In this document: positions 1 to 64,000 of the stretch, piece after piece
How positions within the stretch are numbered: the first letter of the stretch is position 1
Layout of the letters: each line of letters opens with the position of its first letter
From: Bacteroidales bacterium
GTDB taxonomy: Bacteria > Bacteroidota > Bacteroidia > Bacteroidales > F082
Direction: 5' to 3'
Length of the DNA: 64,000 bases
Assembly (NCBI GenBank): GCA_017553625.1
Contig: JAFZKP010000017.1
Span: forward strand, 95,015-159,014
Position numbers and translations under genes: made by a program
The notes under the pieces: generated by a model
What the model saw: only the letters and a program-made list of their open reading frames with translations
Told to the model about the DNA's origin: nothing
The model's database searches: none

Positions 1-527
1 ACGATGTCGTTGCGGGTATAACTGCTCACCAAGTCAATGGTTCCCAATATGTTCCGTCCCAGCTGATGACCGCTGTAAAGAAGATTCTCAAACTCGTCGT
101 AAATCTCATCGGCAGGCGAATCGCGGTATGAGTTTATCTCGTCGAGGATGACTTCTTTCTCCTTTTCCATCTCGTTTTCCGGAAAAGTGCTGTTGAACAT
201 GACATCAGCGAAAAGGTCCATCGCCTTGTTGATATGTTCTTTGAGAAACGATGCGTGTATGCATGTTTCCTCCTTGGTAGTGAACGCGTTAAGGTCGCCG
301 CCGACGTTTTCGAGGCAGCTCAAGATATGATAAGCCTTGCGGCGTTTGGTGCCTTTAAAAGCCATGTGCTCAATGAAATGGGCGAGGCCGTTCTCGTTTT
401 CTTTCTCATCGCGCATTCCCGCGTTGACCATGAGCGCCAGATGCGACAATTCACCAGCGCGGTGCCGGTGAATTATCTTTATTCCATTAGGTAAAACTGC
501 CTGTGAAATTATCTTTTCTTCTGACAT
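1..527 (-). CDS. M16 family zinc peptidase (insulinase/pitrilysin-like), 3' end beyond window
   Basis: The frame is open from an ATG at 527 to the window edge, so only the N-terminal ~175 residues are present. The protein carries the inverted zinc motif HxxEH as HFIEH at residues 50-54 (GLAHFIEHMAFKGT context), followed by the usual M16 N-terminal-domain sequence with an NAFTTKEET-like strand. M16 enzymes are metallopeptidases that degrade or process peptides; in Bacteroidota they are often periplasmic or cytoplasmic processing-peptidase homologues. No signal peptide is visible. The start is one base away from the stop of the upstream lipoprotein gene, suggesting co-transcription. Family assignment is secure; the substrate is unknown. 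Confidence 0.9.
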   Translation of the reverse strand, partial: MSEEKIISQAVLPNGIKIIHRHRAGELSHLALMVNAGMRDEKENENGLAHFIEHMAFKGTKRRKAYHILSCLENVGGDLNAFTTKEETCIHASFLKEHINKAMDLFADVMFNSTFPENEMEKEKEVILDEINSYRDSPADEIYDEFENLLYSGHQLGRNILGTIDLVSSYTRNDI

Positions 528-528
528 T

Positions 529-1299
529 TTAGTGTTTTCTGAACATTTTGAACGCGTCCTCTCCCGACACAATAATATCCTCATCAAGCCAGTCTCTCTT
601 GCCCATCCAAGCGGTGTCTTGCGATATGCCGTCGTAGTCGCCGAGGACGCGGAACGAATTGACTGGAGCAAGGTCAGGGTTGCCGCTCGTCTCAAGCAAA
701 ATCACAGCCACCTTGAAATCGCGAACACATGGAGTGCCGCCTTCAACGTCCCATCTTCCAGTGAAAATCGTCGATTGCTCTGCATAATATCCGTTAGGAT
801 AAGCCTTTGTAAGATAATAACATGCGAACTCATCTCCATTTCCAACCACATTGATTTTTCTTCTCACTTCCTCATAATAGTCTTCTTCTTCGTCATCCCA
901 TTGTTTACCGTAAAAATCCACAATATGCTTGCCGTTGTCAGTCTTAAAATTGAGAAAAGCCACATAACGGTCATTATAAAAATGCACTGTGTCGTTAGCA
1001 ATTGTTGAATGAAGCAAAGCATGAGGATGCGACACGAAGCGACCAGTCACCGCAGGAGGATTCTCACCTGATGGGATATCAATCCATTGTGTTACGCTCG
1101 AAACCAAAGAGTCTGGAAGGACACTCTCAGGCAAAACGCCACCCACTTCCGGATCTGGTGAAATAATCTCCGTTGGAGGATAAGGATTCGGTTGCGGCTC
1201 CGGATCCGGGTCTTTGCCTTTGCAAGAAACAAAAGCCATTGTTACAACACATAATAAAGCCAATACATTCAACAAATAAGCGTTATTTTTTCTTTTCAT
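529..1299 (-). CDS. Putative surface lipoprotein of unknown function
   Basis: A 256-residue protein beginning MKRKNNAYLL, with a hydrophobic signal and a lipobox ending FVSC at about residue 26, then a Pro/Asp/Glu-rich linker typical of surface lipoproteins. No family was recognised in the mature part, which has a strand-rich composition with several Tyr/Asp-rich stretches. An in-frame TTG start eight codons upstream is possible, but a TAnnTTTG promoter box at 1328-1335 places the likely transcription start at or past it, so the ATG at 1299 is preferred. It lies directly upstream of the M16 peptidase on the same strand. Confidence 0.75.
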   Translation of the reverse strand: MKRKNNAYLLNVLALLCVVTMAFVSCKGKDPDPEPQPNPYPPTEIISPDPEVGGVLPESVLPDSLVSSVTQWIDIPSGENPPAVTGRFVSHPHALLHSTIANDTVHFYNDRYVAFLNFKTDNGKHIVDFYGKQWDDEEEDYYEEVRRKINVVGNGDEFACYYLTKAYPNGYYAEQSTIFTGRWDVEGGTPCVRDFKVAVILLETSGNPDLAPVNSFRVLGDYDGISQDTAWMGKRDWLDEDIIVSGEDAFKMFRKH

Positions 1300-1327
1300 A
1301 AAGCCTGTATTTTTAATATTCAATTTG

Positions 1328-1335
1328 CAAAATTA
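1328..1335 (-). promoter_or_regulatory. Bacteroidota -7 promoter box (TAATTTTG)
   Basis: On the minus strand this reads TAATTTTG, matching TAnnTTTG. No clear TTG lies 18-20 bases upstream, so only the -7 element is supported. It fixes the start of the lipoprotein gene at 1299 rather than the upstream TTG. Confidence 0.45.
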
Positions 1336-1398
1336 GCACTATTTTTTAAATAAAGAAACATTTTTTAAAAATAATAAACGAAAAACCAAAACGTTTAG

Positions 1399-1406
1399 TA
1401 TATTTG
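1399..1406 (+). promoter_or_regulatory. Bacteroidota -7 promoter box (TATATTTG)
   Basis: TATATTTG lies 24 bases before the ATG at 1430 and fits TAnnTTTG. A convincing -33 TTG is not visible. It probably drives the outer-membrane protein gene, waaA and the leucyl aminopeptidase. Confidence 0.5.
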
Positions 1407-1429
1407 CAGTTAATAATAATGATTCGCTC

Positions 1430-2197
1430 ATGAAGTGTAAAAGTCTGATTTTCACAATATTACTGATAGCTCCATTTCTGGCAAATGCCCAGCAGGACAT
1501 AAAAAGCGAGCCTATTCACACATGGATGTTTGAGGTCACATACGCATATCAGTTCCCTGGCAAGGACACAAAAGTGCTTTACGACAACAACAACACCATC
1601 GGTGGCAGCGTCATTTACAAGTCGAAAAGCAACTGGCTCTTCAGCTTCAACGGCAATTTCATCTCCGGCAACAACGTGAACATCACGAGGGAGGAGCTTT
1701 TTGGCGACATCCTCGACAACAACGGTGAGATTATCACTGGCGACGGCATATACGGAAGCTACGCTCTTTTTGAGAGAGGAGCCCATTTCCAGGCAAGAGT
1801 CGGAAAGATTTTCCCGGTGCTTTCGCCAAATCCAAACTGCGGTTTCTTCGTGCAAGGCGGGCTGGGATATTTGTTCAACAGAGTCAGATGCGAGTTCGGC
1901 TCATACGCCTCGCCACCACCGGCATTGGCAGACGACTATCTTTACGGCTACGACAGGATGCGCGGCGGATTCGCATGGTCGGGAGAAATAGGTTATATCT
2001 TCCTGAGCAACTCGCGCATTTTCAACTTCTCGCTTTCCCTTGAATTCACTCAGGCTTACACAAAATCATTGCGCCAATGGGATTTCAAACTGATGGAAAA
2101 AGACAACAATCTCTATATTGACCAATATGTTGGAATCAGAGCTGCAATCTACATCCCGACATACAAGAGAAAACCTGCAGAGTTTTATTACTACTAA
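1430..2197 (+). CDS. Predicted outer-membrane beta-barrel protein upstream of waaA
   Basis: A 255-residue protein with a Sec signal peptide (MKCKSLIFTILLIAPFLANA, cleavage before QQD). The mature part shows alternating aromatic/polar strands and Gly-Tyr-rich turns typical of small outer-membrane barrels, ending in an aromatic tail (EFYYY). Its function is not recognisable. It is ten bases upstream of waaA, so a role at the outer membrane alongside lipopolysaccharide core assembly is possible, but that is inference from position only. Confidence 0.7.
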   Translation: MKCKSLIFTILLIAPFLANAQQDIKSEPIHTWMFEVTYAYQFPGKDTKVLYDNNNTIGGSVIYKSKSNWLFSFNGNFISGNNVNITREELFGDILDNNGEIITGDGIYGSYALFERGAHFQARVGKIFPVLSPNPNCGFFVQGGLGYLFNRVRCEFGSYASPPPALADDYLYGYDRMRGGFAWSGEIGYIFLSNSRIFNFSLSLEFTQAYTKSLRQWDFKLMEKDNNLYIDQYVGIRAAIYIPTYKRKPAEFYYY

Positions 2198-2206
2198 ATT
2201 TGACTC

Positions 2207-3436
2207 ATGAGAACATTATACACTTTTTTTGTAAGATGCTATACGGGATTGATCCTCATAGCTGCATTTTTTGGAAATAAAAAGGCAATATTATGGCGCG
2301 ACGGCCGTAAAAACCAATGGGACAAACTGAAATCAGACAACCCTAACGAAAAATGGATTTGGATGCACGTGTCGTCACTTGGCGAGTTTGAGCAAGGACT
2401 TCCTATCATCGAGGCGCTAAAACGCGACTATCCGCAATACAAACTTCTTCTCACCTTCTTCTCACCTTCAGGTTATGAGGTAAAAAAAGACTTTCCACTC
2501 GCTGATAAAGTGGCGTATCTGCCACAAGACACAATGGAAAACGCAAGACGCTTCGTGAAAAGCTTCAAATTCAAGGCGGCGTTTTTCGTCAAATACGAGT
2601 TCTGGTTCAATTACATTGCGGCATTGAAAGACAGACACATACCTCTGTTTTACATTTCAACGCTGTTGCGTCCGAACCAGTATTTATTCAAACCTTGGGG
2701 CTCATGGTTCAGAAAGCATTTCCGCAAGGTGAAATTTTTCTTCACTCAAAACAATGAGACCGCCTACCTCCTTGACAAAATGGGCATCGACAACGTGACA
2801 ATTGCTGGCGACACCCGTTTCGACAGGGTTTATTCCATCGCACAGCAGGCTCAACGTTTCCCTGATATCGAAGAGTTTATCGGCGACAGAAAATGTATCA
2901 TCGCAGGAAGCAGCTGGCCGTCAGACGAACGACTTCTTTACCCGTTCATCGAAGAGATGCCCGACGACTATTGCTTCATAATGGTGCCGCACGACATTTC
3001 CGACACACATATCAAACAAATCGAGTCGCACCTTAAAGACTATCAGCTTTATACCAACCTGGACAACAATATCAAATCCAAAACTTTGGTAATCAACAAA
3101 ATAGGCATCTTGTCAAAGATTTACAGATACGCCCGATTCGCATACATCGGTGCAGGTTTCTATGACGGAATCCACAACATCCAGGAAGCCATTGTCTTTG
3201 ATGTCCCTGTTGTCTTCGGTCCGAAATACCATGATTTTGAGGAGGCAGTCGACCTTGTCAAACTGAAAGGCGCGTTTGTGATAAACAACCAGCACGAGCT
3301 TGAAAACGTATTTTACAAGTTCATCAACGACGAAGAGTTCTATGAAAAAGCATCGAAAATATGCCACAACTACGTTGAAAAGAAAATCGGTGCCACAGAA
3401 AAAATCATGAGGGTTTTGGAGGGATTTTTGTCATGA
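2207..3436 (+). CDS. waaA: 3-deoxy-D-manno-octulosonic acid (Kdo) transferase
   Basis: A 409-residue GT30 enzyme. It transfers Kdo from CMP-Kdo to lipid A precursor at the inner face of the cytoplasmic membrane. The N-terminus has a membrane-anchoring hydrophobic segment (YTFFVRCYTGLILIAAFF). It is followed by the WMHVSSLGEFEQGLP motif near residue 52, which contains the catalytic-type Glu, then YEFWFNY and a C-terminal GT-B nucleotide-binding part with AGSSWPSDE and GAGFYDGIHNIQEA. Length and motif order are normal. Its stop overlaps the next start by four bases (ATGA), indicating translational coupling to the aminopeptidase. Confidence 0.93.
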   Translation: MRTLYTFFVRCYTGLILIAAFFGNKKAILWRDGRKNQWDKLKSDNPNEKWIWMHVSSLGEFEQGLPIIEALKRDYPQYKLLLTFFSPSGYEVKKDFPLADKVAYLPQDTMENARRFVKSFKFKAAFFVKYEFWFNYIAALKDRHIPLFYISTLLRPNQYLFKPWGSWFRKHFRKVKFFFTQNNETAYLLDKMGIDNVTIAGDTRFDRVYSIAQQAQRFPDIEEFIGDRKCIIAGSSWPSDERLLYPFIEEMPDDYCFIMVPHDISDTHIKQIESHLKDYQLYTNLDNNIKSKTLVINKIGILSKIYRYARFAYIGAGFYDGIHNIQEAIVFDVPVVFGPKYHDFEEAVDLVKLKGAFVINNQHELENVFYKFINDEEFYEKASKICHNYVEKKIGATEKIMRVLEGFLS

Positions 3437-4866
3437 CAACATTAAAATTTAGAAATGACGACAAGGTGAACGCCAAGGTTTTCATCTTGGATTCGATAGA
3501 GAATATTGACAAAATCGGACTTCGTGAAGACGAGGCGAACCATGTCAGGAAATCATACGATGACGACAAGGGCAAAACTGTCGTAATCAACAGATACACA
3601 GAGTGTTATCACATATTTTTCATTGACAGCGAAGAACCGGAGAACAAATTCATGGAACAATGCCGCAGAAAAGGCGCTTCGATATGCAAATGGCTGAACG
3701 CCAACAAATATAAAGAAGTCCTGATTCAGAATATCGGCGGCAAACGTTGCGTGAAAATGGGCACAGCCGAAGGCTTGATGCTCGCCAACTACGAGTTCAA
3801 CAAATACAAGACCGATGCTAAGGCTAACACCTTGAAAACCATCTATTTCCTCGAAGGCACAGCTTGCGACGACTGCGTCGAGATGCTCAACATCACGGTT
3901 GAAGCCACTTTGATGGCACGCGACCTCGTGAACGAGCCTGTCAATAAGCTCAACGCCGAGAAACTCGCCGAGTTCATAAGCGAAAAAGTGCGCTCAGTGG
4001 GCGGAAACGCTGAGGTCTTCAATAAAAAGAAGATAGAAGCGCTGAAGATGGGCGGTCTTCTCGCCGTAAACGCTGGAAGCATCGACGAGCCGACATTCAC
4101 GATTCTCGAATGGAAACCTGAGAATCCTGTCAATGAGAAACCTATTGTTTTGGTTGGCAAAGGCATCGTCTTTGACACTGGCGGCTACAACCTGAAGCCA
4201 TCGTCGGTGATGAACGACATGAAAGACGACATGTCGGGCGCCGCTACGGTGGCATGCACCGTTTATGCTGTGGCGAAGGCTAAACTGCCTGTTCACGTCA
4301 TCGCTCTCGTGCCTGCCACCGACAACCGTATTGACGGCAACGCACGCGTCACCGGCGACATCATCACGATGTATGACGGCACCACGGTGGAGGTTCTGAA
4401 CACCGACGCCGAAGGTCGTCTCATCCTCGCCGACGCTCTCGCCTACGCCAAGAAATACGACCCGATGATGGTATTCGACTTCGCGACGCTGACAGGAGCA
4501 GCGTCCTACGCCATCGGTCCGGTCGCAACAGTGGCGATGGAGCACGACGCGGAAGAAATATACAGACAGCTTGAAGCCGTCGGCGAACGCGTCTACGAAC
4601 GCCTCGTCAAGTTCCCGATGTTTGAGGAATATGGCGAACTGATAAAGTCAGACCTTGCCGATATCAAGAATATAGGCGGGAAATACGGCGGTGCCATCAC
4701 AGCGGGCAAGTTCCTGGAGCACTTCACCGGCTATCCGTGGGTGCATTTCGACATCGCAGGGACAGCGTTCCTTGAGAAACCAGAACATTACAAACCGTCA
4801 GGCGGCACCGGAATCCACGTGCGTCTGCTTATGCGGTTTTTCAGAGATATGGTGAAAAAAGACTAA
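3433..4866 (+). CDS. pepA: Leucyl aminopeptidase (M17 family)
   Basis: A 477-residue cytosolic aminopeptidase that removes N-terminal residues from peptides using two metal ions. The C-terminal catalytic domain has GKGIVFDTGG near residue 242 and the family signature NTDAEGRL near 323-330, with the usual metal-binding Lys, Asp and Glu residues. The N-terminal domain is divergent, as is common in Bacteroidota M17 enzymes. It overlaps waaA by four bases and meets tadA tail to tail with a four-base overlap of the 3' ends at 4863-4866, leaving no room for a separate terminator. Confidence 0.93.
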   Translation: MTTLKFRNDDKVNAKVFILDSIENIDKIGLREDEANHVRKSYDDDKGKTVVINRYTECYHIFFIDSEEPENKFMEQCRRKGASICKWLNANKYKEVLIQNIGGKRCVKMGTAEGLMLANYEFNKYKTDAKANTLKTIYFLEGTACDDCVEMLNITVEATLMARDLVNEPVNKLNAEKLAEFISEKVRSVGGNAEVFNKKKIEALKMGGLLAVNAGSIDEPTFTILEWKPENPVNEKPIVLVGKGIVFDTGGYNLKPSSVMNDMKDDMSGAATVACTVYAVAKAKLPVHVIALVPATDNRIDGNARVTGDIITMYDGTTVEVLNTDAEGRLILADALAYAKKYDPMMVFDFATLTGAASYAIGPVATVAMEHDAEEIYRQLEAVGERVYERLVKFPMFEEYGELIKSDLADIKNIGGKYGGAITAGKFLEHFTGYPWVHFDIAGTAFLEKPEHYKPSGGTGIHVRLLMRFFRDMVKKD

Positions 4867-5303
4867 CGTTTCTTTTTAAAGAAATCTGTAAGCATTTCAA
4901 GGCATTCTTCTTTGAGGATGCCTTTTTTTATTTCGGTTTTCGGATGCAAGAGGTTGCCGAAACGCTGGAATCCGTTTTTCGGGTCGTCGCACGCCCAAAC
5001 GACCTTTTTTATATGGCAGTGCTCCAACGCGCCCGCGCACATCACACAAGGCTCCAAGGTGACATAAAGCGTGCAGTCATCCAAATATTTGGTTCCAAGC
5101 GCGTTACAAGCAGCTGTGATGGCGAGAATCTCGGCATGAGCCGTGACATCTGTCAGCAGCTCCACCTGATTGTGCGCCCTTGCAATGATTTTGTCGTTAA
5201 CAACTACGACAGCGCCCACCGGCACCTCGTCGGCATCGGCGGCAGCTCTCGCCTCGTTCATGGCCTGCCGCATGTAGTTTTCATCTGAAAAAACTGATAA
5301 CAT
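4863..5303 (-). CDS. tadA: tRNA-specific adenosine deaminase
   Basis: A 146-residue zinc deaminase that converts A34 to inosine in the wobble position of tRNA-Arg(ACG). It has the cytidine/adenosine deaminase signature HAE at residues 56-58 and PCVMC at 85-89, and the usual DEVPVGAVVV strand. The ATG at 5303 is used; an extra in-frame TTG one codon upstream is not needed. The ATG overlaps the stop of the upstream lipoprotein gene by one base (TGATG), so the two are coupled. Confidence 0.93.
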   Translation of the reverse strand: MLSVFSDENYMRQAMNEARAAADADEVPVGAVVVVNDKIIARAHNQVELLTDVTAHAEILAITAACNALGTKYLDDCTLYVTLEPCVMCAGALEHCHIKKVVWACDDPKNGFQRFGNLLHPKTEIKKGILKEECLEMLTDFFKKKR

Positions 5304-5731
5304 CAATAATCTTTTATGTCCATCAAATTGCCTTCTTCATCAAAATATTTCCAAACTCCGTAAGGTTTACCGTCGCGATACTCATTCTCAACATTCACTT
5401 TGCCATTCTCATAATAAATCTTGCCCTTGCCTTCCCTTTTGCCTTTTTTAAACTCGCCAACGCTCATCAGTTCTCCTGAAGGATAATAGCCTTTAAACAG
5501 CCCTTCCCGTTTATTATCAACGATTTTACCTTCAAGACTGAGATTGCCATTCTCGTGAAACCATTTTTCCTCCACCCATATTGAATCATTGCCAACGACA
5601 TCATAGTAATAAATTATCCATGGAATATCAGTCTCCGCGTAAGTGTATGCCACCTTTTGGACATGTCTCACCTCTTCCTTACATGCCACAAAAGCTATTA
5701 TCAAGCAAAAAACAACTAATATTTTCTTCAT
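5303..5731 (-). CDS. Lipoprotein with MORN-like (YwqK-type) repeats
   Basis: A 142-residue lipoprotein: signal MKKILVVFCLIIAFVAC with the lipobox FVAC, then repeated strand pairs of the form G-x-x-x-x-YY-x-x-G-E/K (WFHENGNLSLEG, YYPSGELMSVGEF, YYENGKVNVENEY, YFDEEGNLMDIK). This matches the MORN-variant repeats of YwqK-type proteins, which are usually exported and of unknown biochemical role. It precedes tadA with a one-base overlap. No toxin-like partner is adjacent, so the antitoxin label sometimes attached to this family is not supported here. Confidence 0.78.
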   Translation of the reverse strand: MKKILVVFCLIIAFVACKEEVRHVQKVAYTYAETDIPWIIYYYDVVGNDSIWVEEKWFHENGNLSLEGKIVDNKREGLFKGYYPSGELMSVGEFKKGKREGKGKIYYENGKVNVENEYRDGKPYGVWKYFDEEGNLMDIKDY

Positions 5732-5737
5732 GTTTTT

Positions 5738-7084
5738 CTAACGACTAAATTCCAGTTTCATTGCGTTCGATTCGTTTTCCACAATTCCGTCATGATAAAC
5801 GAGCTTGCCATTCACGAAAGTATGCGTGACCTTTGATTTCACCGTCATGCCGTCGTATGGTGTCCAACCACATTTGTAAAGCATGTCATCGTTCTTGATA
5901 ACTCTTTCATGACTCAAATCGACTAAGACAAGGTCGGCGTAATAGCCTTCGCGAATAAATCCCCTGTCCTTGATTTGATAAAGCTCCGCAGGATTATGGC
6001 ACATCAGTTTCACGATTTGAGGCAGTGAAATCAAACCCTGATGATACAGATTCAACATCATGTCGAGGCTGTTTTGTATTGACGGGAAGCCCGATTTTGC
6101 TGTAAAATAATCGTCGGTAAACTTCTCGTGCCACAGATGCGGCGCGTGGTCGGTCCCGATGGTGTCGATATGCCCGTCGATTATCGCTTGGCGCAAAACA
6201 GCCCTGTCGGAAGCCATTTTGATTGCCGGATTGCATTTTATCGCAAAGCCTTTTTCCTCGTAATCCTTGTCGCAAAACGTGAGATAATGCGGACACGTCT
6301 CTGCCGTTATCTTTTTGTCTTTCAATGGAATATCATTTCTGAACAAAGTTAGCTCTGACTTCGTGGAGATATGCATCACGTGCAATCTTGCACCGAATTT
6401 AGTCGCCATGTCAACGGCTTTCGCTGTCGATTTGTAGCACGCCTCCGTTGTACGCACAAAAGGATGTATTCCGGCATCGGCGACAACCTCGCCTTTTGAT
6501 GCCAAGTCCTTGCAGCACACCGTGTTTTCATGAATTATTTTCTCGTCCTCGCAATGCGCTGCTATCAGGCACGGCGACTCGTTGAACAGACGCACCAAGG
6601 CGTCATCTTCGTTCACCAGCATGTTGCCGGTGCTCGAGCCCATAAACAGTTTGATGCCGCACACCTTCTTCGGGTCGACTTTCTTTATCTCGTCGATGTT
6701 TTCGTTGGTTGCACCGAGGTAAAACGAGTAATTCGCCACCGATTTCTCCGCTGCGAGGTCGAATTTCTGTTGCAACAGATCCTGCGTCGTCGTCTGCGGG
6801 CTGGTGTTCGGCATGTCCATGAATGATGTCACGCCCCCTGCGACGGCAGCACGGCTCTCGGTATAAATATCCGCCTTCTGCGTCAATCCGGGTTCACGAA
6901 AATGCACGTGCTCGTCAATGATTCCTGGGATTAGATATAATCCCTCGGCATCAATGACATTTCCTTCGAAAAAATCATTTTTTCCAAAAATGATTTTTTC
7001 GATTTTATCCCCATTTATGACGACACTTGCCAACGTGGTCGTCCCTTCGTTGACAAGTGTCGCGTTTTTGATTATGTACCTCAT
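5738..7084 (-). CDS. pyrC: Dihydroorotase
   Basis: A 448-residue amidohydrolase that cyclises carbamoyl aspartate to dihydroorotate in pyrimidine synthesis. The metal-binding motif is DEHVHFREPG (His59 and His61), followed by an NTSP-containing strand, a metal-bridging Lys in GIKLFMGSS, later His residues in HVMHIST, and the catalytic Asp in GTDHAPH. The length fits the class I-like Bacteroidota type. Its ATG overlaps the stop of the upstream glycosyltransferase gene by one base (TAATG). Confidence 0.93.
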   Translation of the reverse strand: MRYIIKNATLVNEGTTTLASVVINGDKIEKIIFGKNDFFEGNVIDAEGLYLIPGIIDEHVHFREPGLTQKADIYTESRAAVAGGVTSFMDMPNTSPQTTTQDLLQQKFDLAAEKSVANYSFYLGATNENIDEIKKVDPKKVCGIKLFMGSSTGNMLVNEDDALVRLFNESPCLIAAHCEDEKIIHENTVCCKDLASKGEVVADAGIHPFVRTTEACYKSTAKAVDMATKFGARLHVMHISTKSELTLFRNDIPLKDKKITAETCPHYLTFCDKDYEEKGFAIKCNPAIKMASDRAVLRQAIIDGHIDTIGTDHAPHLWHEKFTDDYFTAKSGFPSIQNSLDMMLNLYHQGLISLPQIVKLMCHNPAELYQIKDRGFIREGYYADLVLVDLSHERVIKNDDMLYKCGWTPYDGMTVKSKVTHTFVNGKLVYHDGIVENESNAMKLEFSR

Positions 7085-7821
7085 TATTTTTGTCTTGGTT
7101 TTATTTTACCCGTCATGCCTCTCCATCTCAGGTTGATGACACCGAAAATGGCTTCCCTGAAGATGCCGCCTGACATCTTGGAGGTACCTTCGCGCCTGTC
7201 GGTGAAGATAATCGACACTTCATCAATCTTGAATCCGAGCTTCCATGCGGTATATTTCATCTCAATCTGGAAGGCGTAACCAATAAATTTGATTCTATCA
7301 AAGTCAATGGTTTCCAACACTTTACGTGTGTAGCAAACAAAGCCTGCGGTGGTGTCTCTTACTTTCATTCCAGTCACGAAACGAACGTATGCTGAGGCGT
7401 AATACGACATCAAGACTCTTCCCATCGGCCAGTTCACCACGTTGACGCCACATTTGTAACGCGAACCGACAGCGAGGTCGGCACCGTTGGCACAGGCGTC
7501 ATGCAGACGAATGAGGTCGTCAGGGTTATGCGAAAAGTCAGCATCCATCTCAAAAATATATTGATAGTCACGTGCCAACGCCCATTTGAAACCATGGATG
7601 TAAGCTGTGCCGAGACCGAGTTTGCCCTTCCTCTCCTCAATGAAAAGCCTGTCAGGAAACTCCTGCATCAAACGTTTTACAATGTCAGCAGTGCCATCCG
7701 GACTGTTGTCCTCGATGACCAAAATATGGAATGTCATCGGGAGATTGAAAACATAACGGATGATTTTCTCAATATTCTCTTTCTCGTTATAAGTTGGGAT
7801 GATTACTAAGTTTTCAGCCAT
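7084..7821 (-). CDS. GT2 polyprenyl-phosphate sugar transferase (DPM1-like)
   Basis: A 245-residue family 2 glycosyltransferase with the dolichol-phosphate-mannose-synthase signature: VIIPTYNEKENI at the start, VIEDNSPDGT near residue 36, and a DxD metal site in EMDADFSHNP (Asp93, Asp95). It likely loads a sugar, probably mannose, from a nucleotide donor onto undecaprenyl phosphate on the cytoplasmic face. No C-terminal membrane segments or GtrA domain are present. It overlaps pyrC by one base. The donor sugar cannot be decided from the sequence. Confidence 0.88.
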   Translation of the reverse strand: MAENLVIIPTYNEKENIEKIIRYVFNLPMTFHILVIEDNSPDGTADIVKRLMQEFPDRLFIEERKGKLGLGTAYIHGFKWALARDYQYIFEMDADFSHNPDDLIRLHDACANGADLAVGSRYKCGVNVVNWPMGRVLMSYYASAYVRFVTGMKVRDTTAGFVCYTRKVLETIDFDRIKFIGYAFQIEMKYTAWKLGFKIDEVSIIFTDRREGTSKMSGGIFREAIFGVINLRWRGMTGKIKPRQK

Positions 7822-7838
7822 AACGCCTTAAATATCAA

Positions 7839-9032
7839 TTAGTTTAACGAATATTCGTTTGAATCCTTCATACCTGGTTTGCCAAGATAGGTCTTCAGGT
7901 TTCCTTTAACCTTCAAAGTCTTTCCAAGATTCCCAGGATGGTCTTTCAGATTTATCTCACGGATGCCTGACGCGGCATTGCTCGGCAGATAAACCACCAC
8001 GCAGTTGTTGATGTCTCTCTCGTTCGGATTATCGGCGAGAATCAAATTGGCTGCATTGGCAGCATCATTGAATGGAGCATTCCATGAAATCTGCGAATCG
8101 TTCTCAATATTTCCTGAGGCGATATTTGCAGAACCGACGATATAACCCTTAATCCATTGAGCTTCAACACCTTGGTTGATAATTGCCGCTGCAATGTTAT
8201 ATGGGTCGTCTTGTGTTCCTGATCCTTCAGGATTGATTACGATTACGTTTTCTTCGCAAGGGTCGTTGTTCATGTTAACCTCAGACAACGAACGGATTGT
8301 GAACTGCCATGCGCTTCCGGTGCTGTAATAAGTGAGAATACCGACTATCGAGCCATTACCCTGAGGAAGCTGGGTCTTGGCGAAACTTGCATAATTGCTT
8401 GTTCTAACTATGATGCTTCCATCGACAAGATTGCAATTCTCATCATACTGGTTCAGTATAAACTGGCCGTATGCGTCAGTTGGAGCGTAGGTTTTGTTGC
8501 GGTCGGCGGCAGCAAACTCCACATGATTGAATTTCACCAAATGGCAGATGTAGCTGCTGTTGACATCAAGAGTGCTGATTTCTTCCGGCTCTATGTTGAT
8601 ATTATTCGCCAGAATCGTGATGTTATTAGGGTTGAGATCCTGAATCTGAGGTGTGCCGCTGTATTCGGACAATGTTGCGCCTTTCAGATACACTCTCACC
8701 GAGTCGCCGATACGCAAACCGCTGGTGCTCTTCATGTAAAGCTCTATCGCGTTGTTGCCGTCCTGGATGAACGAAGCCTTGTAGAGATTTCCCGAAGTCT
8801 CGTCAGCGATAACTACACCATAAACAGAGGCATCCTGTGTGAATTTGTGCGTGCCTTCAAGCTTCCACATGGTGAGAAGCGTGTCGATAGTGTAAACCTG
8901 ACCAACAGGAAGGGTGAAATCGACACCTGGAACAGGATAGTTGTTCTTTCTTGCGTTCTTATCCATACATGATGATAAAACCACCATAGCCACAAGAACC
9001 AATATACCGTATTTTCTTATTGACTTTAACAT
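7839..9032 (-). CDS. DUF5689 / DUF6359-type surface lipoprotein
   Basis: A 397-residue lipoprotein with lipobox LSSC at about residue 22. The N-terminal half has the DUF5689 pattern (VYGVVIADETSGNLYKASFIQD..., GDSVRVYLKGATLSEYSG), an OB-like fold resembling domains attached to secreted nucleases. The C-terminal part begins GSGTQDDPYNIAAA and GYIVGSANI, the DUF6359-like OB module. It is the last gene of a three-gene minus-strand unit with a TonB receptor and a second DUF5689 protein. A ligand-binding surface role next to the receptor is inferred. Confidence 0.78.
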   Translation of the reverse strand: MLKSIRKYGILVLVAMVVLSSCMDKNARKNNYPVPGVDFTLPVGQVYTIDTLLTMWKLEGTHKFTQDASVYGVVIADETSGNLYKASFIQDGNNAIELYMKSTSGLRIGDSVRVYLKGATLSEYSGTPQIQDLNPNNITILANNINIEPEEISTLDVNSSYICHLVKFNHVEFAAADRNKTYAPTDAYGQFILNQYDENCNLVDGSIIVRTSNYASFAKTQLPQGNGSIVGILTYYSTGSAWQFTIRSLSEVNMNNDPCEENVIVINPEGSGTQDDPYNIAAAIINQGVEAQWIKGYIVGSANIASGNIENDSQISWNAPFNDAANAANLILADNPNERDINNCVVVYLPSNAASGIREINLKDHPGNLGKTLKVKGNLKTYLGKPGMKDSNEYSLN

Positions 9033-9059
9033 TTCTTTAATATTTTGATTATCAATAAT

Positions 9060-10832
9060 TTATTCTTTAATCAACACATTCTTGATTTCCCAAGAGCCTG
9101 AATTTCCGTCTTCGCTCGTATATTTGAATGCGAAGTGGACATTGTCATTGCCAAGATATGCGCTCATGTCGATGTCACCTGAAGCGACGAAGGTCCAGTT
9201 GTTTCCTGGAGGATAGTTCGGCACTACCAATGGAGTCCATGTTGCCGTTTCTGGCAAGCCCTCATTATAATCCGTTGAAACCCAAACGGTATAGTACTGG
9301 GCTGGTGTGCCTGAGCTGAGTTTATTTGCTGCATGGTCGAATGACAAGACTGCCGATGTATAACCGTTGAGGTCGATTGCCGGCGAGATGAGCCAGCTTT
9401 CCGACTGGTAGCTTGTATTGTTGGTGAATGCGCTCGCCACCATTCCATAATCTGAGTTGAACTTCCACACGAAGCTTAACCCCTGTGACAAGAACACATT
9501 CTGAACCGTAAACTCACCTTGGCCTTGGCTGAACGGCTCACTGAAAATCACCGCAGGAGGCGGTGTTGGAACGCCGTTTTCAACCTTTATTGACTTGATT
9601 TCGATTGTTCCGCAAGAACCTGCCTGCGACACATATTTCACAGCCACTGTGATATTCTTTCCGATGTATTCGTCAAGTACGATTTCCGGTGTGAGGAAGG
9701 TGTTCCAGTCTGACACATTCTCCCATTCAACAGGGATGTTCGTCCAAGTGTAACCAGAAGGATCCTCACCATACTCATAGTCTTCAGAAACCATCAGATT
9801 AAGCTCTGATGAGAAGTTGGTGAAGTATCTTGCAAGATATTCCAACTTCATCACGACGTTGTCTCCAGTCATGTTGATTGGTGAAGAAAGCAACCAGTCT
9901 TCATTTGCGAAGATGTCACTGCCGACCTTGGCTGTCATCTTGGCTGTGTTATGGTCGATTGTCCAGACCTGGTCGCCGAGAACACTATATGTCGTATATG
10001 TTCCGAATGACGACGCGAAGCTCTGACCATAAGGAAGATCCATCAAATCACCGCCTTCACCGCATCTGCCCTCATTCAATTTCACATCAGTAGTGTTACG
10101 AACAAGCAACTGCCATGTGGTGTTATATAACGACACAATGCTTGTAAATGTTCCTCTTCCTTCAGGAAGCGGCTCGGCTGCAAAATTGGCATAACCGCTT
10201 GTTCTTACAATAATCGAATTGCCGTCACAGCTCACCAAAGTTCTGTTGGTATTGCTCTGACCGTCAGCGTATGTCAAGCCTTCGTATTGTTCAAACTGCA
10301 CGTCGCTCAGCTTCACGAGGTCGCAAAGATGCTCGCCCGCATTGATTCTTTCAATAGTCGTGTTGATTGGCTTCACCTTGTCGGTGCAATTCCTTTCATA
10401 AATCACGATAAGCTTGTTAACGTCATGCTCCTGAACCTGAATCTGCGGAAGATTGCTGTATTCGGAAACGATTGAGCCTTCGAGCTTATAGCCGATATAG
10501 TCACCGGTTTTCACATTGTAACTGTCACTTCCGCCATCGCTTGAGCCTTTTCTGTAAACAGCGATACATCTGCCGTCCTCGCCTCTCAGATAGAAAGTGC
10601 GGTAGATGTTTCCACCAGTCTCGTCAGCAATTACATAGCCTTTGACAATGGCGTCTTTGTTCCATTCCTTGTCAAACTGGTATGTTCCCATTGTTAAAGT
10701 GTCGAGAATCTGTCCGACAGTCCAGACATTTCCGTCAGGGAAATGAGTGATTTCAGGCTGGTCAAAGTCTTTTTTCTTGCAACCAAAAAGCACCAGCGTT
10801 ACACCTATTAATAATATAGCGAGTTTTTTCAT
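9060..10832 (-). CDS. DUF5689 lipoprotein with two choice-of-anchor-J domains
   Basis: A 590-residue lipoprotein with lipobox LFGC at residues 15-18. Residues ~40-245 carry DUF5689, with motifs parallel to the neighbouring lipoprotein (VKGYVIADETGGNIYRTFYLRG and GSIVSEYSNLPQIQVQE). Two choice-of-anchor-J/cleaved-adhesin type jelly-roll domains follow, each with a SWLISPAIDL- or WLLSSPINM-like strand and a Gly-Ser-rich end strand (SCGTIEIKSIKV and SGSWEIKNVLI). Such domains bind carbohydrates or other surface ligands. It lies between the receptor and the smaller DUF5689 gene with short gaps, so all three are probably one transcript. Confidence 0.78.
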   Translation of the reverse strand: MKKLAILLIGVTLVLFGCKKKDFDQPEITHFPDGNVWTVGQILDTLTMGTYQFDKEWNKDAIVKGYVIADETGGNIYRTFYLRGEDGRCIAVYRKGSSDGGSDSYNVKTGDYIGYKLEGSIVSEYSNLPQIQVQEHDVNKLIVIYERNCTDKVKPINTTIERINAGEHLCDLVKLSDVQFEQYEGLTYADGQSNTNRTLVSCDGNSIIVRTSGYANFAAEPLPEGRGTFTSIVSLYNTTWQLLVRNTTDVKLNEGRCGEGGDLMDLPYGQSFASSFGTYTTYSVLGDQVWTIDHNTAKMTAKVGSDIFANEDWLLSSPINMTGDNVVMKLEYLARYFTNFSSELNLMVSEDYEYGEDPSGYTWTNIPVEWENVSDWNTFLTPEIVLDEYIGKNITVAVKYVSQAGSCGTIEIKSIKVENGVPTPPPAVIFSEPFSQGQGEFTVQNVFLSQGLSFVWKFNSDYGMVASAFTNNTSYQSESWLISPAIDLNGYTSAVLSFDHAANKLSSGTPAQYYTVWVSTDYNEGLPETATWTPLVVPNYPPGNNWTFVASGDIDMSAYLGNDNVHFAFKYTSEDGNSGSWEIKNVLIKE

Positions 10833-10850
10833 GATATTTCTCCTTTCAAA

Positions 10851-13412
10851 TTAGTGTCTGACTGTTAAACTGATGAAATAATTTAGACCATAGAGGTATG
10901 AATATTTCTCTGGGAAACGCTCCGGGTCGTCGTAGTCTGAACGAAGCTGCTCATAACCGTAGAGAATGATGTTCTTGTTGTTGAGCACATTGTTGACGCT
11001 CACGTTCAGGAGAATCGAGTAGCCTTTCACGTTCCATGACTTGCCTGCGTAGAGGTCGAGGGTGAAGGCGTTGTCGAGTTTCTTCTGTTCGAGAAGCATC
11101 TTCGTGCGATAGTCTTCATCATAAAGTCCCTCGAATGCGTCTTTCACGTGGTTTGTCGGGTTCACCGCGAGGTAGTAGTCAGCGAAATAGTTGGCGTTGA
11201 CGCTGATCCACCAGTATTTCGGCGAGTTGTATTTCAAACCGACTGAACCTGCTGTCTGCGGCATCTCGCCTACGTAGTAGTTTTCAAGGTAAACGGTCTC
11301 GCCCTCGTAAATCGGGTTGGCGTTGTTGTCCTCATAGACATACACTTTCGGACGATTTGAATAGAAATGCTCGCCCATTGTTCCTGCCAGCTGTGCGCTG
11401 ATGGTCGGAGTGATGTTGATGTCAGCGCCGAGCTCGATACCCTGTGACACCTGGTTGATGTCGTTCATGATGTAGTTGACGAACTTACCTGTCGACTCGT
11501 AGTAGAACGAGCGGTTCCACGTGAGGTCGTAGAACTGTGTGCGGTATGCGCTCAGACGTGCCTTCATGAATGGTGAACGGTATTCATATCCGAGGTCGAA
11601 TGAGAAAATCTTCTCGTTGTCGACATCGTCGATGATAGTGTTACGAACACGTGGTGCCACGAAAACGCTTCTGAACTCAGGAGCCTGGCTCTTAAGCATA
11701 GCGTTGAGTACGATGTAGTTACGTCCGTTGATGGCGTAGCTGCCACCTGCTTTCAAGCTACCGTTGACTTGGTTGAGTTTCTTTGAGTCTCCGTATGACT
11801 GGTCGCCAAGGAAACGACCGTTCTCGAAGTTACCAGTGCGGTACATCTGTGTGTAATCAGCCTCGAGACCCAAGAATGTCGACCAGTGGCTCTTCACGTA
11901 TGTAAGCTCACTCCACAACGTCACTTTGTTGACGTTGGCGATGTAGTCGTAGCCGATGACGTCGCCGACTGTAGCAACATGATTCTTGTTGCGGATGTTC
12001 ACCTGCTGCTCGTCGGAGATGTCGAACGCCTCGCCGTCGGCGTATTTGTCGATGTCAAGATAATACTCACCGCCAAGGAGGTCTGCGACAAGTTTATAAT
12101 AATGTGTCTTCGATACACCTGCCTTCAAACCACCATAGAGATGGAGATTTGGGTTAAAATCATATTTGAAATTGCTCACCAGACCGTATTGCTGCTTGTC
12201 CTGACGGCGTTCCTCGATGATATATTTCGAGAAAATTCCTTGGATAGTGCCTGCTCCGTTGTTAGCATTATTGATGGTCTTGAGGTTTCTCGAGTTAGCC
12301 GCATAAAGGTTATCCCAGTTGATTTGGTGCAGCGATTCGTCTTCAACCCACTGTTTCATATATTCTTCATAACCTTCCAGAGTATATCCGTCCTTGCCAA
12401 GGTCGAGCATGTATTTGTAATAGCTCGGGAGGTTGCGGTAGTAGTCCGGACGCGGGTCTGCCGCCTCACCCCATTCCAGGGAAGTGGAGCCGCCTTTGCC
12501 AAACCAATAATATGCCGTGGTGTTGATTTTCAGTCTGTCGTTTGGAGTCCAGTAATGCTGCAGCTGGAACATCGGCTGGTGGTATGAGCTCACACGCGCG
12601 TTACGCATGAAACGGCTACCGTTTTTGTCGGTCTGCCAGCCCCAGTTCGGGTTGTAGTAGTTGGTGCCGAGGAGGTCAAAGGCTTCCTGCACTGCCGGTG
12701 ACGACGCGGCGCGTTCCGATGGAGAGCCGAACACGAGGAATCCCAGAGAGTGTTTATCGTTAAGTCTCTTTTCAGCCGAGAGGAAATAGCTTGTTCCTGC
12801 ATACCAAGTGCCTTCCTGCCACATCAGTGAATTGTTCATCGGGATGTAACGTCCTGATATCGAGACGCTGAACGCCCATCCGTTGTCCATCATTCCCGTG
12901 CCGTAGCTCGCCATGACACGATGCTGGTATGAACGGTTGGAGAACGAGTAGCTCAACGACGCCTGTTTGCGGTAGTTGCTAGCTCTTGTCGAGATGGCTG
13001 TCACGCCGCCTGGACCGCCGAAGCTCTCAAAGGTGATGCCCGTGTTCATAGTGATGACAGAGTTGCGCATCACATCGTTCAAGCCTCCCCAGTTGGAGTA
13101 GTACGGACGACCGCCGTCAGGGTCATTCATCGTCACACCGTTTATCATCACGTCGGTGTATTTTGAGTCGTAGGCGCGGACGCGGAAACGTCTCGAACTA
13201 AGGTTGTAAGCCGCGATGTTGTTGAAGGCGTCACGTGACGACTGCAAGAAACTCGAGATGTCAGTCGAGCTGTTGGTCTCGTCGTAATCCGTGTCAATCA
13301 TGATGATCGTTGGCATTGTGGTGTTATCACTGACTGTGTCAGTAACGACCTCCTGCGCAATCAGATTAATGCTGAATGCGACAGATAGAATTAACAGTAG
13401 ATATTTTTTCAT
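10851..13412 (-). CDS. TonB-dependent outer-membrane receptor
   Basis: An 853-residue receptor with a signal peptide (MKKYLLLILSVAFSINLIAQ), a plug region around residues 40-160 (FRVRAYDSKYTDVMINGVTMND, GGPGGVTAISTRAS) and a long beta-barrel ending in an aromatic/His terminus (FISLTVRH). It lacks the N-terminal carboxypeptidase-like domain of SusC proteins, so it resembles a simple siderophore- or nucleotide-type transporter more than a polysaccharide importer. It heads a unit with two DUF5689 lipoproteins and is divergent from a secreted nuclease. A TAAATTTG box at 13432-13439 on the minus strand probably drives it. Confidence 0.88.
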   Translation of the reverse strand: MKKYLLLILSVAFSINLIAQEVVTDTVSDNTTMPTIIMIDTDYDETNSSTDISSFLQSSRDAFNNIAAYNLSSRRFRVRAYDSKYTDVMINGVTMNDPDGGRPYYSNWGGLNDVMRNSVITMNTGITFESFGGPGGVTAISTRASNYRKQASLSYSFSNRSYQHRVMASYGTGMMDNGWAFSVSISGRYIPMNNSLMWQEGTWYAGTSYFLSAEKRLNDKHSLGFLVFGSPSERAASSPAVQEAFDLLGTNYYNPNWGWQTDKNGSRFMRNARVSSYHQPMFQLQHYWTPNDRLKINTTAYYWFGKGGSTSLEWGEAADPRPDYYRNLPSYYKYMLDLGKDGYTLEGYEEYMKQWVEDESLHQINWDNLYAANSRNLKTINNANNGAGTIQGIFSKYIIEERRQDKQQYGLVSNFKYDFNPNLHLYGGLKAGVSKTHYYKLVADLLGGEYYLDIDKYADGEAFDISDEQQVNIRNKNHVATVGDVIGYDYIANVNKVTLWSELTYVKSHWSTFLGLEADYTQMYRTGNFENGRFLGDQSYGDSKKLNQVNGSLKAGGSYAINGRNYIVLNAMLKSQAPEFRSVFVAPRVRNTIIDDVDNEKIFSFDLGYEYRSPFMKARLSAYRTQFYDLTWNRSFYYESTGKFVNYIMNDINQVSQGIELGADINITPTISAQLAGTMGEHFYSNRPKVYVYEDNNANPIYEGETVYLENYYVGEMPQTAGSVGLKYNSPKYWWISVNANYFADYYLAVNPTNHVKDAFEGLYDEDYRTKMLLEQKKLDNAFTLDLYAGKSWNVKGYSILLNVSVNNVLNNKNIILYGYEQLRSDYDDPERFPEKYSYLYGLNYFISLTVRH

Positions 13413-13431
13413 TTAACAAAATTTAATCGCA

Positions 13432-13439
13432 CAAATTTA
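13432..13439 (-). promoter_or_regulatory. -7 promoter box for the TonB receptor unit (TAAATTTG)
   Basis: On the minus strand the box reads TAAATTTG, 20 bases before the receptor ATG. It lies back to back with the nuclease promoter across an AT-rich 132-base divergent gap. No clean -33 TTG is visible. Confidence 0.45.
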
Positions 13440-13518
13440 CGAAACTTTTTCCATTTAAATTAAAATAAGGTGAAAATTAATTATTAATCTTTTTCCAATG
13501 CAATTGAAAATTTTTACA

Positions 13519-13526
13519 TAACTTTG
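13519..13526 (+). promoter_or_regulatory. -7 promoter box for the secreted nuclease (TAACTTTG)
   Basis: TAACTTTG fits TAnnTTTG and lies 18 bases upstream of the ATG at 13545. The upstream sequence lacks a well-spaced TTG. Confidence 0.5.
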
Positions 13527-13544
13527 TACCCAAATTTTTAAATC

Positions 13545-14612
13545 ATGGCAAAAAGATTAAACATTCTGGCTATTGTGATGTTGTTTTTCATCACTTCAAT
13601 CGCTGCACAACAGAACAAACAGCAGTATAAGATGGGTCTTGTGGGTTTCTACAACCTTGAAAATCTTTACGATACAATCAACGACCCGAACAAGAATGAT
13701 GAAGAGTTCCTTCCTGAAGGCAAAAACGCATGGAACACTCACAAATACGTGACGAAACTGCACAACATGGCTTATGCCATATCGACGATAGGCACCGACA
13801 AGAACGACAAGTTCAACACTCCTGAAGGGCTGTGGGTGCTTGGCGTTTCAGAAATCGAGAACCGCACCGTGCTCGAAGACCTCGTGGCACAGCCTGAAAT
13901 CGCCGACCGCAACTACCAGATAGTGCATTACGACTCGCCAGACCGCCGTGGTGTAGACGTGGCCTTGCTTTACAACCCGAAGTTTTTCAGGGTGACAAAC
14001 CATAAATCATACCGCTTGGTGGTTCCCAACCAACCAGACTTCATCTCCCGCGACCAGCTCGTGGTGTCGGGCATCCTCGACGATGAGGAGTTCAGCTTCA
14101 TCGTGATGCACTGGCCTTCACGCTATGGCGGCGAGAAACGCTCACTTCCAGGACGTATGGCTGCCGCTCACCTTTGCCGTCATATCGCCGACTCCATCCT
14201 TGCGGAAAAACCTAACGCGAAAATTGTGATGATGGGCGACTACAACGACTATCCTACTAATAAGAGCATCATCGACGGACTGCGTGCCAAGGGTCGTGTT
14301 GAGGATATGAAAGGCGACGATTTCTTCAACCCTATGTGGAAGATGCACAAAAACGGCGAAGGCACCAACTACTACCGCGACGTGAAAGGCGTCCTCGACC
14401 AATGTATCATAACACCTGCATTGCTCAAAGACGAGAACGACCCGTTCGCGACATACCAGATGTACAAACCGATGGTTCACTCGAAGGAATTCCTGAAACA
14501 ACACGACGGACGTTACAACGGCTACCCGTGGCGTTCATTTGCAGGCGGTGTGTGGCAGGGAGGATACAGCGACCATTTTCCGGTTTATTTGATTTTATTG
14601 AAAAAAATGTAA
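13545..14612 (+). CDS. Secreted endonuclease/exonuclease/phosphatase-family protein
   Basis: A 355-residue exported protein: signal MAKRLNILAIVMLFFITSIAAQ, then the metal-dependent EEP fold (DNase I-like). Visible active-site motifs are the Asn of GFYNLENLYD, the Glu of VSEIENRTVLEDL, MHWPSR, GDYNDYP, and a terminal SDHFPV with the catalytic His. It most likely cleaves nucleic acid or a phosphodiester in the periplasm or outside the cell. It is divergent from the TonB receptor/DUF5689 unit. Its stop codon overlaps the start of a family B palindrome that fills the whole gap to murF-alr. Confidence 0.86.
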   Translation: MAKRLNILAIVMLFFITSIAAQQNKQQYKMGLVGFYNLENLYDTINDPNKNDEEFLPEGKNAWNTHKYVTKLHNMAYAISTIGTDKNDKFNTPEGLWVLGVSEIENRTVLEDLVAQPEIADRNYQIVHYDSPDRRGVDVALLYNPKFFRVTNHKSYRLVVPNQPDFISRDQLVVSGILDDEEFSFIVMHWPSRYGGEKRSLPGRMAAAHLCRHIADSILAEKPNAKIVMMGDYNDYPTNKSIIDGLRAKGRVEDMKGDDFFNPMWKMHKNGEGTNYYRDVKGVLDQCIITPALLKDENDPFATYQMYKPMVHSKEFLKQHDGRYNGYPWRSFAGGVWQGGYSDHFPVYLILLKKM

Positions 14613-14636
14613 GGGCGAATAATGATTCGCCCCTAC
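14612..14636. repeat. Family B palindrome between convergent genes
   Basis: The GGGCGAAT / ATTCGCCC inverted repeat with a short central AATG and a CCTAC tail spans all 25 bases between the nuclease and murF-alr stop codons. It probably also works as a two-way transcription barrier, although no long U-tract is present. Confidence 0.85.
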
Positions 14637-14637
14637 G

Positions 14638-17190
14638 TTATTCCTTTACGTAGATTCGTTTAACACGTTGTGAGATTCGTGTCATGATTTCGTATGGAAT
14701 CGTGTCGCAGGCTTCCGCTATGACCTCAATAGGATGGTTGTCATCGAACAGCACTGCTGTGTCGTCCTCCAGACAATCAATGCCGGTGACATCAATCATG
14801 GTGAGGTCCATGCAGATGTTACCGATGATTGGTGCAGGTTTGCCGTTGACCCAGAAACATGCCTTTCCGTTGCCAAGCTGACGGCGCAGTCCATCAGCAT
14901 AACCGATAGGAATTACTGCTATTCTTGAAGGTTTCGTTATCTTTCCATGACGACCGTAGCCGATGGTCTCGCCTGGTCCGTATTCCTTAATCTGCTTGAT
15001 TGTCGTCTTCAATGACATCACGTTATGCAGCTTGCCTCGGTCTTCGTCGCAAATCGCAACGCCGTAAACACCGATGCCCAAGCGCACCATATCATATTGA
15101 TACTCTGTGAATCGCGAGATGCCAGCGGTGTTCAGAATATGACGAATGATTTTGTATGGGAACGACGCAACAATCTTCGAGCTCATCAGCTCAAACTGTT
15201 TAATCTGATGCATCACGAAATCATCTTCCTCTGGCATGTCGCTTGTAGCGAAATGCGAGAAAACGCTCATGATTTTAAGCTTCGGATTGGACTTCACACG
15301 CTCAATCAGCGCGTCAATCTCATCAGGAAGGAATCCCAAGCGATGCATGCCTGTATCCACTTTGATATGAATACCGACAGGCTTGTCAAGAGGTTTATCC
15401 AATTGATTTATAGCGTCTTCCAGCTGCGACAGGCAACGGAAACTGTAAATGTCAGGCTCAAGATTGTTAAGAATGATGGTGTCGAAAGTGTTGGTCTCCG
15501 GCGTCATCACCATGATTGGCAGTTTTATGCCTCTGTTACGCAGCTCCACGCCTTCGTCGGCATACGCAACAGTAAGATAATCAACATGATGGAAAGCGAG
15601 AGCATTTGAGACCTCGTAATTACCGCTGCCGTAAGCAAAAGCCTTGACCATCACCATCATCTTGGTGTCTTTTTTCAGCTTTCCGCGATAATAATTCAGG
15701 TTTTTCACAAGGTTGTCGAGATTGATTTCAAGCACCGTCTCATGAGATTTCTGCTGCAGAACCTTCATGATACGCTCAAACTCGAAGCTACGCGCACCTT
15801 TAAGCAAAACAATCTGATTCTCAAACATTTTCATCGGGTGGCTGGCGAGAAAATCGGTCGTTGTCGGATAATAGTAGGAGGTTCCTCGCTGCGCTCGGAA
15901 TGACAGGCATTGTTGCATGTTTCGACAAATTGCTTCACCAATGCCGATAAAGGTGTCAACGCCCTTGTTTTCAATAAGTTGCGCGATGTATTTATAGAGG
16001 TCTTCTTCTTTCAGTTCGCTTTGCAGGATGTCGGAAAGAATCAGCACCTTGTTATCGTGATGCTGCGCGTTCATGAAGTCGAGGGCGATGGCGAGAGCGT
16101 TTCTGTCGTTGTTATACGAATCGTTGATAATCAGACAATTACGCACACCTGCTTTCAGTTCCATTCGCATCTCCACAGATTCGAGATTTGCCATCCGTTT
16201 CGCGATGACATCATTCGGCACATTCAGCAGCAACGCCACACACCAGCAGTTGATAGCGTTTTCGACGGATGCATCGTCGATGAACGGGATAGTGATGGCA
16301 ATGGTATTATTGTGGAATTCCCCGACAATTCGTGTATAAACGCGATTAATTGCGTCCGCACCACCGTTTTCATCATGTATTATCGTTGAAACAAACAAAT
16401 CAACATTTTTATCCTTTGTTCCCCATGAAAATGCAGGAATCCCATGTTTTTCGACAACATTTTTAATCTCAACATTATCCTTACAATAAATCAAATGTCC
16501 AATTCCATCAAACAATTTAATCTTCTCTTCGATTTTCTGCTCTATGCTATCGAAATTTTTGCCGTGTGCCGATCCTATATTCGTGAAAACGCCTATTGTT
16601 GGTTTTATTATCTCACGCAGTTTGTCCATCTCGCCCGGGCGTGAGATGCCTGCTTCGAAAACCGCCACATCATGAGTGGAATTCATCTGCCACACCGAGA
16701 GCGGCACGCCAATCTGGGAATTATAACTCTTCGGGCTTCTGCACACCGACATCGAAGGCGACAAAATCTGGTAAAGCCACTCCTTCACCACCGTTTTGCC
16801 GTTGCTTCCGGTGATGCCAACAACAGGAATGTCGAATTGCATACGATGATATGCCGCAAGCATCTGCAATGCCGCAAAAGTGTCATTGACAACAATATAC
16901 GCCGCATTTGGACATGGAATAGACGCAATTAATCGCGTCTCCACGTAGTTTTCAATAAAATTCCTGCTAACAACAAAGGCTTTTACGCCTTTTTCATACA
17001 ATTCGGCAATATATTTATGACCGTCATTTCTTCCGCTGCTAAGTGCAAAAAACAAAGTGTTCTCAGCATCTATCAGCAACCGGCTGTCAAAAAGAATATC
17101 CTTTATAATATATTCATCTGATTGATTACCAATCACTTCTCCTCCAACAACGGAAGCAATTTTCCTTATCGTATAAATCTCATTTTGCAT
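14638..17190 (-). CDS. murF-alr: Bifunctional MurF / alanine racemase fusion
   Basis: An 850-residue fusion typical of Bacteroidota. Residues 1-~460 are UDP-N-acetylmuramoyl-tripeptide:D-Ala-D-Ala ligase with the ATP loop GITGSNGKT at 125-133, YNSQIGVPLSV and NDSYNNDR. Residues ~478-850 are a PLP alanine racemase with the Schiff-base Lys in MVKAFAYGSG near 515 and RLGIGVYG further on. It makes D-Ala and adds D-Ala-D-Ala to the peptidoglycan precursor in the cytoplasm. A family D palindrome at 15877-15907 is read in frame as part of the MurF C-terminal region (SFRAQRGTS, residues ~428-438). A TAACTTTG box at 17195-17202 leaves almost no leader, so the mRNA may be nearly leaderless. Confidence 0.94.
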   Translation of the reverse strand: MQNEIYTIRKIASVVGGEVIGNQSDEYIIKDILFDSRLLIDAENTLFFALSSGRNDGHKYIAELYEKGVKAFVVSRNFIENYVETRLIASIPCPNAAYIVVNDTFAALQMLAAYHRMQFDIPVVGITGSNGKTVVKEWLYQILSPSMSVCRSPKSYNSQIGVPLSVWQMNSTHDVAVFEAGISRPGEMDKLREIIKPTIGVFTNIGSAHGKNFDSIEQKIEEKIKLFDGIGHLIYCKDNVEIKNVVEKHGIPAFSWGTKDKNVDLFVSTIIHDENGGADAINRVYTRIVGEFHNNTIAITIPFIDDASVENAINCWCVALLLNVPNDVIAKRMANLESVEMRMELKAGVRNCLIINDSYNNDRNALAIALDFMNAQHHDNKVLILSDILQSELKEEDLYKYIAQLIENKGVDTFIGIGEAICRNMQQCLSFRAQRGTSYYYPTTTDFLASHPMKMFENQIVLLKGARSFEFERIMKVLQQKSHETVLEINLDNLVKNLNYYRGKLKKDTKMMVMVKAFAYGSGNYEVSNALAFHHVDYLTVAYADEGVELRNRGIKLPIMVMTPETNTFDTIILNNLEPDIYSFRCLSQLEDAINQLDKPLDKPVGIHIKVDTGMHRLGFLPDEIDALIERVKSNPKLKIMSVFSHFATSDMPEEDDFVMHQIKQFELMSSKIVASFPYKIIRHILNTAGISRFTEYQYDMVRLGIGVYGVAICDEDRGKLHNVMSLKTTIKQIKEYGPGETIGYGRHGKITKPSRIAVIPIGYADGLRRQLGNGKACFWVNGKPAPIIGNICMDLTMIDVTGIDCLEDDTAVLFDDNHPIEVIAEACDTIPYEIMTRISQRVKRIYVKE
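15877..15907. repeat. Family D palindrome inside murF-alr
   Basis: The element has the form GAGGTTCCTCGCT...CGGAATGACAGG, with the CGCTGCG/CGCTCGG core differing from its relatives but keeping the flanks. It lies entirely inside the murF-alr frame and adds about ten residues without breaking it. The same element occurs at 21325, 26095, 36763 and 49941. Confidence 0.85.
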
Positions 17191-17250
17191 ATTGCAAAGT
17201 TAATAAAATTTCATGCACGCACCTTGTTTTTTATTTTTTTAAAAATTAAT

Positions 17251-17281
17251 TTGCAATTTTAAAATTGTTTTTGTATCTTTG
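17251..17281 (+). promoter_or_regulatory. Promoter of pdxA (TTG-N20-TATCTTTG)
   Basis: TTG at 17251-17253 and TATCTTTG at 17274-17281 are separated by exactly 20 bases, matching the primary-sigma consensus of Bacteroidota. The pdxA ATG follows 23 bases later. Confidence 0.75.
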
Positions 17282-17304
17282 ACGCTTCAAAACGAGCTTT
17301 TCTA

Positions 17305-18324
17305 ATGATGATCCAAAGTAAAATATCTGAACTTCCTAAAATAGGCATCACTCAAGGTGATATCAATGGTATTGGTTATGAGGTGATTCTCAAATCTTTG
17401 TCCGACTCACGCATTTTCGACTCTTTCATCCCAGTCATTTACGGACAATCGAAAGTCTTTTCTTATTACAAGAAAAATTTCGGCATGGAGGAGATGTCAT
17501 ACACCTTGATTCGCAATGCTTCGCAGGCTTTGCCGAAACGCATCAACATCATCAACCACACTGACGAAGAGCTTAAAATTGAACCTGGTTTTTCGACTTC
17601 CATTGCTGGAAAAGCCTCTTTCGCCGCCTTGAAAATGGCGACAAACGACCTGAAAAGCGGTCTCATAGACGCGATGGTCACAGCTCCTATCAACAAAGGG
17701 AACATACAGTCGGAGAACTTCCGTTTCAATGGTCAGACCGATTACATCAAGACGTTATTTCCTGAAAGTGAATACATTACGTTACTCGTAAGCGACAAAC
17801 TACGCATCGGGTTAGTCACCAACCACATATCGCTGAAAGACGTTCCGGGAGCCATCAGCAAAGAGCTTATCATCAAGAAACTGAAACTCATCAACAAGAC
17901 GCTTGTCAACGACTTCAACATCGTGGCACCAAGGATTGCCGTTCTCGGTCTGAACCCGCATGCGGGCGAAAACGGCGTGATGGGCAACGAAGAGAAAGAC
18001 ATCATCAGTCCTGCCATTGAGGTCGCCAAGAGCAACGGAGCTCTCGTTTTCGGTCCGTTCCCTGCCGACAGCTTCTTCGGCTCAGGCGCATGGGTTAAAT
18101 ACGACGGCGTGCTCAGCATGTACCACGACCAGGGTCTCACCCCGTTCCGCACCCTCGCCGCCGACGGTGGCGTCAGCTTCACAGCAGGACTGCCCGTCGT
18201 GAGAACATCCACAATTCACGGCACCGGATATGACATCGCAAACAAAAATATCGCAGACCCGGATTCATTCAGGCATGCGATATTTTTGGCAATTGACATT
18301 CTAAATAATCGTAGGGGCGAATAA
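17305..18324 (+). CDS. pdxA: 4-hydroxythreonine-4-phosphate dehydrogenase
   Basis: A 339-residue enzyme of the DXP-dependent pyridoxal phosphate pathway. It oxidises 4-phosphohydroxythreonine with NAD. It has the N-terminal IGITQGDINGIGYEVILK motif, metal-ligand His residues in TNHISLKDV, NPHAGENG and YHDQGLTPFR, and the usual TAPINKGN motif. The substrate-contact stretch reads GQTDYI. Two adjacent ATGs (17305, 17308) are possible starts. The last four residues (RRGE) and the stop codon come from the start of a family B palindrome, so the original C-terminus has been replaced or trimmed. Confidence 0.93.
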   Translation: MMIQSKISELPKIGITQGDINGIGYEVILKSLSDSRIFDSFIPVIYGQSKVFSYYKKNFGMEEMSYTLIRNASQALPKRINIINHTDEELKIEPGFSTSIAGKASFAALKMATNDLKSGLIDAMVTAPINKGNIQSENFRFNGQTDYIKTLFPESEYITLLVSDKLRIGLVTNHISLKDVPGAISKELIIKKLKLINKTLVNDFNIVAPRIAVLGLNPHAGENGVMGNEEKDIISPAIEVAKSNGALVFGPFPADSFFGSGAWVKYDGVLSMYHDQGLTPFRTLAADGGVSFTAGLPVVRTSTIHGTGYDIANKNIADPDSFRHAIFLAIDILNNRRGE

Positions 18325-18369
18325 TCATTCGCCCGAAAATCGTAATGGGCGAAAAAATTTCGCCCCTAC
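18311..18369. repeat. Double family B palindrome between pdxA and the deaminase fusion
   Basis: Two GGGCGAA hairpins lie at 18315-18334 and 18347-18365 in one GTAGGGGCG...CGCCCCTAC frame. They cover the entire convergent gap, encode the last codons and stop of pdxA, and end just before the stop of the minus-strand deaminase gene. Confidence 0.85.
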
Positions 18370-18372
18370 ATA

Positions 18373-19410
18373 TCATTGTCTTTCGTAGGTTTGCACCTCG
18401 TCGTACACGTATTCCAATTTGATTCCCGCCTGGCGGAACATCTCCTCTGACTCTGCTCCGTCGTGATATTTGCGCTGGCACACCACACGCACGATACCGC
18501 AGTTTATTATCAGCATCGCGCACGTCCTGCACGGTGTCATGCGGCAATACAAGGTGCTGCCTTCCAATGCGATGCCGCGTCGTGCCGCCTGAGCGATGGC
18601 GTTCTGTTCTGCATGCACCGTCCTCACACAATGCTCCGTGATACGGCCGTCAGCATGAATCATCTTACGGAAAAGATGCCCCACCTCGTCGCAGTGCGGG
18701 AGTCCCCGAGGCGAGCCGACGTAACCTGTCACCAAAATCTGACGGTCTTTCACAATGACGCAGCCGCTACGACCACGGTCACAGGTGGCGCGCTCAGCCA
18801 CTGTGTCAGCCATATTCATGAAATACTCATCCCATGAAGGACGTTTATATTTCTGATTCTCAATATCTTGAAGCACCTCTTCCACCCTCTTGTGAAGGTC
18901 TTCGATGCTGCCGTTGTTCTGGAACACATAATCCGCCTGATGGATGCACTCGCCGAGGTTCTGCTTGTTGGGGTCGGAGTTGCTCATCTCACGCTCCTCA
19001 TTGGCGACGAAAGTCTCATAACTCACCGAGTCCGTTTCAGACTTACGCTCCGTGATGCGCTCGTAACGCACTTTGCGGTCAGCATCGACGGCAAAGAGAT
19101 GGAAGTTGCCTTTGGCGCGCAAAGCCTGAATCTCACCGGGAGTGCGGATGCTCTCGATGACGGCGTCCTTGCCGTTGTTGTAGGCTCGGTCGTAAAGCTG
19201 TTCGGCGATGTAACTCGGACTGTTGTTGGCACGCAAATCGTTAGCCACCGATGTCAGAGTGTCGCGATTTACTTCGAGACCACGGCGTTTCACCTCTTCA
19301 GACAAAAACGCACGCACCGAATAGTGAACGTAGCCTTTTTTCTCAATGAGATATTCAACAATTGTGCCTTTGCCAGCACCAAGAGTTCCTGTAATTCCTA
19401 TTATATTCAT
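18373..19410 (-). CDS. P-loop nucleotide-kinase-like / deoxycytidylate deaminase fusion
   Basis: A 345-residue two-domain protein. Residues 1-~185 resemble dephospho-CoA or nucleoside-monophosphate kinases, with the P-loop GTLGAGKGT at 8-16 and an ESIRTPGE motif. Residues ~190-345 are a dCMP deaminase with HAEQ near 267 and PCRTC near 292, plus Cys/His zinc ligands around RATCDRGRSGC and LPHCDEVGHL. The reaction expected is dCMP to dUMP. The architecture matches yeast Dcd1 and the AvcD-type phage-defence deaminases, so either a dTMP-supply or an antiphage role is possible. No AvcI-like toxin ORF was found next to it. It is convergent with pdxA. Confidence 0.85.
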   Translation of the reverse strand: MNIIGITGTLGAGKGTIVEYLIEKKGYVHYSVRAFLSEEVKRRGLEVNRDTLTSVANDLRANNSPSYIAEQLYDRAYNNGKDAVIESIRTPGEIQALRAKGNFHLFAVDADRKVRYERITERKSETDSVSYETFVANEEREMSNSDPNKQNLGECIHQADYVFQNNGSIEDLHKRVEEVLQDIENQKYKRPSWDEYFMNMADTVAERATCDRGRSGCVIVKDRQILVTGYVGSPRGLPHCDEVGHLFRKMIHADGRITEHCVRTVHAEQNAIAQAARRGIALEGSTLYCRMTPCRTCAMLIINCGIVRVVCQRKYHDGAESEEMFRQAGIKLEYVYDEVQTYERQ

Positions 19411-19427
19411 GATTTTTTTTATTTTTG

Positions 19428-19447
19428 AGATGCGATGAATCGCATCT
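19428..19447. repeat. Family A-like palindrome (AGATGCGAT / ATCGCATCT)
   Basis: A perfect nine-base stem with a two-base loop lies just upstream of the deaminase fusion gene. It keeps the GAGA(T/C)GCG frame of family A with compensating bases in both arms. Confidence 0.7.
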
Positions 19448-19474
19448 TTACTGTATTCTATTAAACGTAAACTG

Positions 19475-20077
19475 CTAAGACGGACGGCTGTCTGTCTCTA
19501 CCCTTATATCGTTAATCCATTTCTCAATCTTGACTGGACTGTATTCCTTCATCCTATCGAATAACTCCTTCGGGTCGTCGGTAACGATGATATTTTTATT
19601 GTGATCTCCGCGAATGAAACCGTCGCGCACTCCCCTGTCAATCCATCTCACGAGGTCATCGTAATAGCCCAATGTATTATACAATGCGACAGGCTTCTCC
19701 ATAAGTCGAAGTTGGTCAGCGACAACGACTTCCGAAAACTCATCGAGGGTACCGAAACCGCCCGGCATCGCAATGAAGGCGTCCGATTCGCGCATCAGGA
19801 TATCCTTACGCTCAGCCATAGTCTTGGTCGGAATCATCTTGGTGATTGTAGGATGACCGATCTCGTGAGCGAGCAGGAAATCAGGCATCACGCCGACTAC
19901 TTCGCAGCCGCGTTCAAGCATCTTGTCGGCGATGACATTCATCAGACCGACGCTGCCGCCGCCGTAATAAAGGGTGCAGCCGTTGTCGGCGAGAACCTCG
20001 CCAAGCCGTGCAGCCGCCTCAGCGTAACGATTGTCGAAGCCCATGCTGCTTCCGCAGAAAACACAAATGTTTTTCAT
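19475..20077 (-). CDS. LOG-family phosphoribohydrolase-like Rossmann protein
   Basis: A 200-residue protein starting MKNICVFCGSSMG and carrying the family signature PGGFGTLDE. It has the Rossmann-like strand GGGSVGLMNVIAD. Relatives hydrolyse cytokinin riboside 5'-monophosphates or other nucleotide N-glycosides; the bacterial substrate is generally unproven. A longer open frame to 20185 is rejected as a start because it is read from the family E repeats. The last residues (ETDSRPS) and the stop come from a family A palindrome at 19478-19501. Confidence 0.88.
   Translation of the reverse strand: MKNICVFCGSSMGFDNRYAEAAARLGEVLADNGCTLYYGGGSVGLMNVIADKMLERGCEVVGVMPDFLLAHEIGHPTITKMIPTKTMAERKDILMRESDAFIAMPGGFGTLDEFSEVVVADQLRLMEKPVALYNTLGYYDDLVRWIDRGVRDGFIRGDHNKNIIVTDDPKELFDRMKEYSPVKIEKWINDIRVETDSRPS
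19478..19501. repeat. Family A palindrome at the 3' end of the LOG gene
   Basis: An AGACGGAC / GTCTGTCT stem with a CTAC flank. On the minus strand it encodes the terminal residues of the LOG-family protein and lies next to its stop codon. Confidence 0.7.
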
Positions 20078-20107
20078 TATCAATTTTTTGCAAAAATACG
20101 AAATTTT

Positions 20108-20210
20108 TAATATGCTGCTTCGCAGTATTTGAAAAATGTGCTGCTTCGCAGAATCTGTGGGCTTCACCCAATGACCGAAGGTCACACATTTAGTCGAAGA
20201 CTACACATTT
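20108..20210. repeat. Family E hairpin cluster with variable stems
   Basis: Five short hairpins lie between the M20 and LOG genes: CTGC-TTC-GCAG twice, a TGGGCTTCACCCA-type hairpin, TGACC-TTC-GGTCA and AGTC-TTC-GACT. Most are spaced by AATGTG or CACATT. The loops are nearly constant while the stems change in both arms. The cluster begins directly after the M20 stop codon. Confidence 0.8.
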
Positions 20211-21307
20211 CAACATATTTTTAACACATTATTAAATACATTTATTCCTGTTTCAATAATCTCATCTTCGAAAATATATTCTGGGTTATGCAGCGGCAAA
20301 TGATCTTCTCCGCAGCCAAGTCCGAAGAGGCAAATCGGGCACACATCGGCAAAACGGCCGAAGTCCTCCGACCAGCGGAAAGGCTCTTCAAGATATTGAT
20401 AATCAAGGTTTAATAATTTTGCTGCATTTTCAACCATTGCGATAGCTTCGTCGTTGTTCATCGTGGCAGAAAACGCCTCGTGGATGCTGCTTCCGAACTG
20501 AAAATCCTGTTTCTCGGCGACCATGGCGCAAAGTTGAACCACGTCGGCGGTGAGATGCTGCAGCTTTTCGTTGTCGTAAGAACGCAAAGTGAGCCAGATC
20601 TCGGCATGAGCAGGTGCAACGCCAAACGTCTCTTCGCCCAAAACAGCGTGAGTCATGGTCATCATGGTAAGAGGTTTTTCATCGCGAAGCATCTCCGCTT
20701 TCTTGCCGAAAATGTCAATCAATGCTGACAACACGTGCTGCGGGCTGTGACCTGTCTCAGGCTGCGACGCGTGTGCCGTGATGCCATCAAAAATCAGTTT
20801 TAAGCCCAGAGAACCCGCCGCGAAACAGCCTTTGCGCAGCAAAATCTTGTTTTTCGCATATCCCGGGATGTTGTGCAGCGCAAACGCCATATCAGGTTTT
20901 ATCTGTTCGAACTGAGGGTCGGCGATGACAGCTTTCGCCCCTTGACCGGTTTCCTCTGCAGGCTGGAAAAGCAGCACCGCTTCGCCATTTTCAGGACGTT
21001 TTTCGCTCAATCTCTGTGCCAACCCCGCAATAATGGAAGCATGTCCGTCGTGGCCGCAGCGGTGCGAGCAGTGACGGTCGCCTTCAGGGATGTTCAACGC
21101 GTCAATATCGCCACGAACAAGAATTCGTTTTCCTTTGTTTTTTCCTTTGAAAACCACAGCGATTCCGTTGCCTCCGATGTTGCGGATGTGAACATCGGGA
21201 TTCAGTTTCTCAAGAAACTCGTTTAAAATGGAGTTCGTTTTCACCTCCTTGCCCGAAAGCTCGGCGTTTTCATGAAGAATGTGACGAAGTTCAATGATGT
21301 TTTTCAT
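20210..21307 (-). CDS. M20-family amidohydrolase (N-acyl amino acid / hippurate hydrolase-like)
   Basis: A 365-residue metal-dependent amidohydrolase of the M20D group. It has RHILHENAELSGKE at the start, RGDIDALNIPEGD and HRCGHDGHASIIAGLA near residues 80-100 with metal-ligand His residues, the catalytic Glu in LLFQPAEETGQGAKA, a HNIPG motif and a C-terminal metal His. It removes an acyl or peptide group from an amino acid. The ATG at 21307 is chosen; a longer frame to 21367 runs through a family D palindrome (CHSERSEESHK) and is spurious as coding sequence. Confidence 0.88.
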   Translation of the reverse strand: MKNIIELRHILHENAELSGKEVKTNSILNEFLEKLNPDVHIRNIGGNGIAVVFKGKNKGKRILVRGDIDALNIPEGDRHCSHRCGHDGHASIIAGLAQRLSEKRPENGEAVLLFQPAEETGQGAKAVIADPQFEQIKPDMAFALHNIPGYAKNKILLRKGCFAAGSLGLKLIFDGITAHASQPETGHSPQHVLSALIDIFGKKAEMLRDEKPLTMMTMTHAVLGEETFGVAPAHAEIWLTLRSYDNEKLQHLTADVVQLCAMVAEKQDFQFGSSIHEAFSATMNNDEAIAMVENAAKLLNLDYQYLEEPFRWSEDFGRFADVCPICLFGLGCGEDHLPLHNPEYIFEDEIIETGINVFNNVLKIC

Positions 21308-21324
21308 ATTTCTGCTTAATTTAT

Positions 21325-21353
21325 GAGATTCCTCACTTCGTTCGGAATGACAG
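21325..21353. repeat. Family D palindrome upstream of the M20 gene
   Basis: The element reads GAGATTCCTCACTTCG followed by TTCGGAATGACAG. On the minus strand it translates as CHSERSEESHK-like peptide when left in frame. It sits in the 5' leader of the M20 gene. Confidence 0.85.
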
Positions 21354-21380
21354 GAACCGGAATGCAAAAGTAAAGTTTTT

Positions 21381-21412
21381 TTTGAATTTTTGAATAAAAA
21401 TTTCTATATTTG
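21381..21412 (+). promoter_or_regulatory. Promoter of the Fic gene (TTTG-N20-TATATTTG)
   Basis: TTTG at 21381-21384 and TATATTTG at 21405-21412 are 20 bases apart. Because the box lies inside the longest open frame (from 21390), translation must start further on, at the ATG at 21432. Confidence 0.7.
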
Positions 21413-21431
21413 CAGGCTAATTCAACTGCAC

Positions 21432-22649
21432 ATGTCAGATCACGATGTTATACAAACGTATATAAACTTCGACGAGTATATCCGTCAAGGGGAGCCGTCG
21501 CAACGCGAAGCTGCGTACGCTTGGAGTACTGCTATTGGACTTCAGGCTGTTGACGGGCTGAAGACATCGGACTATCTGAACGATTTGGCCCGTCGTAATA
21601 TTGAGGGCGAAATTACCATCGATGAGGTCGGAAAGTTGCTTGACAGCTATTATGAGAGCAAGACGGTGCGTGAAAATGGTGATATTGACAAGGAAGAAGC
21701 CGACAAAGCGTCTAAAAATATTAAAAAAATTCTGTCTGTAAAGACCATAGATTTCTCAACAAAAGGATATATTTCAGTTCATCGCAGAATTTTTGAAGGT
21801 GTGATGAAACATGCAGGAAAATTGCGTGAATATGACATTTCGAAAAGAGAATGGATCCTTGAGGGCGATACCGTTGATTATTTGAATTGGGAGGATTTGC
21901 ATCGCGCTTTGGATTATGACATTGAACAAGAACGCAACTTCAGCTATAAAGGCATCACTAACGACCAGTTGGTTGCCCACATCACTAAATTCGTCTCGGG
22001 TTTGTGGCAGATTCATCCTTTTGGAGAGGGTAATACACGTACAACAGCGGTATTTACAATTCAGTATCTGCGCTTATTGGGTTTTGATGTTGAAAACGAC
22101 CTTTTTGCCAAGCATTCCTGGTATTTCCGCAATGCGTTGGTGAGAGCTAATTACAAGAATGCCAAAAAAGGAATCGATTTCAGTCCAGTTTATTTGGAGA
22201 GATTTTTCCGTAATTTGTTATTTGGTGAACAATGGGTTTTGCGGAATCGCTATTTGCATATTCATCCTCCAAAGGAATGGAGTATACAGCCAAATTTGGC
22301 AGTACAGGACAAGTACCGAACAACCACCCCCACAAGTACCCGAACAAGTACCGAACAAGTACCCGACAAGTACCCGACAAGTACCCGACAAGTACCCGAC
22401 AAGTTACATACTAACAATCTGAATATTATAAAGTTGGTGCAATTAGTTGGTGAGCATGAAATGTCTGTAAAAGAGATGATTACATTAGTTGGACTTAAAG
22501 ATCGTGAAAATTTTTTGAATGTATTCTTAACTCCTGCTATTAACGAAGGGTATATTCGTTTGCTCCATCCCGACAAGCCCCATCATCCTCGCCAGAAGTA
22601 TCTTTTGACTACAAAAGGCATCTTGCTTAATAACGACATCAAGAGTTAA
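21432..22649 (+). CDS. Fic-domain protein with C-terminal winged helix
   Basis: A 405-residue protein (MSDHDVIQTY...). The Fic core carries the catalytic motif HPFGEGNTR (HPFx[E]GNxR), which transfers AMP or another phosphate-linked group to a target hydroxyl. Upstream are helices with VDGLKTSDYLNDLARRNIEGEIT, typical of Bacteroidota Fic proteins. The linker after ~290 consists of an 11/12-bp tandem repeat encoding VPDKYPTSTRQ-type units, then a winged-helix-like domain (SVKEMITLVGLKDRENFLNVF). The target is unknown. It is monocistronic with its own promoter, and the nearest upstream gene is divergent. Confidence 0.88.
   Translation: MSDHDVIQTYINFDEYIRQGEPSQREAAYAWSTAIGLQAVDGLKTSDYLNDLARRNIEGEITIDEVGKLLDSYYESKTVRENGDIDKEEADKASKNIKKILSVKTIDFSTKGYISVHRRIFEGVMKHAGKLREYDISKREWILEGDTVDYLNWEDLHRALDYDIEQERNFSYKGITNDQLVAHITKFVSGLWQIHPFGEGNTRTTAVFTIQYLRLLGFDVENDLFAKHSWYFRNALVRANYKNAKKGIDFSPVYLERFFRNLLFGEQWVLRNRYLHIHPPKEWSIQPNLAVQDKYRTTTPTSTRTSTEQVPDKYPTSTRQVPDKLHTNNLNIIKLVQLVGEHEMSVKEMITLVGLKDRENFLNVFLTPAINEGYIRLLHPDKPHHPRQKYLLTTKGILLNNDIKS
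22309..22405 (+). repeat. 11/12-bp tandem repeat in the Fic linker
   Basis: About eight copies of ACAAGTACCCG (some with an extra A or a missing C) lie in the coding sequence between the Fic domain and the winged helix. The unit is free of stop codons in all three frames. Loss or gain of a single unit shifts the frame: an alternative frame runs to a stop at 22422. Confidence 0.88.
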
Positions 22650-22721
22650 TGTGTCAGGCAGGCTCACACTAGCAATTCAATAAGTAAAGGTGGAAAAATC
22701 AAAAAACTTCACACTCCAAAC
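22650..22721. other. Intergenic region before manA
   Basis: No gene is seen here. It contains two near-identical CACTCCAAACTT/AACTCCAAACTT stretches (the second extends to 22740) but no hairpin. Confidence 0.4.
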
Positions 22722-22750
22722 TTGTAACTCCAAACTTTTTTGTATTTTTG
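22722..22750 (+). promoter_or_regulatory. Promoter of manA (TTG-N18-TATTTTTG)
   Basis: TTG at 22722-22724 and TATTTTTG at 22743-22750 lie 29 bases before the manA ATG, fitting the Bacteroidota consensus. Confidence 0.65.
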
Positions 22751-22779
22751 CAGTTTGGAAAAATCTGAACTGACAAATA

Positions 22780-23769
22780 ATGAACGTACTATATCCATTG
22801 AAGTTTCAGCCCATTTATCTGGAGAAGATATGGGGCGGACATAACGTCAAGACATTGCTGCACAAGGACTTCGGTAAGATTCCGAACTGCGGTGAGATGT
22901 GGCTGCTTTCTGGCGTCGAAGGCCAAAACAGCGTGGTCTGCAACGGCAATTTCACTGGCGACGAACTCAACGACCTCGTCGAGACTTTCATGGGCGACCT
23001 CGTCGGCGACAACGTTTTCGACCGTTATGGCGAGACTTTCCCTCTGTTGATCAAGGTCATAGACCCGCTGACATGGCTCTCGGTGCAGGTGCATCCCGAC
23101 GATGAGATTGCGCAGAAAATCGGGCTGGAAAATGGCAAGACCGAGATGTGGTATGTGATGCATGCCGAAAACGACGCCGAACTCGTCTCAGGCTTCAACC
23201 GTGAGGTGACAAAAGCCGAGGTCGAGAAGCTGATTTACGACAAAAAGATTTCGGAAGTACTTAACTATGAACAAGTTAACGACGGCGATGTGTTTTTCAT
23301 CCCGGCAAGACGCATTCATGCATTAGGTCCAGGCTGCATGGTGGCTGAGATTCAGCAGACCAGCGACACCACCTATCGTGTTTACGACTGGGATCGCCTC
23401 GACCAGCACGGAATGTACCGCGAGCTTCATATCCCGCAGTCGCTGTTTACCTTGAACTACAAACACGAGGACAACTACCGCACCGAGTACGACCGCGACA
23501 AGAAAAATGCCACCGTCCAAATGGTGGAATGCCCATATTTCACTACTAATTTCATCAATTTGGAAAAAGGAATGACGTTGGCAAAAGACTACTCCGAACT
23601 CGATTCTTTCGTGGTTTTGATGAGTGTCGGTGGCAGCTTCACCTTGAAATACGACGGCGGCGAGGAAATCGTCAACATCGGCGAGTGCATATTGATTCCA
23701 AACGTCATTAACAAAGTGGAAATCAACGCATTAGAAGATTGTAAAATATTAGAAACTTATATTGTTTAA
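22780..23769 (+). CDS. manA: Mannose-6-phosphate isomerase, class I
   Basis: A 329-residue zinc cupin enzyme interconverting mannose 6-phosphate and fructose 6-phosphate. Zinc-site motifs are QVHPDDE near residue 106, GKTEMWYV near 125 and ARRIHALGPG near 185, the last including the active-site Arg/His. The start MNVLYPLKFQPIYLEKIWGG is the normal family start. It feeds mannose units to glycan synthesis or brings mannose into glycolysis. It is followed 17 bases later by the tlpA-like gene, possibly on the same transcript. Confidence 0.93.
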   Translation: MNVLYPLKFQPIYLEKIWGGHNVKTLLHKDFGKIPNCGEMWLLSGVEGQNSVVCNGNFTGDELNDLVETFMGDLVGDNVFDRYGETFPLLIKVIDPLTWLSVQVHPDDEIAQKIGLENGKTEMWYVMHAENDAELVSGFNREVTKAEVEKLIYDKKISEVLNYEQVNDGDVFFIPARRIHALGPGCMVAEIQQTSDTTYRVYDWDRLDQHGMYRELHIPQSLFTLNYKHEDNYRTEYDRDKKNATVQMVECPYFTTNFINLEKGMTLAKDYSELDSFVVLMSVGGSFTLKYDGGEEIVNIGECILIPNVINKVEINALEDCKILETYIV

Positions 23770-23786
23770 CCTTTAAAATTTATACC

Positions 23787-24281
23787 ATGAAAAAATTGTT
23801 AGCAACCTTACTTTTCGGCTTCATGTTCTTCGGCTTGAGCGCCCAAAACAAATCTGATTTGCCGAATATCACATTGAAAAACCTTGACGGTGAGTCAGTT
23901 AACATCGCCGAACTGAATAACGACGGCAAGCCGTTCGTGATGACCTTCTGGGCAACCTGGTGCGGTCCGTGCGTGAAAGAACACAACGCCCTCACCGAGG
24001 TTTACGACGACTGGGTAGAGGAAACCGGCATCAAGATTTTCTCAGTGTCTATCGACGACGCGCGTTCAACGGCAAAAATCAGACCTTTCGTCGATGGCAA
24101 AGGCTGGCCTTTCGATATTTTACTCGACGTGAACAAAGATCTTGCTCGTGCGATGAACGTCAACAACCCGCCTCACACTTTCCTTTTTGACGGCGACGGC
24201 AAGATTGTGTGGCAGCATACCGGATATTTGGATGGTGGCGAAGAGGATTTGTATCAGGAAATTTTGAAGATTTCTAAATAA
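23787..24281 (+). CDS. TlpA-family periplasmic thiol oxidoreductase
   Basis: A 164-residue thioredoxin-fold protein with a signal peptide (MKKLLATLLFGFMFFGLSAQ) and the active site WCGPC in the WATWCGPCVKEHNALTEV segment (about residues 58-62), followed by the cis-Pro strand NNPPHTFLFD. It reduces or transfers disulphides in the periplasm. It is first in a three-gene set with a DUF6029 barrel and an Omp28 protein, each separated by a palindromic repeat, suggesting they work together on an exported thiol protein. Confidence 0.9.
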   Translation: MKKLLATLLFGFMFFGLSAQNKSDLPNITLKNLDGESVNIAELNNDGKPFVMTFWATWCGPCVKEHNALTEVYDDWVEETGIKIFSVSIDDARSTAKIRPFVDGKGWPFDILLDVNKDLARAMNVNNPPHTFLFDGDGKIVWQHTGYLDGGEEDLYQEILKISK

Positions 24282-24286
24282 AAAGG

Positions 24287-24314
24287 TAGAGACGGTCAGC
24301 CGACCGTCTGTACA
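24287..24314. repeat. Family A palindrome between the tlpA-like and DUF6029 genes
   Basis: GTAGAGACGGTC AGCC GACCGTCTGTAC forms a perfect eight-base inner stem (GAGACGGTC-type). It lies five bases after the tlpA stop. Confidence 0.85.
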
Positions 24315-24338
24315 ATCAAATATTGAAATAAAAAAATC

Positions 24339-26090
24339 ATGAAGAAATTATCATTATTAATTGCCTTAATGCTCGGAACCACTGCGATGTATGGTCAAGG
24401 ATTTTTCAACGGATCGAAGGTCAGCGGCAGCTTCCAGATTGACGGAAACTACTATTGGGAGGACAAAGGCATCGGCATCAGCAAAGAAGACATCAACGGT
24501 GAAAGCTTCGGTGCATACGGCTTCGGCAAACTCCAGTACCAGCTCGGCGACTTCAGCGCCGGTATGAGATTCGAGGCATACCAGACCACCCCGATGTCAG
24601 GCTTCGACACCCGTGTCAAGGGAATGGGCGTCGCCAACTTCTTTGCCACCTACGACAACGGCACTATCGGCGTGACCGTCGGCGACATCTACGACCAATT
24701 CGGCAACGGATTGATTTACAGAAGTTACGAGGAATGGACTTTGGGCTACGACAACTCGTTGAGAGGCGTCCGCGCCGTATTCCGTCCGACATTAGGTGTC
24801 ACAATCAAAGGAATCTACGGAAAACAGCGTTTTTACTGGGCAAAATACGATGAAAACGTGTCGACATCTGAAGACAGAGGTCTTGTCCGCGGTATCGACG
24901 GCGAATGGGACATCAACCAAAGCATTAAAGCATGGAACATCAGCAAGTTCCACGCCACTTTAGGAGCCAGCTTCGTCAGCAAATACGAGTCTGACACAAG
25001 AATGATGGTCGGGGAATCAGAGCTGATATTGCCACAAAACGTTGCTGCATACGCTGGAAGAATGAACCTCGGATACGGCAGATTCGGTCTCTCTGCCGAG
25101 TACGCGAGAAAGATTAACGACCCGTCGGTGTTCAACAACTTCATCTACCGTGAAGGTCAGGAATTACTGGCATCCTTGTCATATTCACAGAAAGGTCTCG
25201 GTGTGGTTTTGCAGGTGAAACGTGTCGACAACATGAGTTTCAAGTCGAAACGTCTTGCCACACAAAACGACCTCGACCTCGGTTTCATCCCGCCTATCAA
25301 CTACACGCACACACACAGCCTGCCGTCGATGTTCTCGTACGCGACACAGCCGTTGGGCGAGATGGGAATCCAGTTCCAGGTCAACTACACCATTCCAAAG
25401 AAGACCTTCCTTGGCGGAAAATACGGCACAAAACTCGCATTCAACTACAGCCAGGTCAACGACATAAAACGCGACTCCATCATGGTCAACGGCGTGAACA
25501 CCCTGAATCAAGCAGGAACGAAAGGCTATGACTCACCGTTCTTTGCTGTTGGCGACCGTATGTTTTATCGAGACTTGAATTTCGAAATCGAGAAGAAGAT
25601 AAGCACCAAATGGAATCTCACATTGATGTACATCAACCTGTACTACGACATGGAGACCATTGAGAATCATCCGGGTGCGGAAGCTGTTGAGGCAAACATC
25701 GCTTTCGGCGAAGTCATTTACAAAATCAACAGGAAACACAGTCTGCGCTTAGAGTTGCAGCACATGTGGGACAACGTTGGTTCTGACCACGAGATTGAGG
25801 CGGGACACGAAGCCTACTACACCAAACGCGGCAACTGGTTCGCATTCCTTTTGGAATACACCATCGCACCAAAGTGGTTCGTCTCGGTTGCTGACAAATA
25901 CAACTACGGCAACCCTATCGAGGACAACCGCGACCATTATTTCACGGGCTCGTTCGGTTACATCAAAGACCAGACACGTATCGCCATCAGCGGTGGCCGC
26001 CAGAGCGAAGGGTTGGTTTGCGTGGGAGGAGTTTGCAGAACCGTACCTGCATCAAGTGGAGTATCCATAACCATCACGACCTCGTTTTAA
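24339..26090 (+). CDS. DUF6029-type outer-membrane protein
   Basis: A 583-residue exported protein (signal MKKLSLLIALMLGTTAMYGQ) with alternating strand pattern throughout (FGAYGFGKLQYQLGDFSAGMRFEA..., FTGSFGYIKDQTRIAISGGRQ), consistent with a large outer-membrane barrel. It matches the DUF6029 proteins that accompany Omp28 and TlpA homologues in Bacteroidota. A CVGGVC pair near the C-terminus could form a disulphide handled by the neighbouring TlpA-like protein; that is inference. The biochemical role is unknown. Confidence 0.65.
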   Translation: MKKLSLLIALMLGTTAMYGQGFFNGSKVSGSFQIDGNYYWEDKGIGISKEDINGESFGAYGFGKLQYQLGDFSAGMRFEAYQTTPMSGFDTRVKGMGVANFFATYDNGTIGVTVGDIYDQFGNGLIYRSYEEWTLGYDNSLRGVRAVFRPTLGVTIKGIYGKQRFYWAKYDENVSTSEDRGLVRGIDGEWDINQSIKAWNISKFHATLGASFVSKYESDTRMMVGESELILPQNVAAYAGRMNLGYGRFGLSAEYARKINDPSVFNNFIYREGQELLASLSYSQKGLGVVLQVKRVDNMSFKSKRLATQNDLDLGFIPPINYTHTHSLPSMFSYATQPLGEMGIQFQVNYTIPKKTFLGGKYGTKLAFNYSQVNDIKRDSIMVNGVNTLNQAGTKGYDSPFFAVGDRMFYRDLNFEIEKKISTKWNLTLMYINLYYDMETIENHPGAEAVEANIAFGEVIYKINRKHSLRLELQHMWDNVGSDHEIEAGHEAYYTKRGNWFAFLLEYTIAPKWFVSVADKYNYGNPIEDNRDHYFTGSFGYIKDQTRIAISGGRQSEGLVCVGGVCRTVPASSGVSITITTSF

Positions 26091-26094
26091 ACAG

Positions 26095-26122
26095 TGAGAT
26101 TCCTCACTACGTTCGGAATGAC
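26095..26122. repeat. Family D palindrome between the DUF6029 and omp28-like genes
   Basis: GAGATTCCTCACTACG followed by TTCGGAATGACA starts four bases after the DUF6029 stop codon. It differs from the copy at 21325 at one central base. Confidence 0.85.
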
Positions 26123-26143
26123 AAATAGAAAAAAGTATTAAAA

Positions 26144-26992
26144 ATGAAAAGAATATCAATTATAATAGCAAGTTTGGCGGTTGTTTTCGCGATGTCATCG
26201 TGTGACAAACTGGAAGAGCCGTATGTCATTGAACCTGTTGTGGCTAAAAGCGACACCATTGCTTTGGAAGCAGCCGACACCATCAATTTCGACGGAAAAA
26301 TCGTGGTTCTTTTGGAAGACTACACTGGCGTGAAATGCAACAACTGCCCTGAAGCAGGCGCATTGGCTCTTCAGCTTCAAGAGCAAAACGAGGGACATCT
26401 CGTGGTGTTGGGCGTGCATCCTAAATCATTGTTGCAAAACCCTGTTGGCGGCTTCCCTGATTTCAGGACAGATGACGGCAACGAATGGAACAACTATTTC
26501 AATATCGGCGCTTATCCTAACGGTTTGATTAACCGCAGTGGCGTTCTCGGCTCGGCAGAATGGTCATCGGCAGTGAATAACATCATAGGCAGCGACGCAC
26601 CTGTCAGACTTGTCATCAAATCTGAATTCGATGAAGCGACAAGAGAGCTGAAGCTCAGCATCCACTCGAAGTTCCTGCAAGATGTAGCGAGCAATGACGT
26701 GCGTCTCACCACCTGCTTGATGGAAGACAAAATCATTGGCAAACAGGTGACTTCAAACGGTATTGACGAGAACTACGTGCACCGCCATGTGTTCAGAGGC
26801 ACTGCCGACGGCTTGACATGGGGAAGAGTTTTGAGCAGCGCTGAAAGCATTTCAGCAGGAAGCAACTTCATCACAAACATGAAGTTCACGTTAAGTGGCG
26901 ATTACAACGCCGACGAGTTTTATATCGTTGCTTTCGTCAGCGACAACGAGACCAAACAGGTTTTGATGGCGGCTGAGAAGAAGATAAAATAA
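26144..26992 (+). CDS. Omp28-related outer-membrane lipoprotein
   Basis: A 282-residue lipoprotein with lipobox MSSC near residues 17-20. The domain has the Omp28 hallmark LEDYTGVKCNNCPEAG near residue 62, a CxxC motif in a thioredoxin-like fold, followed by GVHP and GAYPNGLINR strands. Omp28 proteins are surface or periplasmic thioredoxin-like lipoproteins of uncertain function. Together with the upstream TlpA-like protein and the DUF6029 barrel it forms a likely redox-linked envelope module. Confidence 0.85.
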   Translation: MKRISIIIASLAVVFAMSSCDKLEEPYVIEPVVAKSDTIALEAADTINFDGKIVVLLEDYTGVKCNNCPEAGALALQLQEQNEGHLVVLGVHPKSLLQNPVGGFPDFRTDDGNEWNNYFNIGAYPNGLINRSGVLGSAEWSSAVNNIIGSDAPVRLVIKSEFDEATRELKLSIHSKFLQDVASNDVRLTTCLMEDKIIGKQVTSNGIDENYVHRHVFRGTADGLTWGRVLSSAESISAGSNFITNMKFTLSGDYNADEFYIVAFVSDNETKQVLMAAEKKIK

Positions 26993-26995
26993 AAA

Positions 26996-27019
26996 AAGGA
27001 GGCCTTTTGACCTCCTTTA
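26996..27019 (-). terminator. Rho-independent terminator of the initiator tRNA gene
   Basis: On the minus strand an AAAGGAGG / CCTCCTTT stem with a TCAAAAGG loop is followed by a run of T. The hairpin is nearly symmetric and may also end the plus-strand omp28-like transcript. Confidence 0.8.
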
Positions 27020-27020
27020 G

Positions 27021-27094
<74 letters not shown>

Positions 27095-27110
27095 TCGTGA
27101 TTTGAGGGTG

Positions 27111-27141
27111 CAAAATTACAACATTTTTGCTCTCGTGTCAA
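27111..27141 (-). promoter_or_regulatory. Promoter of the initiator tRNA (TTG-N20-TAATTTTG)
   Basis: On the minus strand TTG (27139-27141) and TAATTTTG (27111-27118) are exactly 20 bases apart. The tRNA begins 17 bases after the box. Confidence 0.75.
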
Positions 27142-27177
27142 GGGTTTTTTGAAAAAAATTTGAAATATTTGAAAAAT

Positions 27178-28059
27178 ATGGATCACAAAGCAGGTTACGT
27201 CAACATTATTGGCAAGCCAAATGTCGGAAAATCAACGCTTATGAACGACTTGGTGGGCGAGAAAATCAGCATCATCACATCGAAAGCGCAGACGACACGA
27301 CACCGTATTTTGGGCATCGTCAACGGCGATGACTTCCAAATCGTGTTCTCCGACACCCCGGGAATCATCAAAAATCCCGCCTACAAGATGCACGAAATCA
27401 TGAATCAGTACATCAACGTGGCGTTCATCGACGCCGACTTGATACTGTACGTGGTCGACATCACCGACAAGAAAATCGACGAAGACACGGTGGAACGCAT
27501 AAAGAAAATGGAGGTTCCGGTATTCGTTTTGCTGAACAAAATCGACCTCTCGACGCAGGAAGAAGTGGAGAAAGCCGTTGAATACTGGCGCAACGCACTC
27601 CCGGCAGCCACGGTGTTCCCGATTTCGGCAATGCATCAGGCAAACATTCAGTTTGTATTTGAAAGCATCATCGAGAAACTGCCAGTTTGTCCGCCTTACT
27701 TCCCGAAAGACGAGCTCACCGACCGCTCAATGCGTTTCTTCGTGACAGAGATCATCCGCGAGAAGATTTTGCTGAATTATCAGCAGGAAATCCCTTATTC
27801 TGTTGAGGTTGTGGTTGATGCATACGAGGAAAGCCAGAAGCTCATAAACATCAAGGCGACGATTTTCGCTTCACGAGAGTCGCAGAAGGCGATATTAATA
27901 GGTAAGGGCGGTGCAGCCATCAAGAAAGTGGGAATACAGTCGCGCGCCGACATCGAAGAATTCACCGGAAAGAAAATTTTCTTGGATTTACGGGTGAAAG
28001 TAGATAAGGATTGGAGAGATAATGAAGAAGAATTAAAACATTTTGGATACGAGGCATAA
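27178..28059 (+). CDS. era: GTPase Era
   Basis: A 293-residue ribosome-biogenesis GTPase that binds 16S rRNA during 30S maturation. G1 is GKPNVGKST near residues 10-18, G3 is DTPG, G4 is NKID, and the KH domain near the C-terminus has LIGKGGAAIKKVG. The ATG at 27178 begins MDHKAGYVNIIGKPN; an in-frame start 17 codons upstream adds only low-complexity residues over the tRNA promoter region. It is followed by der and an S4 protein. Confidence 0.94.
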   Translation: MDHKAGYVNIIGKPNVGKSTLMNDLVGEKISIITSKAQTTRHRILGIVNGDDFQIVFSDTPGIIKNPAYKMHEIMNQYINVAFIDADLILYVVDITDKKIDEDTVERIKKMEVPVFVLLNKIDLSTQEEVEKAVEYWRNALPAATVFPISAMHQANIQFVFESIIEKLPVCPPYFPKDELTDRSMRFFVTEIIREKILLNYQQEIPYSVEVVVDAYEESQKLINIKATIFASRESQKAILIGKGGAAIKKVGIQSRADIEEFTGKKIFLDLRVKVDKDWRDNEEELKHFGYEA

Positions 28060-28060
28060 C

Positions 28061-28098
28061 CCCGTAGGGCGCAAGGCATGTCTTGCGCCAACGGGATG
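28061..28098. repeat. Family C palindrome after era, first copy
   Basis: CCCGTAGGGC GCAAG GCATGTC TTGCGCC AACGGGATG has a GGCGCAAG / CTTGCGCC stem inside a constant CCCGTAG...ACGGGATG frame. It begins one base after the era stop codon. Confidence 0.85.
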
Positions 28099-28110
28099 TT
28101 AAATAAAACA

Positions 28111-28146
28111 CGTAGGGCATAAGGCTGGCCTTATGCCAATAGAATG
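28111..28146. repeat. Family C palindrome after era, second copy
   Basis: CGTAGGGCATAAGGCTGGCC followed by TTATGCCAATAGAATG. The inner stem is GGCATAAGG / CCTTATGCC, different from the copy at 28061 in both arms, with the same flanks. The two copies are joined by an AT-rich spacer (TTAAATAAAACA). Confidence 0.85.
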
Positions 28147-28161
28147 AAAAAAAATTGAATT

Positions 28162-29469
28162 ATGTCAAATATTGTAGCAATAGTAGGAAGACCGAACGTC
28201 GGAAAGTCGACGTTATTTAACCGTTTGGTGCAAAAACGTCAGGCCATCGTTGAGGAAAGCAGCGGCGTGACCCGCGACCGCCATTATGGTCACAGCGACT
28301 GGAACGGCAAAGCGTTCACCGTCATCGACACCGGCGGTTATGTGGTCGGATCAGACGACATTTTTGAAGAAGAAATCAGGAAACAAGTCGATTTGGCAAT
28401 TGATGAGGCGGATGTCATCATCTTTGTCGTCGACGGACAGACAGGAGTACACGTCCTTGATGAAGACGTGGCGCTGATTCTGCGCAAATGCAAGAAAAAA
28501 GTGATTCTCGGCGTGAACAAGACCGACATCCCGAGCAAATTCGGCGAGGCTGCTGAGTTTTACGCTCTCGGACTTGGTGAGATTTTCCCGTTCTCAGCCA
28601 TGACAGGCACAGGCACTGGCGAGCTTCTTGATGAGGTAGTGAAATATCTGCCGAGCGACACCACCGAAGACTATTCGGATCTGCCGAAATTCGCATTGGT
28701 AGGCCGCCCTAACGTCGGAAAGTCGTCGATGATTAACGCGTTTTTGGGTCAGGAGAGAAACATCGTCACCGACATCGCGGGCACCACGAGAGACAGCAAC
28801 AACACGCATTTCAACGCTTTCGGCATGGACTTCATGCTCGTTGACACCGCCGGATTGCGCAAGAAGAGCAAGGTTTACGAAAACATCGAGTTCTATTCTG
28901 TCATGCGTTCCATCAGAGCCATCGAGGAATGCGACGTCGCGATTCTCATCATCGACGCCACAGAAGGCTTCGAGGCGCAGGACATGAACATCTTACGACT
29001 CATCGAGAGAAACAAAAAAGGCTTGGTTTTGGTGGTGAACAAATGGGATTTGGTGGAAAAAGACAGCAACACGCACCTCGCTTTCGAGAACATGATTCGC
29101 GAGAGGACCGCGCCGTTCACCGACTTCCCTATCATCTTCACCTCGGCAATCAACCGCCAGCGCACGTTCAAGGTGCTTGAGATGGCGCATAAAGTGTACG
29201 AAAACCGTGAGAGAAAAGTCTCGGTGCGCGAGCTCAACGACACGATGCTTGAAATCATCAACAGCCAACCACCGCAAATCGCTTCACGTGGTCGTTATCT
29301 GAAAATCAAGTACATCACCCAGCTGAAGAGCCCTACACCGCAGTTCATCTTCTTCTGCAACCTGCCAAAGGACGTGAAGGACAATTACGTGCGATTCCTG
29401 GAGAACAAGATTCGCAGCATCTGGGACTTCCACGGAGTTCCGATTCAGCTGTTTTTCAGAGAGAAATAA
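28162..29469 (+). CDS. der: Double-domain GTPase Der (EngA)
   Basis: A 435-residue GTPase needed for 50S assembly. It has two GTP-binding domains, with GRPNVGKST at about residue 8 and GRPNVGKSS near 180, DTGG and DTAG switch motifs, NKTD and NKWD specificity motifs, and a C-terminal KH-like domain ([18 protein letters not shown] region). Length and layout are standard. Its stop overlaps the ATG of the S4 protein by one base. Confidence 0.95.
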
Positions 29470-29846
29470 TGGACGAGTTAAGAATCGACAAATGGCTTTG
29501 GTGCGCAAGGTTGTTTAAGACCAGGACACTCGCTGCGGATGCCTGCAAGGGCGGCAAGGTGAAGGTCAACGAGGTCTCGATGAAGCCGTCGCATGACGTG
29601 AAAGCGGGCGAGGTGATAACCGTGCAGCTCGGGCAGCTGCATAAAAGTGTGGAGGTGCTGAGCATCCCGAAGAGCCGCGTGTCGCCGAAAGACGTGCCTA
29701 ACATTTACATCGACCGCACTCCGACCGAGGAATACGAACGCATTGAGTTCATGCACGCCTACAAAGCCGAGTATCGCGACCGCGGCACAGGACGTCCTAC
29801 GAAGAAAGACCGCCGAATCCTCGACAGGCTGAAAGGGGAAGACTGA
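29469..29846 (+). CDS. S4-domain RNA-binding protein (Hsp15/HslR-like)
   Basis: A 125-residue small RNA-binding protein. The S4 domain occupies residues 1-~65 (RIDKWLWCARLFKTRTLAAD, GGKVKVNEV). The basic C-terminal tail ends in GRPTKKDRRILDRL. Hsp15 homologues bind stalled 50S subunits carrying peptidyl-tRNA. It is translationally coupled to der, so the era-der-S4 set is a ribosome-related operon. Confidence 0.9.
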   Translation: MDELRIDKWLWCARLFKTRTLAADACKGGKVKVNEVSMKPSHDVKAGEVITVQLGQLHKSVEVLSIPKSRVSPKDVPNIYIDRTPTEEYERIEFMHAYKAEYRDRGTGRPTKKDRRILDRLKGED

Positions 29847-29857
29847 AAAACAAAAAA

Positions 29858-29888
29858 AAGCCGAGTCAAATGACCCGGCTTTATTTTT
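29858..29888 (+). terminator. Rho-independent terminator after the S4 gene
   Basis: An AAGCCG-A-GTCA / TGAC-C-CGGCTT hairpin is followed by TTATTTTT. It lies between the convergent S4 and beta-barrel genes and can serve both strands. Confidence 0.8.
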
Positions 29889-29901
29889 CATGTTTCAACT
29901 A

Positions 29902-30536
29902 TTAGAATGTGTAGAAGAAACCGATCTGGATTGGAGTAGCTCTGTTGACACCAAAACCAAATGAAGTCTCCGTGTACTCATAGTCGCTAGCCTCAACCTT
30001 TGTCTTATTCTGCTCGAAGCTGAGAGCCAAAATGTTGAGTGTGCAGTTCATTGAGATGTTGTCTGTGAGCATGTAAGCCATACCCGGAACAACGCCTACG
30101 CCAAGGTATGATACCTTTGGACCATCAACTGTTTCACCATCTGCTGTTGACTTGATTTTGCCACCGCCTAAACCGAGTTTAGCGTCTGCATAGAACTTGA
30201 AGTTGTCAACTTCTGCGAAAACATAACGGAAATAAGGAGCAACTGCCCAAGTTGTGGTCTTGTCCTTAATCTCAGGAGTAACATCTTCTTAGGTGTTGTA
30301 ACTGTTGTCATACCAAAGCCGAAGTCGATACCAGCGCCCATGTTTTCAGCGAACATGTAACCGACTGATGGAGTGATGTCCCATGCAAATGTCTTAGGGT
30401 TGTCAACTGTCACTGAACCAGTTTTTGTCTTGCTCTTCTGGAAATCCATTCCGAGGCTACCGCCAACGAAAAGACCCTGTGCTGAGGCAAACAAACCTGC
30501 TGCCACGAAAGCGATTGTGATAAATAATTTTTTCAT
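29902..30536 (-). pseudogene. Outer-membrane beta-barrel protein with a frameshift
   Basis: The reading frame starts normally (MKKLFITIAFVAAGLFASAQ signal; GSLGMDFQKSK, GIDFGFGMTTV strands) but leaves frame near 30288-30293 and stops at 30168. A one-base insertion there restores PKKDVTPEIKDKTTTWAVAP and a full barrel ending IQIGFFYTF at 29902, about 211 residues. A TATCTTTG promoter box at 30612-30619 is intact. This is either a real frameshift in an A/G-rich AAGAAG tract or a sequence error. Confidence 0.85.
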
Positions 30537-30702
30537 TTTTTTAATAATTTTAATTACGCCTACTCTTTAGAGATTTTCGGCATCCTCTCTTATTCTTAAA
30601 ACAAATCACCGCAAAGATAAGTAATATATCTATTGCGGTGACATTTTTTTATCAACAATGAAAATAGTTATCAACAATAGATATTGCTGATTCCGCTATT
30701 TT

Positions 30703-31500
30703 TTAGAAGTGATAACCGACTCTTACTACGAACTCTGAAGCTGAAATTGCATTCTCGCCTTTGAAGTTGTTCGTAACATCCGTATAACCACCTGTAAGCG
30801 TTGGCATGTTTTCAATTTTTTCTGTGCCGTTAATCTTAGCACTTCCAAGTGAATAGAAGTCAGCAACGATGCTCATACGGTTCCACATCATGACACCAGC
30901 GCCAACCTTGAATCCTAAAGTTGTTGCTGCATCGTATGAGTAGGTCACTTTCATATCAGGATTACTGCCTGTGTATTTGAGTGTTGATTCATGATCAGAT
31001 ATAAGTCTGAAGTTAGGGCCAACACCAGCTTCGCAGTAAAGACCGACTATATGGTTGAAATCATGCTGATAGTTCACACCAAAAAGAATCGGAATGTTCA
31101 TGAAATTAGGCAACACGTAATTCAATTCTGAAATACCAGGAGTTTTAACAACCTCTTGTGCATAGTTTTCCATAGCGTCTTTAACGTATGAGCTATTGCT
31201 GTTATAGAAGAAATCAATGCCACCAAATACGCCGAGACCTTCAACAGGAAGACAAACTGTAACGTCAAAACCGGCGTTTACACCAGTGCTTGCATATCCC
31301 TGTTTACCAGAATCGCTAAACAAAGCCCAATTAGACAAATCAGAATAAGGCGGAACATTAATTTTTTTAAGTTCATCACCTTCTCCCATTTGGCCAAAAG
31401 GAGCGGCACCACCTACATAAACACCAAATTTAACTGGTTTCTGTGCGAAAGCGAGAACGCTTACAAGCAGCAAAGCTGCAACTAAAGTAAATTTTTTCAT
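30703..31500 (-). CDS. PorT-like outer-membrane beta-barrel protein
   Basis: A 265-residue exported protein (signal MKKFTLVAALLLVSVLAFAQ). The mature chain shows eight or so amphipathic strands with Gly-rich turns (FGVYVGGAAPFGQMGEG, YCEAGVGPNFRL, FKVGAGVMMWNRMSIVADFYSLG) and ends FVVRVGYHF, the C-terminal aromatic typical of outer-membrane barrels. The function is not known. It is transcribed in the same direction as the frameshifted barrel gene downstream, from its own TAACTTTG box at 31535-31542. Confidence 0.8.
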   Translation of the reverse strand: MKKFTLVAALLLVSVLAFAQKPVKFGVYVGGAAPFGQMGEGDELKKINVPPYSDLSNWALFSDSGKQGYASTGVNAGFDVTVCLPVEGLGVFGGIDFFYNSNSSYVKDAMENYAQEVVKTPGISELNYVLPNFMNIPILFGVNYQHDFNHIVGLYCEAGVGPNFRLISDHESTLKYTGSNPDMKVTYSYDAATTLGFKVGAGVMMWNRMSIVADFYSLGSAKINGTEKIENMPTLTGGYTDVTNNFKGENAISASEFVVRVGYHF

Positions 31501-31583
31501 GGTATAATAATTTTAAAGTTTGTTTTCCAATCAGCAAAGTTATACATTATTTTTTTATGCTCGACAATTTTTTTGAAAAAACA

Positions 31584-33581
31584 CTATTTTTCAACTTGAT
31601 AAACCGCCACTGTCCTTGCCACGTTGTAGATTTTCATGGTGATTTCATCGCCGTTTCTCTCCGATGGGAAAACTGCGCTTTCATCAATGTTTTCAAAGCC
31701 TCCAAAGCATTTTTCATCGCTGCTGAACACGATTTTGTAGTCGCCGGTCTGCCTTACATGTATCTTGTAATCGGGCAGCGACTTTTGTCCCCAGTTGAAC
31801 ACGAAAATGAGGTTGTTGCGTTCAAAAACGATGGTTTTGTTGTCTTCGTCGGCATCCAAAAGCCATGCAGGAGCCGCCTGCATCACCTTTGTCTTTTTCA
31901 CAAAATCAAGCATCGCCTTGTCAAAATCGCCCAGCCAATGGTATTTCAGATAGCCGTTATCCGCCAATGACCACTGACGTTTCGCGTATTTATAGCTCCA
32001 GCCGTTATCATATCTCGGGAAGTCAATCCATTCGGGATGTCCGAACTCGTTGCCCATGAAGTTGAGCCATGCGTCACCGCCGAGACAGATGGTGAAAAAC
32101 CTTATCATCTTATGCAACGCAATGCCTCTGTCGATGATGAGATTTTGCTGGTCTTTTGCCATCGCCGTGTACATCTCCTTGTCCATGAGCCTGAACGCCA
32201 ATGTCTTATCGCCGACAAGCGCCTGGTCGTGAGATTCAGCGTAAGCGATGGTTTTAACGTCGGAAAGCCTGTTCGTCATGGTGAAGAAAAACTCGTGCAT
32301 GTTCCACTGCTCGTCGGTCTGGTCTTTCAGCACCTTTATCCAGAAATCAGGCAGCCCCATGCCGAGGCGGTAATCGAAGCCGATGCCGCCATCGCCAATC
32401 TTGGCGCAGATGCCAGGCATGCCGCTCACATCTTCCGCAATCGTAACATTCTGATCGTCAATATCATGAATCAATTTATTGGCAAGCTGCAGATATGTCA
32501 CGGCCTCGTTGTCAATACTGTCGCCGAAATATTTCCATGGGCTGTCAAACGTCTCCCCTATCCCATGGTTCTTATACAACATCGAAGTCACGCCATCGAA
32601 GCGGTAGCCGTCAAAATGATATTCTTCAAGCCAATATTTCACGTTGGAAAGAAGAAGCTGCAATGTCTCTGTCTTTCCGTAATCGAAAAGCTTGGAATCC
32701 CATTGCGGGTGAATGCCATCTTTTCCCGCCTTAAGATATTGATATTCAGTGCCATCGAACAGGTTTATTCCTTCGCGGACGTTTTTCACAGTATGAGAAT
32801 GCACCAGATCCATGATTACACGCAGCCCCATGCCGTGAGCGGTATCGATAAGTTTTTTCAGTTCCTCCGGCGTGCCGAAACGTGAGCTGGCGGCGAAGAA
32901 ATTCGAAACGTGGTATCCGAACGAGCCGTAGTAAGGATGTTCGGCGATAGCCATGAGCTGCACCGCATTGTAACCGTCTGCTTTTATACGAGGCAACACA
33001 TTGTCAATGAACTCGTTATACGTCCCGACATCCTCTTTTTCCTGCGCCATTCCGACGTGCGACTCATAAATCAGAAGAGGCTCATCATCAATTTTTGGTG
33101 ATTTGTTTTCAAAAACATATTGTTTTTCAGGATTCCAGAACTGCGCCGAGAAGTCTTTCGTATTATCATCTTGAACCACTCTGGTGATATAAACCGGAAT
33201 CCTCTCCTGCTCGCCAATGCTCGACTGCACAAGCACCTTGAGCAGGCTTTCGTGCACGAGTCTGTCTTTGTACTCGGCATCAGGCAAAAATATCTCCCAG
33301 ATGCCGTTCCCGACGTTTTCGAGAGGGTTGGCATAGCGGTCCCAGCCGTCAAAATCGCCGTACAATGACAGATAATGAGCCGCAGGGGCGTATTCACGAT
33401 ACCACCAGCCTCGGCGAATACGGTCGTAGTGGAAACCGAAGAACTCGTAAGCCGAGGCAAACGAGGACAGGCTTCCGAAACGCTGTTCAATGGTTTTCAA
33501 GCGGTTACAGAAACGGTCATAACGTTTTTGCACCTCGTCAGCCACTGGGTTCAACCAATTGTCATTGTCAACGATTTTCAT
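31584..33581 (-). CDS. glgB: 1,4-alpha-glucan branching enzyme (GH13)
   Basis: A 665-residue enzyme of the eukaryote-like GH13_8 branch, forming alpha-1,6 branches in glycogen. An N-terminal CBM48-type domain (REYAPAAHYLSLYGDFDGW) is followed by the TIM barrel with the nucleophile Asp in GYRFDGVTSM (~residue 325), the acid Glu in AEDVSGMP (~382) and the third Asp in ESHDQ (~450). It is the last gene of a minus-strand set with a GH13 amylase, an S9 peptidase and a TonB receptor. A double palindrome lies in the gap before it. Confidence 0.92.
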   Translation of the reverse strand: MKIVDNDNWLNPVADEVQKRYDRFCNRLKTIEQRFGSLSSFASAYEFFGFHYDRIRRGWWYREYAPAAHYLSLYGDFDGWDRYANPLENVGNGIWEIFLPDAEYKDRLVHESLLKVLVQSSIGEQERIPVYITRVVQDDNTKDFSAQFWNPEKQYVFENKSPKIDDEPLLIYESHVGMAQEKEDVGTYNEFIDNVLPRIKADGYNAVQLMAIAEHPYYGSFGYHVSNFFAASSRFGTPEELKKLIDTAHGMGLRVIMDLVHSHTVKNVREGINLFDGTEYQYLKAGKDGIHPQWDSKLFDYGKTETLQLLLSNVKYWLEEYHFDGYRFDGVTSMLYKNHGIGETFDSPWKYFGDSIDNEAVTYLQLANKLIHDIDDQNVTIAEDVSGMPGICAKIGDGGIGFDYRLGMGLPDFWIKVLKDQTDEQWNMHEFFFTMTNRLSDVKTIAYAESHDQALVGDKTLAFRLMDKEMYTAMAKDQQNLIIDRGIALHKMIRFFTICLGGDAWLNFMGNEFGHPEWIDFPRYDNGWSYKYAKRQWSLADNGYLKYHWLGDFDKAMLDFVKKTKVMQAAPAWLLDADEDNKTIVFERNNLIFVFNWGQKSLPDYKIHVRQTGDYKIVFSSDEKCFGGFENIDESAVFPSERNGDEITMKIYNVARTVAVYQVEK

Positions 33582-33597
33582 AATGGTATCATTTTTT

Positions 33598-33642
33598 GAC
33601 GGACTGCGTCCGTTGGGGAGACGGATGCAAATCCGTCTCTAC
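33598..33642. repeat. Two adjoining family A-like palindromes upstream of glgB
   Basis: An ACGGAC-TGC-GTCCGT hairpin is followed by a GAGACGGAT-GCAA-ATCCGTCTC hairpin. The second begins right after the amylase stop codon on the minus strand. Confidence 0.8.
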
Positions 33643-33644
33643 AC

Positions 33645-35042
33645 CTATATTTCTAAAATTTTATATTCTCCTTTTTGCAATTGAATCTCATATTTCGATT
33701 CGCAACCTCCAATTAACTGTCGGGCGTCATCAGGTATCGTCACTGTCACATTTCGACCTTCATTCAAATTGAAATTTATGACAATCAATAATTTATCATC
33801 GCCATGATAACGCAGGAACGCGTAAACAAATTGCGGGTCGAAATTGTTATACCACGGATTCGCCCACATCAGGTCGTAAAACGCGCCGTGCAGGATGGCG
33901 GGATGGGATTCGCGAAAATGCAACAATTTTTTATACCAATCATATATTCGGGCGAATGATGATTCGCCCCTACGAATCATGGATGGCATGTACGCGTAAT
34001 CAAAAATGGACGTTTTCCCATTATCGGAATCTGCGGCATCCTCACCATATTCCTGGCCATTGTAAATCATGAACGGGCCGCGGTTCATCAAGGCCGACAG
34101 GGCAACAAACGGAAACGCGTTTTCGGGTTTCTGCATAAAAAACCGTGACGCCAAACGAAGCTCGTCGTGGTTTTCCATGAATCGTAACATATTGTCATCC
34201 AATCCGTTGAGATTTTTCCACACATCGGAAATGCTGTCGGCACGCTGACCATAACGATAGATGTTATCCAAGGTGTTGTACAGCCCGACCTTGTCGTAAA
34301 GATAATCGAAACCTGCTTCCACATAGCGGCGATACAGATTCGGTTGGTAAATCTCCGCTATCATAATGACATTGAACGACTTACGCAGCTCGGCAATAGC
34401 CCAGCGCCAGAATTCCACCTGCACCATCTCCGCCATGTCACAACGGAAGCCGTCAACGCCTTTCCCACACCAGAACTGCATGATTTTCAGCATTTTATCC
34501 CATGTATCATGATTGGTGTAGTTCAGTTTCACGGTGTCGTACCAGTCGTTCAACGAAGGCGTTGGTGAGAACACGTCATTGCCAGTGGCTTTTGCCGGAA
34601 ACTCATGATAATTGTCACCGTTTTCAGTCGGGGCAACGAACTTCTGATTCGGTAAAACATAGAAGTTTTCGTCCGTGAAATCGCCTTTATATTCGCGTGC
34701 CAGATGATTCGGAACGAAGTCGATAATCACTTTAAGTTCATGAGAATGAATACGTTCTACGGTCTTTTCAAACTCCTCCATCCTATTCGCCTCGTTATCA
34801 GCCAAGTCGGGATCGATGTCGTAGTAGTCGACGATGGCGTAAGGCGAGCCAGCGTTTCCTTTTGTCACGGCAGGATTGGTGTCGCGCCAGCCCGAGTGAC
34901 GTATCACGCCAGTAAGCCATATATGGCTGACGCTCAACGACTTGATTCTTTCAATCTCATCATCGCTGATGTCGCTGAACGTGCCGCAACGCTTGTCTGG
35001 CGTGGCACCGTAAACCCGTGGAAAAAGCTGGTATATTATCAT
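33645..35042 (-). CDS. GH13 alpha-amylase-family enzyme with an in-frame palindrome
   Basis: A 465-residue cytoplasmic GH13 enzyme with no signal peptide. The barrel has VIIDFVPNHLA, the nucleophile Asp in GVDGFRCDMAEMV (~residue 199), the acid Glu in MIAEIYQP (~228) and the third Asp in MENHDE (~290). It acts on alpha-glucans, most likely stored glycogen or maltodextrins given glgB next door. At 33950-33973 a family B palindrome is read in frame as RRGESSFAR between the catalytic barrel and the C-terminal sandwich. Its ATG overlaps the upstream S9 peptidase stop by four bases. Confidence 0.9.
   Translation of the reverse strand: MIIYQLFPRVYGATPDKRCGTFSDISDDEIERIKSLSVSHIWLTGVIRHSGWRDTNPAVTKGNAGSPYAIVDYYDIDPDLADNEANRMEEFEKTVERIHSHELKVIIDFVPNHLAREYKGDFTDENFYVLPNQKFVAPTENGDNYHEFPAKATGNDVFSPTPSLNDWYDTVKLNYTNHDTWDKMLKIMQFWCGKGVDGFRCDMAEMVQVEFWRWAIAELRKSFNVIMIAEIYQPNLYRRYVEAGFDYLYDKVGLYNTLDNIYRYGQRADSISDVWKNLNGLDDNMLRFMENHDELRLASRFFMQKPENAFPFVALSALMNRGPFMIYNGQEYGEDAADSDNGKTSIFDYAYMPSMIRRGESSFARIYDWYKKLLHFRESHPAILHGAFYDLMWANPWYNNFDPQFVYAFLRYHGDDKLLIVINFNLNEGRNVTVTIPDDARQLIGGCESKYEIQLQKGEYKILEI
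33950..33973. repeat. Family B palindrome inside the amylase gene
   Basis: GGGCGAAT-GATG-ATTCGCCCCTAC lies wholly within the coding sequence and keeps the frame. Confidence 0.88.
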
Positions 35043-37105
35043 TTCTCAAGCAAATCTATCATAAAAGCATATTCCATCGCCACCTCGTGATAAGGCTCGA
35101 ACCTCCCCGACGCTCCGCCATGACCGAAATCCATCTCAGTGCGCAGGTACAATGGGTTGTCGTCGGTCTTGAGTTCGCGCAGCTTCGCCACCCATTTCGC
35201 AGGCTCCCAATATTGCACCTGACTGTCGTGAAGCCCAGTGGTCACAAGCATTGCGGGATAATCCTTCGCCTCCACGTTGTCGTAAGGCGAGTACGATAGA
35301 ATATAATCGTAATACTCTTTCTCGTTCGGATTTCCCCATTCGTCGTATTCGCCCGTCGTGAGCGGAATGGTGTCGTCAAGCATTGTTGTCACGACATCGA
35401 CAAACGGCACCTGCGCGATGATGCCACGGAACAGCTGCGGTGCCATATTAGCCACTGCGCCCACAAGCAGTCCGCCCGCGCTCCCGCCCATGGCAAACAT
35501 CTTCTTACTGTTCGTAAATCCTTGTTTTACAAGATATTCCGCACAAGCGATAAAATCGGTAAACGTGTTTTTCTTTTTCAGTAGCTTGCCGTCCTCATAC
35601 CACCAGCGTCCCATCTCCTCGCCTCCGCGGATATGAGCTATCGCCCACACAAAGCCTCGGTTCAACAAGCTGAGACGCGCCGTCGAGAAATAAGCATCGA
35701 CGCTGTTGCCATACGAGCCGTAGCCGAATAAAACCAACGGATTATCTCCGTTTTTCACTAATCCTTTCTTGTAAACCAGCGAAATAGGTACTAAAACGCC
35801 GTCTTTGGCAGGTGCGTAAAGCCTCTCCGTGATATAATCGGAAGGCTCATATCCTCCAACGATCTCCTGCCGCTTCAGCAATTCCGCTGTTTTTTTCTCC
35901 ATATCATATTGATACACAGAGGCTGGCGTAGTCATTGAGGTATAAACGTATCTCACCTGATGTGTGTCGAACTCCGGATTTGCCGATGTCTCGACAGTGT
36001 AAGCCGGTTCTCCAAAGTTTATATAATAGTCAGTCTTGCCGTCATGCGACATAACTCTAAGATTCACAAGACCTTTCGAGCGTTCCTCCACGACCATGAA
36101 ATCAGCGAAAAGGTCGAAATCCTCAATCAAAACATCCTCACGATGCGCGATTACTTCTTCCCAGTTCTCTTTTTCGGTAGCGTTTACTGGTGTTCGCATC
36201 AGCTTGTAATTCTTAGCTCCGTCGGCATTGGTGAGCACATAAAAATAATCTTCATAATGACCGACACCATAAAGCAAGTCGTGCTGGCGTTTATGAAAAA
36301 CCTTAAACTCATCATTTGGATGGTCCGCGTCGATGAAACGTATCTCAGAAGTAAGCGTGCTTTCCAAAATTATCAGGATATATCTCTCTGATTTAGTTTT
36401 ACTTACGAAAGCGTAAAAAGTAGCATCGGCTTCATAATAAACCTCGACATCGTCTTTCGGGTCAGTACCGATTTCATGACGCATAATCCGGCATGAACGC
36501 AGCGACTCGTCCTTCACTGAATAGAAAATCGTCTTGTTGTCGTTGGCCCACACCATGTTTCCAGAAGTGTTTTCTATCACTTCCGTGAACATCTTACCGG
36601 TGGAAATCTCTTTGATGAAAATCTTATACTGACGGCGGCTTACCGTATCTATGCTATAGGCTATCAATGAGTTATCGGGGCTGATGCTGTAGCCGCCGAC
36701 ATCGAAAAAGGTGTAGCCTTTCGACATTTCGTAGCCGTCGAGAAGGATTTGCTCAACAACATGAGGTTCCTCGCTCGGCTTCGCCTCGCTCGGAATGACG
36801 ACGGGTTTTCTGCAGTACAGCGGATATTCCATTCCCTCCTCGTAGCGAGAATAATACCAATATCCTTTATGCTTTACCGGCACCGACATGTCATTCTGCT
36901 TGATTCTTCCCACAATTTCATCAAACAATTGTTTCTGTAGCGGCTCGGTATGCCTCATCATCTCTTCCTGATACTCATTTTCGGCTTTCAGATAATCCAA
37001 AACCTCAGGATTTTCACGCTCATTGAGCCAAAAATAGTTATCCACACGAGTATGACCGTGTATCGTCATCTCGTGCGGTACTTTCTTCAAAGAAGGTTTG
37101 TTCAT
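35039..37105 (-). CDS. S9A prolyl oligopeptidase / protease II
   Basis: A 688-residue serine peptidase cleaving short peptides after Pro or basic residues. An N-terminal beta-propeller is followed by the alpha/beta hydrolase domain with the nucleophile in MGGSAGGLLVGA (~residue 541), the Asp in TGLHDSQV (~624) and the His in FGHGGASGR (~661). No signal peptide is visible. A family D palindrome at 36763-36801 adds about 13 residues in frame (VIPSEAKPSEEPH, residues ~101-114) in the propeller. It is two bases after the TonB receptor stop and overlaps the amylase start by four bases. Confidence 0.92.
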   Translation of the reverse strand: MNKPSLKKVPHEMTIHGHTRVDNYFWLNERENPEVLDYLKAENEYQEEMMRHTEPLQKQLFDEIVGRIKQNDMSVPVKHKGYWYYSRYEEGMEYPLYCRKPVVIPSEAKPSEEPHVVEQILLDGYEMSKGYTFFDVGGYSISPDNSLIAYSIDTVSRRQYKIFIKEISTGKMFTEVIENTSGNMVWANDNKTIFYSVKDESLRSCRIMRHEIGTDPKDDVEVYYEADATFYAFVSKTKSERYILIILESTLTSEIRFIDADHPNDEFKVFHKRQHDLLYGVGHYEDYFYVLTNADGAKNYKLMRTPVNATEKENWEEVIAHREDVLIEDFDLFADFMVVEERSKGLVNLRVMSHDGKTDYYINFGEPAYTVETSANPEFDTHQVRYVYTSMTTPASVYQYDMEKKTAELLKRQEIVGGYEPSDYITERLYAPAKDGVLVPISLVYKKGLVKNGDNPLVLFGYGSYGNSVDAYFSTARLSLLNRGFVWAIAHIRGGEEMGRWWYEDGKLLKKKNTFTDFIACAEYLVKQGFTNSKKMFAMGGSAGGLLVGAVANMAPQLFRGIIAQVPFVDVVTTMLDDTIPLTTGEYDEWGNPNEKEYYDYILSYSPYDNVEAKDYPAMLVTTGLHDSQVQYWEPAKWVAKLRELKTDDNPLYLRTEMDFGHGGASGRFEPYHEVAMEYAFMIDLLEK
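36763..36801. repeat. Family D palindrome inside the S9 peptidase gene
   Basis: GAGGTTCCTCGCTCGGCTTCG followed by CCTCGCTCGGAATGACGACGG is longer than other family D copies, with an extended CGAGG/CCTCG stem. The reading frame is kept. Confidence 0.88.
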
Positions 37106-37107
37106 AA

Positions 37108-39447
37108 TTAGAATGTTAGAGTCAATCCCAAACTCGGCATCAGCGGAAGCTGATAAATCTCTTCGTTCGTGATTATGTCAACATAAAAGATATTGCTTCT
37201 GTTATAGACGTTTGTGACGCTGAAATCTGCTTCAAGGACCATGTTTTCACCAAACCAGAACTTACGTTTCACATCAAGGTCAAGTCGATGATACATAGGC
37301 AATTGTCCTTTATTCAACTCGCCGTAAATGATGCCAAGCTCGCCATTGACACCGATTATGCTGAGGTCCATATTCTCCATCTGGTAGCCCTCGTAGAATC
37401 CGCTGACCTGGGTGAACGGGAAGCCTGAACCAAGATTCCAACGTCCGCTGAACTCCCATTGTTTTCTGGCGCCTCCAGTGTATGTCACGATGACATTCAC
37501 ATTATGACGGCGGTCATAGTGGGTGCGGTAATTGACAAGATTTCTTGCTGAATTCTCAAAATTCTTGTTGACGTAAGCCAAAGAATATGCAGCCCACACA
37601 TACCATCTCAAGAAATCATATTTCACTGAGAAATCGATACCGTAAGCCTTGCCGTTTTCAATCATGAAGTCACGCCATTCAATCTCAGAGACATCATCAG
37701 GATGGTTTGTCTCAGGATAAAGCTGGTTGCGGTTCATGCTTGTAAGTTGTTTGAAATCCTTGTAATAAGCCTCGACATTCAAAGTGACATTGTCAAGAAC
37801 GTCAAACTCTGTTCCGACGATGTAATGGTTGGCTTTCTGCAACTTCGTATCAACTTCCTTGCCGTTGAATTTCTTTGGGATGTTGTCCTGTCCCGAAAGG
37901 AATCCGTAGAACAAGTTCACCACGTCGCGGTCGCTGTTGGCGGCGATGAGGTTTTGCGAATACATACCGGCAGCGGCTTTCAGGCGGAACCAGTCATTAA
38001 CATTGTATTTGACAGCGATACGAGGCTCTGGAGAAACCTCAGCCAGAGAAGCATACCACTGGATACGCATGCTCGGCTCGATGATGAGCTTGTCGAGTTG
38101 CCATTTGTATTTGATGAAAGCTCCAAGCTCCGTGGTGTTTTCCGTCTGGTTGATTCTGATGCCGTTAGACTTTGTGTAGTCGAAAACGGTTTTAAAACCA
38201 AGAAGCTCAACACCATATTTCAAGGTGTTTTTTCCAAGGAAATATGAGAAAGTGAAACCCGCGTTGAAGCCGTCGATAGAGCTCGACCTTCCCGGATTGT
38301 TGGCTTCCGAAAGATTGGCTTCATATTTCGAATAAGCCACATTACCTTCAATAAGTACCGGTGATTTTCCAGGAATGAGAACGAAGTTGGAGCCTCCTCC
38401 ATACGATTTCCAGCTGAAATCGGAAATCGACTTATAGTTGTTAACCTGATCGTTGAAGTTGAATCCGAAAAGGTTAATCTTGCTGCCATTAGGAGCATTC
38501 ATTGACACTTTTCCATAAACATCCTGGAAGTTATAAGGCAGTATCTCATTGTTTAGAAACGATTTATAAACCGTCTGGCTTGTCTGTTCAAGATACGAGT
38601 TCTTTGCCGACAACACGAAAGAGACTGTCATGTCGTTGTCATTCTTGGCTTTTTTGAGAGGACCTTCCACCATCACCTTGGCGCCGAAGGTTGAGCCTCC
38701 GATTTTGCCAGAGATGCGTTTCTTGTTACCGTCGCGGGTGGTGATGTCCATTATTGATGAGACTCTTCCACCGTATTCAGCGCCGAAGCCGCCGGTAAAC
38801 ACCTCGGCATTTCTTATGATGTCGGTGTCAAAAACAGAGAACAATCCGATGCTGTGGAACGGGTTATACACTATCATACCGTCGAGGAGCACCTTGTTTT
38901 GTATCGGCGCGCCGCCACGGATATAGAGCTGACCACCCTGGTCGCCGGTAAACACCACGCCCGGGATGACCTGCAGATACTGCGCCAGGTCAGCCTGACC
39001 GCCCACCGAAGGGATCTTGGTGATGGTCTTAGGGGTGATATTCACAACAGAGGTCTTGGTCTCAGTCCTTGCCTCAATCTTGTCAGCGGTGATATTGACA
39101 GCCTGAAGCTGAATAGCGGCTTCCACAAGGCTGTATTTCTTGTTTACAATCTGATTTCCTATCAGGTTAATAAGATCGGAGATGGTGTCGTAGCCCATCA
39201 TCGTCACCAAAAGGGTGTAGTTTCCGTCAGGGATTCGCGTGATGCTGAAATATCCGTTGATATCTGTCGTGGAGCCGAGAGTCGTACCTTTCAGATAGAC
39301 GTTGGCGAACATCACCGGCTCGCCGTTCGACTTCTCATACACAAAACCTTTAATCGAATTGTCGCCCTGGGCGAAGACGACAAAGCTGGTCATCAGCATG
39401 AAAACCAGCAGGAATATATTCTTTGTTTTAGTCGTAACAAGCTTCAT
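37108..39447 (-). CDS. TonB-dependent receptor with carboxypeptidase-like N-domain
   Basis: A 779-residue outer-membrane receptor. After the signal (MKLVTTKTKNIFLLVFMLMTS..., VFAQ) residues ~27-110 are a CarboxypepD_reg-like domain (IKGFVYEKSNGEPVMFANV, STTDINGYFSI). The plug follows (QYLQVIPGVVFTGDQGGQLYIRGG, AEYGGRVSSIMDITTRDG) and then the barrel, ending LGLTLTF. No SusD partner is present, so a small ligand is likely. A TTG two codons upstream is possible, but the ATG at 39447 is preferred. It heads a unit with the S9 peptidase, amylase and glgB. Confidence 0.9.
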   Translation of the reverse strand: MKLVTTKTKNIFLLVFMLMTSFVVFAQGDNSIKGFVYEKSNGEPVMFANVYLKGTTLGSTTDINGYFSITRIPDGNYTLLVTMMGYDTISDLINLIGNQIVNKKYSLVEAAIQLQAVNITADKIEARTETKTSVVNITPKTITKIPSVGGQADLAQYLQVIPGVVFTGDQGGQLYIRGGAPIQNKVLLDGMIVYNPFHSIGLFSVFDTDIIRNAEVFTGGFGAEYGGRVSSIMDITTRDGNKKRISGKIGGSTFGAKVMVEGPLKKAKNDNDMTVSFVLSAKNSYLEQTSQTVYKSFLNNEILPYNFQDVYGKVSMNAPNGSKINLFGFNFNDQVNNYKSISDFSWKSYGGGSNFVLIPGKSPVLIEGNVAYSKYEANLSEANNPGRSSSIDGFNAGFTFSYFLGKNTLKYGVELLGFKTVFDYTKSNGIRINQTENTTELGAFIKYKWQLDKLIIEPSMRIQWYASLAEVSPEPRIAVKYNVNDWFRLKAAAGMYSQNLIAANSDRDVVNLFYGFLSGQDNIPKKFNGKEVDTKLQKANHYIVGTEFDVLDNVTLNVEAYYKDFKQLTSMNRNQLYPETNHPDDVSEIEWRDFMIENGKAYGIDFSVKYDFLRWYVWAAYSLAYVNKNFENSARNLVNYRTHYDRRHNVNVIVTYTGGARKQWEFSGRWNLGSGFPFTQVSGFYEGYQMENMDLSIIGVNGELGIIYGELNKGQLPMYHRLDLDVKRKFWFGENMVLEADFSVTNVYNRSNIFYVDIITNEEIYQLPLMPSLGLTLTF

Positions 39448-39484
39448 TTTCAAGCAGTTTTAAACAATTATCTTAAAAAACGTG

Positions 39485-39514
39485 CAAAGATAATGAAATT
39501 TTTATTACGACCAA
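39485..39514 (-). promoter_or_regulatory. Promoter of the receptor-peptidase-amylase-glgB unit (TTG-N19-TATCTTTG)
   Basis: On the minus strand TTG (39512-39514) and TATCTTTG (39485-39492) are 19 bases apart. The receptor ATG lies 37 bases downstream. Confidence 0.75.
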
Positions 39515-39531
39515 AACAAATTAATAAGATT

Positions 39532-40431
39532 TTACGCTTCTTTTGCCTGTTTTATCAGCTCCAATTCCTTGTCGGAAAAATGGTTTGGAAGCATGATTTG
39601 GACTTTGAGCAGCAATGCGCCGCTGCCCTCCTTGCCGTAGTGAGGCATGCCGAGGCCTTTCAGTCGCAGCATGCTGTTGTTTTGCGTCTGCGGTTTTATC
39701 GGCACGCTGACGTTGCCTTTCATGGTGTCGATTTCTATTTTTCCGCCGAGTATTGCGGTGTAGACATCGATATTGACATTACGTATGAGGTCGTCGCCAT
39801 CACGTTGATACACTGGGTCTTGCAAGACGTTTATCTTCAACAGAAGGTCGCCGTTCTCGCCCCCGTTGACACCAGGGTTGCCCTTGCCTTTGACACGCAG
39901 CGTCTGACCGTCTTTCACGCCAGGTTTGATGCTGATTTTTATTGTGTCGCCGCCCACTTTAAACACTCTTTGCGAGCCGAAATACGCTTCCCGCAGCGTC
40001 ATGTCGATGGAGGCGCTTAGGTCCTTGCCTTTCATCGCCCTTGTGCGTGAGCGGCTACCGCCGAACCCGCCGATATTGCTGAAGTCGAATCCAGACCCTT
40101 GACCGCCAAAGAACATGTCGAAGAAGTCGGAGAAGCCGCTGCCACCGAAGCCCTGGAATCCCTCAAAGCCCTGGAATCCATCGCCGCCGTAGCCCATGTT
40201 CTCGTACTGCTTCCAGTTGGCACCAAGCTCGTCGTATTTCTTACGCGACTCCTCGTTGCCGAGCACCTGATAAGCCTCCGAAATCTCCTTGAATTTCTCT
40301 TCCGCCGCCTTGTCACCCGGATTCTTGTCAGGATGATATTTCACGGCAAGCTTACGATACGCTTTCTTGATTTCGTCCTGCTTTGCAGAACGATCAACAC
40401 CTAAAACTTTGTAATAATCTTTATATTCCAT
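39532..40431 (-). CDS. cbpA: DnaJ-like co-chaperone CbpA
   Basis: A 299-residue J-domain protein. The J domain covers residues 1-70 with the HPD triad in YHPDKNPG, needed to stimulate DnaK. A Gly/Phe-rich stretch ([18 protein letters not shown]) follows, then two DnaJ C-terminal beta domains without the zinc-finger CxxCxGxG repeats, which makes it CbpA-type rather than DnaJ. The start [12 protein letters not shown] is the usual one. A family A palindrome lies just upstream. Confidence 0.92.
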
Positions 40432-40460
40432 AATGCAATTTTTTGTTTAAATATATCAAA

Positions 40461-40484
40461 AGAGACGCGATAAATCGCGTCTGT
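40461..40484. repeat. Family A palindrome upstream of cbpA
   Basis: AGAGACGCGAT-AA-ATCGCGTCTGT gives a perfect nine-base stem. It lies in the 84-base gap between the LiaF-like gene and cbpA. Confidence 0.8.
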
Positions 40485-40515
40485 AAAAGAAAATTTATAT
40501 TGTTTTTTAAAAAAA

Positions 40516-40854
40516 TCAGTCGTCATCAACATCGTCGTCATCGTCGAAGATGATTCTCGAATGCGTTTTCGTTTTTAACTCAACTTTTTTAACCACTGTC
40601 GTGCCATCTGCTTTCTGCTGGTAGGCGACAATGCCGACCGCCAACAGCACCAGTGTTACCACCAACTTAATCCATCTGTTGATAGGCATGATGCACACTC
40701 CAATGATTATCAGCAGCAAAGGCCACATTTCCGTTAGCACATGCCAGTCGATTTCAAAATCGAAGAATGTCACCATCAGAGCTACAACGCCAATGAGAAT
40801 CAAAGTCACGCCATTGACGAAGCCGTCGTTTTTCTTTTTTTCCTCGTTATTCAT
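40516..40854 (-). CDS. LiaI/LiaF-like membrane protein
   Basis: A 112-residue protein starting MNNEEKKKNDGF with three predicted transmembrane segments (FVNGVTLILIGVVALMVTFF, WPLLLIIIGVCIMPI, LVVTLVLLAVGIVAY) and a highly acidic tail ending in Asp repeats. It matches the LiaI/LiaF transmembrane module found with PspC proteins in envelope-stress systems. A longer frame begins 13 codons upstream but lacks a plausible start context. The ATG overlaps the end of the pspC-like gene by eight bases (ATGAATAA). Confidence 0.78.
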   Translation of the reverse strand: MNNEEKKKNDGFVNGVTLILIGVVALMVTFFDFEIDWHVLTEMWPLLLIIIGVCIMPINRWIKLVVTLVLLAVGIVAYQQKADGTTVVKKVELKTKTHSRIIFDDDDDVDDD

Positions 40855-41284
40855 TTTTATTGTTTTTTTGACTGTTAATAAGAACAACAACACCTATAAT
40901 AATAAGTATAACAGGCCATGTTTTCCAAATCCATGCTATCGGCGTGAAGTTGTTGACCAGAGCCACCAAGCCTATGAAAATCAGTATCAAGCCGGCAATC
41001 ATGGCGCCGCTCAAGGGTTTCCTCTCCGCTTTTTCCTCTTTCGGCGTTATGTCGATTGTTTCGCCATAGCTTCTCTCGTTGCTTCCGTGTCCGAGGATGT
41101 TTTCTTCAGGCACCACAATCCAGAGAATCACATACATCCAGAATCCGAAGCTGCCGCACATTGCTGCCACGACGAAAAGCACACGCATCAACGCGATGTC
41201 GATGTTAAAATACGACGCCATACCGGCGCAAACACCAGCAATCACGCGGTTGCTGCGGGAACGTTCAAGTCTTTTGTTTTCCAT
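40847..41284 (-). CDS. PspC-domain envelope-stress membrane protein
   Basis: A 145-residue protein starting MENKRLERSRSNRVIAGVCAG. PspC domain at residues 1-~60 (VIAGVCAGMASYFNIDIALMRVLFV, GFWMYVILWIVVPE), then a linker and two transmembrane segments of LiaF type (GAMIAGLILIFIGLVALV, WPVILIIIGVVVLI). It is probably an inner-membrane sensor or regulator of envelope stress with its overlapping partner. A much longer open frame upstream is produced by the family E repeat array and is rejected. Confidence 0.85.
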   Translation of the reverse strand: MENKRLERSRSNRVIAGVCAGMASYFNIDIALMRVLFVVAAMCGSFGFWMYVILWIVVPEENILGHGSNERSYGETIDITPKEEKAERKPLSGAMIAGLILIFIGLVALVNNFTPIAWIWKTWPVILIIIGVVVLINSQKNNKNE

Positions 41285-41406
41285 TGTCAATCTGTTTTTA
41301 ATACGACCATCAAAATCCATACCAAATCGGTATTTTCGATTATAGAACGAAATTTTTTCGGTTTTGCTGCATGACATTGTGAAAAAATGACAAAATGTCA
41401 TTTTTA
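41285..41406. other. Leader region upstream of the pspC-like gene
   Basis: No gene is seen. The stretch has several AT-rich tracts and a CCGATTTGG / CCAAATCGG palindrome at about 41324-41332 but no clear TAnnTTTG box. Confidence 0.4.
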
Positions 41407-41652
41407 AATGTGCAACCTTCGGTTGAATGTGTCGCGATGCGAAATGTGCAACCTTCGGCTGAATGTGTCGCAAAGCGAAATGTGCAGCCTTCGGCTGAAT
41501 GTGCCGCAAAGCGAAATGTGCAGCCTTCGGCTGAATGTGTCGCAAAGCGAAATGTGCAGCTTCGGCTGAATGTGTCGCAAAGCGAAATGTGCAGCCTTCG
41601 GCTGAATGTGTCGCAAAGCGAAATGTGCAGCCTTCGGCTGAATGTGGTTCGC
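41407..41652. repeat. Family E array: seven units of two alternating hairpins
   Basis: The array has a 36-bp period. Each unit is AATGTG + CAGCC-TTC-GGCTG hairpin + AATGTG + TCGC-AAA-GCGA hairpin. Early units carry paired changes (CAACC/GGTTG; TCGCGATGCGA), and one unit is 35 bases (a C missing). Since 36 is a multiple of three, both strands stay open over long stretches and produce false ORFs. It lies between the pspC-like gene and the acyltransferase gene. Confidence 0.92.
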
Positions 41653-41668
41653 TTCGATTGTTGGAAAG

Positions 41669-43450
41669 TTATGCTTTCCCAAATCTTTTATAGTAAGCAG
41701 GACGGTCTGCCTCTGGGATGTCTTTGAGCATCATGTCAAGCTCGTCTTTCGGGTAGTCGGTGAATTTCAACAGCAACAGTCCGTCGAGGGTGTCGTTGAA
41801 GTCAGGGTCGACGTTGAAGCACAAGAACTTAGAGTTGATTTTCAGGTATTTCTTAAACAAAGTCGGCATGCGGTAGTCGCCGTTGCTGAGCTTCATGATA
41901 TAACGGTCGAACTTATCGACTGTCTCCATGTTTTTCTCCATAAGCACCTGGATGTCACACTTGTTGAAGTTCGGCACGAACGGAGTTTTAGGATGGAACA
42001 GCTTCGTCATCTCCTCGTTGGTGTGTTTTGTGGTGACGTAATACACCATGAGGCTCTGGTAGAACTTAGGATACCAGCTGCTGATGCTCACCGGTCCGAT
42101 GAAATAATTCATCTTAGGATATCTCATGATTGTCTCCATCAGACCTTTAAGGAGAAGCATGAGAGGAAGTATATCCTTTTGATAATCAACGGAAACGAAT
42201 GAGCGTCCGAGTTCGATAGTCTCTTTGAGATAAGGCTCGAATTTCGGGTCGATATTGAACAGCGAGTCGACGTAGAAGCCGCGTGCGCCGTATTTCTCAT
42301 AAATCTCGTCGCCGATGCCTATACGGTATCCGCCGGCGATGGTCTGCTCCTTGGTGTCCCAAAGGATGAGATGTTTATAATAGGTGTCGTAGTTGTCGGT
42401 GTCGATGCTCTTACCGGTGCCCTCGCCTATTGCGCGGAACGCCTCTTCACGGCGGCGTCCCATCTCGTGCATCACGTGTGGGATGTCGTCATAATCAGCG
42501 AGATAGCACTCGAAGTCGGCGGTGGTGAACAGCAGCGACTTCTTGCGAATGGCGTTCAACTCGCGTGCCAACGACGATGCTCTGAACGGGGCGTCGATAG
42601 GGTCGGAGACGCGTGAGCGGAAACGTTTCTTCTCGTCGGTGATGTTAGCCTGAAGCGCGTAGCTCCGGTTTTTGAGATACGCCGCCAATGCTTCAGGTGT
42701 TTCATATTGCGCCACCTCGGCTGGAAGGATAGGCTTGCCTATCTTCATGATTATCTTCTTGTTGCGTTTGTTGAGAAGTTCTCTCACAAGACGCACGGTG
42801 GCGAGCATGGAATATATCTTTGCCCAGAAATAGAATTTATGGGAGTTGTTGCCGTCGAAATAAACCGGGATTACCGGCACATTAGTCTTCTGGATAATCT
42901 TTGCTATCGAAGGCGACCAGTCGATGTCTTCAGGGTAGCTATGACCGTGGTAACGCGCCACTTCGCCAGCTGGAAAGACGCCAAGTCCGTGTCCTTCTTT
43001 AAGTTGCAACAGAGAAGCCCTCATGCCGCCAGTGCTTCCGCCGAACTCAGGATTATTCTCGAAAGGGTTGACGGAGAAGAACACCTCTTTGAGATTCGGG
43101 ATGAACCCGAGGATGAAGTTAGCCATTATCTTGAAGTCGGGACGCACCTTTGCTACGGCGTCGTAAAGGATGATGCCTTCTATCGCGCCGAACGGATGAT
43201 TGCACACGAGCATGAACGGACCCTCCTTCGGGATGCAGTTCATCTCGTTTTCGTTGACATCATACGTGGTGTTATAACGGCGCAGCATATCCTCTGTAAA
43301 CTCCTTGTTTTTGAGGTCGGCAGAAGGAGAATACAGGCGGTTTATCTTACGGAATCCCATGATATTCAACGCCAAAGCCACGAGAGGCTTGGTCAGCGGG
43401 CTCCATTTGAAGTACCGTATAAGATCGTCACTTGTAATAAGCTTTTTCAT
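41669..43450 (-). CDS. Two-domain lipid acyltransferase (PlsC-like + OlsB/GNAT-like)
   Basis: A 593-residue fusion. The N-terminal half is a PlsC/LPLAT acyltransferase with CNHPFGAIEG (residues ~86-95), FPAGEVARY and VPVIPVYFDG motifs. The C-terminal half, from ~300, resembles OlsB/GlsB N-acyltransferases (FRAIGEGTGKSIDTDNYDTYYKHLILWD, ARGFYVDSLFNIDP, ELGRSFVSVDYQKDILPLMLLLKG). Such fusions (OlsF type) make acylated amino-acid lipids. The catalytic motif reads H-x5-E where GlsA reads H-x5-D. The start codon is the ATG at 43450; a GTG one codon upstream is possible. It is divergent from iorA. Confidence 0.85.
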   Translation of the reverse strand: MKKLITSDDLIRYFKWSPLTKPLVALALNIMGFRKINRLYSPSADLKNKEFTEDMLRRYNTTYDVNENEMNCIPKEGPFMLVCNHPFGAIEGIILYDAVAKVRPDFKIMANFILGFIPNLKEVFFSVNPFENNPEFGGSTGGMRASLLQLKEGHGLGVFPAGEVARYHGHSYPEDIDWSPSIAKIIQKTNVPVIPVYFDGNNSHKFYFWAKIYSMLATVRLVRELLNKRNKKIIMKIGKPILPAEVAQYETPEALAAYLKNRSYALQANITDEKKRFRSRVSDPIDAPFRASSLARELNAIRKKSLLFTTADFECYLADYDDIPHVMHEMGRRREEAFRAIGEGTGKSIDTDNYDTYYKHLILWDTKEQTIAGGYRIGIGDEIYEKYGARGFYVDSLFNIDPKFEPYLKETIELGRSFVSVDYQKDILPLMLLLKGLMETIMRYPKMNYFIGPVSISSWYPKFYQSLMVYYVTTKHTNEEMTKLFHPKTPFVPNFNKCDIQVLMEKNMETVDKFDRYIMKLSNGDYRMPTLFKKYLKINSKFLCFNVDPDFNDTLDGLLLLKFTDYPKDELDMMLKDIPEADRPAYYKRFGKA

Positions 43451-43467
43451 CACTTCCTTTTAAACTG

Positions 43468-43496
43468 CAAATATACACTTTTTTTGAATACGACAA
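43468..43496 (-). promoter_or_regulatory. Promoter of the two-domain acyltransferase (TTG-N18-TATATTTG)
   Basis: On the minus strand TTG (43494-43496) and TATATTTG (43468-43475) are 18 bases apart, 17 bases before the ATG. Confidence 0.65.
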
Positions 43497-43531
43497 GAAT
43501 ATTTTATTTTATTAAAAATAACGAAAGGGTG

Positions 43532-43561
43532 TTGCCATGTAAAAATTTTTTAATATATTTG
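43532..43561 (+). promoter_or_regulatory. Promoter of iorAB (TTG-N19-TATATTTG)
   Basis: TTG at 43532-43534 and TATATTTG at 43554-43561 are 19 bases apart, a full consensus match, 42 bases before the iorA ATG. Confidence 0.75.
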
Positions 43562-43603
43562 CCGAATATAATTTTTTGAATTTCAAACTAAAAATATATC
43601 ATA

Positions 43604-45184
43604 ATGAAGAAAATCTTATTACTTGGAGATGAGGCTATTGCACAGGGCTTTATTGATGCCGGAGGCAGTGCCATCAACAGTTATCCGGGCACTCCTTCCA
43701 CACAGATTACGGAGTATGTCATAAACTCTAAACAGGCCAAGGAACAGGGCGTTATCGCCAACTGGTGTGCCAATGAGAAGACGGCTCTCGAGGCTTCTTT
43801 AGGTGTGGCATACGCCGGGAAACGTGCCATGACATGTATGAAGCACGTCGGTCTTAACGTGTGTGGCGACCCGTTTATGAATGCCGCCATCATTGGAACC
43901 AAGGGCGTTTTGATTGTTGTTGCAGACGATCCGAGCATGTTCTCGTCGCAGGACGAGCAGGACAGCCGTTTTTACGGTCACTGGGCGATGATACCAATGT
44001 TGGAGCCTTCAAACCAGCAAGAGGCTTACGACATGGTACATTATGGTTATGAGTTGAGCGAAAAGCTTGGCACTCCGGTGCTTTACCGTATTCCTACCCG
44101 TTTAGCACACAGCCGCGCCGGTGTTGAACTGAAACCTGCCCGCAAGCAGAACGAGCTCACCGAACCAGCCGACGCAAAGTCGTTCGTGCTCCTTCCAGCC
44201 AATGCAAAACGTCTTTACAGAGAGTTGATAGACAAACAGCCTGCATTCACAAAGATGTCTGAGGAGTCAGGATTCAACAAATTCATTGAAGGCACTGACA
44301 AGAAAATCGGTATCATCACAACAGGTATAGCATACAACTACCTCATGGAGAACTTCCCTGGCGGAAAATGCCCATATCCGGTGGTGAAGATTACTCAATA
44401 TCCGTTGCCATACAACATGATTAACCGTCTTTATGACGAATGCGACGAGATTCTCGTTCTCGAAGACGGACAGCCATTCGTGGAGGAGCAGATTAAAGGC
44501 TTCCTCGGCAAGGGAAAGAAAGTGAGAGGCCGTCTTGACGAGACCATCCGCCGTGACGGAGAACTCAACGCCGAGAAAGTTGCCAAGGCATTGGGAATGA
44601 AGGCAGAGGCAACTTTAGCTGTGCCGGAAGTCGTTACCAACCGTCCTCCAGCGTTGTGCCAGGGCTGCCCTCACGTCGACAGCTACACCGCATTGAACGA
44701 GGTGATGGCAAACCACAAAGGCGGCAAGGTGTTTGGCGACATCGGCTGCTATACCTTGGGCTTCAATATGGGCGCTATCAACACGACAGTGTGCATGGGT
44801 GCTTCAATCACAATGGCTAAGGGAGCCAGCGAGGTAGGCATCTTCCCGAGCGTGGCAGTCATCGGTGACGGCACATTCGGACACAGCGGCTTGACAGGCC
44901 TCATGGACTGCGTCAACGAGAAGGCCAACGTCGTCGTCATGATTCTTGACAATGACATCACCGCCATGACAGGTGGTCAGCCATCTTCGGCACACAACAA
45001 GATCCGCCGCATCTGCGAAGGTCTCGGTGTCGAGCCCGAGCATATCCGCGACATCATCCCGTTGCCAAAGAACCACGAGGAAAACGTGAGAATCATAGAA
45101 GAAGAAGTAAATTACAACGGTGTTTCTGTGATCATCCCTCACCGCACCTGCATCGTCGAGTTGAAAAAACATTTGAAGAAATAA
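43604..45184 (+). CDS. iorA: Indolepyruvate:ferredoxin oxidoreductase, alpha subunit
   Basis: A 526-residue thiamine-diphosphate enzyme that oxidatively decarboxylates aryl pyruvates from aromatic amino acids, or runs in reverse, with ferredoxin. The N-terminal pyrimidine-binding half has GGSAINSYPGTPSTQI and NEKTALEASLG. The C-terminal half has PPALCQGCPHVDSY and the diphosphate-binding GDGTFGHSGLTGLMD...DN. The eight-cysteine ferredoxin-like C-terminal module of archaeal IorA is absent; the protein ends HRTCIVELKKHLKK. Electrons may leave through a separate ferredoxin. iorB follows after a palindrome. Confidence 0.9.
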   Translation: MKKILLLGDEAIAQGFIDAGGSAINSYPGTPSTQITEYVINSKQAKEQGVIANWCANEKTALEASLGVAYAGKRAMTCMKHVGLNVCGDPFMNAAIIGTKGVLIVVADDPSMFSSQDEQDSRFYGHWAMIPMLEPSNQQEAYDMVHYGYELSEKLGTPVLYRIPTRLAHSRAGVELKPARKQNELTEPADAKSFVLLPANAKRLYRELIDKQPAFTKMSEESGFNKFIEGTDKKIGIITTGIAYNYLMENFPGGKCPYPVVKITQYPLPYNMINRLYDECDEILVLEDGQPFVEEQIKGFLGKGKKVRGRLDETIRRDGELNAEKVAKALGMKAEATLAVPEVVTNRPPALCQGCPHVDSYTALNEVMANHKGGKVFGDIGCYTLGFNMGAINTTVCMGASITMAKGASEVGIFPSVAVIGDGTFGHSGLTGLMDCVNEKANVVVMILDNDITAMTGGQPSSAHNKIRRICEGLGVEPEHIRDIIPLPKNHEENVRIIEEEVNYNGVSVIIPHRTCIVELKKHLKK

Positions 45185-45186
45185 AT

Positions 45187-45214
45187 GTAGAGACGTTTCA
45201 TGAAACGTCTGTAC
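45187..45214. repeat. Family A palindrome between iorA and iorB
   Basis: GTAGAGACGTTTCATGAAAC followed by GTCTGTAC is a perfect inner palindrome, ten-base arms. It lies three bases after the iorA stop. Confidence 0.85.
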
Positions 45215-45254
45215 AGACCGAATTTTAAATTTTGAATATTAAATCAAGAGAAAT

Positions 45255-45827
45255 ATGAAAAAAGATATCGTTTTGTGTGGTGTTGGTGGTGACGGCATTG
45301 TGTCAGTTGCCAAAATCATCTCAGATGCCGCCCTCAACATGGGCATGAACCTGAAACAATCGGAAATCCACGGCATGTCGCAGCGTGGCGGCTCGGTGTT
45401 CTCGCACCTGCGTCTGTCGGACGAGCCTATCTTCGCCGATGTCATTCCTGAAGGAAAGGCCGATATTATCCTGTCGAGCGAGCCTATGGAGGCATTGCGC
45501 TATCTGCCATGGCTCAGCAAGGAAGGCTGGGTGATTACCAACTCCGACCCGTTCATCAATATCAGCAACTACCCTGACATTGAGAAGGTGTATGCCGAGT
45601 TGAAGAAACTCAAACACGTGGTGTCGTTCGATGCCAGCGAGATTGCAAAACAACTCAAGGCTCGTTCCAACATGGTGCTTCTCGGAGCTACAGTGCCTTA
45701 TCTCGGCATCTCCATAGAGAAGGTAGAAGAAGCAATCGCACATATCTTCGGCAAGAAAGGCCAGGATGTGGTTGACCTGAACATCAAGGCTGTGAGAGCG
45801 GGGTACGAGCAGGCAGTTAACAGTTAA
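45255..45827 (+). CDS. iorB: Indolepyruvate:ferredoxin oxidoreductase, beta subunit
   Basis: A 190-residue 2-oxoacid:acceptor oxidoreductase gamma-type subunit, starting DIVLCGVGGDGIVSVAKIIS (nucleotide-binding-like Gly-rich loop). It has HGMSQRGGSVFSHLRL and LGATVPYLGISIEKVEEAI, all standard for IorB. It pairs with IorA. The last residues and the stop codon fall inside an 8-bp tandem repeat, so the natural C-terminus may have been altered slightly. Confidence 0.92.
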   Translation: MKKDIVLCGVGGDGIVSVAKIISDAALNMGMNLKQSEIHGMSQRGGSVFSHLRLSDEPIFADVIPEGKADIILSSEPMEALRYLPWLSKEGWVITNSDPFINISNYPDIEKVYAELKKLKHVVSFDASEIAKQLKARSNMVLLGATVPYLGISIEKVEEAIAHIFGKKGQDVVDLNIKAVRAGYEQAVNS

Positions 45828-45892
45828 TCAGTTAATCAGTTAATCAGTTAATCAGTTAATCAGTTGGTCAGTTAATCAGTTGGTCAGTTAAT
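45814..45892 (+). repeat. 8-bp tandem repeat at the 3' end of iorB
   Basis: About ten units of CAGTTAAT, two of them CAGTTGGT. The first units encode the end of IorB and supply its TAA stop. An 8-bp unit is not a multiple of three, but the stop lies in the second unit, so copy-number change mostly alters the untranslated tail. Confidence 0.9.
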
Positions 45893-45894
45893 CA

Positions 45895-45926
45895 TTGGGA
45901 CAAGGCAGGCCTTGTCCCAACAGGAT
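45895..45926. repeat. Family C palindrome, first of a triplet
   Basis: A TTGGGACAAGG / CCTTGTCCCAA stem is followed by CAGGATG. It starts right after the 8-bp tandem repeat. Confidence 0.85.
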
Positions 45927-45937
45927 GAGAAATAAAA

Positions 45938-45975
45938 CCCGTAGGGCGGAAGGCATGCCTTCCGCCAACGGGATG
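45938..45975. repeat. Family C palindrome, second of a triplet
   Basis: CCCGTAGGGCGGAAGGCATG followed by CCTTCCGCCAACGGGATG. The stem GGCGGAAGGC / GCCTTCCGCC differs from its neighbours in both arms. Confidence 0.85.
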
Positions 45976-45988
45976 AGAGATTAAAACA

Positions 45989-46016
45989 CGTAGGGAGAAG
46001 GCAAGCCTTCTCCCTA
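45989..46016. repeat. Family C palindrome, third of a triplet
   Basis: CGTAGGGAGAAGGCAAGCC followed by TTCTCCCTA. The stem is TAGGGAGAAGGC / GCCTTCTCCCTA. Spacers between the three copies are related AT-rich stretches (GAGAAATAAAAC, GAGAGATTAAAAC). Confidence 0.85.
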
Positions 46017-46042
46017 TTTAAAATATTGAAAAATAAAAAATT

Positions 46043-47260
46043 ATGAGAAATTTCACACCGTTTTTGATTTTATTGTTGTTTTTGTTTTCCTGCAAAGGAG
46101 GTGACGAAAACACCACGACCAGAAAGGAGTCGAGGAGGAAGCCGGAGCCGAAGTATTTGTACGGCATCTGCATTGATTCCCTTGACGTTGTTGAAGGCAA
46201 TGTCAAGAAAAACGAGTTTCTGGCGAACATCCTGCAAAAAGAAGGTGTGAGTTACAATACCATTAATTATATCGACAGGAACCAACGCAAGGTTTTTGAC
46301 GTGCGGAAGATAAAAGTCGGGAACAAGTACACGTTTCTGATGTCGCGCGACAGCGTTCCGCAGGCGAAATACTGGATTTATGAAATCGACAGGACAAACT
46401 ACGCCGTTTTCAAGCTAACCGATTCATTGTCAGCATGGAGAGGCGAAAAAGAAGTCATCACCGAGATTGAGCATGTCGGCGTTGAGATAAAATCGAGCCT
46501 ATGGAACGCCATGGCTGAAGCAGGCTGCGACGCGAGTCTGATTCTCGAATTGTCGGACATATACGCCTGGACCATCGACTTCTTCGGCATTCAGGAAGGC
46601 GACTCGTGCAAGGCGGTCTTCGAGAAGAAATACATCGCGGGCGACAGCGTGTCATTTGGCATCGGCAATGTCCTGGCGGCGTATTTCAAGAACAACGGCG
46701 AAGGGAAATATGCTTTCAGCTATGAGCAAAACGGCAGGAAAGAGTATTTCGACGAGAACGGCGACAACATGCGCAAGGCGTTCTTGAAGGCGCCTCTGAA
46801 CTACCGTCGTATCAGCTCAAAGTTCTCCAACGGCAGGATGCACCCAGTATATCATGTGGTACGTCCGCATCACGGGGTTGACTATGCGGCACCAACAGGC
46901 ACGCCAGTCCAATCCATCGGCGACGGCACCGTGATAGCGAAGGGATGGGACAAGAAAGGCGGCGGCAACTACGTGAAAATCAAACATAACAGCACTTACA
47001 CCACCACTTACATGCACCTGAGCAAGTTCGGCAAGGGAATCTCGCAGGGATGCAAAGTGAAGCAGGGACAGACAATTGGATATGTCGGGAGTACCGGCGC
47101 ATCCACGGGACCGCATCTCGACTTCAGGTTGCAGAAAAACGGCACGTACATCGACCCGTTGAAGTTCAAGTCGCCGAGTGCGGAGCCTGTGAAGAAGGAA
47201 AACCGCGAAGAATACAAGAAGCACATTGAAAATCTGATGAAGATTTTAAAGGAGCATTGA
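46043..47260 (+). CDS. M23-family metallopeptidase lipoprotein
   Basis: A 405-residue lipoprotein with lipobox LFSC at about residue 17. After a ~230-residue N-terminal part with LysM-like and strand-rich features, the LytM/M23 domain starts at HVVRPHHGVDYAAPTGTPV (first zinc His and Asp) and continues through TTYMHLS to STGPHLDFRLQ (second zinc motif, HxD variant of HxH seen in many Bacteroidota proteins). It is predicted to cut peptidoglycan cross-bridges in the periplasm or to activate an amidase. It stands alone behind the family C triplet. Confidence 0.88.
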   Translation: MRNFTPFLILLLFLFSCKGGDENTTTRKESRRKPEPKYLYGICIDSLDVVEGNVKKNEFLANILQKEGVSYNTINYIDRNQRKVFDVRKIKVGNKYTFLMSRDSVPQAKYWIYEIDRTNYAVFKLTDSLSAWRGEKEVITEIEHVGVEIKSSLWNAMAEAGCDASLILELSDIYAWTIDFFGIQEGDSCKAVFEKKYIAGDSVSFGIGNVLAAYFKNNGEGKYAFSYEQNGRKEYFDENGDNMRKAFLKAPLNYRRISSKFSNGRMHPVYHVVRPHHGVDYAAPTGTPVQSIGDGTVIAKGWDKKGGGNYVKIKHNSTYTTTYMHLSKFGKGISQGCKVKQGQTIGYVGSTGASTGPHLDFRLQKNGTYIDPLKFKSPSAEPVKKENREEYKKHIENLMKILKEH

Positions 47261-47261
47261 T

Positions 47262-47416
47262 TGTTTTCATTTGCGGAAACGCAAACATCTTCTTTCCGAG
47301 GTCTTTCAACGAAGCCCCGATGTGATAAACGTCATCATCGATTATTAAAAATATGTCGTGAGACTTGTTGAAAACCTCAATGTTTATTGGCTGATACTGT
47401 GAATATGTTTTTCCAA
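47262..47416 (-). pseudogene. Remnant of the C-terminal part of an ORF6N-like protein
   Basis: About 50 codons are open on the minus strand: SQYQPINIEVFNKSHDIFL, then IIDDDVYHIGASLKDLGKK and MFAFPQM. The pattern [NT]KSHDRFLIID..VYHIGASLKDLGKKWFAF ends many ORF6N/KilA-N-type proteins in Bacteroidota. The fragment has no start. It begins exactly beside a family A palindrome and its natural stop seems lost, running into the antisense of the M23 gene. It is a decayed gene end, not a functional gene. Confidence 0.6.
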
Positions 47417-47444
47417 GTAGAGACGCGCCATGGCACGTCTCTAC
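47417..47444. repeat. Family A palindrome at the edge of the gene remnant
   Basis: GTAGAGACGCGCCATGGCAC followed by GTCTCTAC. The outer GTAGAGACG/CGTCTCTAC arms are perfect. It lies between the remnant and the stop of the sorting-domain protein. Confidence 0.85.
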
Positions 47445-47451
47445 AAGATGG

Positions 47452-48780
47452 TTAATCCTTCACAATTCTTTCGGTGTATTCCTTGCCGTCGGTTGTTTTC
47501 ACCTTTAGAATATAAATGCCAGGGGTGAGGTTTGAGATGTCGATTGACGTTTCAGGATACGTCTCTACGAGGCGGCCGTCGATGGAATGGATTTCAATGA
47601 GTTGACAATCCGCTTCTTTAGCAAAATGGATGATGAAGATTTCTTTTACCGGGTTCGGAAAGACACTTGCCTCTATATCGTTTTCCTCAATTCCTTGTAT
47701 CGGGCTGTCATCATATTTATATAATCTGCCCTGCTGTGAGGCGATTAAAAATGTGGAGTTTGTGGCAGCGACAGAATATAAGAACATCCTATTATTAAAT
47801 CCGAAAGGGACTTCTGTCCATGACATTCCGTAATCATCTGTGATATATGCATGGCTGTCATTATAAAGTTCGTCAATATTTGAACTATTGATAAAACAAC
47901 CGCGTTCTTGTGATATGAAATCAACATCAGAATATTGATGCCAGCAATCAAATCCATCTGATTTTGACATGGTGACATGTTCAAAGCCGTCATTCGTCTC
48001 TATCATATTATAAGAAATTTTCGAGCCATTATAACCAATGAACTCTCCATATATTTTTGCGCATCTGCCGTCACCGTGATACGCAGCTATTTTGCATTCT
48101 AAAAACTCGTAGTTCCCAATGTTCTCCCAATTATTTCCGCAATCTTCTGTTCTCATCACCCTTAAAGTATTTTGGTTTCCTTCGTCATAGCCTATCACCC
48201 AACCATAGTTGTCTTCAAAATACTCGCCTCTTATACCTTCATTATCTCCCATCCCTCCAGTGTATGGTGAGTAGCCCAATTCATAATTGTCGAATGTTAA
48301 TCCACCGTCTATACTTCTACTTATCACTTCGTATAGTCTCACATATATGGTGTCTGCATTCAGAACAAATAATTCAGCTGGTTTGCCTGCTGTAAACAAC
48401 TCTAACGGATCATTGTCGCGGCTTGCTGATGTATTTACACACTGCCAAGACTCTCCTGAGTCAATGGTTTTTATTTGGAGTATTTCATATCCGTTTTTTA
48501 ATGCCAGTCCATAACCGACATTCTCGTCCGCGAACTTCATGCTGAAAATCTCCCAATTTGGATTTCTGTATTTTTCCTGCCAAGTTGCCCCACCATCCTC
48601 TGATTTAAGAACAACTCCGTTCTGCCCGCAGACAAATATGGTGTTTTCATCAATGCAGCAAATGTTATACAAATCATCCGTGACACCCGTTTGAAGTGTT
48701 TGCCATTGTTGGGCGTTCATCATTTCAACAAATAGAAATGTTGCAACCAACAACAAGGATTTTAGAATAATCTTTTTCAT
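47452..48780 (-). CDS. Secreted BNR/Ycf48-like repeat protein with type IX sorting tail
   Basis: A 442-residue exported protein (signal MKKIILKSLLLVATFLFVEMMNAQ). Residues ~25-350 contain repeated Ser/Gly-x-Asp-x-Gly-x-(T/S)-W-type motifs (SEDGGATWQEKY, TIDSGESWQC, SIDGGLTFDN, TEDCGNNWEN, TDDYGMSWTE), the BNR/Ycf48-like beta-propeller pattern. The last ~75 residues are a type A T9SS sorting domain (VFPNPVKEIFIIHF..., LTPGIYILKVKTTDGKEYTERIVKD). It is secreted across the outer membrane by the Por system, target unknown. Leader sequence resembles that of the next gene upstream. Confidence 0.85.
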   Translation of the reverse strand: MKKIILKSLLLVATFLFVEMMNAQQWQTLQTGVTDDLYNICCIDENTIFVCGQNGVVLKSEDGGATWQEKYRNPNWEIFSMKFADENVGYGLALKNGYEILQIKTIDSGESWQCVNTSASRDNDPLELFTAGKPAELFVLNADTIYVRLYEVISRSIDGGLTFDNYELGYSPYTGGMGDNEGIRGEYFEDNYGWVIGYDEGNQNTLRVMRTEDCGNNWENIGNYEFLECKIAAYHGDGRCAKIYGEFIGYNGSKISYNMIETNDGFEHVTMSKSDGFDCWHQYSDVDFISQERGCFINSSNIDELYNDSHAYITDDYGMSWTEVPFGFNNRMFLYSVAATNSTFLIASQQGRLYKYDDSPIQGIEENDIEASVFPNPVKEIFIIHFAKEADCQLIEIHSIDGRLVETYPETSIDISNLTPGIYILKVKTTDGKEYTERIVKD

Positions 48781-48816
48781 GGTTATATTTTTTTAAGGTT
48801 AATAATCAATACAAAA

Positions 48817-49269
48817 TTATGAAGAAAGTGGATTCTTGTCAAGAAAAAAAGTGTGCGGTTTTGTGCGGTTGGAGATAAGATACTGGTTATCAATGATGTG
48901 ATTGTTTGTCATGTTATTAAGAAAATTGTTGACAGCGCCTTTAGTCTTAAAAACACCTTTTAACTTGTTCTTTCGGTCACAAACCACCGACATGCTTGTA
49001 TAATCATCCCCGAACTCACAAACGTTCTCGCCTGTTATTTCAAGATTCTCGTCAAACTCGACAAATGCGAGGCTGTTCTGCACGTTGGTGTCATGTTTCG
49101 TGATGACCGCCACAGCCAGGCATCTCCATTCCTCCCCAGGCATTTTAAACAGTCCGATATAATTCAGATTGTTATCGCTGATTTGGTGTTTTAGCTCTTT
49201 TATGGTCTCACCATCCGATGATGTTATCATCTTCTCGAAATAATTCTGGTTCCTCCCGATGAATAACAC
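48817..49269 (-). CDS. Small exported protein whose start codon appears lost
   Basis: The 150-residue frame given here uses a GTG (49269). The same frame runs open to 49317 and encodes a typical signal peptide, KKKFLTLIAFLCVLFIG, before the GTG, so the real protein begins further upstream. The leader there matches that of the gene starting at 48780 (TTAACCTTAAAAAA...ACC-ATG-AAA-AAG) except that ATG is AAG at 49303-49305. An ATT at 49312-49314 is the only in-frame rare start. No family was recognised in the mature part. It may be a gene being inactivated. Confidence 0.5.
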   Translation of the reverse strand: MLFIGRNQNYFEKMITSSDGETIKELKHQISDNNLNYIGLFKMPGEEWRCLAVAVITKHDTNVQNSLAFVEFDENLEITGENVCEFGDDYTSMSVVCDRKNKLKGVFKTKGAVNNFLNNMTNNHIIDNQYLISNRTKPHTFFLDKNPLSS

Positions 49270-49351
49270 GCAAAGAAACGCAATTAGAGTTAGGAACTTT
49301 TTCTTGGTTTTAATTTTTTAAGGTTAATAATTATTTTGTTGATTTTAAGGT

Positions 49352-49753
49352 TTATTGTTTCGCAAAATCTCCTTCAGCTTCGCCGTTGGCGTTGTCAAGC
49401 ACCAGCGTGTAGTTACCGCTTGGGATTCCGGCTATTGGGATGTAGACTGTATGCTGCACCGCGGTGTTGACATTCCCGCTGTAAACCATATTGCCTGTCT
49501 CACCTATTAATGTAAGGTTAACATATCCGAAATTCTGGTGGAAGTTCACTTGCACATAGCTACGGCATAGGAATGCCTCAACGGAGTCTGGTCCTGCACT
49601 TAAAACCAAATCTCCAAACAAATCTATTTTATTTGTTGCCGGAGGATCATCTGGTGTTTCGATTTGTAGTATTGTTTTACTACTAAATGATTTCGCCTCT
49701 ATAACATATGTGCTCAAGAAGCATACTAAAACTAATGGTAAAAACTTTTTCAT
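49352..49753 (-). CDS. DUF3244 small secreted protein
   Basis: A 133-residue exported protein (signal MKKFLPLVLVCFLSTYVIEA). The mature part has the DUF3244 pattern: VEAFLCRSYVQVNFHQNFGYVNLTL, GETGNMVYSGNV and IPIAGIPSGNYTLVLDNANG, an immunoglobulin-like fold of unknown role common in gut Bacteroidales. It is probably co-transcribed with the start-less small gene and the sorting-domain protein downstream, all being exported. Confidence 0.78.
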   Translation of the reverse strand: MKKFLPLVLVCFLSTYVIEAKSFSSKTILQIETPDDPPATNKIDLFGDLVLSAGPDSVEAFLCRSYVQVNFHQNFGYVNLTLIGETGNMVYSGNVNTAVQHTVYIPIAGIPSGNYTLVLDNANGEAEGDFAKQ

Positions 49754-49802
49754 GTTGGAATACTTTTAATAATTAGAAATCTTTTTTTGTGGAATTCCGA
49801 TG

Positions 49803-49831
49803 CAAAAGTATTCCGACATTGCCCCATGCAA
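49803..49831 (-). promoter_or_regulatory. Promoter of the DUF3244 gene (TTG-N18-TACTTTTG)
   Basis: On the minus strand TTG (49829-49831) and TACTTTTG (49803-49810) are 18 bases apart, 50 bases before the ATG. Confidence 0.65.
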
Positions 49832-49841
49832 ACTGCCATCC

Positions 49842-49876
49842 AAAAAATAAGCCGCCCAGAATTTTCCAAGCGGCTG
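49842..49876 (-). terminator. Rho-independent terminator after the TPR gene
   Basis: On the minus strand an AGCCGC / GCGGCT stem with an A/T-rich loop is followed by TTATTTTTT. It lies about 55 bases past the TPR gene stop. Confidence 0.75.
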
Positions 49877-49930
49877 ATTTTTAATAAGATATGATTTTAG
49901 CTATCCAAACTTTTTTTGGAAAATACAAAA

Positions 49931-51601
49931 TTAGTTGGGGGAGATTTCTCCACTCCGCTTCGCTTCGGTCGAAATGACATCGTCTTGTTCAATGAGCTTT
50001 TTCACTTTGCCTCGGGCTTTGTCAAGCACACTGGTGCTCACATCGAGAAGCAACGCCTCATCAATGCGCGACAGTTTGAAGTCGCTGAGCATGTAAACCC
50101 TCCGCTCAAGCTCGCTCATATCAGGATATTTTTCTTTTAAAGTATCATAAAGACCGGGATGAATGGTGTTGAACAAATCGGTCATCACCTCCCAGTGGTT
50201 TTTGTCGCCAAACATCTCTTTTTCGAGATTGCCTAACAGATATTTGTCTTTCTGGTCTTTTGTCAGAATCTCGAGACGCTGCATCGACCTCAATTTTTCA
50301 GAAAGATTGTCGGATTTGTCCTTGATGAGACTCTCATTATCTTTCATAACCCTCAAAAGAGTGGCTTTCATCTCGGCTTCCTTCTTGTTTTTCTGAATAA
50401 TACGATAATACAGAACAAGAGCTACCACCAAAACAACGATTATCAGCACAGCCATCATCATTTCAATACGATAATTTGAGATTATCCGGCGGTTCATGTT
50501 GTTTTGCAATGTCTCGTAATCGTATTTTTGATTGATATGATATATATTGTCTTTTCTTAACTTTTCTTGGATTTTATATTGTAAGTTTTCATGTTTTTGC
50601 CGATAAAACAAAGCTGACTCATAATTATTATTCAGCACTTCAAAAACAGAGAAAGCCCCATAGGCAGACGCAACCGTTTCATCTTTTACCCTTGCCAAAG
50701 GCAAAATATCCTTTACTTTTTTAAAATAATATGCAGCAGAATCATATTGATGACATTTAACAAACGTCTTACCAAAGTTTAAATAATGAATCAACATTTT
50801 TGTTGTATCAGACCCATCATCAAGTCGTTTCAAACAATCAATAGCTTCTTCAATTCTGCCCTGCTCACGATAACAAACAGAATAATTGTTCAGAATTTTC
50901 CAACAAGCTTGTTCAGAATTAGTTTCCTGTGCATACTTCAAAGCTTTTTCCAAACACTTTTCAGCTTTTTCATAATCATCAATCATCATACATGCCACAG
51001 CTTCAATATTGTTAACCATAGAACATTCTTTGGCATAACGATCAACAAATCCATCAATCTCCATAAGCAATGGGAGTGACTCCTTAAAATTATGTACTTC
51101 CTGAAAAGTTTTCGCGACGTTATATTGCGCTCTGACAAAAGCAAGCGAGTCGCCGGAGAGCTCGGCATATTTTGTGGCATCTTTAAAAAACAGCATAGCC
51201 TCGTCGTCGTTTCGCAGCTCGTGCAGCACATATCCGCTGTAAAGCGCGGCGTAAGAGGCTTTCAGATAATCTCCTTTTTCGGCGAAATAGCCGGCAGAGC
51301 GTTCCAGTTCGGGCATGGTGTAAATCTTATTCGCTTTAATCCTGCGTGACAGTTCACGACGCTCGCCGTCGGGATGTTCATAAAGTGCCTCAGCCTGCAT
51401 CAGCGACATGTTCATCCTGATGTCGTCGTCGAGAAACACAAGGATATTCAGCACGCTGTCGATGAGGATGAGCGCACTGTCGGGGTCGGTTGCCGCAACT
51501 TCCTGTGCCTGGCGGTAATAGCGTTTTGCCCGACGCAGGTCGGTGTTGCACGACGAGAGCGCAAACAGAAACGCGACAACTATGGCAATTTGCTTTTTCA
51601 T
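49931..51601 (-). CDS. TPR lipoprotein with transmembrane segment and C-terminal HTH-like domain
   Basis: A 556-residue protein starting MKKQIAIVVAFLFALSSC (lipobox LSSC). Residues ~25-370 are TPR-like helical pairs (YAELSGDSLAFVRAQYNVA, KALKYAQETNSEQACWKILNN). A transmembrane segment near 395 (MMMAVLIIVVLVVALVLYY) and a coiled coil precede a cytoplasmic domain with YPDMSELERRVYMLSDFKLS and RIDEALLLDVSTSVLDKARGK, a pattern like LuxR/sigma-4 helices found in Bacteroidota membrane regulators. The final residues (ISTEAKRSGEISPN) come from a family D palindrome. The start beyond 51601 is rejected as it precedes the signal peptide. Confidence 0.8.
   Translation of the reverse strand: MKKQIAIVVAFLFALSSCNTDLRRAKRYYRQAQEVAATDPDSALILIDSVLNILVFLDDDIRMNMSLMQAEALYEHPDGERRELSRRIKANKIYTMPELERSAGYFAEKGDYLKASYAALYSGYVLHELRNDDEAMLFFKDATKYAELSGDSLAFVRAQYNVAKTFQEVHNFKESLPLLMEIDGFVDRYAKECSMVNNIEAVACMMIDDYEKAEKCLEKALKYAQETNSEQACWKILNNYSVCYREQGRIEEAIDCLKRLDDGSDTTKMLIHYLNFGKTFVKCHQYDSAAYYFKKVKDILPLARVKDETVASAYGAFSVFEVLNNNYESALFYRQKHENLQYKIQEKLRKDNIYHINQKYDYETLQNNMNRRIISNYRIEMMMAVLIIVVLVVALVLYYRIIQKNKKEAEMKATLLRVMKDNESLIKDKSDNLSEKLRSMQRLEILTKDQKDKYLLGNLEKEMFGDKNHWEVMTDLFNTIHPGLYDTLKEKYPDMSELERRVYMLSDFKLSRIDEALLLDVSTSVLDKARGKVKKLIEQDDVISTEAKRSGEISPN
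49941..49979. repeat. Family D palindrome at the 3' end of the TPR gene
   Basis: GAGATTTCTCCACTCCGCTTC followed by GCTTCGGTCGAAATGACAT. It replaces the C-terminus of the TPR protein and lies next to its stop codon. This copy carries GAAATGAC in place of GGAATGAC and TTTCTC in place of TTCCTC, a paired change. Confidence 0.85.
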
Positions 51602-51612
51602 AATACTAAAAA

Positions 51613-52347
51613 TCAACTGTTCTTTTTCAGTTCGTCGAGGTAGCTCGCTGTGATGACACCTGAAGGCAGTGCGATAACAGCCACGCCGAAGATTGACGAA
51701 ATCATGCTGACGACGCGCCCGATGTCGGAGACAGGATAGATGTCGCCATATCCTACTGTTGTCAAAGTGGTTGTTGCCCAATACAACGCATCGAAAAACG
51801 TCGCGAAGACCACCTCGCCGTCTTCCGTCATATTGTTCATTTCCACGTTGTACATCAACAAAGCCGTCGTCATGATATAAAAGATTGCGATGCCCAACAC
51901 CGTCAACAACACCACCCGTTCTTTCTTCAAAACCAGAAGCAGAGTGTCGATACGGCTGGAATAACGCAAGAACTTCAACATCCTCAACAACTTAAACAAT
52001 CTGATGATACGAAGTATCTTCAACGTGCGGTCAAACATGGCGAATGACGGCAGTATTGACAGCAAATCGATTATCGCCATGAAAGTGAACGGATAGGTCA
52101 AAAACGCCTTAACCCTTCCCTTTCCCGAATCCCTGATATCGGCGGTAATCCAGCGGAAGATATAATCCATGATAAAAGCCGTGACGGATATCCTGTCGAA
52201 CCATATCAGGACTGGCGTTTCGGTGGTAAACATCAGCGGGATGATGCTGAGAACAATCATTATCAGCATAAAATAATCATAAATCATGCTTGGAGCCCAA
52301 TGCAGATGGTCTTTTTCTATTACGACATATAACTGTTTCCTTTTCAT
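51613..52347 (-). CDS. Voltage-gated-type potassium channel
   Basis: A 244-residue ion channel with six predicted transmembrane segments. An S4-like helix with repeated positive charges (RTLKILRIIRLFKLLRMLKFLR, ~residues 108-130) is followed by the pore loop with the selectivity filter TTVGYGD (~200). It conducts K+ across the cytoplasmic membrane. It is between the LuxR regulator (3 bases) and the TPR gene (11 bases) on the same strand, so all four genes from the hemerythrin gene onward may be one transcript. Confidence 0.9.
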   Translation of the reverse strand: MKRKQLYVVIEKDHLHWAPSMIYDYFMLIMIVLSIIPLMFTTETPVLIWFDRISVTAFIMDYIFRWITADIRDSGKGRVKAFLTYPFTFMAIIDLLSILPSFAMFDRTLKILRIIRLFKLLRMLKFLRYSSRIDTLLLVLKKERVVLLTVLGIAIFYIMTTALLMYNVEMNNMTEDGEVVFATFFDALYWATTTLTTVGYGDIYPVSDIGRVVSMISSIFGVAVIALPSGVITASYLDELKKNS

Positions 52348-52350
52348 AAC

Positions 52351-52950
52351 TTACATTATATCTGATTCGTCAACTAAATTATTAAGCAAAGCGTAGACAG
52401 TAAGGCCCGAGACGGACTTGATGCCTGTTTTTCTAACGATGTTTTTCCTGTGGGTGATGACGGTGTGCACCGAGATGAAGAGATGGTCGCTTATCTCCTT
52501 GTTAGTCAAGCCTTTGGCGAGTGCGACAAGTACATCAATTTCGCGATTTGACAACTCGACGTTTTCTGTCTTTTCCTGAGATAAATTATTGTCATTCAAC
52601 AAGTTGAATATCTTTAAAACGACTTTCTGCTTGCTGTCGGTCATCTCAATGACTTCCTTGAACTGCCTGAGGATGTTTTTGTCGATGAAAGAGCTCACCA
52701 AAGCCACCGGCACGACATTCGGAAAGTCACGTAGTAGTTTCTGAAACGCCTCATTGGCATCGAACGACACCAACAAAGGATTGATTATCAATATTTCAGG
52801 GTTATACGAAGCAAGTTTCTCCTCCAGACGGTCGATGCTTTCGAGCTGCGACACCACGGAGACCTGCCTGATGTCGTCGAAATACTGGGCGAGACCGCCA
52901 CTGAGCATCGGCGACGGCTCCACAATGATGATTTTGTTGTCGGATTTCAT
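52351..52950 (-). CDS. LuxR-type regulator with degenerate receiver domain
   Basis: A 199-residue protein. The N-terminal ~120 residues have a receiver-like alternating strand/helix pattern, but the acidic pair near the start is EPS (residues 11-13) and the phospho-acceptor position reads Asn in ILIINPLL (residue 57). Phosphorylation is therefore unlikely. Residues ~133-195 are a LuxR/GerE helix-turn-helix (LSNREIDVLVALAKGLTNKE, ISVHTVITHRKNIVRK). It lies three bases after the hemerythrin gene stop, suggesting a functional pair sensing oxygen, NO or iron state; the ligand is not known. Confidence 0.88.
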   Translation of the reverse strand: MKSDNKIIIVEPSPMLSGGLAQYFDDIRQVSVVSQLESIDRLEEKLASYNPEILIINPLLVSFDANEAFQKLLRDFPNVVPVALVSSFIDKNILRQFKEVIEMTDSKQKVVLKIFNLLNDNNLSQEKTENVELSNREIDVLVALAKGLTNKEISDHLFISVHTVITHRKNIVRKTGIKSVSGLTVYALLNNLVDESDIM

Positions 52951-52953
52951 CGT

Positions 52954-53634
52954 CTAAGCCTCCAGATTTTTGACAAAAGGAATAAGGATACGCTCCTCAA
53001 TGAGTGCATGGCTCATCAAATCGGCAGACAAGTCGTTTATATCCAACGCTATTTCAATGCGTTCCTTCGGAAACACGTCGGCGGGAAGGTATTTTATCAG
53101 GATGTTCATGAGGTCGAGAAGTTTGTCCTCGATGTTGGTGTGGTTTTCATGAAACACCTTGATTTTGTAGTCGGATTTGACATTTTTCTCCACAATCTGC
53201 TGCAAGTACGGGAACACGTTTTTCTCCTCGTAGATGAAATGGTCTACCACCTCGTTTTTGTATTCCTCGAAGAAGCGGCGCAAGGTGTTGCCGTACTTCG
53301 GTATGCACGCCTCGATGATATGGTTGAGATGCTCTTCAATATGTGGAATACGCTCGTTAAGATAGTATTTGTGCGACTCCAACAGATAGCTAATCAACGC
53401 TTTATGGTCGACGGAAGCGATGTCGGCGGCAGATGGCGTGAAGTCGTCGTTACAATAGACGTTGCAAATCATGAGGAAAAACTGCGGCGAGACGTTGCTC
53501 TTCCTGCACACCTCGGCGATGCTGTGGTCGCCGAAGCCAAGATCCATGCCGAAACGCGGAAGCATCAGCAGAAGCTTGGAGTTACCGAGAATGAGATCCG
53601 CCATTTTCATATTTTCGGAGAAGGTTTTTTGCAT
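52954..53634 (-). CDS. Hemerythrin-domain protein
   Basis: A 226-residue protein. The first ~75 residues (GFGDHSIAEVCRKSNVSPQFFL) resemble the N-terminal helical domain of Ric/ScdA-type iron-sulphur repair proteins. Residues ~80-226 have the hemerythrin di-iron ligand pattern: LLESHKYYLNERIPHIEEHL, VVDHFIYEEKNVFPYL, FHENHTNIEDKL and LMSHALIEERILIPF. A role in O2/NO sensing or Fe-S repair is likely. The promoter box TATTTTTG is at 53699-53706 and a family B palindrome lies in the leader. Confidence 0.85.
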   Translation of the reverse strand: MQKTFSENMKMADLILGNSKLLLMLPRFGMDLGFGDHSIAEVCRKSNVSPQFFLMICNVYCNDDFTPSAADIASVDHKALISYLLESHKYYLNERIPHIEEHLNHIIEACIPKYGNTLRRFFEEYKNEVVDHFIYEEKNVFPYLQQIVEKNVKSDYKIKVFHENHTNIEDKLLDLMNILIKYLPADVFPKERIEIALDINDLSADLMSHALIEERILIPFVKNLEA

Positions 53635-53652
53635 ACTAATTCGTTTTTATAT

Positions 53653-53690
53653 GAGCGAATGATGATATGGGTGAATAATGATTCACCCTT
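53653..53690. repeat. Family B-like palindrome in the leader of the hemerythrin gene
   Basis: A GGGTGAAT-AATG-ATTCACCC hairpin (53669-53688) with an adjoining GAGCGAATGATGATAT half-element. Both arms carry the C-to-T/G-to-A change relative to GGGCGAAT, so the pairing is kept. Confidence 0.8.
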
Positions 53691-53706
53691 ACAATCCGCA
53701 AAAATA

Positions 53707-53856
53707 ATAAAAATTCCAAATAATTGGAAATAATCATTTTTAGGTATCAAATTTCTGAAAAATCATCAATTATGGGGAGATGCCATGTGATGTTTTCGCG
53801 ATATTTTTGCAATCAGAATGAATGACAAAAACAGGCCATATTTTTAGTTTAGGAAC
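53707..53856. other. Gap between the hemerythrin promoter and glsB
   Basis: No gene is recognised. It includes a TTCCAAATAATTGGAA imperfect palindrome at 53714-53729 and AT-rich sequence. Confidence 0.4.
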
Positions 53857-53884
53857 GTAGAGACGTCACAGTGTGGCGTCTCTA
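53857..53884. repeat. Family A palindrome at the 3' end of glsB
   Basis: GTAGAGACGTCACAGTGTGGCGTCTCTA supplies the last residues and stop codon of glsB on the minus strand. Confidence 0.85.
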
Positions 53885-54912
53885 TTGTTATTTCTGATTT
53901 TGAACAGCAGTCTGCGGCGCGTGCTCGCTTTTTTGTTGATTTTGAACAATTTACGCCTCATCAGTAACGGGTTGCGGGTGATATACGATTTAAAATAGCG
54001 TTCCAATTTGTCCGGATAGATGTCGGCTACTGACACGAGGATGCCTGTCTCGTCGGTCTCGCCGAAAGCATGGTTGTAGGCTGTCCCGAACGAAACCATA
54101 GTGGACGAGAGTTTCATGTAAGCGTTGACGAGAGGCGGCACGTATGAGCCGAGTTCGCGCACCGAGTGTTGAAGAATCTGATAGTCTTCCTTGTAGTTTC
54201 TACCGTTGAAAATCTCATGGAGCTTGTTGTAATCAGTCTCGATTTTGAGAGGCTCGTTAGGCCACACCAGACCGTTTTTGTCAGGGAAATGTTTCTGATA
54301 GAAATAAAGAATCAAGTCCTTCGCCTGGCGGTTCATCTGCGGATACATGGTGATTTTTCCGAAATAATACTTGGTGTTGCGTATCTCCAACGCCAGTGTT
54401 GCAAGACCGTCCCAGAGGTTGTCGAGAGAATACATGCCCTTGCGGATGTCGGTGCTCGGCTGGTAGGCGGGCTGCACAAAAGAACGTCCCAGTTCGAGTG
54501 TGTACGGCAGATAGTCATTGATGAATTCGTCGGTGAAATGGAACAATTCCGCCGTCGGGGTGTAGATGGAGCCGTCGACGGAGCGGAACATGTTTGTGCC
54601 GTGGATGAAACGGTAGCCGCCCACTATCTCCTCTTCTACAGGGTCCCACACGAAGAGCTGCTTGAAGCAATACGGTTCCTGCAAGGTGTCGAACTCGTCG
54701 ATATCGACCGGTTTCCCGGTGCCTCCTCCCTCAGTGGCAAACGACAGTTCGCGCAGACGGCCTATCTCCTGCATGATGTTAGGTGTGAGGCTCGCTGTGG
54801 TGATGTAAATCTCCTTGTCGCCGTGGTTGGTGCGGCGCAGGAAAAGCCTTTTCGAAAGCTCTTGTTTGATAAGCTCGCGTGGAACCGGAGGGATGATATA
54901 TGACAAGTCCAT
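53866..54912 (-). CDS. glsB: GlsB-type N-acyltransferase for amino-acid (glycine/ornithine) lipids
   Basis: A 348-residue OlsB/GlsB-like enzyme, part of the GNAT-type acyltransferases that attach a 3-hydroxy fatty acid to the amino group of glycine or ornithine. Typical motifs are LRELSFATEGGGTGKPVDIDEFD, LFVWDPVEEEIVGGYRF, LELGRSFVQPAYQPS and LDNLWDGLATLALE. It follows glsA by nine bases on the same strand. The last residues (NRDATL) and the TGA stop are encoded by a family A palindrome, so the original terminus is lost. The start MDLSYIIPPVPRELI is used. Confidence 0.86.
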   Translation of the reverse strand: MDLSYIIPPVPRELIKQELSKRLFLRRTNHGDKEIYITTASLTPNIMQEIGRLRELSFATEGGGTGKPVDIDEFDTLQEPYCFKQLFVWDPVEEEIVGGYRFIHGTNMFRSVDGSIYTPTAELFHFTDEFINDYLPYTLELGRSFVQPAYQPSTDIRKGMYSLDNLWDGLATLALEIRNTKYYFGKITMYPQMNRQAKDLILYFYQKHFPDKNGLVWPNEPLKIETDYNKLHEIFNGRNYKEDYQILQHSVRELGSYVPPLVNAYMKLSSTMVSFGTAYNHAFGETDETGILVSVADIYPDKLERYFKSYITRNPLLMRRKLFKINKKASTRRRLLFKIRNNNRDATL

Positions 54913-54921
54913 AGTATTTCT

Positions 54922-55725
54922 TTATTTAATCTGATAAATCTGGTCGTGAAGACGTTGTGCCCAGACCTTTGCGGGAGTGCCGTCGTCGAAGGTCTGCCAC
55001 GGGATAGGCTCTCCCACCGTCATGCGGAATGTCTTGCCGCGCTGGGCGAACATCTCGCCAGGAAGCAACGCCATCTCGAAATTGAATTTTATCCCCAGAC
55101 GCTTGCGCAGATTCGCTATCGTGTAGAAACGGCGGCGGTTTTGTGCCTCGATATACACTGGAATGAGGTCGCGATGATGCTGGACAGCTTTTTTCACGAC
55201 GGTGGACTTCCATTCGAGGTCCATAATTTTGCCCTTGATGCGTCGTGAGCAGAGACCTGCGGGGAAATACAGAAGCATGTTCTGACCCGCAAAAGCCGCG
55301 TTGATGCCTTCCGACGTGTTGCGGTTGCCGTGAACCTTGTCGATAGGCACGAAGACAGGCTCCAAACGCTTGACATACATCAGGAAGTCGTTGACGGGGA
55401 ACAGGATGTCTTTGCGCACCTTGCCCACAGCGGCGATGAGCGCCAGTCCATCGGGACCGCCAAGAGGATGGTTCGCGATGATGATAGGGTTACCGTCCTT
55501 CGGGATGCGCTCTGCGTTACGCAACTCAACGGTGATTTGAAGGTAGTCGATGATGCCCTGGGCAAACTCCGCCCCTTCCTTGTCGTCGTTTAACGCAAGA
55601 GCCTCGTTAATTTCATCGACATGGAGAATCCTGTTAAGAAGACGCACAATCCAACGGCGCGGCTTGATACCCTTTGCCGCCAAGACCTTGGCAATGTCAA
55701 TTTGTTTCTGCTCTGTGTTTTCCAC
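54922..55725 (-). CDS. glsA: GlsA-type O-acyltransferase (PlsC family)
   Basis: A 267-residue membrane-associated acyltransferase that adds the second, ester-linked fatty acid to the lyso-amino-acid lipid made by GlsB. It has the catalytic motif IIIANHPLGGPDGLAL (H-x5-D, residues ~82-95), VFVPIDKVHGNRNTSEG and FPAGLCSRR. The only in-frame start is GTG at 55725, since a stop lies two codons upstream. It sits three bases after nrdG, so it may be translated by read-on from the nrdDG transcript. Confidence 0.86.
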   Translation of the reverse strand: MENTEQKQIDIAKVLAAKGIKPRRWIVRLLNRILHVDEINEALALNDDKEGAEFAQGIIDYLQITVELRNAERIPKDGNPIIIANHPLGGPDGLALIAAVGKVRKDILFPVNDFLMYVKRLEPVFVPIDKVHGNRNTSEGINAAFAGQNMLLYFPAGLCSRRIKGKIMDLEWKSTVVKKAVQHHRDLIPVYIEAQNRRRFYTIANLRKRLGIKFNFEMALLPGEMFAQRGKTFRMTVGEPIPWQTFDDGTPAKVWAQRLHDQIYQIK

Positions 55726-55728
55726 TTT

Positions 55729-56184
55729 CTAACGTCTTTGAAACCTGTAGGTGATTTCTTTCAAGTCGCCATCGACAACTTTATAAAACTTCTGGTTGGT
55801 GTCGGGAGATTTCAGTCCGCCTTTGTCTGTGAGATACGGACCGAATTTGATATAGTCAAAATCGCCGATATTCGACGGTTTGTCATATCTGCCGGAATAC
55901 CATGCGACTTTAAGGTTCAATGAATTTTTGATGTAATGCGCCAAAGCCTCCACCTCGTTTTTCGAGGCGTCACCACCCATGATGCACACGCAGGTGATGT
56001 CGCCACGATAAATCGCAACGAGTCTATTCAGTTCGTCTTCAGTAAGTTCCTCGCCAATATCTTCCCAAAGATGAGGGCTGTGGCAGTCCGGACAATGATT
56101 CGGGCAGTTTGTAAGGTTTATCGCCAGACTCACCTCGTCCGGTACTTCCTGAAATACGACGTCATAGTTGTAATACTTCAGCAT
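55729..56184 (-). CDS. nrdG: Anaerobic ribonucleotide reductase activating protein
   Basis: A 151-residue radical SAM activase that generates the glycyl radical on NrdD. It has the CxxxCxxC iron-sulphur motif (Cys27, Cys31, Cys34 in NCPNHCPDCHSP) and GGDASKNEVEAL, the SAM-contact region. The ATG at 56184 (MLKYYNYDVVFQEVP) is the standard start; a longer frame overlaps the 3' end of nrdD in another frame and is rejected. It is 11 bases after the nrdD stop. Confidence 0.93.
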   Translation of the reverse strand: MLKYYNYDVVFQEVPDEVSLAINLTNCPNHCPDCHSPHLWEDIGEELTEDELNRLVAIYRGDITCVCIMGGDASKNEVEALAHYIKNSLNLKVAWYSGRYDKPSNIGDFDYIKFGPYLTDKGGLKSPDTNQKFYKVVDGDLKEITYRFQRR

Positions 56185-56195
56185 TTCCTGTCGTC

Positions 56196-58286
56196 CTAAA
56201 ATTTGGCGTAGTAGCGTTTGCCTGCCTCCACCTGACGTGCCTGTGAGAAGTTGCTGACGCGTTTCATATAACCGATGACACGTGTGAGGTAGTCGAGATG
56301 CTCGCTTCCGCACTTCGGGCATTTCTTGAGATAACGTTTGTCGATATGTCCGCAGTCGTTGCACACCGTGTTAGGGATGTTGAAGGTGAAGTAGTTGCAG
56401 CCTTCTTTTGAAGCCACCTTCAGAAGCTGGCGGTACTGTTCCTGTGTGAGATGTTCCTCGAGGTTGCAGTGCAATGCCGAGCCGCCTGTGAGGTGTTTGA
56501 TGTAACGCTCGCCGTGGAGTTTGAACTTATCAATAACGTTTGTGTTTTGATTTTCAACGATGTAGAAGTAGCTGTTATAGCAGTCGCGAGGCACTTTGTA
56601 GCCGTCTTCCTTGTCCCATTTGGCATGTTTCACGCCCACATTCTCGGCAGGAATCATCTCGCAGTTGAACATCAGACCAGGCTTCTTGTATTGTTTGTTG
56701 TATTTCTCGATGAGGCTGAGAATCTCTTCCACAAAATGCTGATATTCAGGATTGTCGCTGATTTCAATGCCTTTAAACTCGGCAGCTTCGACGATGCCGT
56801 TGACACCTATCGTGAGGTACTGGCGGTCGATGGCTATGTAACCTGCGTCGAACAGCGGGAGCATGCCTTTGTCGCGGAGGTAGCGCAAGTTGGTGTCGTA
56901 AGCCATCTGCACCTTGTGCATAAGGTCGATGACTTCTTCCACGAAGCTGAGGAATGGCAGGTGGTTCTGCTCCTCGTACTGGATGCAGCGGTTCATGTTG
57001 ATGGTGAGCACGCTCTTGGAGCCTGTTGACACGCCACCGGCACCGAGGGTGTAGCTGAACTCGTTGTCCTGAATCTCGTTACGGAGACGGCAGCATGAGC
57101 TGAGTGAGTCGGCATTGTCGCTGACGTAGGTGAAGAATGAGTGCCCTTCAGCGTACATCTCAGATGTGAAGTCGGCGTATTCCTTGTCGGCGATGTCGCC
57201 ATTTTCCGAAAGGAGAGCCATGGTCTCGACAGGGAAAGTCAAGACGGTCTTGAGACGCTCGGCGTTGAACCATTTCATGAAGCGTTTCTGGAGCCAGTTG
57301 AGCGAGTCCCAGTCAGGCTGGCTGCCGTCCGGGAAGTAGAAATTGCCGAAGAGGCTCTTGAAATAATACTTGTCGTAGTATGAGATGTTCCAGAACACCG
57401 ACTGGTAGTTGCGCGCGCCGGTAGGCTGGTTGATGGAGTAAACTATCTGTTCGAAGCAGTCGGTGATGACCTTGTCGAGAGTGCGTTTGCGGTTCGAGAG
57501 GTCGACGACTTCGTTAGCGCGGAGATGATAGTCTTTGCCGTATTCCATCCCGATGAAGTAGTTGAGGTACATCAGGAACTCAGGTGTTGCGCAGGCGCCG
57601 CTCAGCATACTCGACACCATGAACACCATGTTGATGAAGCCGCCGCAGAACGACTTGAGGTTGGTCGGGCGCGTGGCGTTGCCGCCTATCGACTTGGTGC
57701 CTTCGAGAAGCCATGGATACATGGTGATGCTGGCGCAGTAGTTGGCGATGCTCGTCTCATCGTTCTTGTAGATGAAGTGATGGTTGAGCAGGTCGATATA
57801 TTTGTCGGCCACTTCCTTGCCGTACATGTCCTTGATTCTGTCGCAGAGCATACGGCGGTTGAGGCGGATGAAGTTCGACTTCGGAAGCTCACCGATGAGT
57901 GTCGCAATATTCTTCTTCTCGACGTTGGCGTTGGCGTCGTACTTGCTGCCTGTCGCCGCGTTCTGGGCGTTGCAGTAGTTGATGAGGAAGTCGAGTTTGT
58001 CTTTCACCTCGCGGTCTTCGTAATGACGCTGACGATAGAGGATATACGACTTTGCGACGTTGTAGTAACGTTCAGCCATGAGAGCGTTTTCCACTTGATT
58101 CTGAATCTCTTCCACAGAAATTCCGTCGTGGATGCTGACACGGCTCATGATGTTGGTAAGAACCTCCTGCGAAGCGAAACTTCCGACCGACAGGAAGGCC
58201 TTCTGAATAGCATTTTTAATCTTATCTACCGAGAATGGCTCGCGCTTACCATTCCTCTTAATGATGAACACCTGGTTAAACTCCAT
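56196..58286 (-). CDS. nrdD: Anaerobic (class III) ribonucleoside-triphosphate reductase
   Basis: A 696-residue glycyl-radical enzyme reducing NTPs to dNTPs without oxygen. An N-terminal ATP-cone (MEFNQVFIIKRNGKREPFSVDKI...) is followed by the ten-stranded barrel. The C-terminus has the zinc site CNDCGHIDKRYLKKCPKCG and the radical loop RVIGYMKRVSNFSQARQ, in which the Gly of VIGY is the radical site. A minus-strand TACTTTTG box at 58333-58340 probably drives nrdD, nrdG, glsA and glsB. Confidence 0.95.
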   Translation of the reverse strand: MEFNQVFIIKRNGKREPFSVDKIKNAIQKAFLSVGSFASQEVLTNIMSRVSIHDGISVEEIQNQVENALMAERYYNVAKSYILYRQRHYEDREVKDKLDFLINYCNAQNAATGSKYDANANVEKKNIATLIGELPKSNFIRLNRRMLCDRIKDMYGKEVADKYIDLLNHHFIYKNDETSIANYCASITMYPWLLEGTKSIGGNATRPTNLKSFCGGFINMVFMVSSMLSGACATPEFLMYLNYFIGMEYGKDYHLRANEVVDLSNRKRTLDKVITDCFEQIVYSINQPTGARNYQSVFWNISYYDKYYFKSLFGNFYFPDGSQPDWDSLNWLQKRFMKWFNAERLKTVLTFPVETMALLSENGDIADKEYADFTSEMYAEGHSFFTYVSDNADSLSSCCRLRNEIQDNEFSYTLGAGGVSTGSKSVLTINMNRCIQYEEQNHLPFLSFVEEVIDLMHKVQMAYDTNLRYLRDKGMLPLFDAGYIAIDRQYLTIGVNGIVEAAEFKGIEISDNPEYQHFVEEILSLIEKYNKQYKKPGLMFNCEMIPAENVGVKHAKWDKEDGYKVPRDCYNSYFYIVENQNTNVIDKFKLHGERYIKHLTGGSALHCNLEEHLTQEQYRQLLKVASKEGCNYFTFNIPNTVCNDCGHIDKRYLKKCPKCGSEHLDYLTRVIGYMKRVSNFSQARQVEAGKRYYAKF

Positions 58287-58394
58287 AAAATCAATTATAT
58301 AAAAATTTGTAAAAGCTCGTTTATTGACTTCACAAAAGTATACAAAAGTTTGGAGTTCGAAAAGTAATTTTAGGGGTTTTTATTAACAAAATTA

Positions 58395-59132
58395 TCAACA
58401 ATTCACAATGTCAACAGCCACAAGGGATTCGCAATTTTTGAGTGCTTTTTTCACCTTCGAAAAGCCTTTTTCGACCACAAAACGACCGTCTTTTTTGTTG
58501 ATAATTAGTTTTTCGCCGTCGTCGTCCGGCTCATCACCTTTAATAATTAATGACTTTGGCGAAAGCCATATCCTAGTATATTCCCTGCCTTCGTCAAAAG
58601 CCTTGAAGCTATTGAAAACCAATTCGTTAATCTCTTCACGGGTAGCGTGGCTGGTGTCGACGATAAGGTCGTAATTGCTGTAGTCGTCGAGGTTGCAGTG
58701 GTAGAAACTCTGGTAGCGGAGCAGCTCGCTCTTGCGGCGGTCGATGATTTCCTGACGGGCTGTCTCCTTGTCGGAATACGACTCGCTCACGCGACCCTTG
58801 TCGTTGAAGATTCTTTCGGTCGCGGTGTCGACGTCGACGTAGAGATAAATCTTGAACGAGGAAGGCACAAAATGCCATGCCATGCGCGAGTCGAAGATGA
58901 TTTTCTCGTCGGTGCGGCCGAGCTCCGCCATGGTGTCGTCGACGTAATGGTCATACTTCGGGTCGTTCTCGATAAACTCGTTGAACTCCTTCGCCGACAT
59001 GCCGTGTTTCGCGGCAAGCTGACGGAACAGCAGACCCGCCGACACGATTCTGAAAGGCATTTTACTGATTAGATAATTGGCGACGGTGCTTTTTCCGCTG
59101 CCCAACTCGCCCGACAATGTGATATGGTTCAT
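58395..59132 (-). CDS. Cytidylate-kinase-like P-loop protein
   Basis: A 245-residue protein. Residues 1-~175 match the cytidylate-kinase-like family, with the P-loop LSGELGSGKST at 6-16, DSRMAWHF near 82-89 and an Arg-rich lid (DRRKSELLRYQSF). The last ~60 residues, which end in a Lys/Asp-rich stretch, are extra compared with the core family. The substrate is probably a nucleoside monophosphate but is not decided. Its ATG overlaps the stop of the upstream membrane-protein gene by four bases. Confidence 0.82.
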   Translation of the reverse strand: MNHITLSGELGSGKSTVANYLISKMPFRIVSAGLLFRQLAAKHGMSAKEFNEFIENDPKYDHYVDDTMAELGRTDEKIIFDSRMAWHFVPSSFKIYLYVDVDTATERIFNDKGRVSESYSDKETARQEIIDRRKSELLRYQSFYHCNLDDYSNYDLIVDTSHATREEINELVFNSFKAFDEGREYTRIWLSPKSLIIKGDEPDDDGEKLIINKKDGRFVVEKGFSKVKKALKNCESLVAVDIVNC

Positions 59133-59617
59133 TTTTCTTCTTTAAAAGGGTTGATTTTTTGTGTTTCAGTCTGTATGATATCTGTGATTTTCGCCACGAC
59201 TCTTAGAGGTGCGATTATCAGAACTATCGCTATTTCAAGGATATAGGTGAGCCACGCCGGTGGGAAGGTCGTCTGCATCTGAATCGCGACAAGCACTATC
59301 GTGAAAAGCATGAAGAGGAATTTTCCCCAGCGTTTCTTGAAGAATACAAGGAAAAGGCTTGTGATGATTAGCGCAAGCAGAACCCACTGTATGATAAACA
59401 GGGTGTAATGGTGCGACACCACCACCTCGTTGAGGCTGTCGTCGAAATAAGACTTGTCGAAGACCGTGTTGTAGGTGATGACGATGTAGGTCGTAAAGAG
59501 GAAAAACAGCAAGTAATAGGTTATCGCGAAAGCGCACACCAGCTTCATGCCCAGCGTGACATGCTTTCGCTCAACGAAGATGCTTTTTTTGTTCTTTACG
59601 ACCTGTTCTTCAGCCAT
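59129..59617 (-). CDS. Predicted four-helix membrane protein
   Basis: A 162-residue protein with about four hydrophobic segments (LVCAFAITYYLLFFLFTTYIVI, YTLFIIQWVLLALIITSLFLVFF, FLFMLFTIVLVAIQMQ, WLTYILEIAIVLIIAPLRVVA) and short basic termini. No family was recognised. It overlaps the upstream membrane protein gene by one base and the kinase-like gene by four bases, so the three are translated together. Confidence 0.65.
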   Translation of the reverse strand: MAEEQVVKNKKSIFVERKHVTLGMKLVCAFAITYYLLFFLFTTYIVITYNTVFDKSYFDDSLNEVVVSHHYTLFIIQWVLLALIITSLFLVFFKKRWGKFLFMLFTIVLVAIQMQTTFPPAWLTYILEIAIVLIIAPLRVVAKITDIIQTETQKINPFKEEK

Positions 59618-60114
59618 TACTGCATGCGTTTTTTATAAAATATAAAGTAAATCCCGATCCACAACGCTGTCAAAACGGCTGCTCCGACTATCGACTCTCC
59701 CGTAACGCTGGTGACGAACACCGCGGTGACGATGAGGAGCAGAATCTGGGCGATGGCGTAGATATGGAAGCCTTGTTTCTGCAGTTTCCACATCTGGAGC
59801 ACTCCGTAGAACGACGCAGCATACAGCAGAGCCAAGAGCAGGTAGCTGATGCGACTGACGGCGAGTTGGTTTTGTATTGTGCTATTGAGCAGGTCGATGT
59901 CCTGAGAAAAATTCTCCAACATCTCGTCGTATTCCTCGGTTTGGCTTAGCTCCCTCATCGCATTATAAGCCGTAAACCACAACAAGTTGCTAAAGAATTG
60001 CCATACCGCATTGATGAACGAGAGCACGCAGGCTATTGTGAGGCCGGTGGGGCGTTGTGGCTCTGGGTTTTCGAAGTTTTGGTTATCCTGATCGGTAAAA
60101 AATTGTTCTTCCAT
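59617..60114 (-). CDS. Predicted membrane protein with acidic N-terminus
   Basis: A 165-residue protein: an acidic/Gln-rich first 20 residues, then four hydrophobic segments (GLTIACVLSFINAVWQFFSN, RISYLLLALLYAASFYGVLQ, IYAIAQILLLIVTAVFV, IVGAAVLTALWIGIYFIFY). It resembles small Bacteroidota four-helix proteins of unknown function. A TATCTTTG box at 60138-60145 is probably the promoter for this gene, the next membrane protein and the kinase-like gene. Confidence 0.68.
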   Translation of the reverse strand: MEEQFFTDQDNQNFENPEPQRPTGLTIACVLSFINAVWQFFSNLLWFTAYNAMRELSQTEEYDEMLENFSQDIDLLNSTIQNQLAVSRISYLLLALLYAASFYGVLQMWKLQKQGFHIYAIAQILLLIVTAVFVTSVTGESIVGAAVLTALWIGIYFIFYKKRMQ

Positions 60115-60137
60115 GGTGATGATGTTGTTTGAGAGTG

Positions 60138-60145
60138 CAAAGATA
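60138..60145 (-). promoter_or_regulatory. -7 promoter box of the membrane-protein/kinase unit (TATCTTTG)
   Basis: On the minus strand TATCTTTG fits TAnnTTTG, 23 bases before the ATG at 60114. The -33 region lacks a clear TTG. Confidence 0.5.
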
Positions 60146-60179
60146 GAAATTTTATTTTTTCACTGACATTCATTTTTTA

Positions 60180-60519
60180 TTAATCATTTTCAATCACCTT
60201 CCAACAGCCGTTTTTATCTTCACCAATGCGTTCCAAAACACCTTTTTCTTTTAATTTGGCAATATTGCGCATAATAGTTGTTCTATCAACATCCAACGTT
60301 TGAGCTAATTCATCATAGGTTGTTTTATTGTTTGATTTTAATAGTACAATAATTGACTTTTGTGTTTTATTCAGTTTTACAGGTGCATTTACAGGTGCAT
60401 TTACTGTCACTTTATCACCACATCCTTCATGTACTGGGATAAAAACAGTTAAACTCCACTCTGTTTGACTCAACTCTACGCTTGTTCAGCAATTCTTCAA
60501 TATTAATAGGTAACGCCAT
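60180..60519 (-). pseudogene. Internally deleted AlbA_2 (Schlafen-like) ATP-binding / DNA-binding protein
   Basis: The ATG at 60519 begins MALPINIEELLNKRRVESNR then VEF, the standard N-terminus of Bacteroidota AlbA_2/AAA_4 proteins. After about 23 residues the sequence jumps, out of frame, to the C-terminal winged-helix part of the same kind of protein (DKVTVNAPVNAPVKLNKTQ, TTYDELAQTLDVDRTTIMRN), which stays open to 60180. Roughly the whole central catalytic region is missing. A promoter box (TATCTTTG, 60560-60567) is still present. A short protein from a TTG at 60473 could still be made. Confidence 0.8.
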
Positions 60520-60559
60520 AATTAAAAAAGTTTGTTTTGATTATTGATTATTCGGGTGC

Positions 60560-60567
60560 AAAGATAC
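60560..60567 (-). promoter_or_regulatory. -7 promoter box of the deleted AlbA_2 gene (TATCTTTG)
   Basis: On the minus strand TATCTTTG lies 40 bases before the ATG at 60519 and directly abuts the terminator of the PEGA gene. Confidence 0.45.
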
Positions 60568-60604
60568 AAAAAAAATCCCAAAAGCCTAATAACTTTCGGG
60601 ATTA
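60568..60604 (-). terminator. Rho-independent terminator after the PEGA gene
   Basis: On the minus strand AATCCCGAAAG / CTTTTGGGATT is followed by eight T residues, 24 bases past the stop of the PEGA-domain gene. Confidence 0.8.
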
Positions 60605-60627
60605 AAATTTGAGATATTAATGTTTGA

Positions 60628-62100
60628 TTACTTTTTGTTCCAAAAAATGCTGTAGCCGTATGTTAACATATAATATAATGGATAATCACTATGGTATTTA
60701 TTATAATCAAACAAATGAAATTCCGAATAAAAATTCTGCGCACCAATTGATACACCAAAACCTGAATGTTTATATTCAAAACCAATCTCAACTACGCCCA
60801 TGAAACCATCAAATTTTGTAACACTACTTATGTCATTTGATGTATGACTATATTGATAAATATACTTTACATCTGACGATTTTAAACTAATCGCACAACC
60901 CATTTTTATGTCAAAAAACAAGCCTGTTTTTCTATTGTTTACATAAAATCTTGGATTCACATACAAAGGCAACGATATCATAGATTTAGCTTTCAAATCC
61001 GCTCCAATGCCAAAACCCAAATAAACATACGGATTAATTTGATATCCAACATTAGCATTTACAACAACATACAGACAATCTCTATAACCCTCATAGTTTC
61101 CATTGGTATTATTATAGATGAACCATCGTACAATAGCATTTTCCAGTACTCCAACACCAATCTCAGGTCTCAGGACCCATCCTTTTTTTCGCAACGATTG
61201 TGCCTTGGGAATTCTTTCCATTTCAACTTCAACAAGCGTATTATCACCGTCTTTAACTGTAACATCTTTAACAACAGTTTGATATTTCTTCTTGCTCAAT
61301 TCGATTTTATAATCACCTGCCTGAATATTGTCGAACGTTTTTGGGGTTGTACCTTTATCGATTCTATTTATTTTTATGTTTGCATTTTCAGGCTGTGTCA
61401 CAATCTCAAGATTGCCATAAGCTTGCTTCATCTCCACATCGATATTCTTCGTTTTACCCTCTTCAATCTCAACCACTGTTACATACGGTTTATAATGCTC
61501 TTTAACAACACGTATTCTGTGAGGTCCGACGCTTAATTTATCGCTCACAAACGGCGTTTTCATTTCCTTTTCCTCACCGTCAATCAAAATGGTCGCTCCA
61601 TTTACAGGCGTTGTTTTTATAACCACATAACCGTATTCGCCAGTGTTAAGTCCTGCTGCTGTTGCATTTTCCAAGGCTTCAAGACGTTTCATAAAATCCT
61701 CTTCAAGTGAAGGTTTATTGATAAGTGTAAGCTCATAACCTTTTTTGCCATACATGTCAAACGGGAACCAGAACTCCGTAGAACCGAAATCGGGATGTGA
61801 TATTTTCAGGTAACTGGCATAATAACTGAGGTATACCCAAACCTCGCCAACCTTGTATTCCAATTCGAAAAATGTCCTTGCATCGCCTTGGAATAACAAT
61901 TGATGACGTTCTTTGTCATTGATGTTTTCTGTTTTGACCTTCAAAACAGCATACGGCTTGTCGTTGTCGTCATACATAATCTCTGTATTGATATTCACGA
62001 AGCCATCAACTTCCTTGAATGAGCCCTCTTTAACTTCCAGTTGCGCCATCAAGTTAAGCGACAGGAAGATGCTCAAAAGTAAAATTAATAATTTCCTCAT
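60628..62100 (-). CDS. PEGA-domain protein with C-terminal barrel-like part
   Basis: A 490-residue exported protein (signal MRKLLILLLSIFLSLNLMAQ). Residues ~155-225 and ~230-300 are two PEGA domains (GYVVIKTTPVNGATILIDGE, VGPHRIRVVKEHYKPY; GNLEIVTQPENANIKINRID, AGDYKIELSKKKYQ), which are surface-layer-like or peptidoglycan-near beta modules. The remainder from ~310 is strand-rich, with alternating aromatic residues and a YSIFWNKK end, like a small outer-membrane barrel. No partner gene is evident. Confidence 0.82.
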   Translation of the reverse strand: MRKLLILLLSIFLSLNLMAQLEVKEGSFKEVDGFVNINTEIMYDDNDKPYAVLKVKTENINDKERHQLLFQGDARTFFELEYKVGEVWVYLSYYASYLKISHPDFGSTEFWFPFDMYGKKGYELTLINKPSLEEDFMKRLEALENATAAGLNTGEYGYVVIKTTPVNGATILIDGEEKEMKTPFVSDKLSVGPHRIRVVKEHYKPYVTVVEIEEGKTKNIDVEMKQAYGNLEIVTQPENANIKINRIDKGTTPKTFDNIQAGDYKIELSKKKYQTVVKDVTVKDGDNTLVEVEMERIPKAQSLRKKGWVLRPEIGVGVLENAIVRWFIYNNTNGNYEGYRDCLYVVVNANVGYQINPYVYLGFGIGADLKAKSMISLPLYVNPRFYVNNRKTGLFFDIKMGCAISLKSSDVKYIYQYSHTSNDISSVTKFDGFMGVVEIGFEYKHSGFGVSIGAQNFYSEFHLFDYNKYHSDYPLYYMLTYGYSIFWNKK

Positions 62101-62144
62101 AGATTTAATGTTTTGTTAATTAATTCGTTTTAAAATCAGACAAT
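62101..62144. other. Leader between the PEGA gene and the candidate RNA
   Basis: AT-rich sequence with no gene. No clear promoter box for the PEGA gene is seen here, so it may depend on read-through past the terminator at 62145-62168. Confidence 0.35.
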
Positions 62145-62168
62145 AAAAAACCGCGAACTTTTTGTTCG
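62145..62168 (-). terminator. Terminator of the candidate structured RNA
   Basis: On the minus strand CGAAC-AAAAA-GTTCG-CGG is followed by TTTTTTATTG. It ends immediately after the closing stem of the RNA at 62168. Confidence 0.7.
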
Positions 62169-62365
62169 ATTTGGAGGTTCCGGAAATGACCCATGCCACA
62201 AACAAGAAAGCTCACGGTAACTACCGCAAGCGTTTCTCCTTCCTTTAGTGGCATGTTAGAAATTTTCCGGATTTCCAAATCACCAAGAAAAGCGAAAACG
62301 CCTTTTTATATGTCTTTAATTTCTTTTAACTTTTTCTGTTCCTTTTTTAAAATTTTTATGATTTA
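62145..62365 (-). ncRNA. Candidate structured small RNA (unnamed)
   Basis: The 114-base core 62168-62281 folds into nested perfect stems: GATTTGGA/TCCAAATC (8 bp), TCCGGAAA/TTTCCGGA (8 bp), ATGCCAC/GTGGCAT (7 bp), and an apical CGGTA-AC-TACCG hairpin extended by GCT/AGC. On the minus strand it is preceded by a TATCTTTG box (62372-62379) and followed at once by a terminator, giving a transcript of about 220 bases. It does not match tmRNA, RNase P, SRP RNA or common riboswitches as far as can be seen. It could instead act as a leader or attenuator of the PEGA gene. Confidence 0.6.
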
Positions 62366-62371
62366 ACGATG

Positions 62372-62379
62372 CAAAGATA
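62372..62379 (-). promoter_or_regulatory. -7 promoter box of the candidate small RNA (TATCTTTG)
   Basis: On the minus strand TATCTTTG matches TAnnTTTG. The -33 position is T-rich but has no exact TTG at 18-20 bases. Confidence 0.45.
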
Positions 62380-62400
62380 AATATTTTTTCAATAAAAAAA

Positions 62401-62703
62401 CTACTTAATATATAATGTGATACCGACCCTTTTGATATGTTCTTTTAAATCATTGTTACTTAATGATTTGAAAATAGAAATATCAAATTGATACGGCAAC
62501 AGAAGGTCATCAATGGCAAGATGGATATTATTGAGATCAGTGTGTGTCAGCTCATCACCCATCAAAGTGATGTCAACATCTGAAAAAGGTTTGTATGTTC
62601 CTTTGGCGCGCGAACCATACAACATTACTCGTTCAATCCGTTCGTTGGCAGCAAAAATTTTATTTAACTTTTCCAATTCAATGTCTTTCAATCCGTATGG
62701 CAT
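62401..62703 (-). CDS. Minimal nucleotidyltransferase (MNT, HepT-antitoxin type)
   Basis: A 100-residue nucleotidyltransferase-fold protein with the signature LYGSRAKG (Gly30-Ser31) and SDVDI (Asp42 and Asp44), i.e. GSx10DxD. Family members paired with HEPN proteins (HI0073/HI0074 type, MntA/HepT) transfer AMP to the HEPN toxin and so neutralise it. The upstream HEPN gene ends nine bases before its ATG, so the pair forms one unit. The third acidic residue of the active site lies in the DISIF strand. Confidence 0.88.
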   Translation of the reverse strand: MPYGLKDIELEKLNKIFAANERIERVMLYGSRAKGTYKPFSDVDITLMGDELTHTDLNNIHLAIDDLLLPYQFDISIFKSLSNNDLKEHIKRVGITLYIK

Positions 62704-62712
62704 AATAACTCC

Positions 62713-63147
62713 TTATTTGGTCATCATTTCAAGTCGTTTAAGCATCACTTTTTCATAATCCATAAAAAGCGGATAATAAATATTAATGATGTTGGTTGCG
62801 ATGCTTTGCGCCGTGTCATCATCATAGTTATGAGAAGTCAGATTTCTGTCAAGTATGGAATTCATCCAACGTTCATCGTTAATCAACCCAGCCTGGAGCG
62901 TCTGGCGAATAGCGTCTCGAGATCCGACAATACCTGAAAAGCCCTGATAATCAGCATAATCTTTCATTACTTTCCAAGCAAGTTCATGAGTGTATTCAAA
63001 CCGTTGTATCAAACCTTCTTCCATAAGTTTATCAATATCGCCCCTGTTTTTCAAACTGGAAACAATATCAACCGCCTTTCCTAACTGAACCAACGCTTTG
63101 CGATAATTGCTAAAACGCTGTACCCAACGAATATCTTTTTCTTCCAT
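62713..63147 (-). CDS. HEPN-domain protein, HI0074 family (toxin partner of MNT)
   Basis: A 144-residue all-helical protein of the nucleotidyltransferase substrate-binding HI0074 family. The HEPN nuclease motif R-x4-H-x-Y is intact as RNLTSHNY (Arg101, His106, Tyr108); in related HepT toxins the Tyr is the site modified by the MNT partner. It probably cleaves RNA when free. A TACTTTTG box at 63168-63175 on the minus strand lies 20 bases before the ATG. It is first in the two-gene module. Confidence 0.88.
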   Translation of the reverse strand: MEEKDIRWVQRFSNYRKALVQLGKAVDIVSSLKNRGDIDKLMEEGLIQRFEYTHELAWKVMKDYADYQGFSGIVGSRDAIRQTLQAGLINDERWMNSILDRNLTSHNYDDDTAQSIATNIINIYYPLFMDYEKVMLKRLEMMTK

Positions 63148-63167
63148 AATGTTTAAAAATTCTACCG

Positions 63168-63175
63168 CAAAAGTA
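63168..63175 (-). promoter_or_regulatory. -7 promoter box of the HEPN/MNT module (TACTTTTG)
   Basis: On the minus strand TACTTTTG matches TAnnTTTG, 20 bases before the HEPN ATG. Confidence 0.5.
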
Positions 63176-63259
63176 ATAATTTTCCTTTATTCAGGAAAGA
63201 TTTTGTAAGATTTTTTAAAAAGATTTTGAAGGATTTTGAGCCGTCAGGCGACACACACA

Positions 63260-63291
63260 CAAAAAAAAAGCCGCAGATTATCTCCACGGCA
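63260..63291 (-). terminator. Rho-independent terminator after hutH
   Basis: On the minus strand a GCCG...CGGC hairpin (with an inner GA/TC pair) is followed by nine T residues, about 28 bases past the hutH stop. Confidence 0.8.
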
Positions 63292-63318
63292 TTTAAAACT
63301 ATAAGAAATCTTTAAACT

Positions 63319-64000
63319 TTATTTCTCAAAAATCTTCTCGCCCAAATCGTAATCCTGCAGGAATTTCACTGATTTAGCGATTTCGGTGTACATCACCTTG
63401 TCGACTTTCACGAATTCGACTTTCTTACGGTATTCAGCAACGAAATTCTCAATGAATGCTGACGATTTGATAGGTTTGCGGAAGTCGAGGGCCTGTGCCG
63501 CGTTGAAGAGCTCGATGGCGAGGATGCGCTCGAGGTTGTTGGCGACGCGCAAAGCCTTTGTTGCTGCGTTGGCACCCATACTCACGTGGTCTTCCTGACC
63601 CTGCGACGACTCGATGCTATCGACTGATGCAGGTGTGCAGAGTTGCTTGTTCTGGCTGACGATAGCTGCTGCCGCATACTGAGGAATCATAAAGCCCGAG
63701 TTCAGACCTGGCTCTGCTACGAGGAACGACGGCAGACCGCGTTTGCCGGCGATGAGCTGATATGTACGGCGCTCTGAGATGTTGCCGAGCTCAGCCATTG
63801 CGATGGCCAAGAAGTCGAGGCTCAATGCTAAAGGCTGTCCGTGGAAGTTACCTGCCGAGATGACCATATCCTCATCAGGGAACACTGTCGGGTTGTCGGT
63901 GACGGCGTTGATTTCCTCACCGAGAATCTGCGACACGTAGTTGATGGCGTCTTTCGAAGCACCGTGAACCTGCGGGATGCAACGGAACGAATAAGGATCC
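63319..64000 (-). CDS. hutH: Histidine ammonia-lyase, C-terminal part (5' end beyond window)
   Basis: About 227 C-terminal residues are present; the frame is open to the window edge, so the start and the MIO-forming ASG triad lie outside. Visible family motifs are DPYSFRCIPQVHGASKDAI, EEINAVTDNPTVF, GNFHGQPLALSLDFLAIA, SSQGQEDHVSMGANAATKA and the conserved Glu region near EDHVSMG. The enzyme converts histidine to trans-urocanate and ammonia. No other hut gene is in the window, so they may lie beyond the edge. It is followed by its own terminator. Confidence 0.92.
   Translation of the reverse strand, partial: DPYSFRCIPQVHGASKDAINYVSQILGEEINAVTDNPTVFPDEDMVISAGNFHGQPLALSLDFLAIAMAELGNISERRTYQLIAGKRGLPSFLVAEPGLNSGFMIPQYAAAAIVSQNKQLCTPASVDSIESSQGQEDHVSMGANAATKALRVANNLERILAIELFNAAQALDFRKPIKSSAFIENFVAEYRKKVEFVKVDKVMYTEIAKSVKFLQDYDLGEKIFEK

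What the first reader, a model, noticed from the sequence alone, without database searches (positions are those of the whole stretch)
14612..53884. At least five families of short palindromes with compensating stem changes, packed into a housekeeping region
More than twenty palindromes (families A-E in the feature list) lie in gene gaps, gene ends and inside genes. Within each family the frame or loop is constant while stem bases change together in both arms: A stems GGTC/GACC, CGAT/ATCG and TTTC/GAAA; C stems GCAAG, CATAAGG and GGAAGGC; B GGGCGAAT and GGGTGAAT. That pattern means pairing, not sequence, is preserved or copied. This differs from a simple spreading repeat, where copies share one sequence. 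No transposase of the REP-associated (RAYT) type is in the window, so the moving or diversifying agent is unknown. Similar GTAGAGACG and GTAGGGGCGAAT hairpins are known to be common in some cyanobacterial and Bacteroidota genomes, but I know of no mechanism that explains stem diversity.
Basis: partly seen in the sequence, partly recalled or inferred. Interest (0 to 1): 0.75.

Follow-up and report, generated by a model that had tools for sequence, protein, structure and literature searches.

The report
Transposase-specific REP hairpins in a Bacteroidales
The short DNA hairpins scattered through this gut-type bacterium are REP elements, tiny passengers of small transposases; each transposase lineage tends to have its own hairpin stem, which explains most of the stem diversity, and intergenic places that hold one hairpin often hold a different one in a related species.

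Summary
In detail: 32 perfect palindromes against about 10 in shuffles. Families A, B and C share one design: a GTAG foot, then mostly an 8-bp stem and 4-base loop (GTAG 30-fold enriched). Of 40 RAYT-like loci fetched from the genus, 37 carry GTAG hairpins (19 on both sides), mostly one stem type per locus; in 18 of 18 loci with in-gene and outside hairpins the types agree. Stem type follows the RAYT tree with the fewest possible changes (14; shuffles 28). Stem diversity is thus mainly RAYT/REP co-diversification, known from Pseudomonas and Stenotrophomonas; in-gene REPs are known for TnpAREP subclass 2.4. Between species at 92% identity, same-type orthologs show 9 pairs changed on one arm and 0 on both, while 7 of 38 sites hold a different REP. 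Slot re-use exceeds chance across relatives, not with G081 alone. Family C does vary its outer stem with pairing kept. New member of a known kind; in-place REP replacement is the unusual part.

The parts
14609..14636 (-). Family B GTAG REP, GGGCGAAT stem, one foot imperfect
   Evidence: no REP at the G081 orthologous site
16921..16944 (-). Family A (CGAT type) REP inside the Alr/MurF-type ORF 14638-17190
   Evidence: present with changes in G081
18311..18369 (.). Two adjacent family B REPs
   Evidence: partly deleted in G081
19428..19451 (-). Family A REP, CGAT type with the AGATG variant
19478..19501 (-). Degenerate family A REP at the end of ORF 19475-20185
24286..24313 (+). Family A REP, GGTC type
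   Evidence: no REP in G081
28064..28137 (+). Two family C REPs with different outer stems, between the Era-like and Der-like genes
   Evidence: G081 has one fused, partly unpaired copy
33615..33642 (-). Family A REP, GGAT type (the type that flanks RAYT L120 of this genome)
   Evidence: different REP types in G067 and G087
33950..33973 (-). Family B REP in a re-used slot
   Evidence: same stem in G067, G081, G102; G133 keeps one arm; ATGTG type in G116; chimera in G136; empty in G041, G087, G105
40459..40486 (-). Family A REP, CGAT type, decayed foot, in a re-used slot
   Evidence: 10 of 15 relatives carry a hairpin in this gap, of several stem types
45187..45214 (+). Family A REP, TTTC type, private to this genome among those compared
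   Evidence: no GTAG REP in the gap in 20 relatives; G128 has an unrelated hairpin there
45890..46020 (+). Three family C hairpins (the first without a GTAG foot) in a re-used slot
   Evidence: 16 of 19 relatives carry REP hairpins in this gap, several types; none in G014, G105, G133
47417..47444 (.). Family A REP, GTGCC type, double foot GTAG..CTAC
53665..53692 (-). Family B REP with a compensated pair (GGGTGAAT/ATTCACCC)
   Evidence: G116 has a half-matching B hairpin here
53857..53884 (+). Family A REP, TCAC type, overlapping the 3' end of ORF 53866-54912
   Evidence: hairpins of other stems at about the same junction in relatives

Best explanation
Families A, B and C are GTAG-tagged REP elements mobilised by REP-associated tyrosine transposases (RAYT/TnpAREP, close to subclass 2.4). 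Shown: the GTAG foot and hairpin, RAYT genes with matching hairpins beside and inside them, and stem type following the RAYT tree. Inferred: the RAYT recognises the GTAG foot, the hairpin form and part of the stem, so the stem acts as an address; new types spread when a RAYT lineage changes its address. Both arms differ together because a REP is copied or replaced as a whole hairpin, after which single copies decay on one arm at a time. For family C the data suggest a looser RAYT that reads the foot, the inner AAGGCATGCCTT and the pairing, leaving the outer pairs free to vary.
For: GTAG precedes stems 68 times against 2.2 expected. Two divergent RAYTs in this genome: L120 with GGAT-type REPs on both sides, L121 with two CGAT-type REPs upstream. 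37 of 40 fetched RAYT-like loci carry GTAG hairpins: upstream in 32, downstream in 23, both in 19, inside the gene in 19; in-gene type equals outside type (or a close variant) in 18 of 18. Tree of 37: 14 changes, the minimum; shuffled mean 28.1, 0 of 200 as low; all 19 RAYT pairs at 80% identity or more share a type (near-copies add to this clustering). Orthologous RAYT loci L122 (G081) and L130 (G067): upstream and in-gene REPs both differ as TTTC against GTGCC, in neighbouring DNA 84-89% identical. GTGTG-type copies are 14-33 in four genomes with that RAYT, median 0 and at most 15 in 95 others. Only PDB match at E up to 1 is 4ER8, TnpArep, E=0.0032. 17 same-type orthologs with G081: 9 one-arm pair changes (3 of them at one indel), 0 both-arm. 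One C-type RAYT locus (L126) carries REPs with four different outer stems.
Against: No RAYT match at the thresholds used in several REP-bearing genomes of 90-99% completeness (G079, G041, G105), so copies persist without it or the RAYT was missed. No RAYT with the exact family B (GGGCGAAT) or GGTC REPs was found; nearest are L360 with GGGCGCAC downstream and L115 with GTGG-GCGAATT on both sides. The cognate-abundance test is confounded by clade: genomes with the CAAAA RAYT also carry more GTGTG copies. Three of 40 loci had no REP, 21 of 40 lacked REPs on one side or both, and some (L127, L133, L140, L141) carry extra REPs of another or variant stem. Stem labels were assigned by hand. The CGAT label falls on two branches; a Planktothrix RAYT (at most 42% identical to any row) sits beside a GTGCC-type REP. 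Transposition was not tested.
Confidence: 0.88

Rival explanations
1. Stems diversify in place by compensating pair changes, through selection for an RNA hairpin or through hairpin-templated (quasipalindrome) repair that copies one arm onto the other.
For: Family C: 16 distinct cores in 19 copies, many with pairs changed on both sides and still paired. CGAT cores with AGATG/CATCT (8 copies) and CACGG against TACGG differ by one compensated pair. Site 53857: G041 TTAG..CTAA and G085 GTTGAGGCG..CGCCTCAAC look compensated. Second C at 45945: GGCGG in G000, GGCGC in G081, with a similar downstream flank. One of my seven replacements, L034:16364, keeps the GCATGC centre and could instead be a C copy with several compensated pairs.
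Against: Same-type orthologs between G000 and G081: 9 one-arm, 0 both-arm; few of these are family C. A types are discrete and repeated, and differ as whole hairpins.
Confidence: 0.3
2. The re-used intergenic places are merely permissive or mechanistically favoured insertion sites; different REPs were gained and lost there independently, with no replacement of one REP by another.
For: REP gaps are mostly unidirectional. Re-use is significant only with several relatives: G081 alone gives 3 of 23 against 7 of 127, p=0.18. Weak sequence preference exists: T before GTAG in 33 of 55, A+T-rich flanks. Di Nocera 2013 (PMC3733652, passages) notes different REPs at about the same site of recB in two Xanthomonas species.
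Against: Re-use persists after matching gap length and number of relatives: 9 of 26, expected 4.08, p=0.003. No strong target motif (at most 0.47 bits upstream; downstream up to 0.93 bits, largely the second foot, 0.68 in copies without it), yet some junctions coincide to a few bases. L055:9181 in G081: an A-type hairpin at the foot of a C-type REP whose right half remains.
Confidence: 0.5
3. The hairpins are termini of a known insertion sequence or MITE.
For: A Y1 transposase (IS200-like, L001) lies on the same contig.
Against: The scan of L001 found no GTAG hairpin of families A-C near that gene. Flanks of the 24-nt copies show no conserved longer element (14 bases each side).
Confidence: 0.03

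Closest known systems
GTAG-tagged REP superfamily (Di Nocera 2013, PMC3733652)
   Same: GTAG foot, short stem with small loop, sub-families with alternative complementary stem residues, mostly between unidirectional or convergent genes, sometimes in genes
   Different: That survey lists GTAG repeats in Proteobacteria, Cyanobacteria, Chloroflexi and the PVC group, and names Bacteroidetes only for CGTC repeats
TnpAREP/RAYT subclass 2.4 (Corneloup 2018, PMC6006769)
   Same: Found in Bacteroidetes and Cyanobacteria, 'double foot' REPs, in-frame REPs inside the transposase gene between HuH and Tyr
   Different: Strict motif YIxNNP in only 8 of 40 loci here. The passages read mention co-evolution with cognate REPs but give no stem type per lineage within 2.4 and no joint switch of outside and in-gene REPs
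REP classes and orthoswitch (Nunvar 2010 PMC2817692; Nunvar 2013 PMC3686654)
   Same: RAYT and REP co-diversify; orthologous RAYTs can be flanked by different REP classes; copies persist after RAYT loss
   Different: Gammaproteobacteria; in the parts read, orthoswitch is described for RAYT flanks, not for dispersed copies at orthologous intergenic sites
REPINs (Bertels and Rainey 2011, PMC3116915)
   Same: RAYT-linked short palindromes; compensatory changes reported in the spacer hairpin
   Different: There the unit is an inverted doublet; here most copies in the window are single hairpins or direct clusters
CGTC-tagged REPs (PMC3733652)
   Same: The window's GGAATGACA family reads TGTC + ATTCC.. 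on the other strand, as described for CGTC repeats changed to TGTC
   Different: Separate from families A-C; not examined further

Membership tests
GTAG REP superfamily | GTAG at one end of a short stem-loop | tested here: met
   GTAG 68 against 2.2 expected before 8-bp stems
GTAG REP superfamily | High copy number, dispersed | tested here: met
   85 forward and 89 reverse matches of one A pattern; 113 candidates in 844 kb, against 1 in 284 kb of shuffled sequence where the real count is 28
GTAG REP superfamily | Lie beside a RAYT gene | tested here: met
   L120 and L121 in this genome; 37 of 40 loci in the genus have at least one, 19 on both sides
TnpAREP subclass 2.4 | Motifs NH[IFV]H, WQ, YIxNNP | tested here: inconclusive
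   NH[IFV]H 29 of 40, WQ 38 of 40 (37 by script, L151 by eye), YIxNNP 8 of 40, Y[IV]xNN 33 of 40. In this genome L120 has NHVH, WQ, YIENNV; L121 has HHVH, WE, YINDNV
TnpAREP subclass 2.4 | In-frame REP inside the transposase gene between HuH and Tyr | tested here: met
   19 of 40 loci carry one; not the two RAYTs of this genome (L120, L121)
TnpAREP subclass 2.4 | Placement in the published subclass tree | not tested
   Reference sequences of the subclasses were not at hand
TnpAREP/RAYT | Cleaves its REP in vitro | not testable with these tools
   Bench assay
NCBIfam NF047646 RAYT | Score over the curated cut-off of 80 bits | tested here: not met
   L120 44.1 and L121 37.7 bits; 17 of 99 genus genomes have a match over it. 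Of 20 held loci over it, L111 and L115 have a pair of like hairpins on both sides with other feet and stems (GCGG, GTGG); L117, L118 and L350 have GTAG hairpins on one side; no A-C pair on both sides was seen
IS200/IS605 element | Transposase gene bounded by its own subterminal hairpins as one mobile unit | tested here: inconclusive
   L001 tnpA has nearby hairpins of another sequence

The most novel reading that the evidence does not exclude
REPs replace one another in place: a RAYT uses the GTAG foot of a resident REP as its target and puts its own REP there, so a fixed set of intergenic slots is converted from one stem type to another. Stem switching at RAYT loci, including the in-gene copy, would be the same reaction, and would answer how an orthoswitch happens.
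Probability: 0.27. Interest if true: 0.66.

Novelty: new member of a known kind. Interest (0 to 1): 0.42.

Why it matters
It gives the unknown agent a name and turns 'unexplained compensating palindromes' into a RAYT/REP system with many addresses in one genus. That genus is a good place to study how a small transposase changes the hairpin it reads: orthologous RAYTs with 79% identical proteins and different stems (L122, L130) exist as natural experiments. If in-place replacement holds, REPs are exchangeable occupants of fixed sites, which would change how REP conservation and REP-based typing are read.

Tried and rejected
IS-terminus reading: rejected. PF01797 as the RAYT test: misleading; it showed 30 of 45 genus genomes with a Y1 transposase and 15 of 45 without, and for a while looked like evidence against any RAYT; NF047646 then found the divergent genes. 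Gap re-use with G081 alone: not significant. Compensation in multi-copy against single-copy variants: no difference, p=0.55. Chimeric hairpins as a common intermediate: 5 of 574 with two or fewer inner pairs, of which one (L227) joins arms of clearly different types. Cognate abundance for the CAAAA type: elevated but clade-confounded. Exact family B cognate RAYT: not found in 40 + 30 loci (four of the 30 gave no profile match and were scanned for hairpins only). Rfam on the window: only tRNA and DUF805b. Script counts corrected by eye: one search printed same 18, different 7, none 13, one-side 12; L047:18210 is a different type and L054:6653 is not a GTAG REP, giving 17, 7, 14 and 9. Six non-REP hairpins inside genes were dropped from the 44 ortholog sites before that count. 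One search uses 55 copies of exactly 24 nt out of 68 with GTAG out of 113 candidates. The 40 RAYT loci were chosen by me from the listed hits, mainly for length of match; four (G000:C21, G067:C18, G060:C22, G076:C47) were noticed because REPs or 25 lay near.
Full report
What was checked. The window lies in G000, contig C13, bases 95015-159014, of a 2.47 Mb assembly of 52 contigs, 86.7% complete. It holds 32 perfect palindromes against about 10 in 5 shuffles.

One design. In 844 kb of this genome, positions where an 8-bp stem begins are preceded by GTAG 68 times against 2.2 expected; in most of the 68 the spacing is 8 bp, 4 bases, 8 bp. Families A (AGACGNNN), B (GGGCGAAT) and C (GGACAAGG and variants) all have it. 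A pattern for family A gives 85 forward and 89 reverse matches genome-wide, 0 in the reversed control. Among 119 genomes of the GTDB family it occurs in 45 of 45 members of the genus (this genome included) and in 3 of 74 other genomes. The double foot (GTAG..CTAC) is present in 19 of 55 copies of exactly 24 nt.

The agent. PF01797 finds one IS200-like gene in this genome, with no GTAG hairpin of these families found beside it. NF047646 finds three matches in G000; two displayed ones are RAYT-like genes, C34:18288-18737 and C21:10361-10768 (44.1 and 37.7 bits, under the curated cut-off of 80); the third was not displayed. In the genus, 75 of 99 genomes have a match. I fetched 40 RAYT-like loci. 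Of these, 37 carry GTAG hairpins and 3 do not (L150, L154, L156); 32 have one upstream, 23 downstream, 19 on both sides. In this genome, L120 is flanked on both sides by GGAT-type REPs and L121 has two CGAT-type REPs upstream. Other lineages carry TTTC, GTGCC, ATGTG, GTGTG, CAAAA, TCAC, CACGG-like, GGGGC, CATT, and family C stems. Nineteen loci carry a REP inside the transposase frame, after the HuH motif; in 18 of the 18 that also have a REP outside, the type is the same or a close variant. L133, L140 and L141 also carry REPs of another or variant stem. Of thirty further NF047646 loci, 26 match a profile of my RAYTs, 22 of them weakly; L366 carries CACGG type, L367 a CACGG REP in its frame only, L360 two GGGCGCAC copies downstream. 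Among those that did not match, L111 and L115 have like hairpins on both sides with feet GCGG and GTGG; the L115 stem GCGAATT resembles family B.

Stem type follows the transposase. With labels assigned by hand, the tree of 37 RAYTs needs 14 changes of stem type, the fewest possible for 15 types; shuffles need 28.1 on average and none of 200 is as low. All 19 pairs at 80% identity or more share a type. Near-copies contribute to this. One switch is caught: L122 (TTTC) is nested among GTGCC rows, and L122 and L130 are orthologous loci with neighbouring DNA 84-89% identical, in which the upstream and the in-gene REPs both differ in type. The only solved-structure match of L120 is 4ER8, TnpArep (E=0.0032). 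GTGTG-type copies are 14-33 in four genomes with that RAYT and at most 15 elsewhere (median 0); for CAAAA the excess is weaker, and cross-controls show clade confounding.

How single copies change. Of 113 candidates in G000, 44 had orthologous flanks in the fetched G081 stretches. Six are not REPs and were dropped. Of 38, 17 keep the type, 7 hold a different REP type, 14 hold none or something else (corrected by eye as told under Tried and rejected). The 17 show 9 pairs changed on one side, 3 of them at one indel, and none on both. One of the 7, L034:16364, keeps the GCATGC centre and could be a compensated C copy; another, L054:17508, is a chimera in G081. So at this distance individual hairpins mostly decay, and change of type is mostly a change of the whole hairpin.

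Slots. Across up to 20 relatives, several gaps hold REPs of different types in different species, while others of similar length hold none: the 45827-46043 gap carries a REP in 17 of 20 genomes and the 40431-40516 gap a hairpin in 11 of 16, both counts including this genome; gaps at 39453-39532 and 43453-43604 in 0 of 15 and 0 of 20. Over all gaps with a relative, 10 of 27 REP gaps have a different REP in some relative against 5 of 132 REP-free gaps, p=6.8e-6. With gap length and number of relatives matched it is 9 of 26, expected 4.08, p=0.003; with G081 alone it is not significant. Relatives share ancestry, so these are not independent events. No strong target motif was found, yet some junctions coincide to within a few bases. 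In G081 at L055:9181 an A-type hairpin sits at the foot of a C-type REP whose right half remains. Replacement at the resident foot is my inference from these; independent insertion into permissive places is not excluded.

What stays unexplained. Family C has 16 distinct cores in 19 copies, many with both-side changes and pairing kept; one C-type RAYT locus, L126, carries four outer stems, so its RAYT probably tolerates any paired outer stem. B has the compensated GGGTGAAT copy; CGAT has an 8-copy AGATG variant; the 53857 site has hairpins in G041 and G085 whose outer pairs look compensated.

Prior art. Di Nocera 2013 (PMC3733652; parts 1-3 of 8 read, passages) already describes GTAG REPs with alternative complementary stems. 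Nunvar 2010 (PMC2817692, passages) and Nunvar 2013 (PMC3686654, parts 1-3 of 4) describe RAYT/REP co-evolution and the orthoswitch, calling its mechanism a matter of speculation. Corneloup 2018 (PMC6006769, passages) describes REPs in frame inside subclass 2.4 genes. Bertels and Rainey 2011 (PMC3116915, passages) note compensatory changes in REPIN spacers. Loper 2012 (PMC3390384) and the RepRanger paper (PMC12306157) were seen as passages. The listings and these passages showed no account of REP-for-REP replacement at orthologous intergenic sites; Di Nocera's remark on recB is the nearest. Subscription papers were not searchable.

Organism. The exact GTGCC palindrome occurs in rumen Bacteroidales MAGs, Salinivirgaceae, Cyanobacteria, Patescibacteria and Turneriella (80 of 116 rows listed, scan cut at its limit). 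The genus itself is unnamed here; Bacteroidales is inferred from gene content and these records.

Noticed in passing
window 15875-15907, 21322-21354, 26093-26125: TTCCTCGC..GCTCGGAATGACA family: on the other strand TGTC followed by ATTCC.., resembling CGTC-tagged REPs; its inner stem also varies; 21 matches of the core TCGGAATGACA (at least two of them look like plain coding DNA by eye) in 844 kb.
   Followed up: partly
L111 and L115 (also L113): RAYT genes over the NF047646 cut-off with like hairpins on both sides but feet GCGG or GTGG and 7-bp stems (GTGG-GCGAATT in L115): a second REP group in the genus, perhaps kin of family B.
   Followed up: no
window 41381-41682: Tandem array of a 36-bp unit with two small hairpins per unit.
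   Followed up: no
window 45813-45902: 8-bp tandem repeat (CAGTTAAT) directly beside the three family C hairpins; several relatives have other short tandem repeats there.
   Followed up: no
window 22309-22404: 11-bp tandem repeat inside ORF 21390-22649.
   Followed up: no
window 30557-30590: Rfam DUF805b cis-regulatory RNA match, 39.8 bits against a gathering score of 35.6.
   Followed up: no
window about 53740-53857: Block conserved in 7 genomes between two genes (GGGGAGATG..TTTTTGCAATCAGAATGAATGACAAAAA..), beside the re-used REP slot; looks like an unannotated regulatory element.
   Followed up: no
L054 and L057 (G000 C4 about 86-89 kb, C11 about 31-35 kb): Clusters of GGAT-type REPs close together, several absent in G081: apparently recent local spread of the type whose RAYT (L120) is in this genome.
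   Followed up: partly
L234 3988-4672: Planktothrix rubescens carries a distant RAYT (at most 42% identical to any row) beside the same 28-base GTGCC-type REP: cross-phylum sharing of one stem.
   Followed up: partly
L001 440-745: IS200-like tnpA near the start of contig C13 with several short hairpins of another sequence downstream (GCGTGCCGGAGGCACGC type).
   Followed up: no
L155: RAYT frame of G076 whose translation seems by eye to hold three REP-derived peptides in a row at the variable loop.
   Followed up: no
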